From Vairimorpha apis BRL 01 (Eukaryota; Microsporidia; Nosematidae): a DNA stretch of 52,642 bases. The stretch spans positions 6,794-59,435 of the forward strand of contig KE647332.1 of the NCBI GenBank assembly GCA_000447185.1, read 5' to 3'. The notes beneath the pieces were generated by a model, which was given only the letters and a program-made list of their open reading frames with translations, was not told the DNA's origin and ran no database searches. Positions within the stretch are counted from its first letter, which is position 1. Every line of letters starts with the position of its first letter. The translations under genes and the position numbers were made by a program. Below are positions 1-52,642 of the stretch, piece by piece.

Positions 1-300
1 GATAGTAATAATACTGCACATAATGATACATTAATAAACATTCAGTCAGAAAATAATAATATACAAGAAGAAATTATAGAACAAGATTTAATTAATAATA
101 CAGAAAGGGATCGTAAATCGTATAACAAATTCTTTCGTTGCATTAAAAACAAAATTAAAAGTTGGATTTTTGATGATTTCGAAAGGACAATACTAATTAT
201 AATGATTTTAGGAATTTTTTTATATTATATTTCAACTTTTAATTCCATATACTTCAATTATATTAAAAATAAAGAAGAAAATAAACATCAATTTGTTTAA
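1..300 (+). CDS. C-terminal part of a small single-span membrane protein
   Basis: The reading frame is open from the first base to a TAA at 298-300, so the start lies outside the window; 99 residues are visible. The N-terminal two thirds is rich in Asn, Glu and Ile. A basic, Cys-containing stretch (around residues 43-52) is followed by one hydrophobic segment (about residues 62-82) and a short Lys/Glu-rich tail. This is the same plan as the other small membrane proteins in the first 26 kb: a polar N-terminus, one membrane span near the C-terminus and a short far side. No known domain is recognised. It is the first of nine such loci. Confidence 0.6.
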   Translation, partial: DSNNTAHNDTLINIQSENNNIQEEIIEQDLINNTERDRKSYNKFFRCIKNKIKSWIFDDFERTILIIMILGIFLYYISTFNSIYFNYIKNKEENKHQFV

Positions 301-654
301 CCATGCAAGTGTTTTTAAATTTTATTATTATTTTTTTCAATTTTTTAAATAATAGTGTTCTTAACTTTTTTATAAAAAATAATCAACATTTTTAAATGAT
401 GAATGTATAAATTTTATAAAATTTTCAAAATATATTTAATTATTTATTACTTTTATAATTCAAATTTTTGAAAAATATACATTGTCAATGTATATTAAAA
501 CAATAATTTGATAATTTTTTTAAGAAAATAATAAAATAATTTTTAATGTATAATTTAACCAAGAAAAAATGTAAAATTTATTCAATAAATTATTTTTTTT
601 ATTTATATTATTCTAAAAATATGTAATATAAAAATTGATTTTATTATAAAAAAA
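301..654. other. gene-free A+T-rich spacer
   Basis: Nothing but A/T-rich sequence with stops in all frames is seen between the first gene and the retrotransposon relic. Confidence 0.6.
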
Positions 655-1480
655 AATTTATTTAAGGGTTAATTTCATCATATTGTCGCTTCCATATCAA
701 ACGAGTTTACTTATAAAGTAAGTTTCGTGCCTTTCTGTCTCTACAAATATCAAGTTGCCTTCTCTTCTGTATTTCAACAACACACTCTCTAGAATTTTCT
801 TAAGAGTCACTAATTAGATATATGTTACGATTCGGTCTAAAATTTCTAGCACATTTCTGTATTTTGAGTAGTATTTAGTGACTATACTATCCCATATTGA
901 CACATATAAAAATAACCTTTGTCTTACATATATGTATTAAACATAACTTATAAACAAACAGATTTTACTTTCAAAGTTTTTCTATCTCCATGTGTTGAAG
1001 GTTGTCAATAGATGTAACACCTATTTTAACTATAAGAATCTCTTTAGATTTTTTATATATTATTACAATATCAGTTTTATTATATTTATTTTTGATATAT
1101 GTTTTTATTGTAGTATCAACTTTATTTCTGTAATTTATTAGTCATTATCTGTTGACTGTAAGAGTTCTAAGATTTTACTTTATAGTCAATGTTATATTTC
1201 TTGCATAAAAGCAAGTGCAAATATTTGACAATTTTATTGTAGCAATTCTTATAATCGTGCACTAACATTTTCTCACAACGCGTAGCCATATGATCAACTG
1301 TTCTTTTTGATTGGTTATAATGTTGCCACATGTTGCTAACATTGAAAAATATGTTTCTACTTTGTAAAATAGTAAAAAATTATAAAATATGAAAATAATT
1401 TATAAACTTTATTTTTAAGTTTTAAATGCTTATGTGGTCAAGCTCGAAGCCTAATCTGAAGTAGACGAAGGGGTCGGTGA
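655..1480 (-). mobile_element. decayed copy of the RLE-type non-LTR retrotransposon (3' part)
   Basis: This stretch is richer in G+C than its surroundings and aligns by eye, on the minus strand, with the better copy at 28455-29275. Shared blocks include the 3' end (a TTTATTTA-AGGG-like edge at 650-668), the 'cccat..tgacacat' block near 890-940, the zinc-knuckle block containing GTAGCCATATG near 1282, and the WLKHG-like block near 1440-1465. Frequent stops and indels break every frame. It is a dead copy inserted on the minus strand and truncated upstream. Confidence 0.6.
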
Positions 1481-1489
1481 AAACTCATT

Positions 1490-1745
1490 ATTTTCACAAT
1501 AATTATATTTATTTTAACTCATAACCAGAAGTGTTATTTCCGACTTAAATAGTTTCGGATTAATTAAACCGACAAAAATCCTAAACTTGTAAAGGGGAAG
1601 TAATGTTTTATAAACTATAGCGGTAGAATTATTCTAACCTCGCTTACTATTCAAAAGATTGTCTGTCAAACCTATCACCCGTTATAATTAAAATAACTCC
1701 CATCATTGAGATCAGAATCACTTTTGGTTTGAGATTCTGATGGTC
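1490..1745. other. hairpin-rich segment next to the retrotransposon relic
   Basis: Two adjacent stem-loops are visible. ATCAGAATC (about 1712-1720) pairs with GATTCTGAT (about 1734-1742), followed by GTCAGA/TCTGAC arms at about 1743-1766. A TCCGA...TCGGA pair lies near 1540-1558. The segment is unusually G+C-rich for this window. It may be more 5' sequence of the adjacent retrotransposon relic or a separate structured repeat. Confidence 0.35.
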
Positions 1746-1769
1746 AGAGAAGTCTTGTCTTCTGACACT

Positions 1770-4170
1770 TTATTAAATAAACAAAATTTTATATTTATAT
1801 TTAGAAATAAAGTAATTGTAACTTTTAAAGTTATAATTATGAGTTATATTATTATAAAAGTAAAATTGATCAGAAAAAATTATTTGTTCTATCATATAAA
1901 TGTTGTTTATTTAATTTATTAACTGCAGCTTTAAACCCATTTAGTTTTTGTTAAACTTTCTTCACATTTAAATTATAATCATCTTAAGTTATAGTCAAAA
2001 ATATGTAAATATTCTTTTCTTTCATTTAAATTATCATTTAAAAAATATAAAAAGTACATTTAAAGTTTTTTTAATTTATTAACAAAAAACCTTAAAAAAT
2101 CTATCTATTAAATTAATAATTTAACATTAACATTATCTTATCGTCAAAACAAAAAAAGATTATAAGTAAATAAAATTATTACTTTTATACATTTTATTAA
2201 AAATTTATTTATTTATTTTTTTTAGAAAATTTATGAATACGTAACTAAAAATTGTTTAAATTATTTATTTTAATATTTATTTATTTCAAATTTTTTAATT
2301 ACAAATTTTTTATATTGACTTTATTGTAAATGATTGATTTAATTTTTAATTTATATAAATGACTGTAAAAAAATAAATGAAAATAGGTATTTTTAAAATA
2401 AATTCATTTTAATTAGATTTTTATGATTCTTAAATAAATTTATGACATTAAAGTTGTGTTTTTTAATTTAATTGCTTTATTTTATTAATTTTTCTATGGC
2501 AATATAAAATATTTACCATTAAAATGATATTTATTCTTAAAAATTAAAAATTTATATAAAAAAATAAATAGTGATGAAAAAAGCCAATATTAACTTAAAA
2601 TTTGAAAAATCATTTAAAATATTAATACAAGCATTTTTTATTAATTACAGAAAAATCTCAGCATATTATTAAGATCAAACTTTATATTTTTACTAAAATG
2701 TCAAAAAATGTCAAGATTTTTAAGATTTTTTGTTCAAATATGTGTTTATATTTTTAATTTTAAAAATACTGTTAAAAAATCAAAAACTAATGTAAAAACA
2801 ATATTTACATACAATATTGAAATATAAATTTTTATGTATCTATAGGATTTTGAAACATTTTTTCTAATTGAAAATTTTTTAGTATTAAATATTATAAGAA
2901 AAATCTTACTTTCAGATTTAATAGAATTTAAAGTTTTTTTATTTCGATTTGTTTAAAACATATTTATATAAAAATACACAACCATATTATATCTGCAGAT
3001 ACACATTTTTTACAATGTTATTAATTTTGTTTAAAAAGATATTTTTTTAATACTTTTTATCATTTTATACAATAATAATAGCCTTTCTAATGATTCGTAA
3101 AAGTTAAAATCTCTAAATAAATTATTTTTACTCAAAGAAAACTAATTAATTGTATAAAAACTTATTGCTTCTCAAAAAACATGTATCATGAATTTAAGAA
3201 ATTTTATTTTATATGCTACTTTATATTTATTTACATTTGATTAGAATTTTTTTATATCTAAATCTATAAATCTTAGTGATTTTTGATTTGATTAATTAAT
3301 TTCATTTTATATATCAAAGGTTATTTAAAATAATATGTACAATGCCTTTCATTTATTTAAATATAAAATCGAAAACATTTATTTCTAAAACATTTTTACA
3401 AGAAAATTATTGTTTTTATTATTTTACAAAAATATTCTCCAAAATATATTTAAACAAATTAAATTTATTATAATTTATTTTTTAAATATTTTACATAAAT
3501 ATTTATTAAATAGTATATTATATGATTTTAAAATGTAAATTACATTTTTTATAATATATTTTAATATTTATGAATTTTATATTTTTGGATTCAAATATTT
3601 TATTAAAATTTTAACTTAAATTTACATTTTAAAGAATTTTGAGAAAAAACTTTATATAAATAAAATATCTATATTTTGAAAAATTTATGATGATTAGTAT
3701 CTATTCATAAAGACAAAAAATATTTATAAAATTTTTTATATTAAATTAAACTTTCAATAGAATATTTTTTAATTTGAAAAAAAAACATTTATATTATAAT
3801 AGATTATTAAAAATTAAATAAAAAACATAAATTATGTCCAAGTATAATTAATTAAGATTTTGATTTTATTATATAAGGTAAAAAATTTATTTAGTTTGGT
3901 TTTAATTACATATTTAAAAATAATTTTATTTTTTATTTTTAGTTAAAATTAAACATTAAATCATTTCAATACTAAATACGTTTAAAATTTAAACTTAATT
4001 ATTTTTAACGTTGTTAAGTTTATAAAAAGTATGTGCTAAGTCATTTAATATGATAAAACATTAAATTTTAAAAATATATGTCACATATATTTTAATATAA
4101 AATGTCTAATATCAATCAAAAAATAATTTAAATAAATAATTTAAATATATAATTTTAATTAAATTCATAT
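1770..4170. other. gene-free A+T-rich region
   Basis: About 2.4 kb of almost pure A/T sequence. I find no reading frame with protein-like composition, no start signal followed by an open frame, and no RNA gene. The open stretch at 1740-1922 has only background composition and crosses the hairpin segment. Confidence 0.6.
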
Positions 4171-4180
4171 CCTATTATAT

Positions 4181-4932
4181 ATGCATAATCAAGTAAATAC
4201 AAAAAATAAACAACCTGATAATAATAATTCGGATTCTAATATACATTTAGAAAATGAAAATATATTAGAAATAACTGAAGTTCAACAGGAATTTGTAGAA
4301 GCTTGAAATAAAATAAACCAAGAATTTCTTTTTTTGAGAAATCAAATTAAAAATGAAATTTGGGCGAGTGAATTTGATTTAAAACAAGAAAATATTGAAT
4401 TTGAAGATGATATTGATTTCAATAGGTTTCATTCCAATAATTTTTTAATTAAAAAACAAATCAATTTCAACATGAAATTATACAGCTAGAAACTACAATA
4501 AATCATGACATTTCAGATCAAAGCCAAAGTGAAGAAAGCAATCAAAAAACAAGTCAACCTCAACATGAAATCATACAACTAGAAAATGAAATAAATTATA
4601 TTATTTTAGATCTAGATTATGAAAATGATAAAGAATTACATTGTCTTGAAGAGAAAAATATAAAACCATTAAATGAAATTAATAAAGAAAAAATACAATT
4701 TTTAAAAGAAAATAGCCAAGATTTTACATCACAAAAAAAAGGTAATTTTTCTTTTTATTGGTCAAAATATACTAAACAGTTACGAAGAATAAGCATGCAT
4801 AATTTTATAAAAATTTCAATAATATTTTTGGTCATAATATTAATTCTTTATTTTATTTTCTTGTTCTATTTATTGTTCAATTATGAACTTACTTTAAAAC
4901 GAGAATTTAAACAATTATTTAATATAAATTAA
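4181..4932 (+). pseudogene. single-span membrane protein of the cluster, broken by a TGA and a frameshift
   Basis: A CC-containing start context (4171-4172) precedes an ATG at 4181. The frame is interrupted by an in-frame TGA at 4304-4306 and by a one-base loss in the A run at 4451-4456. Beyond these breaks it continues to a TAA at 4930-4932, giving about 250 residues. The middle is acidic and Gln/Glu-rich. A near-repeat of HEII-QLE occurs twice (around 4470-4500 and 4560-4590). A basic patch then leads to one strong hydrophobic segment (about 4800-4885) and a short tail. The TGA is not explained by a homopolymer, so this is probably a true pseudogene, or TGA replaced TGG by one substitution. 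It belongs to the cluster by architecture only. Confidence 0.55.
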
Positions 4933-6228
4933 TTTAAAAAGTAATTATTTTTATTTCATTAAATAATAAAACCTATAAGTTTTTTTTATTTTTTTTTTTA
5001 TGACATTATATATTTACAAAAGATTTCATTTAATCATTAAAAACAATTTTATTACTTAAATTAATGGTGATACTTGTTATAAAATATACAAAAAGTATTG
5101 CACACAATTATTTTAATAAAACTAACAAAAAACATAATAGAATATAATTTCAATATTGTATAAGTTTATGTTAAAAAAGTATTACGATTATAAAAAATAA
5201 GAATTAATAAATGTTATTATTTTATATTTTAATTTAATGTTTAAAGAAAATATAATTGATATATGTTTGTTAGTAAAAAAGATGTTAATATTTCAACAAT
5301 TTGCTAAAATAATAAGTTTAATAAATGCTTATAATTAGAACCATTTATCAAAAGAGCATAAAATTTTTAACTATTAACTTTTTTTACTATACTTTTAAAT
5401 CAAGAACAATTTTTTTTGTTACAATTCAGAATTAATAATAAAAAACATTACTAAATTCAAAAGAATTTTTATTAAAAATTAGGATTTTTTATATTATTTG
5501 AGAATATAAGAATATCTTTTTTTGTTTATATTTAAAAAAATTTTAAAATAATAGAAAATCGAACTAATTCATTTATCACAAATTTATCAAAGAAAGATTT
5601 TAATATATTGTATTTTAAAATTAAATTTTTAGACAAATTTTTTAAATTATTTGTAAATCTTTCAAATAAAAAATAAAATTAAAAATATAGAGTAAATTAA
5701 AAATTTGAATTTTAAAATAATATTAACAATTAAAAAACAATTTAAGAAACATTTAATTTTATAAAATATATTGAAAATTATCTTTTTTCCTTTTTAATAA
5801 AATATATATACAAATCAAAATGAAAAATAACTAATTATGGAAATAATTATATTTAAAATTAATTAATAGTGTTAAAAATTTATTTGCAGACTAGTTCTTT
5901 ACCTAAACAATAAAAAGTTGTTAATTATAAAAAATATGCAGATGATCATTAAAATTATTTTTAATAAAAAATTAAACTATTTAATTTTAAACTTATTATA
6001 TTAATATAAAAATTTTAATATTTGCTTAATTTTTGAATCAAATTTTAAATATTAAAACTTTTCTTTATTTAATTTATTAAATTAAAACTTAACATAAATT
6101 AGTAATATTAAATTATTAAAAATGTATACTTGTAAAAAATTTAATTAAAATAAACTAATAGATAGTGTGAAATAAATTATTTATGATTTTAATTTTTTTA
6201 AATAAAAATTTTAAGAATAATAAAATAA
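4933..6228. other. gene-free A+T-rich spacer
   Basis: No open frame with protein-like composition, repeat array or RNA gene is seen. Confidence 0.55.
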
Positions 6229-6231
6229 CCC
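6229..6231 (+). promoter_or_regulatory. CCC start-proximal signal
   Basis: CCC lies 4 nt before the ATG at 6236, in a context otherwise lacking C. It is the microsporidian start signal seen before most genes here and supports this short gene being real. Confidence 0.6.
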
Positions 6232-6235
6232 TTAT

Positions 6236-6535
6236 ATGAATACTTATAAAATAACATCTAATAAAGATTTAGAAAATAACGAAATATGCTTAAATATTCA
6301 ACAAGAACTCGAAAATATTGAAAATTTTGTAATTAATCCAGAAAATAGAAAACACTCTTTTGTTCAAAATTTTACATATATATCTAGTAATAAAAGTACT
6401 AAAAAAATTTTTAAAATATGCATATGTTTATTTATGATTGCAATGATACTTTTATCTATTATGTTACTTCATATTTGGTATTCTTCATCCAATTATTTTT
6501 TGAAAACTAACAGTCATATTAAATTATTGTTTTAA
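6236..6535 (+). CDS. small single-span membrane protein (99 aa)
   Basis: This is an intact 99-residue frame with CCC 4 nt before its ATG. Residues 1-50 are polar, with several Asn, Glu and Gln. A Lys-rich patch (residues 53-60) precedes one hydrophobic segment (about 59-81), and a 17-residue tail follows. There is no N-terminal signal peptide, so insertion by the C-terminal span (type II or tail-anchored-like) is likely. It resembles its neighbours in size, start context and layout, but shows only weak residue identity to them. No known family is recognised. Confidence 0.6.
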   Translation: MNTYKITSNKDLENNEICLNIQQELENIENFVINPENRKHSFVQNFTYISSNKSTKKIFKICICLFMIAMILLSIMLLHIWYSSSNYFLKTNSHIKLLF

Positions 6536-8027
6536 TTTTTATATTAAAATTTTATTTTTTATTATTGTTATATATTAAATAAATATTTTTTAGTCATTAA
6601 TTTAATTTTGATATAATTTGTTTTTTTCAATTTGTTAATTTTTTCTAAGTTCTAATACAAAATTATATAATGATTTTTACATTAAAAGAAACATTGTGGT
6701 CTAAAAAATAATCTGCTTAAAATGTAATTAAAAAAAATATCAATACATTTCGTGTTAAATATAAAAATTTAACAATAAGAACGTTTTATAATAAAAAAAC
6801 GTATATTGAAATAATAAGCACAAAAGAATTGTTTAAAAAACCAAATTTTATTAAATTTATAAATATTTTAAATAAATTCAGCTTAATAAGTAAAAAGTAT
6901 TGAAAAAACTATTTAAAGATAAATTTTTAGTGAACAACAAAAAAGAGAAGGCAAAATTTAAAAAAAAACACAAATAAAAAAGTTACTGACAGTAATAAGT
7001 AAAATATATAACTATTTTTAATATACTCTAAAATGAATTATAATTAAAAGCAAACAAACTAATACAATAAACCATATTTAAATTAATATTTCATTTTTTT
7101 TGAAATATATAATTTCCATCAATTTTTAGGAAAAAATTTAAAAGAAAATTAAAAGAATTGCCTTAAATTTACTTATAATATTTTATTATAAAAATAAAAT
7201 AATGATCTTTAATTTAGAATAAAAAATCTTGTATTTTAAAAATTTAAAAAATAATTAAAATATATTAAAACAAAACTTATTAGATTTAATATCATTAATG
7301 TATACTAAACAATTTTTTTAAATTAAATTTTAATTTAAATTAAACCATAAATGTTAAAAATTTTTAAAATTAATAATGAGAAAAAAATTACATTATGTAA
7401 TATATATTATAAACTCTAATAAAATTTTTGCTTGATATAAATAAAATTTAAAATAACAATTTTATTTTAATATTACTTCAATTTTAAAATTTAAATACAA
7501 TCATTAAAGTATTTAAAATTGAATAATATACTTTATTTAAAACAAAGAATATTTTATTTTTTTATCTTACATTAAATATAATTAAAGAAAATTATCACAA
7601 AACAACTAAATCAAACATTAATATTAATTTTTAAATTCTATTTTAATTATTTTAAGTTTTTTTAAAAAAATAAACTTCAAAAACTCGAATGTATTTTAAA
7701 TTAAAATTTTGTGATTTTTTTGATGTAATTTAAGTAGAAGAAATAAATTTGTCAATTTTATTTAATAAAAAATATATTTTATGATAATTTAAAAATTTTG
7801 TTCAATAAAATTTATAACTTTATATTAAAAATTAATTTAGAACATCAAAATTTAAAAGTGATAACATATTTAAAAACAAGTTAAATATATTTAATTTTTT
7901 TTAAATAATAACAAAACACATTTATAATTTAGTTTTAATTATATGTTTGATTAGTTTAAATAAAGAATATATTACAATAAAATTTAAAAGCAATAATATA
8001 AAGAAATTATATAAAATAATTAAATGA
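6536..8027. other. gene-free A+T-rich spacer
   Basis: I see only low-complexity A/T sequence; no supported feature. Confidence 0.55.
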
Positions 8028-8030
8028 CCC
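8028..8030 (+). promoter_or_regulatory. CCC start-proximal signal
   Basis: CCC is 6 nt before the ATG at 8037, matching the other start contexts in the window. Confidence 0.6.
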
Positions 8031-8036
8031 TCTTAC

Positions 8037-8387
8037 ATGAATTACGAGCAATTATATACTGTAAATAATAAATCGGTATATAAAGATACTTGTATAGATA
8101 TAATAAAAGATATTGAAAAATCAACAGATAAAAATCAAAATAATTTAAATGAGATATCAAAAATAATGGAAAATACCTCGGTAAAAAATAATATGTTACC
8201 TATAAAATATAGTAATATTGTGTATAAATGTAAAAAATACAGAAGTCTTATAGTTTTATGTTGTATTATATTTAGTTTTATAATTCTACTTACATTTTAT
8301 GGATTATTTGTTTTTATTTATAATAAGTATTATACAGAATGTGAAACAACGATTAATTTTAATGAACCCATATCATACATGTTGTAG
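8037..8387 (+). CDS. small single-span membrane protein, paralogue of the gene at 16944-17313
   Basis: An intact 116-residue frame. Residues 13-21 hold a VYKDTCIDI motif, residues 50-56 a KNNMLPI motif, and residues 64-69 a Cys/Lys/Arg-rich patch before one hydrophobic segment (about 70-95). The far side contains YYTECET (about 98-104). The minus-strand gene at 16944-17313 has the same motifs in the same order (VYNDTCVDI, KNILP, a Cys-rich patch, one span, FYPEPET), so the two are clear paralogues. The gene at 25975 shares the early PMYED/VYKD motif. Function is unknown; the conserved N-terminal motif and acidic far side are the only handles. Confidence 0.7.
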   Translation: MNYEQLYTVNNKSVYKDTCIDIIKDIEKSTDKNQNNLNEISKIMENTSVKNNMLPIKYSNIVYKCKKYRSLIVLCCIIFSFIILLTFYGLFVFIYNKYYTECETTINFNEPISYML

Positions 8388-8464
8388 ATGTCCTAACATT
8401 TTTATTAAAATGTTTTATTTTTTTGGAATTTATAATTTTTTTAAAATAAGCATATAATAAAACT

Positions 8465-8535
8465 GTGGTGAAACTCGGGGGATAAGTCCGGAACGTAAAT
8501 AGTTCTCTATTATGGACTTACCCCGAACACATGTT
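8465..8535. other. strong stem-loop with 12 base pairs and an inner hairpin
   Basis: CGGGG at 8476-8480 plus TAAGTCC at 8483-8489 pairs fully with GGACTTACCCCG at 8514-8525, with a two-base GA bulge. Inside the loop, GAAC (8491-8494) can pair with GTTC (8502-8505). It lies 75 nt after the stop at 8387 and at the 3' edge of the minus-strand retrotransposon relic. It is the strongest local secondary structure I see in the window. It could be a transcript end, part of the transposon 3' UTR, or an independent RNA. Confidence 0.6.
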
Positions 8536-8539
8536 TAAT

Positions 8540-9050
8540 AGTTTTAGTATATAAAGGGCTTTTATTGTTTTTAAAGTTTGATTTCATTTCCTGCTTGCTA
8601 TTTTTATTTAAAGTATTTTTCTTTTATAGTTTATGTTTCAGATATGAAACATAATGCACCAATAAATATATAGTTGATTTATGACTAATTAATAACAACA
8701 AATAAAAAAATAATGTGGTAAAACTTTACCACACTTACATTACAGATTGTTGAAATGGATAAGTATTTTATAAGCAACTGACGAAAATAAAATCGATTTT
8801 TTATGGTTAATTTTTATTCTACTAAATAGTAAATTATATTATGATTAGATTCTTTTTGATTGCTCTTATAATGTTTACTCCATTTAACTAAAATATGCAT
8901 GTTGTTGTCATTTGGACTAAACATATGGTTGACAAAGGTTTTCTTTTTATAGATAAATGGTGTTGATTGCTTCACATCAACACGTATGTTTCTGATCTCA
9001 AACCTAACCTGAAACAGACAGCTTTATGTCTGCCTACAACAATGCAAAAT
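8540..9050 (-). mobile_element. decayed copy of the RLE-type retrotransposon
   Basis: On the minus strand the zinc-knuckle block is recognisable near 8915-8965 (an ACATATGGTTGAC stretch matching CCATATGGTCTACC in the better copy at about 29107). The WLKHG-like block is recognisable near 8998-9022. The last 80 bases (about 8968-9048) recur, inverted, at 22820-22903. All frames are broken. Confidence 0.5.
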
Positions 9051-9691
9051 TTATTATCTGTTTAAAATTCAGTCTTAATATTTATTAACGTTTTAATTTT
9101 GATAATATTGTAAAATTTTAAATAAAACTTAAATATATTTGTATCTTAAAGATTATTATAACATTAAACATTTTTTAACTTACATTTATAAACAAAAATT
9201 TTTCTCGATTAACCTCTAAGCTATTTGTTTTATATATAAGTTTTGAGTTTCTAAAATTATGATCTTTAAATCATTTTTATTTCTGTTAAAACTTTTTAAT
9301 CATCATTAAATAGAAGATGGTTTTTAACAAATGACATTGTGCTTATTTGTATAATTACTATTAGATTCTTATAACAAATTTCATACATTAAGAAATATAC
9401 ATAGAATAAAAAAATGAGATATACACAAAATTTACTAGTTGTTTTCTCTTTCTATTTTTAATAAATTTTATTTATATTATAATCTTTTGAAATGTGTTTC
9501 TTATAAAATTTATTTATGATTTTTAAAAAAAAATTTTAAACATATAAAAAAAACCAATTTTATTTTAAAATAAAATATTTAAATATTTTAATTTTTATTA
9601 AATATAGATGTAAATTCTTATTAATCTAGAGTATAAAGAAAAATTTTACATTTTAATAAGATTTTATGTTAAAAAAAAATAGCTAAAAAAA

Positions 9692-10030
9692 TTAATCATA
9701 TTTTAATTCACAAGTCATTTTTTTATAAATTGGCTTAACCTCAAATGGTTTTTTAACTCCAAAATCTAAAGGGAAAATAATATTTAATAGTAATGAAATT
9801 AAATATAAACATCCTAAAATTAATGCAATATAAAATAAAATTATTAAACATTTTCTAAGTTTAGAATCACAAATTTTATTATTTAATTTAAAATAATTGA
9901 AAAATGAATTAGTTGTAGTATCATCAATATTTTGTTCTAAATATACTAAATTTTTAGGTGAATTTTTATTATCTGATACTTCGTTGTAATTATAATTGCT
10001 AAATTTTCCCCCATTATTTTTATTGTTCAT
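9692..10030 (-). CDS. small single-span membrane protein, paralogue of the gene at 18337-18663
   Basis: An intact 112-residue frame; CCC (GGG at 10035-10037 on the plus strand) lies 4 nt before the ATG. The first 50 residues are Asn-rich. K-x-RKCLIIL begins the hydrophobic segment (about 60-86), which includes LISLLL and ends at IIFPLD. The short C-terminal side has KKM-x-C near the end. The gene at 18337 shares all of these (KKCLIILLYI, LISLLLDI, CFPLD, KKM-x-C), so they are recent paralogues. The membrane span and its flanks are conserved while the N-terminus has diverged. That suggests the span and C-terminal side carry the conserved role. Confidence 0.7.
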   Translation of the reverse strand: MNNKNNGGKFSNYNYNEVSDNKNSPKNLVYLEQNIDDTTTNSFFNYFKLNNKICDSKLRKCLIILFYIALILGCLYLISLLLNIIFPLDFGVKKPFEVKPIYKKMTCELKYD

Positions 10031-10037
10031 AAAAGGG

Positions 10038-12539
10038 TCTAAATGAGTTTTAAATAGTTTTCAACTGATTAAAATATATTTAAATTAAATTTTGTTTAAT
10101 GTAAATTTATATATAAAACTATAAAATAATTTAACTTTGTATTTTTTTATGAATAAATTAAACTATAAATTTGTTTAAAATTTAAATAGCATCAATTAAT
10201 AATTTTTAAATGGAACCGATTATTATTGTAATTTCATAAGTTTTAAAAAATTTTAATTTATGTCATTTATATTGTTAAATTATTTTTTACTTTTAATTTA
10301 ACATTTCAAAATTTTAAATTATGATTTTTAATGAAATATTTAAAATTTAATAAATTTTTTTTGTCGGAAAATTGGTATTGTAAAATTATAATTTCTTTGT
10401 ACAATATTTATTGCAATCTTTTATGTTATATATGTTTTTAAAAAATAAATTAAATAATAATAAATCTTTGTTATAAAATAAATTTTGAATATTCATTATT
10501 TTATCAATTCAGAAATATTTTTAGAATAATTCAATGGATTTTAATTAATTTATAAAAAATCAAAATTCTTTTTAAGTACATTAAATAAAATCAAAAAAAA
10601 TATATATAAATATGAATCAAATAATCCCATTCAAATTTTACATTTTTAAGTTCTAAATATCCAAAATTAAGATTATTTTATGTATATAATTGAATTTTGC
10701 TGAAATAATATAAAATTTTATAACCATAAATTTTTATTAGAAAACATTTTTACGTCTCAAACTTATAATATTTTTTAAAATATAAATTATGTTTAAAATT
10801 TTTTATTTGTAAATTAAAAAAATTAATTTAATATGACAACTATATATATTGATTTAAATAATATGAATAAATCATAATGATAAAATATGCATATTTATTT
10901 AGATTAAATTTAGTTTTTAAATTTAAAAAACATAGTATTTCAATATCAAATTATTTTAATAAGTTTAAGTAATAAAAGTAACAAGAAAAATAAAATAAGG
11001 GTAAATTTTTATTTTATAATGTATTTATTATCTAAAAAAAATTATTTATGGTTAATTTGATAAATAAAAATATTTTTTAATATACATTTATCACAAGCAA
11101 TAAACAATATAATTTAATGTAAAATAACCACATAAAAAATTGTATTAATGTAAATTTAATAAAAAAAGAGAATATAGAAGATATTATATTAAATTATAAT
11201 GATTTTTATATATTAATTATTTTTTTATGACGTTTTTTATAAATTATAATATAAAAAATTGTTTAAAATCATTTACTTTTATATACAATTAAATGCAAAA
11301 ATAGTTGCAGGAAAATTTTTTTATATTACTGTTAAAATATTCTATAACTATAATTATAATTTTTTAAAATAGTAGAAACATAAGATATTGTTATTTATTA
11401 TCTTTCTATTTTTCCTTGTGACAAATTAAATGGTAAATAAAAGAACAAATGTTTTTTCTTATTTTAAAATAATTAAGTTTTCTGTAAATAAAAAATTTAT
11501 TATTTATCACATTTAAATTTTTTTAACAAAAAAAAGAATGAATTGGTAATTTCTTTTTAAAATAATTAGTTAGTCTAAATAAAAATAGATCTATAATTAT
11601 AGATATAGATCATAAATTTGTTATTTTAAAATAATCTATATACATTAAAAATAATATAGCTTTTAATAGAAATTGATTTTGCTAGTCAAAAAAAAATTTA
11701 TTTATTGAATAAAATTTAATAATCACTAAAATAAAAATTTAAACTTTTAAAAAAACAAAACTAATTAATATGCTGCATATGTTTTTATTATATATTAAAT
11801 ATTCAATATTTGTATAGAAATTTTTATCTTATGAATTTAAGTCTATAAAAAGAATTTTAGTACTTACAAAGAAAAAAAAACAAAGTTATTAAGAAATAAA
11901 AAGTTATATATTTTGAGCATTATTATACAAAAAAATGTTTAATAAGAATTTAAAATTTTTTTTCTTTTATAAAAACATTTTGACTTAAAATATATACAAA
12001 CAAATTACATATAATTTACATCATTATTTTTCTTAATAAAAAAAACATAAACATAAATATTTTAATTTATTTGTTGTAAGTATTTAAAGACTTTTATTTT
12101 ATTAGTAAATGTACAAAAATTTATTTAAAAAAAACGATTATTTAATTATGTATAATAACTCATATGATAAAAAATTAATTATGTTTATAACTTATAAACG
12201 TGACAATATTTTTTATCATTTAAAATATAATATATACAATTTTTTTTAATTATTTATTTATATATGTATTTTGAAAAACATTTAAATTCTAAAAAAAAAA
12301 TCTTTTTACACAAACTACATTTAATAATTTTTTAAAAATTTGTTTTATAAGTTTAATTTTACAATATTATTAGAATCGATAATATGTTCACAATAAAAAT
12401 ATTATAAAACTAAATTAATTACTTTAAATAAAGTTATTAAATGTCGAAGATTTTTTACATTATAAAAATTTTAAATCAACGCATTTATGATTAATAAATA
12501 TTGAAATTTTAAAAATACTCTTAAAGATAAAATAAATTT
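10038..12539. other. gene-free A+T-rich region
   Basis: About 2.5 kb with no supported gene, RNA or repeat. Confidence 0.55.
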
Positions 12540-13280
12540 TTAATTTTTTAAAATATTCCAAAGCAAACATTCATATTTATCAAAAATTTTTGTTAAATTT
12601 ATATACATCATAATAAAAGTATCGTTTGTAAAATCAATAGATAGTTTTGATTTAACAATATTTTTTATAAAAATTTGATTTTTCAAATGTAATGTTATAT
12701 TTTTATTATACTTATTTATAAAGCAAATTAAGCTATTTTTATAAAATTTGAATATGTAATTTATTCTTGATTTAGTAATTTCCAAATTACTAAATTTTTT
12801 TTTATAATATAGTCGAAAATCTAAAGTATAATTTTTATTTTCAGTTATTTTTACAACATTTATTTTACTATTACATTTCATTAAATAGAATATTAAATTT
12901 TGTTTAAATTCATATTCAAATTCTAACCATTCTTTTCTTAATATTTTCAAACTATTTATTAAAATTATTTTATAATATTTCTCTTTTTCTAAATCAACTG
13001 ATTTGATATAATTTTCAATGCCTGATTCAAGCTTTCCAAAATGAAATTTTATAGATTTTTTAATTTCTTTCAAAAATTCATTAAAAATTATTTCACACAA
13101 TTCACTATATTTAGTATTTAATTGTGATTCAAGATTTTCATTCGATAATTTTACATTATATGTACTACTTTTTAATAAATCTTGATATTTTAATATTTTT
13201 AATTCGAGTTCATGTGATTTTGTTTTTATTATTGACAAATTTAAAATATTTAAATTATACAGAAAGGTAAAAATTATCAT
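12540..13280 (-). CDS. predicted secreted or membrane-anchored protein, paralogue of the gene at 23766-24646
   Basis: An intact 246-residue frame. The N-terminus is hydrophobic (about residues 1-18), as in a signal peptide or signal anchor. The body is helical, Lys/Ile/Asn-rich and has no recognised domain. Its central part aligns with the plus-strand protein at 23766: a GKLES (here) / GNLES (there) motif, an L/N-x-EK block, a W within a run of aliphatic residues, then NLIFY / NIIF. The C-terminal halves share a YKN-x-L motif followed by an I-x-x-Y pattern. No CCC signal precedes the start, unlike the housekeeping genes. Function is unknown; a lineage-specific secreted family is the likeliest reading. 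Confidence 0.65.
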   Translation of the reverse strand: MIIFTFLYNLNILNLSIIKTKSHELELKILKYQDLLKSSTYNVKLSNENLESQLNTKYSELCEIIFNEFLKEIKKSIKFHFGKLESGIENYIKSVDLEKEKYYKIILINSLKILRKEWLEFEYEFKQNLIFYLMKCNSKINVVKITENKNYTLDFRLYYKKKFSNLEITKSRINYIFKFYKNSLICFINKYNKNITLHLKNQIFIKNIVKSKLSIDFTNDTFIMMYINLTKIFDKYECLLWNILKN

Positions 13281-13289
13281 TAGAATATT

Positions 13290-14640
13290 TATTAAAAAAT
13301 TCTTATATATTTTTTATTTCTAATTAATTAATAATAAATCAATTAAAACATAAAAAATTACTTTAAATAAATTATTAGATTTTAGGTCATGAAATTAAAT
13401 TATATGATTATTTATTTATGTATAAAATATTAAATTTAATTTTTAAAATTTGAATTTTTTAAAGTATTTTATTAAGCTTTCATAAAATTTTTCCAAGTTA
13501 AAAACTAATTATCATTGAAATAAAATAATAAATTATTTTATAATAAATTTTAATTTGTAATATGTGTATTTTAAAATTTTCGAATATAAATTAGTTACTT
13601 GACGTAATTATTTAAATTATTATAGAATTATATAAAATTATGTTTTGTGTTTAATTTTAATCGATTATTCTAGTATATTTTAAAAATACTTCAATGATAT
13701 TTATAAAAATTAAAATAACTTTTAATTAAAACAAAATATTTTTTTTATAAACATGTTATATAAAAAAAATTCAGAATTTATCTAAAAATAAGTTTTTAAG
13801 TAAAATAATTTATAAATTTTTGTAAATATAATTAAAGTTTATTATTTTTGCATAATTTTTTTATTTTTTTATTATTAATAATATGTTTTTTTTATATTTT
13901 GAATTAATTTATTAGTTATTCTATTATACAATACAACGAAATGCAATATTTTATACAATAAAAAAAGAATGTTTTTATATTTTTAATTATAAAAAAAAAT
14001 AACAATATTTACTATTTATTTTTTATGATAAATTTTATCTTAAATCTCATATAAAATACTTATTTAAATTATAGTTTTGAAATAACAAATTTAATCTCTT
14101 TACAAAATTAAATATTAATTTTAGTACATATTTATTAAAGTTTGTTTTTAAAAAATCTAAAAAATGGATTATAAATAACATTATATAGTGTATAATTTAA
14201 TCACGTAAAAACATTTTTAGGTAGATTTTTTTCATTTTTTTATTATTTAATTTTATTTATTAAAAAATAATTATTATGTCTTTGTGTATTATATATTAAA
14301 AAAAAATTAAAATACATTCAAGAAGTATTTTATATTTCTAACTTTGTAGTTTAATAATATTTTTATTTTGTAATTCATAATAAAACATAAATGTCGTGAA
14401 TTTTTGAGTCAAACAAGAATACATATTTTTAATTAGATCTTAACAATAATATTATTGTATATTATTAAAATTTAATTTTTGTATTATTTATAGGCATAAG
14501 ATTGCTTGTATTTATTTTTTCAAAATTTCCAAAATCGTAATTTTAACATAAAGCTATATAAATATATATAAATGGTTTTACTTTCTCTTTTCTTTTAATT
14601 AAAATCTGATTTAAAAAACTTAAAACCAATTTTGTATTTA
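13290..14640. other. gene-free A+T-rich region
   Basis: Nothing beyond A/T-rich sequence is seen. Confidence 0.55.
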
Positions 14641-14649
14641 ACTTATTCA

Positions 14650-15010
14650 AGTGTCGAATTGTTTATGCATAGATATACATTATCTTTTGTTTATACAGTT
14701 TTATACTAAACAAACAATAGTAAATAATTGCATATTTTAGTTTAACCGGCTATCTCTTTTTATTTCATTAAACATAAAATGGTTTTCTAAAGAGCTATAG
14801 ATTAAATTTACCTCTTGACTTTATAGAAGAAGTTTTAAAATTTTCTATGTTTAGAGTAATTTTGTTTACAATACCATCCTATGTTATCACATATGTAATT
14901 TTCTTGGTCTTACATACATGTAAAAAATTTATTTAAGACAAAAATATTATGTGTTAAATTTTTCTAACTCAAATTTTAAATATTAATTTATTAATTTATT
15001 TATTAAAAAA
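14650..15010 (-). mobile_element. decayed copy of the RLE-type retrotransposon
   Basis: The block around 14870-14925 (CCATCCTATGTTATCACATATG followed after a gap by TTGGTCTTACATACATG) matches in order the corresponding region of the copies at 885-940 and 28705-28755. All frames are closed. Recognised by pattern only. Confidence 0.45.
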
Positions 15011-15679
15011 CTGTATTATTTAAATATAATAGACATTTTTTTATGACAAAATACAACTTTGCTTTTTATAATTATGTTTTCTTTCTTTAGACATTAAGAT
15101 AAAATTAAACTTATAATATTAGAAGTTAAACTCTTACTGAATTTGAATAATAAATTGTTATTTTCTAATATGGATTATTTTTTTGTTCTATCTAAATTTT
15201 TCATTGCTAAAATTTCTGTATATTATGTCTTGATAAAACCTTACCAAATATTCATTATTTATCAATAATAGTTAAAAACAAATATATGTTTACAAATTTT
15301 TTTTAAGATGTTGTGTATTTTTTAAAAGTAAATAAGTATGTGTTTTTCATTTTCCTGAGATTTAAGTTACTTTTTAATAAGCTATAGTGTACAGGACATA
15401 ATTCTGTAACAGTGTTAGTTAAGATTTAAAACTAAAGTTTTAAATAAAAATTTGAAAACAAATAAACTTATAAGTTGTATAACACTTAAGACAATAAAAA
15501 ACATAAAAGATAATTTTACATTGCTACAAATTAAAATAATAAGTTTAAATTCAATAAATATATTGTTATTTACAGACAATATAGACAATATCACTAGATA
15601 ATATAAAAGAAAGATAAATAATAAAATTTTAAATTTAATGAGAAGACTTAAAAAAATATTTATTTCATATTTATAAGTT
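15011..15679. other. no gene seen; possible further relic sequence
   Basis: Slightly less A/T-pure than the deep spacers, for example around 15345-15415, but I cannot align it convincingly to the retrotransposon or find an open frame. Confidence 0.35.
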
Positions 15680-15800
15680 ATTTAAAAGTATAGCTTTTGG
15701 AAAATCATCCATATTAAATATAAAATACGAGAAATAATTAAATAACATTGCGCAGCATTGAAAGAAACATGTATACAATATATGTTAGATTTTTTAATAA
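15680..15800 (+). mobile_element. possible plus-strand relic of the RLE retrotransposon
   Basis: Around 15752-15790 the sequence can be read as A-A-L-K...C-I-Q, matching the EALRCIHLQ stretch that follows the zinc knuckle in the copy at 28472-29221, with a conserved GTATACA core. The match is short and the frame is not maintained beyond it. Confidence 0.25.
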
Positions 15801-16649
15801 TTAGTCTGATATTCATCTTATTTAAAAGTAAAACAAAAAAAATTTAATTGTTGAGATTAGAATTCTAAATTATAACCATAAAATTTTTGTAGAAAATAAA
15901 AATTTGAAAAATATGATAACAAAACTTATAAAGTGGTAGTTTTAAAAATATAAAACAAAGATAATATAATTTGTAATAATAATAGACAGAATGGTAATAA
16001 ATGTCTTGAGAACATTAAAAAGCTAAAAATTTAATTTAATATACATGTTTACAGACGATATATCATCCTAAAATGTTTTTAAATTAATTTTAATGGATTT
16101 TAGATAAAGATATATATAAAATAAATATCTAAATGAATGGATATAAAAAAAATAGGTGAACAAATAAAATTTTTAACTATGATTATTTTTTATATCTTGA
16201 GAATTAAACTAAATAAAAAAAATTCTCAGAACTTGAGAATAAACTTTAATGATAAAAGAAGGATTATATGTAACAAAGGTTTTAATAAATAAAAAATTAA
16301 TTTATAACATTATTCAGTAATATTTTAAAAAATAAAAATTGTGATGTTTATATAGAACATAAATATTTTTTTAATCGAGCTCGATAATCTTTAATTATAG
16401 GCTATAATTTAATTTTAAAAGTTAATTAAATGTTTGTTTAATAGATTTTAATTTATAACAATTAAAATATCTTGGTTATTATTTAATTTTTACTATTCTA
16501 TAAAATTATATTTTATATATATTTCTTGAAATTAGAATGATAATAAATAATATTTTGAAAGATCATAACATAAATGTCACTTTATCTTGATTTTAAATGT
16601 TTAAATATTAATATTTTTTAAAATAGGTTTTAATAAAATATAATGATAT

Positions 16650-16880
16650 TTTTTTATGAAGCCAAAATTTTCATTAAATCTTTAGTTTTGTACCTGTGTC
16701 TTAATTGCTAATTTTCTGTAGTATACTAATCATATCCTCAATTACACTTCAACATTTTAAAATCTTGCATATATTCCAATAATACACTTTCAAGAATCTT
16801 TTAATTATCTTGCACTAAATGTATTCCTCGATTGTGTTGTCTATACTAAGCGCTCTAATATTTTTGTTGTGATATAAATT
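16650..16880 (-). mobile_element. decayed copy of the RLE-type retrotransposon
   Basis: The stretch 16740-16850 matches, in order, the minus-strand region of the better copy around 28585-28665 (ACTTTCAAGAATCTTTTAAT versus ACTCTCTAAGGTCATCTTAA, then TCTTGCAC versus TCTGGCTTG). It lies directly downstream of a small membrane protein gene on the same strand. Confidence 0.4.
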
Positions 16881-16943
16881 TTTCAAATAATAAATTTATA
16901 TGTATAACTTTAAGTATATAAAAAAAACTTAGAAATTAATATT

Positions 16944-17313
16944 TTAATAGAAATAGCTACAACTTATATCTTTACTAGTAAAATTTTCATATATTTCACA
17001 TAATGTTTCAGGTTCAGGATAAAACTTTTTATACCAGAAAATAAATAATAAATAAGATAAATAAATAATCCACAGACCAAATGTTATACATCCAATAACC
17101 ATTAAACTTTTTAATTGATCACAGTTGCAATTTATAAAAGTTTTTTCTTTAGGCAATATATTTTTTTTTGAACCAATAATTTTATTTTTTTCTGTTGTTC
17201 TATCTAGTATGTTATTATTTTTTCCGTTATTATTTCAATCTTCTCTTGAATATCTACACAAGTATCATTATAAACTGGTTTAAAATTTTTTTATTAAATT
17301 GGTAATGATTCAT
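16944..17313 (-). CDS. small single-span membrane protein with two homopolymer frameshifts
   Basis: The ATG at 17313 is preceded by CC 5 nt away. Reading requires one extra base in the T run at 17286-17292 and one in the T run at 17218-17223 (A runs on the coding strand). With both, a 123-residue protein results. It follows the paralogue at 8037-8387 along its whole length: VYNDTCVDI near the start, a Lys/Asn-rich middle, KNILP, a Cys-rich patch, one hydrophobic segment and FYPEPET on the far side. A shorter frame from 17156 contains only the membrane part and would need a TTG start. Either the gene is decayed or the runs are miscounted or slipped over; conservation on both sides of each shift favours a protein that is or was recently made. 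Confidence 0.6.
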
Positions 17314-17320
17314 ATTAAGG

Positions 17321-18330
17321 TATAATTTTTGTTTAAATAGTTTTTTTAAATTATAAAATTTTAATTTAAAATTTAAGCACAAAATTTTTTTGATATAATC
17401 AACTTTTGTAAATATACAAAAATGTATATTTATCATTTTCAAAAAATAAATTAAAATTTAGATAAATGTTATTTTAAAGTTTTAATTAATTATCTAAATA
17501 AATAAAATTTAATCATATTTTTTACATATTCATAAATTAATTTTTAAATAAAATTTGAAAAAAGCACATAAAATAATGAAAACTTTTTATATACTGTATA
17601 AAAATTAATCTTAAATTGCATAATTTTTCATCTTTCTAAAAAATTACTTTTTTAAATATCTTACGAATAATAAATGAAAAAATATGTATGTTTAAATCTT
17701 ATTTTATACATTAATTTATGTCATAGTTATTTTTAGAATTAAATATATTTAAATTTTTAAATTTTGTTGACTTAAAAAAAGAATCTGTTTTTATTAAGTT
17801 TTTTCTTAGATTTTTTTAATACTGTAGTTATTTTTATATATAAAAATATTTACAAAAATGTAAAATTTAATAACATTATTTTTATAATTGAAAAATTAAT
17901 TTTTTAATATTATTTTTAAAATATCATTTCTATGAGATATATTTTAATTTAACTTGAAGTGTTTTAATATAAAATTATAGATTTGAAATATGAAAGGTTA
18001 AATTATATAGATAAAATTATTTAATAATAGATATTTAAAACTTATTTATTCAACAAGAAAAATTAAAATTCTTTGTTATACAAATATTGAAATTTTGATA
18101 GACTCTAAACTTATTTTATATTCATATAAATTGTTAAATAATACAACAAAAAAGTAAAATTTTAATTTTAAAAAAATCAGAAAAAACTATTAATTATAAA
18201 TTATTTTAAACAATACAAAAAATTTAAGTACGAATAATAAAATTGTATAAGATAAATTTTACAATTTTAAATTTTTTTTTTTTAATTAAAAGTATATATT
18301 AAAAAAAAACTATTTAAACTTAATATAATT
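17321..18330. other. gene-free A+T-rich spacer between divergent genes
   Basis: About 1 kb separating divergent small membrane protein genes; no supported feature. Confidence 0.5.
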
Positions 18331-18336
18331 CCTTAT

Positions 18337-18663
18337 ATGAATCACAAACATAAAAATAACAAAAATAGTTTTAATTTTCAATCAGATGACAAAAACATAC
18401 CAGAAATAAATGAATTAACTCAATTAAATAATACAGATGATAAAAATAAATCGACATCAAATGAATTTGTTTTTAAAAAGATATATTGTTTTAAACTTAA
18501 AAAATGTTTAATCATTTTACTTTACATTGTCCTGATTCTTGTTAGTTTGAATTTAATTTCATTACTATTAGATATCTGTTTTCCTTTAGATGTTGAAATA
18601 GCAAAAATGTTTAATATCAGGTCTAGACATAAAAAAATGATTTGTAAACATAATTATCATTAA
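18337..18663 (+). CDS. small single-span membrane protein, paralogue of the gene at 9692-10030
   Basis: An intact 108-residue frame with CC 4 nt before the ATG (18331-18332). Residues 1-48 are polar and Asn/Asp/Lys-rich. The KKCLIILLYI stretch opens the hydrophobic segment (about 57-81), followed by CFPLD and a basic end with KKM-x-C. These features match the gene at 9692-10030 closely, whereas the N-termini align poorly. No signal peptide is present. Function is not recognised. Confidence 0.7.
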   Translation: MNHKHKNNKNSFNFQSDDKNIPEINELTQLNNTDDKNKSTSNEFVFKKIYCFKLKKCLIILLYIVLILVSLNLISLLLDICFPLDVEIAKMFNIRSRHKKMICKHNYH

Positions 18664-18889
18664 ATTTTTTTTATGTAATCTTTTGTTTAAGCATAATATT
18701 TAAATTTTTTTATTTAAATAAAAAATAAGTACTATATTTGATATGATTATTTGTTTAGAAAGATATCAAAAATTTTACATAAAAAAATAGTTTATATGTT
18801 AAAAAAATTAATAAATTTATATATACAAAAACAACTTATTGTTTTATTTTTTTAAATATAATTATATAAACAAAAAAAATTTATGAGTT

Positions 18890-19640
18890 ATACTAACATA
18901 TATATTCTTTGCTTTCTTCATATTCTGTCACAATTACATGCACCATTGAAACTCATAAATTGTCACTAGTTTTGGCTTACTTACCTTCATATTGTTTGAT
19001 CTAAATTATTTTAACTTAAATAATTTTACGTAACTTCACTAACAAACGTAATCTTAAAGGTTCTTCTTTATGTTCTTTCAATTTTTATCTTCACCAACAT
19101 TCTTTTGTTAATAGCTAAGATCTCTAGTCGAATAAAAAAACTCTAAAGTTTTTTTAAGCATTATAGATTTCAAAATTGCTTCTAGATATGGTTTGATTAT
19201 CAGCTCTATAATGTATTTTTTATAATATTTTTTACCAATTAATCCTTTATAATTTCATAGAAAAATATTCTTATTCGAGCTTTATGAATTGCTCCTTTCT
19301 TATTTAAAAGTAGATCGTACTTCATTAATTGTTAATTCTTAACAATGGTAAGAAGATCTTGGTTGATTATTTTAACACATTTAAAACGAGAGCTTTCTTT
19401 AACATAACTTGACTGCGTCGCGTGGCGAAATTTACAATTTATATTGTCTGAAAAAAATTGCAACAATATAAAACGCTATTTAATTTTATGGGCAGCACAC
19501 TAATTGACATTGTTTCTGTGGTTTTACATTAATGCCATCTGTAATATTTTGACAATTTTGTGTTTTGTATAATCTTTTTATATATTTTTTAAATGATAGC
19601 TTCTTATAGATGTTTCAGATGTACTAAGTATATTATCTAT
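18890..19640 (-). mobile_element. decayed copy of the RLE-type retrotransposon
   Basis: The clearest match is at 19285-19325, where ATGAATTGCTCC followed by AGTAGATCGTACTTC corresponds to CATTCATTGCTCC and AGCAGATCGTATTTG in the better copy near 28750-28790. The zinc-knuckle block is faintly visible near 19410-19460. Frames are closed throughout. Confidence 0.5.
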
Positions 19641-19794
19641 TTGTTAAAGTATCGGGTCATTTATTCATTATTTTGCTATATCATTTAAAAATTTCATTAC
19701 TTATCAAAGTGCATATTCTTATCTTTTATACCTAAAAATTGTTTTTATTTATCTTATTTTATATATGTTAAAATTAATTGAGTAACAGGTATTT

Positions 19795-19905
19795 ATACCT
19801 TATTCTGTTTTTAACGTGAATCGTCTTTCGGCTGCTACTAATATCTGTCTTGCTGATAGAGAGCAGTACGTAAAACGGCGATTAATACCACCCGTTTTAA
19901 TAAGT
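19795..19905. other. locally G+C-rich segment with complementary arms
   Basis: CTGCT (about 19834) and AGCAG (about 19862), and outer AATCG/CGATT arms, can pair around a central loop. It follows the retrotransposon relic. It does not fold as a tRNA (no T-arm consensus). It may be a more distal piece of the element. Confidence 0.3.
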
Positions 19906-19910
19906 TAAAT

Positions 19911-21288
19911 CAACAATTAAAATTTTCTTTTTTTTATGTAAGAACAAAATATAATCTTATTGTGACTTATTTTATATCAGTTTAGATTCTTGTATCTACT
20001 ATTATTTCAACTATTTCTTTTGAACTTACTTCTTGAACTAATTGTCTTGTAATTTATTATAATCTATAATTTAAACCAATAAAAATTTAAATTTTTTTAT
20101 ATTGGAAATTTTTACAAACTAATAGTTTTAGTGTTTTTAAAATTACAAATACTTTTTTTAATAAAATTTTTGTTCTTATATGAATAATAAATATATTTGA
20201 CAAATATTAATAATCTTGTTTCTATAATTATTTAAATATCAAAAAAAATATACTTATTATAATTATATTAAAAAAATTATTTTTAAAATTAAATATGATT
20301 ATGATTTTTTACAAGTAGGTTATTTATTTTAAATAAATAAAGATTAAAATTGTAATTTTTATAAATGATTTTTTTTGTTAAGTAATTATATAGCTTACAA
20401 ATTTATATTGTAAATTGTATATTTATAAGTTAAAAAGAAATAACAAAGTTACATTTATTTTTTTATATATATTAAAAATGAAAAATTTTCATATTATATA
20501 AATAACAAATACAAAATAAAAATATGATTCAAACCAAATAATTTTTTATGTTTTAAGTGTTATATAATATTTTTTAGTATATTTTAATCTTAATAAAATA
20601 TTTAATTTTTTTATCATATAACTTTAAAATTTTTTATTTATAGATGTGAAATAAAAACATGATTAAAACCAAATATTTTTGATAATTTTTGTTCGTAAGA
20701 ATATTTTTTAATTATTTAACTTAATTTATACATATATAATGTTTTATTTAATTTTAAATGTCAGAAAATGTTGATTTTTTACAAAAATGTATAATAAAAA
20801 AAAATAAAAATACATATTTATACATATAAAATAACGAATGATTTAAATTTTTTTTTACATAAAGTGAATTTATTATATAATTAAAAAAAATAAATAATAA
20901 AAAACACATAGTGTTAATTATTTAAAAAATATAATTTTATTTTATTTTGTATAAAAATTTTAAAAATTTTATTAATTATTATATAAAAACAGGTAAATAA
21001 TTATTTTTATTGAACAAAATTTAATTAAAACTATTATAAACTATAATTTCTTTTTATTAACAAATAATAGTAATAAATAATTAATAATTTGTACTTTTAG
21101 TTTTCTTTTTAATAAATTTTTAATTAAACAAATTAATTTCTCTTATATTAAAATTTTTAAAGTTTTTAAAAATATAATTTTTACATTAAAAAAAAATGTT
21201 TTTTGTTGATATACATTTTTTAATAGTTGTCATTTAATTTATTTTAATTAATATCATACACTATAATGCAAATTATTAATGAATTTTA
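19911..21288. other. gene-free A+T-rich region
   Basis: No supported feature. Confidence 0.55.
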
Positions 21289-21291
21289 CCC
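21289..21291 (+). promoter_or_regulatory. CCC start-proximal signal
   Basis: CCC is followed 4 nt later by an ATG at 21296. It marks a start upstream of the first long open frame (21331) and implies that the true N-terminus is in a different frame. Confidence 0.5.
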
Positions 21292-21295
21292 ATTA

Positions 21296-21980
21296 ATGAC
21301 ATTCAAAAAAAATATTTTAGAAATTACCTAATGGAAATAAATTTTAAAAATTTAGAAGAACAACAAAAAAATTTTTCTTTTGATAAAAAATATAACAATA
21401 TTGAAACACAAACATTACGTGAAATAAAACATACTATAATCAATATAGATAATTTAATAGACATGATTAATCAACTTGATGATAAAAAAAGACATAAAAA
21501 TGAAATAGATTTAAATGTTAATAATTTAGAAAGACAAAACACAAATTTAAAACAATATAAATTAAACATTAATTTACAACCTGATTATGAATTAAAAAAA
21601 CTTTAAAACCAATTGAATTATTAAAATCACATTATGATTTAGTAAAATCTAATAATAATGTTTATAAAGCTGAACAATCAATTAAAGACATAGTACAAAC
21701 TTTAGATATTATTATAGAATCAAAAAATGAAGCTTTTGAAAAAAATCTTTCTTTAAAAGAACAAAATTCAATCAAAAATATTGAAAATGATATTATTTCA
21801 ATAAATAATATTGAAGACTCGGATGAAAGTTGTTATAAGAACTTGTATTGTTGTTTTATATTTTTAAAACTTATTTTATATATTCTTATTATTTCGTATT
21901 TGTATTATAGTCTTTTTAATTTTAATTTATCTATAGAATCTTCTGATATGAAAAAAAATATTTTAACTTCAGAAAGTTAA
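21296..21980 (+). CDS. coiled-coil protein with one C-terminal membrane span, two homopolymer frameshifts
   Basis: The CCC-marked ATG at 21296 joins the long frame starting at 21331 if the A run at 21305-21312 is one base longer. A second added base in the A run at 21594-21600 carries the frame to the TAA at 21978-21980. The result is about 228 residues. Most of it is Glu/Lys/Asn/Leu-rich, helical and heptad-like. A Cys-rich patch (SCYKNLYCC, near 21828-21855) then leads into one hydrophobic segment and a 25-residue tail. The layout is that of the small membrane proteins, with a much longer cytoplasmic-type helix, as in a tethering or SNARE-like protein. I do not see a SNARE motif with the central Gln/Arg layer clearly enough to claim one. 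Confidence 0.55.
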
Positions 21981-22139
21981 ATATAAATTATTTTTACTTT
22001 TAGTTTTTTTATATATACAACAATAATAAAAATAGATTTGTAAAAATACTTAAAAAAATTAATTTTTTATAATTTTTTTTTGTTTGTATCATTATCATAA
22101 TTAAACTTTTATTAATTTTATAAATAAAAATATTTAATA

Positions 22140-22425
22140 TTTTTAATATTTTTGATCTCTCTTGAACGAAGACGAGGACATGACCAGAGTGATGCTGGAG
22201 AGGAAGAGGTGGAGCGACAAGTGGAAAAGTTAGTAGAATCTAATTTTAAATATGTGGAAGAGATAACTATGGACCCTATTAACAATAACCGGGGTGACAT
22301 ATTGAACCCTGAAGATCGTACAGGTAGTAATACAGGTGAGGTAAAGAATTCCCAGATAATAAGTAGTATGCCTGAACATGAGGCTAGTTGAATAAAGAGT
22401 GGACAAGGAAAAATAACTCAATAAA
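22140..22425 (+). mobile_element. fragment of a retrotransposon ORF (probable N-terminal region)
   Basis: An abrupt island of higher G+C in A/T sequence. It reads as an open frame without ATG from 22152 to a TGA at 22389-22391, and continues open for 10 more codons. Its composition (many Glu, Arg, Asp; codons GAG, CGA, GGA) is unlike the host genes and like the retrotransposon ORF at 28472-29221. The TGA sits where a TGG would continue the frame. I infer a 5'-truncated piece of the upstream, non-enzymatic part of the same element, plus strand; no direct homology to the other fragments is visible. Confidence 0.4.
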
Positions 22426-22815
22426 TATTTTTAGTGTTAATATTTTTGCAATAAAATATTTAAACGTTTTTCTATTTTTACAAATTATTAAGAACAAGAT
22501 TATAATAATAAATTTTAATAATTTAAAACCTAACCTATACATAATACAAAATTATATTTGTATAATTTATCATGCATTTTTCACATGTATTCATTATTTC
22601 TTTGAATATATCAATGTTTTATTAGATTATTTTTAAAATTTTTATTTGTCAAAATTTTAATAATCTTTACTTAAACAAAACTATAAAAGCTTGTTCTCTT
22701 TGTCAGCGTTTTCTGTTAAATATCAATTAGTCCTTTTCTTAAATTAAATACAATATATTTAACACCAATTTTTATTGATTAATAAAACTTTAAATATATA
22801 TATTATATCTTAAAT
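22426..22815. other. no gene seen between two retrotransposon fragments
   Basis: A/T-rich sequence; the open stretch at 22388-22636 has background composition and starts inside the transposon fragment, so I do not call it. Confidence 0.4.
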
Positions 22816-22905
22816 CTTATTGTTGTAGGTAGACTTAAAACTGTCTGTCTCAGGTTAAGCTTAAGATCTGAAACTCCCTGTTGATGCGAAACGATCAATA
22901 CAAAA
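22815..22905 (+). repeat. dispersed structured repeat, inverted copy of 8968-9048
   Basis: The two segments match over about 80 bases when one is reversed: GTTGTAGG, an AGAC...GTCTG hairpin, CAGGTTA, GATCTGAAAC or GATCAGAAAC, then TTGAT...ATCAA. Both copies keep two hairpins. The second has 5-7 paired bases around a loop of type GYGAARCR. The middle overlaps the WLKHG-like block of the retrotransposon, so it is probably a piece of that element, on the plus strand here. Confidence 0.5.
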
Positions 22906-23765
22906 AATTTTAAAAAAGAAAACCGCTTTAAATGGTGTGTTTAATTTTTAAGAAAAAACATTTATGTTTGTATATTTAATTAATGAAAAATTTTATAAAA
23001 AGAATAACATTTTTATCAACATAAGTATATACTTTAATGTTTAATCTAAAAAAATTAAAAATATGTAGTCTAAAAATTAAAATTATTATAAATTTTTTTA
23101 AATATTATATTCTGCCTTAAAAAAACTCTATATAAATAACAATCATTTTATATTGTTTTCTTCTCTATCATATCCATTACATTGTTAGGTCTTCAGATGA
23201 TAATATTTTTTACAAATAATAAAAAATTAAACATTAATTAAAAATAATATAAAAGCTGGTTTTTGAAATTTATAATAATATAAATTTTTAAGTATTTAGT
23301 ATTATAATACTTGACAAAATCATATACAAAAAAATAGAACACTAAATGTAATACAAGATAGAATAATTTTATATCATTTATTTACAAAAAATAAACTTTA
23401 AAATTTCTAATGTTATCGAATTTTTATTTGATAGTGTCATTAAAAGATAAATGCTTAATTATACTATAAATTTAAATAAATAAATACTATTTATATTTTG
23501 CAGTTTAAAATTTGCATAAACAATTACTAATAAAAAATTATACATAAAATTATTTAAAATATTTTTGTTTTAATTAAGTTGAATTTTATTTATAATTAAA
23601 AAAAATTGACAGAATAATTTTTTTTCAATAATTTAAACATCCATTACTATGATTTAAATATTTTTAAAAAAAGTTAAAAATAAAATTCAAATATTTTAAA
23701 ATATTTATGTTTTTAAATAAATTAAAAATATTTAAAAAAAAATACTTTTTCGTACGCGTTAATAA
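22906..23765. other. gene-free A+T-rich spacer
   Basis: No supported feature; a short TACGCGTTAAT stretch just before the ATG at 23766 is unusually G+C-rich for a start context. Confidence 0.5.
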
Positions 23766-24646
23766 ATGAAATTTTTTTTTAGTATAATAAATATTATAAT
23801 AGTATTTTCATCAATGATTAAAATAAATACATATACAAAAGAAACAATATCGATAAAATTTGAAAAACTTATAAAAAATGGTACCTTTTGCAAAATTTTA
23901 TTAGATAAAAGATCTTTGATGCAGCAAAATCTTGATACTGATGGATATAGTGATTTAATTTTTGATAATATTGATAAATATATTTACGATGCATTTGTAG
24001 AGCGTTATGGTAATTTAGAATCTAATATTATTATTAAGATTGAATTTTTAAATCCTATCGAAAAAAATTGTATTAAAGAAGTTTTAAGCAGTATATTTGA
24101 ATTATTTTATGAGAATTGGATTTTAATTAAAAAAGAAAAAGAAAGTAATATTATATTTTGTATAAAACAATTAATTTTAGAAGAAAATATTATTAAAAAA
24201 GAGTTTGAAAAAATGTTTAAAGATGAAAAAATTTATGAAAATCATGATTTATTATATAAAATTAATGAAAATTTTTTAATGTTTCCATTTGTGGATAATC
24301 TTTCACAAGATACAAATAAAAATAATTCTATTTATTTTCAAAAAACAAAAATTATGATAATAATTTTTCAATAATTAGTTCTGAACTGTATAAATCAATT
24401 TCTAAAGCAGAATTTAATGTAAAATCTGAAATACAAATTTATAAAAATGATTTATTTAATTGTATACGTAATTATTATAATATTATAATCAAACAATTAA
24501 GATTAAAAGTTTTTAAAAACAGCAAAACTGCTTTTAAGATAGTCAAATCTCTTTTAAATGATACTACTATCGAATTAAAAAATGATCTTCATATTTTTTT
24601 TAATGAACTTGAAATTTCATTCTTTAAATGCCTTTTAGATAATTAA
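23766..24646 (+). CDS. predicted secreted protein, paralogue of 12540-13280, one homopolymer frameshift
   Basis: The N-terminus (about residues 1-22) is a hydrophobic signal peptide or anchor. The first 202 residues are in one frame. Adding one base to the A run at 24340-24345 continues the protein to a TAA at 24644-24646, total about 293 residues. The extension aligns with the C-terminal part of the minus-strand paralogue (YKN-x-L then I-x-x-Y), which shows that it is genuine coding sequence. The central GNLES, NPIEKN and ENW-x-LI motifs match the paralogue's equivalents. There is no CCC before the ATG. No known domain is recognised; a lineage-specific secreted pair is inferred. Confidence 0.65.
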
Positions 24647-24734
24647 AATTAAATAATTTTATTCTAATTTTTACAATTAAATTTTTTTATAAAAACATTA
24701 GTTTATTTAAAATGATTTATTAAGTTTATATTTT

Positions 24735-24960
24735 CAATTATTATTTTTTTGAATCACGGACATGTATAATTCTTTATCTTTTTACATGATAACAATTAAG
24801 TGATGCATGATGTACATTTAAGAGTTAAAATCAAACTAATTAAAAGGCATATATACAATCTATTATACTAAGAAATTTTAAAGTTTTTTTCTGTGAATCG
24901 AAGACCAGAATTTGAATGGAATTAATTAAAGAGGTTAATATGGTTAAGCATTGAAAAAAT
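24735..24960 (+). mobile_element. decayed plus-strand copy of the RLE-type retrotransposon
   Basis: The order of ACATGATAACAATTAAGTGAT, a GATGTACAT block and GGCATATATACAATCT parallels the zinc-knuckle-to-RCIHLQ stretch of the better copy (reverse complement of about 29015-29115). No frame is open. Confidence 0.35.
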
Positions 24961-25967
24961 AATAAAAATATACTCTTGAAAAGTAACATTATCAAAGATG
25001 CATAACTTAATATAAATAAAAAATCTTCAAAGATTATTAGAATATAAATTTAAAAATATGTATTAAATATGCTCTAAATTAGAAATATATTATTAAGGAG
25101 CAATTTAAAGAATAAATTATATGAACTTAAAATTGTATATATTTTAAGTTAAAAATAAAATTAAAAATCGTTCTAATATCGTAAAATAAAAAATATGTTA
25201 GAAAGAAATTATGTTTATTTAAAAATATTAAAAAAATTTATACATTATATTTATTTTTATATCAAAATAATGTAATTAAAACAAAAGTTAAAATAAAGTA
25301 GAATGTCACTTTTTTACTAAAATTTGTCAATTTACATAAATTAATAATTTTCATATTTTTCAATTCTGTTACTTTAAAAAAATTTATTTTATATATAATT
25401 TTGTTTTAAAAATGTAAAATAATATTAAAATATTTAGCTTTTTGCAATATACTAATCTTAAATGTAAATGTTATTTAAACGAAAAATAAGTTAACAACAT
25501 TTAAATAATTTTTTAGATATATTTTATAATAGTTATAATTAATGATTAAAATTGAAGCTATTATACACACAAATTTGCTCTTTTTAATTTGTAAGTTTTT
25601 TAAATTTTATAAAAAAAGTATAAATTTTTTATTAAAATATGACAAAACCAAGTTAAATATTGTGAAAAAAATATGAAATATTAATTGATTGAAATTTTAT
25701 AATTAGAAAACATTAAATGTTATACTTATGTTTTATTAATCTGTTTATATATTAAATAGTGTAATTAAAATACATAACATTTAAAATTTAACTGATAAAA
25801 GTATGTATGATGACATAATATAATTATCACAATACTTATCAAATGATTAAAATATCAGTATTTAATATTTTTTTTAAAAAATCTATAAATTATTGTAAAA
25901 GTAAAATATTGTTACTAATTATAATTTTTATAATTTTTTCAAATTAATATTTAATCAAGATTTAAAA
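24961..25967. other. gene-free A+T-rich spacer
   Basis: No supported feature. Confidence 0.5.
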
Positions 25968-25970
25968 CCC
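25968..25970 (+). promoter_or_regulatory. CCC start-proximal signal
   Basis: CCC lies 4 nt before the ATG at 25975. Confidence 0.6.
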
Positions 25971-25974
25971 ATAA

Positions 25975-26280
25975 ATGAATAATAAAAAATCGATTTGTGA
26001 ATTTACAAATCCAATGTACGAAGATATATTTACAGATAAAAACCAACATGAAAATGTGTTTGAAAATAATATTATACAATCTATAAATATAAATCAAAAT
26101 GAACAAGAGAAAAATTTTATCTCAAAATTTTTGATAGGAATTAAATATTTTTTTAGCAAAACCATATGTTTAAATTATAAAATAATTTTAGCAATATTTT
26201 TATTTATAATCTTTGGATGTGCTGTTTCGTTTAAAGTTTTTTTATTAATTGGAAATTGGTATGTTACATATTCAAATTAA
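25975..26280 (+). CDS. small single-span membrane protein (101 aa)
   Basis: An intact frame with the CCC signal. Near the N-terminus, residues 12-18 read NPMYEDI, comparable to KSVYKDT at 8037 and KPVYNDT at 17313, which ties this gene to that subfamily. The middle is Asn/Glu/Gln-rich. A basic, Cys-containing patch (about 60-69) precedes one hydrophobic segment (about 69-92), and only about nine residues follow it, so it is close to a tail-anchored protein. No known domain. It is the last member of the cluster. Confidence 0.6.
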   Translation: MNNKKSICEFTNPMYEDIFTDKNQHENVFENNIIQSININQNEQEKNFISKFLIGIKYFFSKTICLNYKIILAIFLFIIFGCAVSFKVFLLIGNWYVTYSN

Positions 26281-26409
26281 ATTAAAAATTTTTAATATAG
26301 CGATAAATTAATATTTAAATTAATCAAAATAAAATTTACCTAAAGTTTGTCATTCTTTTGATCTAAATATTTTTTACAATAATTTTTTTATTTTAATATT
26401 AAGGTTTTT
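26281..26409. other. short spacer
   Basis: No feature seen. Confidence 0.4.
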
Positions 26410-26465
26410 AATTTTATGACACTCTTTTGACTACCCTAGCTGAAGTGGAAGTCGATGAAATAGAA
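26410..26465 (-). mobile_element. small retrotransposon scrap
   Basis: CTAGCTGAAGTGGAAGTCG with GATGAAA resembles the segment at 1450-1485 (CTAATCTGAAG...GGTCGGTGAAA), which belongs to the upstream edge of the minus-strand relic there. Confidence 0.3.
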
Positions 26466-27247
26466 AGTAAAAAATGATTATTATAACTAATTAAACTATT
26501 ATTTATTCTTTAATTTCATAAATACTTTATAAAATCATATATATTTGTTTTTCTTTTTTAACTCGTAATTTATTAATTTAAACATACTATATAAGTCTAA
26601 AAATTTAGTACTTCCACAATATATATAGTTTTAACAATTAAAGTTAAAAATATCTATTATCACAACATTTTTAAATTTAAATATGTAAAAACATAATCTC
26701 AAAAATATGTATATTGAAAGCTTTTGATCTTGTATGACTTAATAAATATTTAAACATACAACGAGTTATATTTTAAAAAGATTTGATCGTGTTTTTTTTT
26801 GAATATTATACTACAAATTATATGTTAGTTTAAATTTTAATTATAATTCATATAAGAAAAAATACAAAATTAATTAAACATAATTTTTTTTAAACAAATG
26901 AGATATAATTTGTTTTTTAAAGAAAGGTTTTATCAAATATTTATATAAACTTGTTTTTAAAATTACAAAAATTTGTTGTATATAATTGGTAAATTAAAAA
27001 GATACTTAATATTGTTAAATATAAAAATATTTAAATGCTTTTTTTAATAAAAAGATAACCATTTGATTTAAAATCAAATCTTAATTTAAATTTTATTTAT
27101 AACTATAAAAAAACATTTTTTTATTTGTTTAACTAAAAATTTAAATTTCAATATTATTTTTTTATAATTAAAAATACTAAATACTTTTTAATAAATTATT
27201 TAATAGTTTTAAGTTTTTCTACAAATATAATAAAATTGCGAAAACTT
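26466..27247. other. gene-free A+T-rich spacer
   Basis: No supported feature. Confidence 0.5.
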
Positions 27248-27969
27248 TCATAGATCATAAAAATAAAAACAAAAACCAAAAATTCTCATTATACGTTTCT
27301 TCATATTTTGTTTTTTCATTTTATTATTTTCTTTAATTTCAAAGTCACAAGATTTAAGATGTTCGTTTGTTTCAATACTATAGCAATTATTTAAATAATC
27401 ATATGTGCAAAATTCGACGTTTGTAAATTTTACTAAGTCTTTTTCAACATTTAAAACGTAAATTTTGTCGCTTCCTTGAACATAATTATTTATATTATTT
27501 ATTTCATTTATACATATGCTAATATTATTATTTTCATCGTACTTTTCCTCATTATTATTAATTGATTTTTTATAACGCATACCAAAAAATAAATGTGAAA
27601 TCAATTCTTTTAAATTATTAAAAATTATCTGTTCTTTTTGATAATTTTCTAACCCAGATCTAGTTATCATATATGTACGTTGAAATATATAACTACCATT
27701 ATTTAAATGAATAATGAATATTAAGTTTTGAAAATTTTTTGTTTTAGGACAGTGAATAATACAGTATCTATTTTCTATATCATAAAATATAAATTCACTT
27801 TTTTTTCTAATAAATTTAATCGCTCCATATCTGAACTTTCTATCCATTCGTCTTTTAAAAAAATATCTATTTTATTAATTTTATATGCGCAATTTTCTAC
27901 GTCAAATTTTATAAAATGCGAGTCTTCAACTGGAACCTCTTGTAATATACCATTATAAGATGCTAACAT
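27248..27969 (-). CDS. unknown protein, possibly SH2-like, one homopolymer frameshift
   Basis: CCC (GGG at 27977-27979, plus strand) lies 7 nt before the ATG at 27969. This frame closes after 64 residues. A second frame, 27847 to 27248, continues the protein. They join as one 240-residue product if the T run on the coding strand at about 27858-27864 is one base longer, giving a smooth FFKRRMDRKFRYG passage. The middle has a basic RYGAIKFIRKK stretch, FIFYDIENRYCI, an extended hydrophobic IFIIHL strand, FQRTY and a helix reading FNNLKELISHL. The last resembles the closing helix of SH2 domains, but I cannot find the phosphotyrosine-binding FLIR arginine clearly, so SH2 is only a suggestion. The C-terminus is Lys-rich, then aromatic. 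Confidence 0.55.
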
Positions 27970-27979
27970 TTAAATAGGG

Positions 27980-28454
27980 CAGTTTTTATGATTTTTATTT
28001 ACTTTTAAAGGAGATAAATTATTTTTACAAAGAAAAAACATTAATGTAAAGTTTTTTATAAAAAATTAGCATTCTAATGTTTTTATCATGATAAAGGAGT
28101 AATTAATTTTTTAGGGAAAATGTTATTTCTATATTAAAAGCAAATATTTTGTTTATTTGTTTATTTAATTTAAAATGTTTACTTTACTATTTTGGTTTAT
28201 CTATTAAAAATGAAGTATAAATTTATTAACTAAAATATTTATGATATTTTTATATTTTTATAATAACTAATAATGTGTCCATTTTTATTCAAAAACAAAC
28301 AAACATATAAAATAACTTTTATTTGTAATTTTAAACTTTGTTATATTATTTATTATAAGCAAATTTTATTTTTAATTTATAGCGATTAACTATTTTATAA
28401 AATAATCTTAAACTTTATTGAATAAATTTAAAAATTAAATTATTTATTTAGGGT
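27980..28454. other. gene-free A+T-rich spacer
   Basis: No supported feature. Confidence 0.5.
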
Positions 28455-29275
28455 ATAATGGTATTTCAATTTTATTTTTTTAATATATCATCACAAATAG
28501 ATATAGGGCGATTTTCGCACATATTTGATTCCAAATTTTCTTTCTCAGTAACCTCCTGTTCATTTTCCATAATGACTTCGCCTCTTCGGGCTTCCATAGA
28601 AAGACTCTCTAAGGTCATCTTAAGCACTCTGGCTTGTATATATGCCTGGGTTCGGCTGTCTAAATTTAATTCACTCCTATATTTTTTGTGGAAAGTTGTT
28701 GTTATTCCCTCCCATGTCATGACGTATGGTATAATCCTTGTTTTGTACCCATTCATTGCTCCACAATGGTTAGCAAGCAGATCGTATTTGTGCTTTTTTT
28801 CCGTTTCAACAGCCCGAAGGTTGTCAAAGCTTGTAATTCCCACCTCTACTATTAGTATTTCCTTTTTTATTTTATCCAGAATAAATACATCGGGTTTATT
28901 GTACTTTACTTTGATACTTGTGGGAATTCTAGTATCTACCCGGATTTCTACACTTTTATTTGCTCTACACTCTTGCAATGAGTGGTTCCTTATCTTCTTA
29001 GATTTAGTAAGGCCATAATTAAGGCAAAGCTGGAGATGTATACACCTCAAAGCTTCGTTATGCCTCCTCATGTAGTCATGTGACAGCATTCTATCACATT
29101 GGGTAGCCATATGGTCTACCGATTTGTATTTGTCCCTACAATAAGGACATTTAATTCCTTTCTCTAAAAATATATTCCTGTCTTGCAATGCACAAAGTGC
29201 CCCTTCCTCACGAGGTTGCATGTTTCCATGCTTAAGCCAAGCTGAAGATTCTTTGATGGAAATAAATTTAAAAAA
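28455..29275 (-). mobile_element. best-preserved fragment of an RLE-type non-LTR retrotransposon
   Basis: A 5'-truncated copy. G+C content is clearly above the surroundings, and the coding frame is open from about 29270 to the stop at 28472. The 3' end runs into an ACCCTAAATAAAT-like edge near 28441-28453 that resembles the edge of the relic at 655-668. It is the reference by which the older copies at 0.7, 8.5, 14.7, 16.7, 18.9 and 24.7 kb were recognised. It looks younger than the others because the enzyme frame is intact. Confidence 0.75.
28472..29221 (-). CDS. C-terminal part of retrotransposon ORF: CCHC zinc knuckle and restriction-like endonuclease
   Basis: 249 residues from the first ATG; the frame is open about 16 codons further upstream and includes the SSAWLKHGN stretch, then REEGALCALQDRN, both typical of the region after the reverse transcriptase in R2/R4/Dong-like elements. 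A zinc knuckle follows (C25, C28, H37, C42). The restriction-like endonuclease core shows KPD (residues 109-111) and an IVEVG strand (124-128), the PD...E pattern, with a downstream K-x-x-KY. In this family the endonuclease nicks the target DNA to prime reverse transcription. The reverse transcriptase itself is missing, so this copy cannot move on its own. Its codon use (more G/C at third positions) contrasts with the host genes. Acidic residues dominate the C-terminal tail. Confidence 0.8.
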   Translation of the reverse strand: MQPREEGALCALQDRNIFLEKGIKCPYCRDKYKSVDHMATQCDRMLSHDYMRRHNEALRCIHLQLCLNYGLTKSKKIRNHSLQECRANKSVEIRVDTRIPTSIKVKYNKPDVFILDKIKKEILIVEVGITSFDNLRAVETEKKHKYDLLANHCGAMNGYKTRIIPYVMTWEGITTTFHKKYRSELNLDSRTQAYIQARVLKMTLESLSMEARRGEVIMENEQEVTEKENLESNMCENRPISICDDILKK

Positions 29276-29487
29276 ATTTTATTTTTGTATAATCCATAAA
29301 AAGTGATATTTTTGTATTTTATTATTTAATTTATAGTGTAAAAAAGTTATATAATAAGATCCAAAAAATATTATTTTTATATTTATTCTATAAATTAAGA
29401 GGACTGCAGATTTAAAATTTATTATATTTATAAAATACTTTTTTAAATCTATATAATAAATTTATATATATTTTTGATCCTTTCTTA

Positions 29488-30844
29488 ATGAGTAACGACT
29501 GTGAAAAAATAAAATCTGAGCTAGAAAAACATAACATTAATCTCGATATCAAATACGAAGGTGAATACGAAACATTTCTACTTAAACATTCTTTAAAACA
29601 TAAAGTATTATTATCTTTATACAATAAATTATATCCATACGATTTAGAAGTAAACAAATCTCTTAATTTTTGCAAAAATTCAATTGACTATACAATAGAA
29701 AATAAAAAAACAATTTTATCGGATATAAATTCAATAAAAAAGTATCTAATATTGTTGAATTAATATTAGAAAAAAATGTATTAATTAAAGGATTATTGGT
29801 GAATATTAATTATAATATTAATCCATATCTTAATTTTCTAAAAAAATAAAAATTGATTTCGACTATAGATTTGTAACTGACAACATAAATAATATTTATG
29901 TTGTTATTAATAAAAATTCTATTGAATGTAATAGTGCAGAAAATAATAAAGATAAAATTTTACCTAAAAATTCTGATGAAGTATATGATATTAATAGAAA
30001 TACTGATGATTTTAAAAAAGAAAATAAAATTTTATTTAAGAATAAAACACAAATAGAAAATAAAATCATGTTATACGAACTACAAAAACACACAAAAGGT
30101 TGTCTTAAAGAAACTTATATAACAACTGGAAAATATAAAATACAAATATGTACAACAAAATTTATTATAGATTTTTACGATAAATATTTTATATCAAAAG
30201 AACAGAATTTCTCAGTATCAGATATTTCATTTTGCATACGTGAATATTTAGATAGAAATGGATTTTTAGTATATTTCAATGTAAATTTAATAGATTTTAT
30301 TTCTTATATTATATATTTACAAAATAAAAATATGTATACTATAATTAATATTTTAAGATTATTTTTACGTTTTAAATTTTATGGTGTTACTTTAAATATA
30401 AATAAAGAAGATTTTGAATTTAATACAAATGATAATTTCATTTTGATTATTTTAAATGGAATTAAATTCATTGAAAGGTATCCTGATAGAGAAATTATAA
30501 ATAGACTTAAATTACTAAATGATAAAGTTTATAAACAGTTTTATCTTAATGTAAGTACATCTTACAATAAATATATTAGTATTAACGACATGCTTTCATT
30601 TATTTATTATGATGATTATGATGTTATACTTAGTAATAAATATATACATGGAGGTAAAAAAATTGAATATAAAGAAAAAAAATTAGATAATGTATTTGAC
30701 TTTAATGATAAAAGATGTTTTATGTTTTATAGTAGAGTTAATGATATGTTGCTTATAAAATACAAAACAGAATTTAATTTTAATTTTTTTATTATGTATC
30801 TAATAAGCATATCAAATTTTAGTTATATTAAATTTAATAAATAG
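29488..30844 (+). CDS. unknown 452-residue protein with two homopolymer frameshifts
   Basis: A CC-containing start context precedes the ATG at 29488. The first frame ends after 91 residues. One extra base in the A run at 29736-29741 and another in the A run at 29840-29846 reunite it with the long frame ending at 30844, giving about 452 residues with no other stop. The N-terminal third is Lys/Glu-rich. The central part (residues about 120-190) is Asn/Asp/Lys-rich and probably disordered. The C-terminal 250 residues alternate hydrophobic helices (an FLVYFNVNLIDF stretch near 30256) with polar turns, look globular and lack an obvious membrane span. A HGGKKIEYKEKK stretch is notable. I do not recognise the family. 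Confidence 0.6.
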
Positions 30845-31299
30845 TATTAATGTTTAATAAAATCTTATAATATTATAAAAACTTTAAAGTTGTTTTTTTT
30901 CTGAACTACATAGTCAATAATTTAATAACGATTAAATATATTAGATGTTATTTTATTATTTCTTTAAAATACTTATTAAAAGATTAAAAATATAATTTAC
31001 ACATTTAAAAATCAACAAATATAGATTTAATATTTAAATGGCAAAAAAAATTATTTTAATGTTTAATATATAAAATAATCAATTCTTGCATTATAAATTA
31101 AAAAAGAAAATTAATATTTTTTAAATTTGCAATGAATAATATTTTTTTTATTATATAAAAAATCGTAGTAAAAAAAATCTTTGTAACCTTGAGGTATGTT
31201 TAAAATAAGTTAATTTGTTGACAAAATAAATCACTGATAAATAAAAACAAATGTTTTTTAATTTGTATTAAAATTTATATTTCTATGTAAACAATAACT
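30845..31299. other. gene-free A+T-rich spacer
   Basis: No supported feature. Confidence 0.5.
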
Positions 31300-31623
31300 T
31301 TAAAAATGTTTATTAATAAATTCTTTAAATTTATCGTCCCCATCATATCCTACCTTTTTATCAATTTTATTAAAATTTTCATCAACAACAATAACAGTAG
31401 GAAAACAACTTAATTCAAATTTATCTTTAAAAAATTCAATATCTTTAAAAAAAGGTACTTTTAATTCAAATATAGGTATATTCTTTTCAGTTTTAAACTT
31501 ATTTAAAAACTCTGCTAATTTTATACAAGGAGGACATGTAGCCGAGCTTAAAATTAATATTGTTTTAGTTTTAAGATTATTAATAACTTCATCTTTTGTT
31601 TCAAACTGTTGTCTGGTAATCAT
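31300..31623 (-). CDS. thioredoxin-fold protein with CPPC active site
   Basis: An intact 107-residue protein. A beta strand (ILILSS) leads into the catalytic CPPC (residues 30-33) at the start of a helix. Later comes CFPTV (residues 73-77), whose proline is in the position of the conserved cis-proline, then a strand and a turn with GYDG (92-95) before the last helix. This is the thioredoxin order and size. The active site is CPPC rather than the usual CGPC; CPxC variants occur in glutaredoxin- and TlpA-like branches, so the redox partner is uncertain. There is no signal peptide, so a cytosolic thiol-disulphide role is likely. CCC lies 15 nt before the ATG, further than in most neighbours. Confidence 0.8.
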   Translation of the reverse strand: MITRQQFETKDEVINNLKTKTILILSSATCPPCIKLAEFLNKFKTEKNIPIFELKVPFFKDIEFFKDKFELSCFPTVIVVDENFNKIDKKVGYDGDDKFKEFINKHF

Positions 31624-31641
31624 TTATAATTTTTATAAGGG

Positions 31642-32308
31642 TTATTTTATATAAAAAATTATTGTTTTTTTTTATATTTGTTTACAATGGAAGAACAATT
31701 TATATATTTTTAATATCAAATTAAAATCACTAAAATATAAAACTGTAAATGTTGTTTTTTTATTTATAATTAATTTGAATTTAAATATAATATTAAAGTT
31801 TAAAACTAAAAATAAACTAGGTTTTTTTTCTATTAACTTACGCTATGCACACAAAAAATGATTTACTATGTATCATATTGTAATTAATTTTAAATTAAAC
31901 AAATTTTTTATAACTATAAAACCTTTAGATTATATTTAAATTAAAAAATTTCTAAATATGTACATAAAATATTCAAAAACTTTATTGTAAATTTATATAA
32001 GTTTTTTTTTATAAATTAAATAAATCATTTAATCTAAGATTTGTTTTTAAATTTAAAACTATAAAGATAAAATCAAAAATTTTTGAATTATGCTTTTATG
32101 GAATAAATAAATGTTAATGTTGAAAATGCACTATATCATTATTTTATAAAACAATTTTTTTCTATGTAAAATTACTATGATTGAAAATAAATACAGTTTT
32201 ATTGTAACATTTTTAAATAATAAAATTAAATAACTTATATTTTATAAAACATGACAATTTTTTAAGAAAAAATAATATTTTATTAAATTCAAACAATAAG
32301 ATTTTAAA
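31642..32308. other. gene-free A+T-rich intergenic region between divergent genes
   Basis: Divergent promoters of the thioredoxin-like gene and eS12 must lie here; nothing beyond the start-proximal C runs is distinctive. Confidence 0.5.
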
Positions 32309-32312
32309 CCCC
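32309..32312 (+). promoter_or_regulatory. CCCC start-proximal signal of eS12
   Basis: CCCC lies 7 nt before the ATG at 32320, in an almost C-free context. Confidence 0.65.
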
Positions 32313-32319
32313 TAATTTC

Positions 32320-32715
32320 ATGTCATCAGAAGAATACTCTCCAATTATAGAACAACAATATACATTAAAAGATGCTCTTATACAAGCTTGTAGGGCAGCA
32401 AGAATAAGTAATAACCTTGTATGTGGTGGTAGACAATCAGTTAAAAAAATTCTAAACAATGAAGCTAAAATAGTTCTTGTAGCTAAAGATTGTGAACCAA
32501 GGATACTAACAATAGCAAAATCATTTAGTGAAAAAAATAAAATACCAATTATTAGTATTGAAGATAGAAAAGAATTAGGACAGATCGTTAGATTTGAGAA
32601 AGTCAGTTCTAGTGGTAAAGTTAAAAATAGTGGATGTGGAATAGCTGTTATAAGAGATTTTAATGAGAAAACTAAAGCAACAGAATATATTTTAAATGAA
32701 TTAGTTGCTCAATAA
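32320..32715 (+). CDS. RPS12: 40S ribosomal protein eS12
   Basis: An intact 131-residue protein of normal length. It has the L7Ae/L30e-type fold: [19 protein letters not shown] (residues 19-37), then the strand [10 protein letters not shown] (51-60), the [14 protein letters not shown] stretch (75-88) that corresponds to the IPLI-x-VDD-x-K-x-LG signature of eS12, and the closing [10 protein letters not shown] (105-114). In the ribosome it sits in the beak of the small subunit. The absence of any frameshift here, in a highly expressed gene, contrasts with several neighbours. Confidence 0.93.
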
Positions 32716-33087
32716 ATAATTTAATTATATTTTTTATAATATGGTTATGTAGATATAATTAGTTTTAGTTTTAAAATACAAAAATTACTATTATAATAAT
32801 GTTTAATAATAATAATTAATTCTTGAAATGTCAATTATAATTTATATGAACTTTTGAATATTTAATATAATTTTACTATTATAAAAAATTTTATGTTTTA
32901 TAAAAAAAGTTATTTTAATTAAAATTTTGATATTATCTTTTTTAGAAATGATAAAATCTAGGAAATAAAAATTTTATTACAAAATAGAATTCGATGTACA
33001 ATGTAATACAAAAATACCTAAAAATATTTTTTTAAATCGATTTTTTTAAAATTTAATTTTTTAACTTAAATTTAAGTTTTAAATAAA
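32716..33087. other. A+T-rich spacer between convergent genes
   Basis: No supported feature. Confidence 0.5.
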
Positions 33088-33360
33088 TTATATTTTGTTT
33101 AAAAAATCTAAAATATCATTCAACTCGTCTTCATTATATCTTTCTTCCATTTCTTCAATGACTAATTGTAAATCAATAATCTGTGTAGGTTTAATATTTA
33201 AAATTTGTATAATTTCAAATTCACTTAATCCTTTATTTTTTAAATACATTCTATCTACTTCTATACCATTTTTACAAAAAAGATGTAATTTATCGGTTGA
33301 ATACATTTTTATAAATTCTGCATTTGAATAAAATTTAACATTTTTCTGTAAAACTTTCAT
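33088..33360 (-). CDS. Rpb4/RPC9-family RNA polymerase subunit (probably RPC9/Rpc17 of Pol III)
   Basis: An intact 90-residue protein; CCC (GGG at 33368-33370) lies 7 nt before the ATG. The C-terminal half has LSEFEIIQILNIKPTQIIDLQLVIEEMEERY in two short stretches (residues 45-60 and 61-75) and ends with NEDELNDILDFL (76-87). This is the HRDC-like helix pattern of Rpb4/RPC9, where 'N-x-x-P-x-x-x-x-(D/E)' is followed by 'EE-x-E-x-R-x-(D/E)-x-x-L-x-x-(I/L)L'. The EEMEERY form is closer to RPC9 than to Rpb4. In this family the subunit pairs with Rpc8/Rpb7 to form the stalk. It is shorter than typical, as is usual in microsporidia. Confidence 0.65.
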   Translation of the reverse strand: MKVLQKNVKFYSNAEFIKMYSTDKLHLFCKNGIEVDRMYLKNKGLSEFEIIQILNIKPTQIIDLQLVIEEMEERYNEDELNDILDFLNKI

Positions 33361-33370
33361 TTTTTATGGG

Positions 33371-34147
33371 TTTCATGTTAATGAAATTTTGTAATATATT
33401 ATTTTTGTACTATTGACACACATCACTTTTTAAGATTTTTTAAAAGTAATGTATTTTTTTTGGAAAAATACAAAATTTAGTTAAATACAAAAAAATTTAC
33501 ATATTAAAGTAAAAATAATATATTTTTTCTAAATGCAGTGAAAACTTAATTTACCAAAAAAATAATTTCTTATTTATTTAATAAAATTTAAAATATTTAT
33601 CAAAACTATGTTTTATTTTGTTGTATAAATAAATTTATAAGAAGTAAAAAATAATATTAGGATAAATTTAATTTTATTTTTAAAAGATTAATATTAAAGA
33701 AAAATTAATAAATATTTTTATTTTAAATAAATTTATATAATAATCAAAATTTTATATAATTTTATGTACTAATTATAGTTTTCATAATCATGTTATTTAT
33801 AAATCTACTTTCACGCCAAATACTCAAAAAAATTAATTTTATAATAGATAAAATAAAATAACATAACTTATATATCAAACATAATATTTTTAATTATTTA
33901 AATTGAATTTAATTGTTTAAATTATATTTATATATATATTCACATTATTCTCTAAATTAAGTTTTAAATAATTCTAAAAACAAAAAATATAACTTATTTG
34001 TTTTTAATATATTTTTAAAATTTAAAACTAGATACAAAAATTTTAGATTAAATTGAAAGAAAATTTAGCTTATGTTATGATTATACACTTAAAAATAATA
34101 TTTTTAGATATTTCACAAAGATGTTATTTCTATTTTAAATCAACTGA
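33371..34147. other. gene-free A+T-rich intergenic region between divergent genes
   Basis: No supported feature other than the flanking start signals. Confidence 0.5.
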
Positions 34148-34151
34148 CCCC
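34148..34151 (+). promoter_or_regulatory. CCCC start-proximal signal
   Basis: CCCC lies 4 nt before the ATG at 34156 of the E2 gene. Confidence 0.65.
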
Positions 34152-34155
34152 AATT

Positions 34156-34629
34156 ATGAGCAATAAAGATAGACTTTTGACTGAACTTCAAAATATAAAA
34201 AAATCAAGAAAATACTTATTTTATGCACATCCCTCAGTAAAAACAAATATATTATCAAATTGGAATTGTGGTTTTCCTGGTCCAGATGAAGAGTTGTATA
34301 AAAATTCTTATTACACTCTTATATTTAAATTCCCTCCAACTTATCCATTTAATCCACCTACTATAATGTTTAAGAATTTTGTGTATCATCCAAATGTATA
34401 TAAAAATGGACATGTTTGTTTAGATATAATTCAAAGTAAATGGAAACCAAGTATGAATGTTATGAATATTTTGACAGCTTTACAAAGTTTTCTTGTTCAA
34501 CCCAATGTAAAAAGTCCTGCTAATGCAGAGGCAGGTTATTTATATGTCAAAGATAATAAAAAATATTGTGAAAATGTTAGATTAAATATAATAAAATATC
34601 ATACTAAGTATGATTTTGATAAGATATAA
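34156..34629 (+). CDS. UBC2: ubiquitin-conjugating enzyme E2, Rad6/Ubc2-like
   Basis: An intact 157-residue E2 core. The family landmarks are in order: helix 1 (residues 4-16), W36 and GPDEELY (42-48), YPFNPPT (63-69), the HPN motif (78-80), catalytic Cys88 in GHVCLDI, W96-x-P, the IL-x-x-LQSFL helix, P-NVKSPANAEA (about 116-127) and the C-terminal helix. Cys88 is at the same number as in yeast Rad6, and SPAN-x-EA is Rad6-like, which is why I prefer Rad6/Ubc2 over Ubc9 or Ubc4. It carries ubiquitin from the E1 to an E3 or substrate. No acidic tail is present. Confidence 0.88.
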   Translation: MSNKDRLLTELQNIKKSRKYLFYAHPSVKTNILSNWNCGFPGPDEELYKNSYYTLIFKFPPTYPFNPPTIMFKNFVYHPNVYKNGHVCLDIIQSKWKPSMNVMNILTALQSFLVQPNVKSPANAEAGYLYVKDNKKYCENVRLNIIKYHTKYDFDKI

Positions 34630-34838
34630 ATTTTACAAAAGTTTGTTAAATACTTAATCTAAAAATTTAAAATTTAAGAAATCATAATTTGATATAAAAA
34701 GTTATTATATTATTTAAATAAAATTTAAACGATTTTTAAATTATTTTTAATTGTATATGTATTAATAACATATAATGTTATATTATAAATTTTGTATTTT
34801 CTATTATTATGAATAATTGATTAAAAATAAAATTTTGA

Positions 34839-34841
34839 CCC
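34839..34841 (+). promoter_or_regulatory. CCC start-proximal signal
   Basis: CCC lies 3 nt before the ATG at 34845. Confidence 0.6.
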
Positions 34842-34844
34842 TTA

Positions 34845-35438
34845 ATGACAGAATCACAAATTGAAGATGTGCAAACAGATAATGTTAAAATAAATGAAAT
34901 ACAAAATGATATTGAAAAAACTGATAAATTGAAATTAGACAATGATAATGCATTGATTTTTAATCAGCAAAATGAAAACTTTCAAATAAATGATGATACA
35001 CTTGATATTATTTTGAATCCACATGTTTACACAATAGACGATACTCTAAAAGAACTAGAAAAATCAGTTGATGTTGATTATAAAAATACACTTATTGAAG
35101 AACTTATACTTGTTTTTTTGAAAGACGATATTTTATACTGCAAGAATATTCAAGAAAGATTTCCAAAATTGTTGGATTTATTAAAAAAAGATGAAATTTA
35201 TCATACGGCTTGCATTTTAATTTCTGATATTGTCCGACATAAACCTATAATACAAAATATTTTTTTTAAGCTTGGTATTTTTGAACTCTTAAAATTTAAG
35301 TATTATAAACCGACTGTTTCTGTCGTGTTTGGAATGTGTTATGAAAATAAAGAAATTTGGGATTATTTTTATAATAATTATTATGATGAAGAAAGAGATA
35401 AAGCAAATGAGTTAATGTGTATTCTTAAAAACGAATAA
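34845..35438 (+). CDS. armadillo-like helical protein (Fes1/HspBP1-type possible)
   Basis: An intact 197-residue protein. Residues 1-55 are acidic and Asn/Gln-rich and probably disordered. From about residue 60 come paired helices: TLIEELILVFLKD, a helix around FPKLLDLLKK, ACILISDIVRH, then IFFKLGIFELLKF and a last pair ending in ELMCILK. The pattern 'N/V-x-x-x-F-x-x-x-G-x-F-x-x-L' is that of armadillo repeats, and the size and single small domain recall Fes1/HspBP1, the Hsp70 nucleotide-exchange factors. No diagnostic residue makes this certain. It follows the E2 gene in the same direction with about 210 nt between. Confidence 0.5.
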   Translation: MTESQIEDVQTDNVKINEIQNDIEKTDKLKLDNDNALIFNQQNENFQINDDTLDIILNPHVYTIDDTLKELEKSVDVDYKNTLIEELILVFLKDDILYCKNIQERFPKLLDLLKKDEIYHTACILISDIVRHKPIIQNIFFKLGIFELLKFKYYKPTVSVVFGMCYENKEIWDYFYNNYYDEERDKANELMCILKNE

Positions 35439-35964
35439 ATTTTTATTTGAAAGCTAATGATTGGATTTGATGTTTTGTTTTTTTATTAAATAATAAATTA
35501 CTATAAAATATTATTATATATGTGAAATAATTTTGTATTAAATATTGTTAAAGTAAAATGTATCTATAAAAAAATATTTTATAGAGTATAAAACTTTATT
35601 AAATAACTTTTTATAACAATTTTCAATATAAATAATTTAATAAAAAAATTTCTTTTAGTGCAAATTTTTTGTAAGAAATTATAATTAAAATAAACTACAA
35701 ATTACATACATTAAATATAAAGTTTAATATAAAATTTTGTATTTTTGTGTAACTAACTAAATATTATTTAATGTTTAAAAATTTTTGTTTTAATGTTAAT
35801 AATGTTTGAAATAAAAAACAATAAAAGTTTTAATTTTTCTTTTGATAATAAAATTTTATAAAATTATCATGTTAAAAAAAGATTTTAATATATATTTGTT
35901 TTTGAAATAATGTTTTATTTTTGTCAATTTAGATATAATCTAACATTTATTAGCAATTAGGTTT
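35439..35964. other. A+T-rich spacer
   Basis: No supported feature. Confidence 0.45.
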
Positions 35965-36105
35965 TTAATCCTTTCTTATTAACCTTTTATTCTTTTTCTG
36001 TATCTTGTTAACCTTAACAGCATCATTTTTAGGTTTAATAAGAGCATTTTAAACACTCTAATTGTACATATAATTGTGTGATGTTAAATATTTACTTATT
36101 ACCAT
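35965..36105 (-). other. candidate remnant or split gene with Lys-rich C-terminus
   Basis: On the minus strand, the frame ending at the TAA at 35965-35967 reads NALIKPKNDAVKVNKIQKKN and then a basic end. Its mixed codons, including GTTAAGGTTAACAAG, are unlike the A/T background. Upstream in the same frame come two stops (TAA, TAG) and then an ATG at 36105 immediately followed by GTAATAAGT and, 45 nt on, TTAG. Microsporidian introns often sit right after the ATG, but removing this one leaves an in-frame TAA. I therefore record only that a small basic protein may be, or have been, encoded here. Confidence 0.25.
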
Positions 36106-36292
36106 ATTAACGAATATTATATTTATAAATATATTTTAATTTATTATGTATTAACGAACATCATTAAAAAACTTTTATAAATATTTTTTCTACTAAGTTA
36201 AAACGATACAAGCATAAGTAAAAAAATTTAAAAATGCATTTATATAATATGTGTCAGATTTTTTTAGTAAAATATTAAAAATAAACATTTAT

Positions 36293-37473
36293 TTATTGAA
36301 ATTTAGGAGGTTCATTTTTAGTTTCTCTAAACATAGATGTAATAACTATTAAAAATAAAATCATAAATAGACTGTAGAAAAAAAACATTAAGCGATCAAT
36401 ATGATTATGTAATATCTTTAAAATGCAAGAAATTATAAAAGCTGAAAACCAATTTGTAGCAATTGTTAATCTTAAAGCAGAATTTACATAATCAGGAGGA
36501 AATATTTCATTTGTAATAAACCAAGGAATTGAAGCCATTCCAATATTAAATCCAAAAAATAAATAAATAAAATAGTTAAATTAACAAAATCAAAACCCAT
36601 TATGAATGTAGAAAGTGCCATCAACACAGTACTAATAATAATCATGATTTTTCTACCAAGTTTATCTATAAATGAACAGCATATAATTGAAATTAAAGCT
36701 GAAAATGATAATGAAAGTATTGATAACAAACCAGGATTTTTAAAATCATACAAAATTTCTTCCAAAGAAAGTGATAAATGATCTATTCCACTTGCATGTT
36801 GAGCTATATGAAAACTTAATGCTAAAAATACAGATTTTTTTGCTCTAGGATCTTTAATTAATTCTTTTATAGACGAGTGTTCATGATCAAGACTTAGTGT
36901 TTTACCATTTGAAATTAATAATAATAATACTGTATGAATAACAATCAAAAATGATATAATCAAAAATATCCAAAAATAATAAACATCAGAAAACACAACA
37001 TCTAAAATTTTACCAATAACAAGTCCAAGAACAATTCCTATTGAATGAAAAGACATAAAAAACCCTCTTTCAGTTTCATAAGTTATTCCAAAAATATAAC
37101 TAGGTACAGTATAACATGTAACACCAGCAGCAAAACCAACTAAACAACGACCAGCCAATAATACAAAGCAATTTTTAGAAAGAATTGTAATAAATGAACC
37201 TACTAGGTATAAAAAATTGTTGTAAATTAATAAGTTCTTTCTTGAAATATTTTTAACTAAATATATAAATAGACTGCAGGTAAAAGCACCTAAAAAAACA
37301 ATAAACGTGAACATACTTTCAAAATAAATAAAATCTAATTTAAATTTATAACTATTATAACTTTTCTTTAATACGTCAGATAAACAACTTGAAGACGTTT
37401 GAAATAATCCGTATATAAATGAAGAAAGCGCAGCTATAACTGAATTAAAAAATATCTTTGATTTATCTTTCAT
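36293..37473 (-). CDS. MFS sugar transporter (SLC2/hexose-transporter-like), one homopolymer frameshift
   Basis: CCCC lies 2 nt before the ATG at 37473. The protein continues from the first frame into a second (ending at 36293) if the T run on the coding strand at 36554-36559 is one base longer, giving about 393 residues. Landmarks: GRCLVGFAAG (TM4 region), QHASGID in the TM7 position where sugar porters have QQ-x-SG, DKLGRK after TM8 (the GRK/D-x-x-GRR loop signature), and GMASIPWFITNEIFP across the join, matching the G-x-x-x-x-PW-x-x-x-EIFP signature of TM10. About 11-12 spans are visible. It would import hexoses from the host cell across the parasite membrane. It is slightly short for the family; the PESPR motif is not recognisable. 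Confidence 0.82.
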
Positions 37474-37479
37474 AAGGGG

Positions 37480-38220
37480 TAAGAAAAAAATTGTAAATTA
37501 ATAAATTGAAACATTTTTTGATACGAGAAAAAGGATGTAAAAATGGTTGAAGTATTATAAATGATTATTAAATGACAAATAGTCCTAAAACATTTTTATT
37601 TAAAAAATTTAGTGTCTAAATTAATAAAAAAAATAATTGATTGGTACTAAAATATCGAATTTAGAAAAATCTAATTTGAAAGGATTGTGATTTTTTAAAA
37701 AAAAATTATATGTTAGTAATTTTTAATAAAACAATAGATTAACAATAACGACTTTTTATTTTTTGTAGCAATAATAAAATTGTTAAAAATTAGAAGCAAA
37801 AAAAAGAATATATTTATTTAATTACAACAATCAAAATGTCCTGAAAATAAATTTAATAAATATTATTTTATTGTTATTTTTTGATATGATATAAAGTTTT
37901 TAATACATTTAATTATATTTTTTAAAATTATTTAAATTTTGTACTATGGTATTAATGTTTTATTTGGTTTTCAATTTCTTATAAATTTATATGAAAAATA
38001 TTGAAAAATATTATTTTATCTTATAATTAATTATATTTTGATATTTTTGTAAATATATTAATTTTATTAAATTAATAAACAATGAAATAGTAATGTATAC
38101 TTTGGTAAAATAATTACTACATTGTTTAAATTAATTGTTCAGTTTATCATTTTAATATATCATTTAATTTATGTTTTAATTTATTTTATTTTCAAGAACA
38201 ATAAAATTATAAATAGAGTT
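37480..38220. other. gene-free A+T-rich spacer
   Basis: No supported feature. Confidence 0.5.
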
Positions 38221-38221
38221 T

Positions 38222-38392
38222 AACCCCTATCGATATAACAAGCAAGAAGAGAAATGAGAAACGTCTTAATACAACACAAAAAGAGTAAATAAAAGTATTT
38301 TTAATAAAAACAAACGTGCACGAATGAAGTCTCTTGTGGAGAACTACTTAAACTTTGGAGCTTTTCCGCAAAACTTTAGCACAATACTTTAA
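38222..38392 (+). other. compositional island: candidate small basic protein or structured RNA
   Basis: AACCCC at 38220-38226 resembles a start signal. The next 165 bases have far more G and C than the flanks. An ATG at 38254 opens only 12 codons. In another frame, joined by one extra A in the run at 38277-38281, the segment reads as a strongly basic peptide (SKKRNEKR, then NKNKRARMKSLVENYLNFG) to a TAA near 38392, but this frame has no ATG. The opposite strand shows nothing clearer. A small ribosomal-type protein, a transferred fragment or a Pol III/Pol II RNA all remain possible; no family is recognised. Confidence 0.3.
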
Positions 38393-38399
38393 ATAAAAA

Positions 38400-40380
38400 T
38401 ACTACTAAAAAACAAATTTTATATTCATAAAAAATTTATGATAAGATTATTTAAATAAAATAAAAAAATATAATTACCTATAAATTATTCCATATTTATG
38501 ATGTTCATGCGAGATATTTTTATTTTTTAAATAGAAATCAATAATATAATTGTTATAATTTAATAAACATATTTTAATTTTAATTTATTAGATCATTTCT
38601 CATAGTGTTCATTATATTAATTCAAATATTATCTTATTATAATTAAAAAAATTTCTTACCTAATATTTTCTTAAAATTATGATGATAAAAATATAAATGT
38701 TATGAAAACACATAAATTATTATTTAAAATTTTTTATTTTTAATAATTTCTATAAAAATCGAAAATTTTTTTTTATTTAAATGTATTAACGTATTGAAAT
38801 ATTTATTTTGTTTATTTTTTAAATATTTTGATCAATATTATATTCTAAAATTTTGTACCTAAAGAATTTGAATATTGATAATTATAGTTATAAAAAATGT
38901 GACATTTCAGTACACATTAAACATTTGGATATTATATAAAACGGTTAAATATTTATTTTATTAAGAAAAACATATAAAAATAAATTTTTTTAACATAGAT
39001 ATTTTATATAGAATATCAAACTTAATTTATTAAAAAAAAATTTATTTTAATATAATATTGTTAAATTATATTTTCTGATAAGTAAAAAAAAATTATTTTT
39101 TTCGTATTTTTCATAGTATTTAATTTTAATTATTTATTAAACTAAAAAAATTTAAAAAATTTATTTTATATTTAATTAAATAGAAAAAAAAATTAATATA
39201 TACAGTATGGTATTTTGTTTTAAATTATAAAAAATTATTTAATTTGTATTGTAAAATATATAGTCTTTCATAATAATACTCAAGGTCTTAGATTAATTAT
39301 ATGAATAAAACTTTTCAATATATGTATTGATATAAAAAAACATAAATTAAAAATTTTATTAATACTCCTTTCAAATAATAGAATGTATTTATTTAAAGAA
39401 TTATTGTGTTTTTAATTTTTTTCATTCAATTTTTTATAAATAAATATACAAATTTTAAACGACAAGTATCAAATAAATAAATATCATAATGTATCAGTGA
39501 TTAAAATTTTTTTATTAATAATAATTTCTAAAAACAAAATAAAAACATTTTTATTTTTAATTTATTAAATTTTTTTATATTTTTATTGTATATGTATTTA
39601 TTTTTTATGTCTGAAATTTAAAAATTTTTAATAAATAGCCAAAAAAACTTTTGATATTTAATGTGTAATTTGATGGTTATTTATATTGTTAAAAAATATA
39701 AATTTAAGCAATAAATTAAAAAAAGTAAATTTATTTAAATAATTAAATAATTTTTATTTTTATATATTTTACTATAAAAAAATAAAATTTTAAAAAGAAA
39801 ATAAAATTGTATTTTAAAAGTATACTTATTTTTTTTGTTAAATTTAACCATTTTATTTGTACAAGTTTTTATTAATATTCGCTAATTTATTTGTTAAAAT
39901 TTTATAAATATAAAATATTAAAATGTACATTTTAAAACGTTTTTTTAATTGTATATATACTAAAAACATTAATATAAAATCGATATACTTATGTTCATAA
40001 TAAAATAATTGTAAATTAAATAAAACATATTTTAATTAATTATCAAAACTAAAAAAAATATTATATATTTAATTATTTTACATTGAAAATGTTTATTTAA
40101 AACCTGCTTTTTTATAATAAATTTTTAGCAATTAACATAATATAATTTTTTAAAAATTTATATTTTCAATCATAAAATAATTTTTTTAAATTATAATAAT
40201 TTATAAATTGCAACAATTAAATAATTTCATACAAAAAATTTGATTATTTTATCTTAATAATTATATTAAAATTAGATTATTAATGATTAAATTTAAAATT
40301 TTTTTATTGTGATATTATAATCAATATCTCCTTAAATTTTTTTAATTTATCATTTTCTATAAAATATTTGAAAATATATA
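38400..40380. other. gene-free A+T-rich region
   Basis: About 2 kb without any supported gene, RNA or repeat; the longest clean desert in the right half. Confidence 0.55.
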
Positions 40381-40381
40381 A

Positions 40382-40384
40382 CCC
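40382..40384 (+). promoter_or_regulatory. CCC directly before the ATG
   Basis: The CCC abuts the ATG at 40385, the tightest spacing in the window. Confidence 0.5.
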
Positions 40385-40891
40385 ATGTTTAAACTAGTTT
40401 ATATTATAGTCTCACTAATATTTATTTATTGTCAAACAGATGCAATTGAAAATACAGAAGACCCTGTATTCGAACAAGTTCAAGAACAAAATACATCAGA
40501 AAATATTTTATTTAACGATGATGATGAATATAAAACATCACAACTTAATGAAAAAAATGGACAAGTACAAACATCAGAAAATACAAATTTAAATGAATAT
40601 AATGAAAAAAATGATCAAAAATATTCTAATATTAATACAATAGATGATATAGAGTTTTTAGATACAAATAAATCTATAAATCAAGATAATTCTTCTACTG
40701 AAAATTTTGCAGAACAAATAGAAATTATAAAAGATAAAGATGATAATGACTTTGTAGTCAAATATAAAAACAATAAAGGAGATTATAAAATCAAAAAAGG
40801 AGAAGATGTTTTTGGGAATTTAAGCATTCCTAGTAATTTTAGATATTCTTTTAAAAGATGTATAAATTATAAAAAAAGAGATAATTTATAA
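40385..40891 (+). CDS. secreted acidic Asn/Gln-rich protein
   Basis: An intact 168-residue protein. Residues 1-20 form a clear signal peptide (basic residue, then LVYIIVSLIFIYC, cleavage likely after the TDA at about 20). Residues 21-120 are Glu/Asn/Gln/Asp-rich and low in complexity, with repeated TSEN stretches. The last 50 residues are Lys-rich and more ordered (VVKYKNNKGDYKIKKGED, then SFKRC). A single Cys lies near the C-terminus. No known family. It is the first of four predicted secreted proteins between 40 and 47.3 kb and could be a spore-wall or host-exported protein; this is inference from the signal peptide only. Confidence 0.65.
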   Translation: MFKLVYIIVSLIFIYCQTDAIENTEDPVFEQVQEQNTSENILFNDDDEYKTSQLNEKNGQVQTSENTNLNEYNEKNDQKYSNINTIDDIEFLDTNKSINQDNSSTENFAEQIEIIKDKDDNDFVVKYKNNKGDYKIKKGEDVFGNLSIPSNFRYSFKRCINYKKRDNL

Positions 40892-41909
40892 AAAAGTTTA
40901 AAATCATTTAATTTAATATGGAATAAATAATTTTTAAAAAAAATATTTACACTTTAATATTTTATTTTTATTAAATTTTAAAAAGAGACATCGTTTTTCT
41001 ATATTTTTTCAAAAATTTAAAAGTTTAAACTGTGTTTAAAATAAAAATAGAATTTAAAAATTTAATATTATTTAATTATTTTAATATAATTGAATTAAGT
41101 TTTTGTATTACATTTAATTTTGACGTTTTAATTTAATAAAAAAAATTTACGTATTTCTAAGTTAATTTTAAAATTTAATAAAATTTTATTAATTACAGAA
41201 CAATTTAAATTTCATTTAAGTTTTGAAATGTTTAATAATAAGAAAATATTTTTTAGATAACGTATGATAGTATTAATATTATAAAAACTAAAAAAAAATT
41301 TAAACAAAATTAATAAATTGAGCAAAAAATAAAATATTTATAATAATTTTTACATATAATATTTACATTATATTTTTAAAATTTTTACGTCAAATTTTTT
41401 AACATTAATAATATTTTTCATATGTTTTTAAAATTTATCTACATACTTAAAGAATTTAAAATAATTTATGTATAAATTAGTAATATATCGTAATAATTAT
41501 TTAATATGTTTTAAGTTAACTGTTATTTTTTTAATATAGATAAGTTTTTTTAAAATTTTAACATTTTTAAACATTAAATAAAAAAGAAAAATGTTTGTTA
41601 AGTATAATTTACGAAATTTTTTTTATAGATTTTTTAAATATTTTTATTTTAGATTTAGATCAAATTAAAAAAATTTAAAGAATGTAAATTTAAGGAAAAA
41701 TGATTGATAAAATAATCTTGATTTTTTCTAACTTTTTAATAACAAATAAAATGTTTAATTTTGAAAAATACATAATAAGCTTAAGTTGTTTTTGTGTTAA
41801 ATTAAAAAAATTACATCATTATTAAATTTAATTAAAAGATTTTGATTTAAAAATTTATTGGTCCATCAGCAATAAGATAACTATTTAAAATTATACATTT
41901 ATTAATTCT
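40892..41909. other. gene-free A+T-rich spacer
   Basis: No supported feature. Confidence 0.5.
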
Positions 41910-42272
41910 ATGTTTTCATTATTAAGTATCTTTTTAGAAGTTATAAATTGTGTAAATCATAATATTGAATCAAACCTTTTAGGATCGAATTTTTTCAATC
42001 CAGAAATAAATGAAAAGAAACAAAAATATATTCCTAAAGCTAGATTTAGAGATTTTGTAAAATATAAAGCCAATAAAATAAAAAATAATGTAAATAACAA
42101 TTTTGATAAAATTAATAAAAAAGTAAAAAATTCTTCTTTATATAAATCTACGAAAAAAAAATTTTCAAGAAAAAAGAAAGATAAAAGCGAAAAATATTTT
42201 AAAAAAATAAAAATGGATTTTCGTTATGTGGTTCGACTGCTCCAAATGAGTAAAATGAATGTAAATAAATGA
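41910..42272 (+). CDS. secreted Lys-rich basic protein
   Basis: An intact 120-residue frame. Residues 1-15 are hydrophobic and end in NCVN, consistent with a short signal peptide. From residue 35 the protein is very basic: KYIPKARFRDFVKYKANKI, then alternating Lys/Asn, then KKKFSRKKKDKSEKY. This could bind acidic surfaces or nucleic acid. No CCC signal is visible before the ATG. With little non-Lys information no family can be named, and a chance open frame is not excluded, although the composition (Arg, Val, Ser content) is better than the A/T background. Confidence 0.5.
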   Translation: MFSLLSIFLEVINCVNHNIESNLLGSNFFNPEINEKKQKYIPKARFRDFVKYKANKIKNNVNNNFDKINKKVKNSSLYKSTKKKFSRKKKDKSEKYFKKIKMDFRYVVRLLQMSKMNVNK

Positions 42273-43990
42273 TTTATTTATTTTAAAAAATTAAAACATA
42301 TAAATGTGTTATAAAAAAAATTATTATAAAAACTTTTAAAAATTTTAATTTGTTTTGAAATGTTTTATGTTTTTATTTGTAGGAAAAAACATTTATAATT
42401 TAATTTAACAACATAATTATATTTTTAAGTAATTCTAAAAAATTTAAATTTTTAATTATAATGATTAAATAAAAATTTATTTTATTTATATATAAAAAAT
42501 ATTAATTTTTATTTAAATTAAACTCTTATATTACGAACTACAATTTTTTTAGTCGTGTGTTTAATCAAATTTTTATAGTATTAAACTCTTAATTATTGTA
42601 ATGTTTGTTTTATCAAAAATAATGATTTAAGCATAAAGTTATAAAACTATATTATTTTTTTATAAAGCAATTTTATTTGAACTCAGCGTTTTTCTCATAA
42701 AAGGGTTTTTTAAATGTTAAAATGATTTGAGTTTAGATGTATGTTAATATATTACAAAAAAATATATTAAATCCTTTAGCTTAAAATTATAAATATTTTT
42801 CAATTTATCACAAAATAAATATTTTATAATATTAATATAAAAAAATACTTACAACAACATTTTTTAAAATGAATAGAAGGTTAATTTTTTTAATTGTAAT
42901 TGTAAAAATTTAAACTTATAATTAACACACTAATATAAGTTTTTAAAATGTTTAAAGGCTTTTATGTTACTGATTTTATAAATATTTTAATAATATATAC
43001 AATATTTTTTATAGCAATAAAATTTTAGATACCTAAATTATTTTTACCTCTAAAAAGTAATACTGTAAAAAAAATAAATTAAATTTAATACTTTAATTTT
43101 ATTTTTATTTCATATCTTAATAAAAAATATATATATTGTTTATTTTTAAATAAAGTATTTATATATTTAAATAATTTATATAATTGTCATAAGAAATAAT
43201 AATAAAATAAATTTTTTATTTTTATAAAAAATTAACAAATTTTAATGTATTAATTTTAAAAATACAATCAAGTATTTGAATTTAATTTTTAGAATATTTT
43301 ATAGAAATAATTTGTCTCATTTTAATAAAAAAAAGCTCACATTATTTTTAAGGAATTTTAATTAAACAATAAGATGAAAAAATTTAATTTAAAATCTATA
43401 TTTTAGATATGTTTTGAAAAAATTTCTATATTAATAATTTATAAATTTACAGCATGTAAATATTTGTAATTTAAGAATTTTTCACTGTTATAATAATCTA
43501 TGAAATTATAAAATATATATTTTTTACTTTAAAATTTGCAAAAACATTAACCGTAAATTTTAAAATATTTTTATTAATTTTGATAAGAAAAAATAATTTT
43601 TTTATAGTATAAAACAATAAATTTAAATTAACTTCAAACACAACTTTTAAAAGAAGATTATTGTAAAAAAAAATATTTTTTTTTAGATAACTTTATCTTT
43701 AAATTGTTTTATTGGATATTAAAAATTAAAACTTCAATTATTTTTTTTGATGTCATTTTTAAAAACCATTTATTTAAGGTATTTTTTAATTAAAAGGAGA
43801 AATTTTGTTTTTGAATCATATATAAAACATAATTTGTAAATTGACAATAATAATAATGCTTTAATAATAAATACCTCATAAAAATCAAATTATTAACAAA
43901 TTATTAACTAAATATCAAAAAAATTAATTAAACAAAACTCAATAGGACAAAAAAATAGGAGTTTAAAATATAAAAACAAAAAAAATTAGC
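42273..43990. other. gene-free A+T-rich region with an orphan start signal on the minus strand
   Basis: Near 42685-42705 the minus strand reads AACCCTTTTATG followed by MRKTLSSNK-like codons, then stops. It resembles a real start context but leads to only about 12 codons. Nothing else is seen. Confidence 0.35.
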
Positions 43991-43994
43991 TAAC

Positions 43995-44875
43995 ATGAAA
44001 TTCATTCCAGTATTATTATTCTCCTGCTTGGTATATTCCAAAACAGATGATAAAAATAAATCTAAATTATTTAGTTTTTTTGATTCAGGTAGCAAAGATA
44101 ATAAGTTATCAACAAATGAAAGTTCTTTAAGTGATTCAAATCTTAACGAAAATAAGAATACTTTAAAAACTTCTGAATTATTTGGATCTAAATCTAAAGA
44201 TTCTTCTACTTCCATGTTATTTGGTAGCAAGTCAGATAAAGATATAAATCTCAAAGATTCTAATGAAAAATCAACTGATCATTCTGAATTAATGGACAAG
44301 GATAGTAAATTAACTAAATATATAATTCCAAACGAAAAAAACAAAGATAAAGATTCTAAATTAATGGACAAGGATAGTAAATTAACTAAATATATAATTC
44401 CAAACGAAAAAACAAAGATAAAGATTCTAAATTAATGGACAAGGATAGTAAATTAACTAAATATATAATTCCAAACGAAAAAAACAAAGATAAAGATTCT
44501 GGACTAATGGACAAGGATAGTAAATTAACTAAATATATAATTCCAAAAGAAAAAAATTCTGATAAAAATAGTAGTTCTTTACATAAATCTCAGTTATCAG
44601 AATCAAATCTATCTGATAAATCTAAATCTACGGCTTTGGAATCAAATAAAGATAAAATTTCACCATTGAAAACATCAAACTTATTTGGTTCTAAAGCTAA
44701 AGAAGATGACGATCAAAAAAATTCTAGTAAATTGTGTTGTGGAAATTCTGATAGTGCACCTTCTGAAGATGTTTCTACTGAATCTCAAAATTCTTCTAAC
44801 TCATCAATGTCATCAAATGAAAGTGGAAGTGAAACTAGTTCGAGTAGTGAAAGTTCTGAAAAACAAACTCAGTAA
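43995..44875 (+). CDS. secreted Ser/Lys-rich repeat protein, one homopolymer frameshift inside the repeat array
   Basis: Residues 1-16 are a signal peptide (MKFIPVLLFSCLVYS). The rest is Ser/Lys/Asp/Asn-rich with LFGSKS motifs, four copies of a 24-residue unit that begins LMDKDSKLTKYIIP, and a Ser/Glu-rich tail with a CCG pair. The frame closes in copy 2 because its A run (44407-44412) has six bases where the sister copies have seven. With seven, one 293-residue protein results. Microsporidian spore-wall and polar-tube proteins can have such a secreted, repetitive, Ser/Lys-rich plan, but there is no identifiable member here. No CCC precedes the ATG. Confidence 0.65.
44289..44560 (+). repeat. 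four tandem copies of a 72-bp (24-residue) unit
   Basis: Units begin at 44289, 44361, 44432 and 44504. Spacing is 72, 71 and 72, the 71 being the missing A. Copies 1-3 are otherwise identical base for base; the last diverges at its end. Confidence 0.9.
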
Positions 44876-45740
44876 AAGTAAAATTGTTAAAATTTTATTT
44901 TAAAATTGACAAAGTTTTAAAGCATAAAATAAAACTTTTGTTCATAAAAATTTTCTTATTTTATAGATTTAAATTATTATATATATTCTATATATTGTTT
45001 TAATTTGTTTTCTTTTTTCATTGATTTCATTTTAAAACACAACACTTATGTAATGGAGTTCTTCTATCTTACCTTTACTATAAGTAGTAAGATCTTCAAG
45101 ATTAATTATTTTATAATATAAATATATATATATCAAGGTTTAATCTTATTATTTATAAATTTATACGTTGCAAATAAGTAAAAATTTCATATTGAAAAGT
45201 TTTTTTAAACGATTACATTAAATTACAAAAAAATAAATATTTAAATTTTTTTATATTATGTTATTAAATTTAAAATTACATTAAAAATTTAATTATCAAT
45301 AATACAATTTTTATATATATTGTATAAATTACAAAAAGAAATATCGAATGAATTTAATTTACTAATTAAAGCTTAAATTCAAACATTTAAGAAATTTTTC
45401 ATTAGGAATTACTTTTTTATATAACTAAGTAAATTTATAATTAAATTAGTTTATATTGATATTGAAAAATTATAATACAAAAAAATTTCATCTAATATTA
45501 TAAATGCTTAAACGATAAGTTTTATAATATTTAAAACTGTTTATACACCAATTAATATTTAAATTCAATTCGTGAGATCTTTTGTCAATATTTTGAAATT
45601 TAATAAGTTTAAATTTACAACATTCTATAATATAAATATTAATTGTTAAATTGTTTTTTAGAAGTATATAAGAATCTTTTTATATAAAAAAACATAAGTT
45701 AAATAGGAATTACTTTTATAAAATTAGTTTTTTTTAAATA
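44876..45740. other. gene-free A+T-rich spacer
   Basis: No supported feature. Confidence 0.5.
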
Positions 45741-45743
45741 ATA

Positions 45744-45747
45744 CCCC
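45744..45747 (+). promoter_or_regulatory. CCCC start-proximal signal
   Basis: CCCC lies 4 nt before the ATG at 45752. Confidence 0.6.
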
Positions 45748-45751
45748 TTTT

Positions 45752-46902
45752 ATGACAAATTCTGATGATAGTTCACAAAATTCATATGAATCTATTAATC
45801 TACAAAATAGTGAAAATAATATTTTAATTTCTAATCTAAAAGACAATAAAATTAAACAACATGATGAAACATGTACTGAATCTTTAGAAGAATCTTCTAT
45901 TAATCTACAAAATAGTGAAAATAATATTTTAATTTCTAATCTAAAAGACAATAAAATCAAACAACATGATGAAACATGTACTGAATCTTTAGAAGAATCT
46001 TCTATTAATCTACAAAATAGTGAAAATAATATTTTTAATAAACAAGTTAACAAAAAATTTAAAAAAGAAACTTTACATAATGTAATTTCTAATGATTCTG
46101 CTAAAACAAATTTAAATAAAGATAAGCTATCTGAAAATTATAGTAATGGTATCGTATACATTGAAAATTTAAAAAATGAAGAGTCTTCTTTAACATCTCA
46201 TTCAAAAAATAAAGAAGATTTAGAAAAAGCAATTATTAAAAAAAATGAAGTTTTTGATGATGAAAAAGATGCTAATTGTATGATTATTAAAAATAAAAAC
46301 ATAATATATATAATAAAAGCTTTAATGAAAAAAAATTTAACAATGATGAATTAAATATAAAAGATGATAATGATAAAAAATTAGAAGTTATAGATTTACC
46401 AACAGAAAAAAATAATTTTAATGATTCTAAAAAATCCAAATCTATTTTTGGTAATTTTTCAAACGAAGAAGCCAAGTTTAATAAAACTCCTAATATTTTT
46501 GATATTAAACCCTCAACAAATAGTAAAAAATCCACAAAATCTTTATTCTTAGAATCGACTGTACAAAATATTAAACAACAAGAAATTAATAGTAAAGATA
46601 CTGAAAATGAAAAATCATTAGGAGATTGTCTGTTTAAAGAAAATTGTTCATTATATAAGTACATAGATAAATGGGAAAAAATTGGAGCAGGTACAGTTTA
46701 TATTTATAAAAAGAAGTCGTTATCACGTTTAATTTTTGTTAGAAACGGATTGATGAATGTTTCTTTAGATTTTTATATTAAAGATATAAAACCATATTTT
46801 AAAGGAAAAGGTATAGGTTTTGTTTCAAATATTGGAAATGTTTTACTGATGTTTTCGGATGAATCAATACAATCAAAATTTTATGATCTAATCAAGAAAT
46901 AA
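45752..46902 (+). CDS. Nup2/Nup50-like nucleoporin with C-terminal Ran-binding domain, one homopolymer frameshift
   Basis: The first frame (to 46354) joins a second if one base is added in the adjacent A runs at 46289-46299; the product is 383 residues. Residues about 14-95 hold a 35-residue repeat. The middle is Asn/Lys-rich with SIFGNF, SLF and FDIKP, FG-like motifs. The last 90 residues begin CSLYKYIDKWEKIGAGTVYI and run through RLIFVRNGLMNVSL to a final LLMFSDESIQSKFYDLI. That is the order of a RanBP1-type domain (W-x-x-x-G-x-G-x-x-x-I, then R-x-x-x-R, then F-x-x-x-x-x-x-x-F). A C-terminal Ran-binding domain plus FG motifs fits Nup2/Nup50, at the nuclear pore basket. RanBP3 is an alternative. 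Confidence 0.7.
45791..46038 (+). repeat. tandem 105-bp (35-residue) repeat in the nucleoporin gene
   Basis: Units start at 45791, 45896 and 46001; the third is partial. Units 1 and 2 differ by one base (ATT versus ATC), so the duplication is recent. Confidence 0.9.
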
Positions 46903-47142
46903 TTATTAATTTTTTTAAAAATTTGACCTGTTTTTGTGATTAAATTAGAAAAAATAATTTTAAATTTTTAAAGTGCAAATTATATGTTAAAGTGAATTAT
47001 CAATTTTTTAAAAATTTTAATTTTAACAATTTTTTGACATTTTTTAGATCAAATATTTTCTTTTGATATTTTATTGACTAATTATTAAACTCTGAAACAA
47101 TTTTTTGTTTTTATTTTAAATAAAGTAAATTTTTCAATTAAA

Positions 47143-47310
47143 ATGAATGTTTTAATTCTATTTTTAGTAAAATTAATATTAAATGATCAGAGATTTTACG
47201 ATGAGGAAATACCAAATACAAGATTGTATAGATTTTGGCTTGATAGCCAAAAAAATAAAGCGCATAGGGTAGAAGATTTTGATAGTATTGGAATGGGGAG
47301 TTCATTTTAA
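47143..47310 (+). CDS. very short secreted or membrane-anchored protein (55 aa)
   Basis: An open frame of 55 residues from ATG at 47143 to TAA at 47308-47310. The first 13 residues are hydrophobic (MNVLILFLVKLIL), like a signal peptide. The remainder has a varied, protein-like composition that the A/T background would not give: RFYDEEIPNTRLYRFWLD, then AHRVEDFDSIGMGSSF, including Trp, Pro, His and several Gly. G+C rises sharply over this stretch. It could be a micropeptide or the only surviving exon of a larger gene. No family is recognised. Confidence 0.5.
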   Translation: MNVLILFLVKLILNDQRFYDEEIPNTRLYRFWLDSQKNKAHRVEDFDSIGMGSSF

Positions 47311-48139
47311 TATATACACTTTTGTAATTATTGATAAAATTTATAATTTACATAATTATAAATAAAAATCATTGTTTTATATTGTTATAAATTTTTTAAT
47401 AATTTTTAGTATTATAATTTATGCGAAAATATGGTTATAGTTTTATATATAATAAAAATTTTTCTTGTCTAAGTTATATTTTAATAAAAAAGGTGTTTAA
47501 AATAATATTTTAAACATAAAAAAACATAAAAATAATAAATATCATCTTATTAATATAATTAAATTTAAAATTTTATTTATATTACAAATAAATTTTAACC
47601 TTAATTTTAGTCGTGCAAATCTATTAGCACAAATTAAAAAAAAATAACAAAACTAGATCATGTTCAAAATATGGATTTCTATAAATGATTTAAGTGTTTT
47701 ACAAATAATATATATTTAAAATATTTTTGAATTTTGTTATAAGTAATAGAGAAAGAGTACTTTTAAAAAATTCGTTTTTTTAATGTTTTTAAGATTATTC
47801 AAATTATTTATATATTTTAATAAAAAATTCTGACAATTAAATACATAATTTAATAAAATTGTTTAAATTTTTTTTAAATATCAAAAAATGTATTTTTAAA
47901 TTGTAACACATCTATTACTATTAGTTATATATTATAACGTATTTTATATTTAATTTTTCGTTTACTAAAAAATTAAAAAAGTTTTTAAAATTTTTTAAAA
48001 GTATTAATTTTTTTAAGTTTTTAAAAATATATCTTTTTAACATTATTCTTATTATGATATTAAAAATTTATGTCGAAAAAAAACAAAACCTTTATTTGAT
48101 ATTTGTAAAAAAGTTAATTTCAGGATAATATTTCAAATA
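47311..48139. other. gene-free A+T-rich spacer
   Basis: No supported feature. Confidence 0.5.
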
Positions 48140-48142
48140 CCC
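48140..48142 (+). promoter_or_regulatory. CCC start-proximal signal
   Basis: CCC lies 10 nt before the ATG at 48153. Confidence 0.5.
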
Positions 48143-48152
48143 TTTAATTGAG

Positions 48153-48499
48153 ATGGAAAATTTTTCTTTAGTTAAAGATTTGCTAACACATCCAAAAAAT
48201 ATAAATATAACACTTATTATTTTATACAAACTAGAATCCAATAAAACAAAGGATAATAACATAGTAATTACATATGTCGGTGCAGATGAATCTGGATCTA
48301 TCGAGGTGTCTCTTTGGGATATTGTACTAATTCCAGGTGATATCATTTATATGCATGATTCTTATACATCTATTTTTAAAGAAAAAAAAGACTTTTTGTA
48401 TCTGGAAATGGATATGTAAGAAGAATAGGAAGTTTTAATAAAACATTTTTTGTAAGTGAAGAACATAAAGAAAAGTATGATAAAATTTATAAACTTTAA
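48153..48499 (+). CDS. SOSS complex subunit B-like single-stranded DNA-binding OB-fold protein, one homopolymer frameshift
   Basis: Residues 4-18 (LVKDLLTHPKNINI), KTKDNNIV-T (31-40), ADESGSIEVSLWD (44-56) and IPGDIIYM (60-67) follow human SOSS-B1/hSSB1 in order. The frame closes at 48419. Adding one base to the A run at 48382-48389 restores the family's next block, LFVSGNGYVRRIGSF, and runs to a TAA at 48497-48499 for a total of 115 residues. The protein is the OB domain only, lacking the Pro/Ser tail of metazoan homologues. In the family it binds single-stranded DNA at breaks and also accompanies the Integrator complex. Conservation right across the shift shows the sequence downstream is truly coding. 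Confidence 0.85.
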
Positions 48500-48611
48500 A
48501 AATAAATAACTAATAATTCTGCTTAAGAATTAATTAGAAAGATTTAATTTGATAAAAAAATTTTTAAAACACAATATATATACTTTAAAATAATAAATAA
48601 ACTTTTATTTT

Positions 48612-48618
48612 AAAAAAA
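48612..48618 (-). terminator. RNA polymerase III T-run terminator
   Basis: Seven T's on the tRNA strand directly follow the discriminator base, the standard Pol III stop. Confidence 0.75.
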
Positions 48619-48642
48619 CGCTCCTGGAGGGACTCGAACCCT

Positions 48643-48675
<33 letters not shown>

Positions 48676-48691
48676 ATTGCGCCACAGAAGC
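48619..48691 (-). tRNA. trnN: tRNA-Asn (anticodon GTT)
   Basis: A 73-base cloverleaf on the minus strand. The acceptor GCTTCTG pairs with CAGGAGC (one G-U), discriminator G. The D-arm contains the A box TGGCGCAATGG. The anticodon stem TTCGG/CCGAA encloses loop CTGTTAA, with GTT at 48656-48658 (plus-strand AAC). The T-arm contains the B box GGTTCGAGTCC. There is no intron and no encoded CCA. Confidence 0.95.
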
Positions 48692-48699
48692 TTGAGAGT

Positions 48700-48930
48700 T
48701 ATTTTATTTGAGATTTTGGTATTTGGAAAATATTATTTGTTTTTTAATTAAATATATTTTATGTTTTTTTTAAAAAAAATATTGTTTTCTATACTTTTTA
48801 AACAAAAACCAAATATTGATAATTTTTTATTTGTTTCAATATTTTTGCTATCAAACTATGCAAAAACCAATTATTTTTTTCATTTATTCAACTCCTTTTT
48901 GTTTTACATTTATAGAAAACAAATTTTTTA
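48700..48930. other. short spacer between tRNA and the trehalose enzyme gene
   Basis: No CCC start signal is seen here. Confidence 0.4.
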
Positions 48931-48934
48931 AAAA

Positions 48935-51058
48935 ATGAAAAAATATATTTTAAGTACTGAAATAATTTATTATGTTTCTCGTTTGAATGAACAAGACGCT
49001 TTTCATGTATTAACTAATGGTAGGTTAAAACAAACAAATTCAACAACAAAATCTTCTAAAACAAATACAAAATATGAAAATGCTTTAGATGATATAAATA
49101 TTTACACAAAACCATTATATTTATGTCCTTCTTATATACATGATACACAATTTATATACATAGGATTGGTTGATATTGATTTCACTATTAAACCATCAGA
49201 TTTTTCTCAAATTGAATCTATGCTTGAATCATATAATATTATTCCAATTTTTGAACCTTTATTAAAATATAGACAAATTTATATTGATATATTAAACTCG
49301 AATACATTTTATTATACAACACAAGATTTAAACCATTTAAAGTATTTTGAACAATATAAATATCTTAATGATTTAATATATGATAAATTAAAAGATATAG
49401 TGAATGATGATACAGATTTAGTATGGTCTCAAGATTTAACATTCGCTTTAACTGCATCTAAATTTAAAAACGGTATACAAGATATTTATAAATTTAACGA
49501 ATTGATTTGGTGTGTACCATTTTTTGAAAATTTTTTAGAACAATTTTTAAATTGTAAAACACTCAATTTTTATGAAAAAAATGACATCGAAATTTTTGAA
49601 AGAGTTGTTAAACAATTTTATTTTGATAAAAAGCCTGTTCTTCCAAATTTAAATTTTTTAAACGTGGTATTAATATGTCTATTTTTAAACATAAAAAAAT
49701 GCCAGATTCTAATATTATTTTAGTTCCTAATAATAATATACATTATTTGATGTGTTGTGAAAAATATAGAAACAAATATAAAGTTCCTATTGACATATTT
49801 GTTTTAAATACTGTTACTGATTTGGAAATTATAAAGTATTGTCAATATTTAAAATGTGAAATAATTTCGCCAACATCAGATGAAAAATATAATGATTTAT
49901 TAAATTCGATTCATATTGGTTTTATAAAACAACTAAATGATGTATTTTTATATTTAAATAAACATATTATTGAAAATAGTGAATACGATTATGAAAAAGT
50001 AGCAGATGAGATTTACAAAAAAATACATTATAGTAATACTTTGAATAGTTGTAAAGATTTTAACAATAATAGTTTTCGTGAAAAAAATAAAATTATTACA
50101 ACACCTATTTTGAAGATATTGAAATATATAAAGAAAATGTTATAAACTCAATATTTCATAGTTCAAATATTGAATATAAAGGTAAAAACATAACACCAAG
50201 AGAAATAAAATACATTGATGCTTTTAAATATAAAAAAGTTATAAATGAAAAAGATTTAAATGACAAATATTTAAGAGATAATAATGATAGTACTTTAAAA
50301 TCTAGATTAGTTGAACCATTAAAAATAAATAGTACAACTGATTGGATGTGCCAAATATTAAATAGAACAATAAATACAATTATATTAGATTATGATGGAA
50401 CACTTGTAAATATTTGTGAAAACCCTGAAGATGCAGTGATTTCCGATGATGTCAAGAACATTTTAACAAATTTAAATAAGTATATTAAAGTGGTTATTAG
50501 TACTGGTCGTACACGTGAATGCATGGATAAACTAATACCATCGGATTTAGAAGTTTTTGCGGAACATTGCACCTTTAAAAGGGTTGACGGAAAATGGGAA
50601 CAACTTGACAAATTTAATATTTCTAAAATAAAATGTCTACATCAAGTTTAGAATACAAAATAGCATTATTTTATCAAAAAGAACACCAGGATCGCATTTG
50701 GAAATAAAATCTAATGGTTTTGTATTTCATTATCGTAAATGTGATCCAATTTTCGAAATTCAACCAAAGAAATTATATTATGATTTGTTGCAATTAAATT
50801 CAAATAATGTCAAGCTAGGAAAGAAAATTGTTGAATATCAACAAGGAAGTAAATCAGAAATATTTACATATTACAATAACAATTTATTAATTGCAGGAGA
50901 TGATGTAACAGATGAAGATATGTTTGATAAAAAAAAAGGAATTACTATAAAAAATTGGATTTGAAGAACAAACAAACGCTGAATATTTCGTTGAAAATGT
51001 TGAGGAATTTATAGAAGTACTAATATTACTTCTAGCTAAATTTGAAAATACAAAATAA
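48935..51058 (+). CDS. TPS2: trehalose-6-phosphate phosphatase with degenerate synthase-like N-terminus (Tps2-like), five homopolymer shifts
   Basis: Restoring the frame across the T run at 49654-49659 and the A runs at 50089-50092, 50625-50628 and 50676-50680 (one base added each) and at 50949-50954 (one removed) gives a 708-residue protein. The C-terminal third is a HAD-type trehalose-phosphatase: DYDGTL with the nucleophile Asp near 50389, STGR after VVI, RTPGS-x-LE-x-K, HYRKCDP and the final GDDVTDEDMF. The N-terminal 450 residues have the place and length of a glycosyltransferase-20 synthase domain. The substrate-binding landmarks are not recognisable, as in fungal Tps2, where the domain is structural. 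The enzyme converts trehalose-6-phosphate to trehalose, the spore sugar. All coding blocks keep conserved motifs between shifts. Confidence 0.8.
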
Positions 51059-51234
51059 AAGTTGATTATTAAATATTTATTTTTAATACTTTAAAAAATT
51101 TACATTTTAATAGCAGTTTTAGATTTTATACAAATAAAAAAATTTTAAAACACAATAAAATATTAGTATTAAAATTTTTATTTTAAACAAAATATAAATT
51201 TTATACTCCGACTATTCATATGTAAAAATAAAAA
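51059..51234. other. spacer between convergent genes
   Basis: No feature seen. Confidence 0.4.
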
Positions 51235-52253
51235 TTATTTAATTCTTTTACATTTAATTGTAATAAAATCCTCTTTTTGTTTATTATTAAATTGTTTACA
51301 TTTAAATAAAGTAAAAGGGTTTAATTTAACATTAAATTTTTTTATAAATTTTAAACTAGATTTTTCTATATTTATATCGTCACTAAAATTTAAACTTAAT
51401 AAATATTCATCTAAATCATCTAGATTTAAAATATTAAAATCATATTTATTTTCGATCCCATAATCATATATATTGTTTCTATCATTTTCAAGGCTTTTAT
51501 TATTTTCAATTTTATATTCAAAATTATTGTTTTTTTAATAATATTGACACATTTATTTTTAATTTTTATATCTTCGTTTTTAAATTTGCATTTTCTAAAT
51601 TGTTATAAATTTCAAATTCTATATTTTTATTTGTTATATTATCATCTATCAAATTTATATTATCTATACTTAGATTAAAATTTTCTTTTTCATTTTTTTC
51701 GTATTTGTTATTTCTTAATAAAAATACATAGGATGATTCAATAAAATCAGATCTACAACATAATATTTTGAATAATTTTTTAGAATTTAATTTAAGTTTG
51801 TGACTTAAAATTTTAGAAATTGGATCATCTTTAAATATACATAAGTTTTCAAAAATCCTATCTAAACAATTTTCCTGTGATTGTGTATTAATAATTTGAA
51901 CGTTAGAATCATTAAATTGGCTAAAGATGTTTTTCCATAAGTAAATTAATTTGTCATTTGTTAATATATTTTTATTTTCATTTTTAAATACAAAATATGG
52001 TGTTGACTTACTTAAACAGTAAATTAAATTGCAATTTATATATTTAAATAAAATAGTATATACAAAATCTTTAGATTTACATTTTTTTATATATCCAGTT
52101 GTGTCTAGTCGATTTATATAACATACAGATTTTTTTATTTGTAATGAAAGATAATATATTATTGTTGTTTTATAAAATAAGATATATGTATGTGTTATTT
52201 CTTTTTTTCTTTTAAAATATCTCGTGTTATAAATATATTGTATGAGATTTCAT
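51235..52253 (-). CDS. unknown protein of about 340 residues, several homopolymer shifts and no ATG in its main frame
   Basis: From 52201 down to 51582 the minus strand has one open frame of about 200 codons that contains no ATG. Adding one base each in the T runs (plus strand) at 51577-51581 and 51530-51536 carries it to a TAA at 51235-51237. Upstream, an ATG at 52253 with CC and CCC (GGG at 52271-52273) in front reaches the frame through one added base near 52231-52233 and one in the run at 52202-52208. The protein has several Cys (CYINRLD, KKCKSKD, KILCCRSD), a globular Lys/Ile/Phe-rich N-terminal two thirds, and an Asn/Asp/Glu-rich linker. It ends in a short domain with LDDLDEYLLSLNFSDD. 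I do not recognise it. The 5' end is the least certain part. Confidence 0.5.
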
Positions 52254-52273
52254 AGGTTTTAATTCAAATAGGG

Positions 52274-52642
52274 TTTTATTGTGTATGTAAATTCTAATAA
52301 GTATCGTAGATAATATGAAATCTATAACGTATTAGTTTAATAAACAATCAAAAAAAATTTAATAAAATTGCTATTTTTTATTACAAAAATTAAATGATTG
52401 AGAAAAATTTTATGTTGTACAAAATTTACTTTTTTCACTTAAACAATAAATTTTAATCTTATATAAAAAACGAAAAAGAAAATTTTAAAATTACTGTGGA
52501 AAACAATTTTTTTATACATTATTGTGTTTTTATATTTATATAATTTGAAAAATTATAATATTATTTAATTATATTGTAAAATTTTATACTAAAATATTTA
52601 AAATTGTTTTAATTTAACAATTTATTTTATATTTTTATTGAT
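52274..52642. other. gene-free A+T-rich end of window
   Basis: No supported feature up to the end. Confidence 0.5.

What the first reader, a model, noticed from the sequence alone, without database searches (positions are those of the whole stretch)
4181..52253. Gene after gene is broken by one missing base in an A or T run
In at least 13 loci, two or more adjacent frames form one protein if a single base is added at an A or T run (for example 21594-21600, 27858-27864, 29736-29741, 29840-29846, 36554-36559, 48382-48389, 49654-49659). I count about 22 shifts; only one (50949-50954) needs a base removed. Protein motifs are conserved on both sides (SOSS-B, sugar porter, Tps2), so the downstream halves are real. 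A one-sided bias towards loss suggests either systematic undercalling of homopolymers or genomic shifts corrected by transcriptional slippage, as known in A/T-rich insect endosymbionts.
Basis: partly seen in the sequence, partly recalled or inferred. Interest (0 to 1): 0.75.

Follow-up and report, generated by a model that had tools for sequence, protein, structure and literature searches.

The report
Sequencing errors that mimic broken genes
The broken genes are almost surely an artefact: this is an old draft genome of the honey bee parasite Nosema (Vairimorpha) apis, read with a machine that miscounts runs of A or T, and the two genes that could be checked are whole in independent data; the same errors also produced at least one false intron in the published annotation.

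Summary
In detail: window genes change frame near A/T runs, mostly as if one base were missing. The cause is almost surely technical. The window is Vairimorpha (Nosema) apis BRL 01: a protein of that strain lies on a contig of exactly this length. Its paper describes 454 Titanium reads at 15X. Unbroken copies of the two genes I could test, a trehalose-phosphatase (99% identical) and a sugar porter (100%), exist elsewhere; all six breaks are absent there. Losses per run rise from 0.1% at 3 bases to 17% at 8 or more, without clear codon phase, and A/T runs are cut short in non-coding DNA too. Slippage or decay is not needed. By-product: the NCBI model of the trehalose-phosphatase gets past two breaks with a false 439-base intron, so the published 612 intron-bearing genes and the 'intron gain' inferred in N. 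apis need rechecking. Nine of the 11 broken segments had no independent copy to compare.

The parts
36296..37473 (-). Sugar porter gene in two frames (pieces 37473-36556 and 36598-36296); an unbroken 393-aa copy exists elsewhere
   Evidence: tblastn of P0124; Pfam PF00083 on both pieces; 392 of 392 aligned residues identical, window one base short once
48935..51055 (+). Trehalose-phosphatase gene in five pieces (48935-49657, 49654-50091, 50073-50687, 50662-50952, 50930-51055); an unbroken 708-aa copy exists elsewhere
   Evidence: tblastn of P0123; PF02358 on two pieces; 699 of 703 aligned residues identical, window one base short four times and one long once
49677..50115 (+). 439-base GT..AG 'intron' implied by the NCBI protein of V. 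apis BRL 01 (P0122); it is coding sequence in the unbroken copy
48153..48416 (+). SOSS-B1-like protein, first piece (downstream piece not tested)
   Evidence: PDB 5d8e_A, E 3.8e-11, residues 5-76 of 88 against 5-79 of 115; one missing-base shift called in this kilobase
43974..44875 (+). Lys/Ser-rich protein in two frames, with a 72-base tandem array (44209-44627) whose copies are spaced 72, 71, 72, 72: one unit is a base short in the kilobase where a missing-base shift is called
4163..4929 (+). Broken gene, three pieces
21283..21977 (+). Broken gene, two pieces
23766..24643 (+). Broken gene, two pieces
27251..27969 (-). Broken gene, two pieces
29488..30844 (+). Broken gene; two missing-base shifts called at 29 kb
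45752..46899 (+). Broken gene, two pieces; contains two copies of a 105-base repeat
51238..52249 (-). Broken gene, three pieces; two missing-base shifts called
32320..32715 (+). Ribosomal protein eS12, unbroken; best match is eS12 of PDB 6rm3
34156..34629 (+). Ubiquitin-conjugating enzyme, unbroken
   Evidence: PF00179, E 1.2e-40

Best explanation
The frame breaks are base-calling errors of 454 pyrosequencing in a shallow assembly of the Vairimorpha (Nosema) apis BRL 01 genome (17-19% G+C in what I sampled). In pyrosequencing (recalled) a run of one base is read in a single flow and its length is judged from light intensity, so long A and T runs are often miscounted, mostly as too short; at about 15X the consensus does not repair this. 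The genes themselves are unbroken. Shown here: breaks, direction, dependence on run length, loss of long runs in non-coding DNA, identity of the assembly, and unbroken independent copies of both genes tested. From the paper: the technology. Inferred: that the other window breaks have the same cause.
For: Identity: protein P0122 of V. apis BRL 01 lies on a 59,435-base contig, the length of the contig that holds the window. Technology: 454 Titanium, Celera Assembler, 15X over non-repetitive contigs; the main text has no 'Illumina' and no 'Sanger'. Independent copies: P0123 (708 aa, 10 member sequences) reads through where the window needs 5 pieces, 699 of 703 residues identical, 4 losses and 1 gain in the window; P0124 (393 aa, 14 contigs, longest 10,869 bases) reads through where the window needs 2 pieces, 392 of 392 identical, 1 loss. 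Three more distant porters (86, 82 and 46% identical) are single 393-aa proteins across that point. Bias: 79 losses to 23 gains over the window and 20 other stretches (p = 2e-8). Dose response: losses per coding run 0.0013, 0.0068, 0.014, 0.055, 0.048, 0.17 for lengths 3, 4, 5, 6, 7, 8 or more; gains 0.0007, 0.0034, 0.0046, 0.011, 0.011, 0.013. Non-coding A/T runs: chance of one more base 0.53-0.48 at lengths 2-6, then 0.35, 0.25, 0.10 at 7, 8, 9. Essential genes are hit: 5 of the 7 CCT chaperonin loci found are split, 5 of 6 joins with the offset of one missing base. [quoted passage not shown] in the N. ceranae draft, also 454, ORFs were joined in 58 cases by assuming a single-base assembly error (PMC2685015).
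Against: Only 2 of the 11 broken window segments could be compared with an independent copy. I saw protein sequences of those copies, not their DNA or reads; the source label 'lgn' is not explained by the tool and I take it (recall) for assemblies of public read sets, which might include RNA or the same 454 reads. The 10,869-base contig behind P0124 speaks for DNA, and four residue differences of P0123 speak for another isolate. Loss of long A/T runs is by itself not decisive: 19 control loci of 33-42% G+C also thin out at 7-8 bases, while two Buchnera records (22% G+C, 29 kb) do not. In the dose response each shift is credited to the longest run within 10 bases, which favours long runs; gains, counted the same way, rise too, though only to 1.3%. 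Gains are 23 of 102 shifts, which pure undercalling does not give; some are pairs of losses merged by the model, but one is a gain also against P0123.
Confidence: 0.95

Rival explanations
1. True genomic frameshifts in A/T runs, corrected by RNA polymerase slippage so that part of the mRNA is in frame, as reported for Blochmannia and Buchnera.
For: One-sided losses at A/T runs, also in essential genes, with both halves conserved; slippage is reported in A/T-rich endosymbionts (passages of PMC3017870).
Against: Independent copies of both testable genes are unbroken. 66 of 79 losses have no run of 8 or more within 10 bases. In three Blochmannia genomes only 8, 4 and 4 genes carry such indels (the tract lengths at them I did not see); here about 1.1-1.2 shifts per kb of coding DNA and 50 of 98 segments. 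Non-coding runs are shortened as well, which slippage does not explain.
Confidence: 0.02
2. Real gene decay (pseudogenes) in a shrinking parasite genome.
For: About half of the coding segments are broken, and the window has what looks by eye like a decayed retroelement copy at 974-1379.
Against: Chaperonin subunits are hit; pieces stay collinear with, and near-identical to, an unbroken copy; each piece of the two tested genes is open over about 95 to 337 codons, the last trehalose-phosphatase piece (42 residues matched) apart.
Confidence: 0.01
3. Programmed ribosomal frameshifting at A/T runs throughout the genome.
For: In principle a missing base can be made good by a step back on a run of A or T.
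Against: No clear codon phase of the runs at losses (25, 15, 18 starting at codon positions 1, 2, 3, against 566, 485, 520 for all coding runs of 5 or more), and at least 63 of 76 coding runs of 8 or more carry no loss; unbroken copies exist.
Confidence: 0.005
4. Spliceosomal introns, as in the published annotation (612 of 2,771 genes called intron-interrupted).
For: The NCBI model of the trehalose-phosphatase uses a GT..AG intron of 439 bases; the paper reports donor and acceptor consensus sequences. Some N. apis introns are probably real: another paper lists L19 and S4 as intron-containing in N. apis (PMC5012567 passage).
Against: The stretch removed in the one model I could test encodes about 146 residues that are present, 99% identical, in the unbroken copy; N. 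ceranae has six intron-bearing genes, all ribosomal; the paper places the N. apis introns 'in random places'.
Confidence: 0.01

Closest known systems
454 pyrosequencing homopolymer errors in A/T-rich drafts (PMC3277595; N. ceranae draft, PMC2685015; passages seen)
   Same: A/T runs, rate rising with run length, a large share of genes frame-shifted in low-G+C genomes, adjacent ORFs matching parts of one protein
   Different: Here the load is high (1.1-1.2 shifts per kb of coding DNA, 50 of 98 segments), which fits 17-19% G+C and 15X; [quoted passage not shown]
Transcriptional slippage at poly(A)/poly(T) in Blochmannia and Buchnera (PMC3017870, passages seen)
   Same: Single-base indels in A/T tracts of otherwise intact genes in a reduced, A/T-rich genome
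   Different: Bacteria, few genes, and the short run is taken to be in the DNA. Here a eukaryote, half of the coding segments, mostly runs under 8, and the shift is absent from independent copies of the two genes tested

Membership tests
Homopolymer undercalling artefact (454) | Indels sit at homopolymers and the rate rises with run length | tested here: met
   with the caveat that each shift is credited to the longest run within 10 bases
Homopolymer undercalling artefact (454) | Bias towards missing bases | tested here: met
   79 of 102 shifts, p = 2e-8
Homopolymer undercalling artefact (454) | Non-coding runs affected as well as coding runs | tested here: met
   the control limits its weight
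Homopolymer undercalling artefact (454) | Independent sequence of the same species lacks the shift | tested here: met
   6 of 6 breaks in 2 genes, from proteins only; 9 other broken segments not tested
Homopolymer undercalling artefact (454) | Assembly made from 454 reads without accurate polishing | tested here: met
   paper passages and word counts
Homopolymer undercalling artefact (454) | Raw flow values or other reads at the runs show the longer length | not testable with these tools
   no reads held
Transcriptional slippage (endosymbiont type) | The frameshift is present in the DNA of the organism | tested here: not met
   2 of 2 genes tested, through independent proteins
Transcriptional slippage (endosymbiont type) | Long tracts (about 9 or more; the threshold is recalled) at the shift | tested here: not met
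   66 of 79 losses have no run of 8 or more within 10 bases
Transcriptional slippage (endosymbiont type) | Mixed-length mRNA | not testable with these tools
   no RNA reads held
-1 ribosomal frameshifting | Fixed codon phase of the slippery run | tested here: not met
   25, 15, 18 against 566, 485, 520
Spliceosomal intron (trehalose-phosphatase model only) | Removed stretch is not coding | tested here: not met
   it is coding in the unbroken copy

The most novel reading that the evidence does not exclude
A minority of the breaks (not the six tested) are true single-base losses in the N. apis genome that are tolerated through slippage or recoding, which would be a first for a microsporidian so far as I recall.
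Probability: 0.03. Interest if true: 0.65.

Novelty: not a real feature. Interest (0 to 1): 0.2.

Why it matters
The breaks say nothing about the biology of the parasite, but they matter for users of the record. V. apis BRL 01 is used in comparative work (for example the ortholog set in PMC11592040, passage). At 1.1-1.2 shifts per kb of coding DNA, 50 of the 98 coding segments I sampled are split. In at least one gene the published model gets past breaks with a false intron. The published figure of 612 intron-bearing genes and the later inference of secondary intron gain in N. apis (PMC8476143 passage) may rest largely on such models; that extension is my inference from one gene. Gene counts, apparent gene losses and apparent pseudogenes from this assembly carry the same risk.

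Tried and rejected
Considered and rejected: slippage, ribosomal frameshifting, decay, introns (see rivals).

Led nowhere or weak: (1) Run-length truncation as sole proof. Of the 81 control records (L048-L128) I counted the 22 with G+C up to 42%; the 19 of 33-42% thin out at 7-8 bases as well, the two Buchnera records do not. (2) Looking for the unbroken trehalose-phosphatase in viral contigs: no relative. (3) Pfam at E 0.1 on ten further stretches: a match over its cut-off only for the second sugar porter piece; seven had no family and two others only matches under the cut-off. (4) V. bombi as the source: rejected, its assembly has 57 contigs at 28.7% G+C and used Nanopore and Illumina. (5) My first guess of a noisy long-read assembly (note) was wrong; it is 454. 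(6) Two literature searches listed, in the rows I saw, no paper whose title says that the N. apis introns are an artefact; listings only, so this does not show that none exists.

Rows dropped: L001 and L002 (inside the window) were left out; runs that straddle coding and non-coding calls were left out; coding segments under 300 bases were left out (84 shifts, 83 for the other stretches). The start-motif test used starts that I picked by eye: 14 of 21 first-piece or intact starts have CCC within 25 bases upstream, 0 of 6 inner-piece starts do; 7 real-looking starts, that of the trehalose-phosphatase among them, lack it. The frame model was trained on 76 ORFs of at least 180 aa from the same assembly, pieces of broken genes included.
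Full report
What the window is. It lies on contig C202 (59,435 bases) of an assembly of 5.96 Mb held in 223 contigs. Its G+C is 13.6-20.4% by 4-kb steps. Its ribosomal protein eS12 is closest to that of PDB 6rm3, which I recall as the Vairimorpha necatrix ribosome. A search with the first piece of the trehalose-phosphatase returned a protein of Vairimorpha apis BRL 01 on a contig of 59,435 bases. The assembly is therefore the Nosema (Vairimorpha) apis draft of Chen et al. 2013 (PMC3726280; passages only). The organism is a microsporidian, not a bacterial endosymbiont. The paper reports 454 Titanium reads, the Celera Assembler, 15X over non-repetitive contigs, 1,138 contigs (275 over 10 kb).

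The observation. I scored frames with a 3-periodic codon model with equal penalties for a missing and an extra base. It made no call in 40 simulated intact genes, gave the right kind in 40 of 40 losses and 40 of 40 gains, and called nothing in two simulated non-coding windows. In the window it losses and 3 gains, in 11 of 21 coding segments; in 20 other stretches (three wholly or partly withheld) 64 losses and 20 gains, 39 of 77 segments being hit; that is 1.1-1.2 per kb of coding DNA. Loss is favoured (79 of 102, p = 2e-8). With the strictest of four settings the window gives 10 losses and 2 gains.

The decisive comparison. Two broken window genes have near-identical, unbroken relatives in other collections. 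P0123 (708 aa, 10 member sequences) matches the window's trehalose-phosphatase in five successive pieces; 699 of 703 aligned residues are identical and the window is one base short four times and one base long once. P0124 (393 aa, 14 contigs, the longest 10,869 bases) matches the sugar porter in two pieces, 392 of 392 identical, one base short once. A contig of 10.9 kb is far longer than the message of a 393-aa protein, so that copy is very likely genomic. For P0123 the longest contig is 3,875 bases, which does not settle DNA against RNA. For comparison, the CCT5 gene of the same assembly, which has no break, has a 100% identical copy in the same kind of source (P0002).

The pattern of the errors. 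Losses per coding run climb from 0.13% at length 3 to 17% at 8 or more, gains from 0.07% to 1.3%; each shift is credited to the longest run within 10 bases, so part of both rises comes from that rule. The runs at losses show no clear codon phase (25, 15, 18 against 566, 485, 520). In non-coding DNA the chance that an A/T run has one more base is 0.53-0.48 at lengths 2-6 and then falls to 0.35, 0.25 and 0.10; in coding DNA 0.46-0.38 and then 0.29, 0.13 and 0.10. Two Buchnera records at 22% G+C (29 kb) show no such fall, but 19 bacterial loci at 33-42% G+C do, so the fall by itself could come from selection; the non-coding result is what argues for a technical cause. A tandem array in the window has copies spaced 72, 71, 72 and 72 bases, with a missing-base shift called in the same kilobase.

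Essential genes. Five of the seven CCT loci found (cytosolic chaperonin) are split, and five of six joins have the offset of one missing base; the sixth fits one gain or two losses. Ten of twelve proteasome matches have no stop inside, and two HSP70 loci are open frames of 701 and 684 codons. In the 20 other stretches 21 of 33 segments of at least 900 bases are hit, in the window 4 of 4. Starts of downstream pieces lack the C-rich element found upstream of many real starts (0 of 6 against 14 of 21, starts picked by eye), which fits pieces that are not separate genes.

A consequence for the literature. The NCBI protein for this gene (P0122, 425 aa against 708) is reproduced exactly by two exons with a 439-base GT..AG intron. 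The intron takes out most of the piece between two breaks, about 146 residues that are present in the unbroken copy, and the model then stops at a later break. Chen et al. report 612 of 2,771 genes as intron-interrupted, 'in random places', whereas the N. ceranae paper found six intron-bearing genes, all ribosomal, and explicitly assumed single-base assembly errors in 58 cases (PMC2685015 passages). Some N. apis introns are probably real (L19 and S4, PMC5012567 passage). A later study inferred secondary intron gain in N. apis and itself asked for further analysis (PMC8476143 passages). One gene is tested here; that many of the 612 have the same origin is my inference.

Limits. The search for homologous proteins was capped at three and all three were used, so nine other broken segments were not compared with independent copies. 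I saw proteins, not reads. 'lgn' as a label for assemblies of public read sets is recalled. Verdict: an ordinary sequencing artefact, with a useful warning about a reference genome.

Noticed in passing
49677-50115: The NCBI model of the V. apis trehalose-phosphatase contains a false 439-base intron that gets it past two frame breaks; the published 612 intron-bearing genes may contain many such models.
   Followed up: partly
6236-6535, 8037-8387, 9692-10030 (-), 16947-17234 (-), 18337-18663, 25975-26280: Small proteins with an Asn-rich first half and, by eye, one membrane segment; two are clear paralogues (9692 and 18337, 45% identical), the other four only 16-22% identical to the first. Possibly a lineage-specific family.
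   Followed up: partly
28472-29221 (-) and 974-1379 (-): A 249-aa open frame that looks by eye like the end of a retroelement protein (motif VDHMATQC), and a shorter, broken relative of it near the start of the window; no Pfam match for the first.
   Followed up: no
44209-44627 and 45791-46000: Tandem repeats of 72 and 105 bases (multiples of three) in two neighbouring Lys/Ser-rich or Asn/Ser-rich proteins; surface or secreted proteins are possible, not tested.
   Followed up: no
window, upstream of ORF starts: CCC lies within 25 bases upstream of 14 of 21 likely gene starts picked by eye (chance about 2% per start); a C-rich start element is already reported for Nosema (passages of PMC11592040).
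   Followed up: partly
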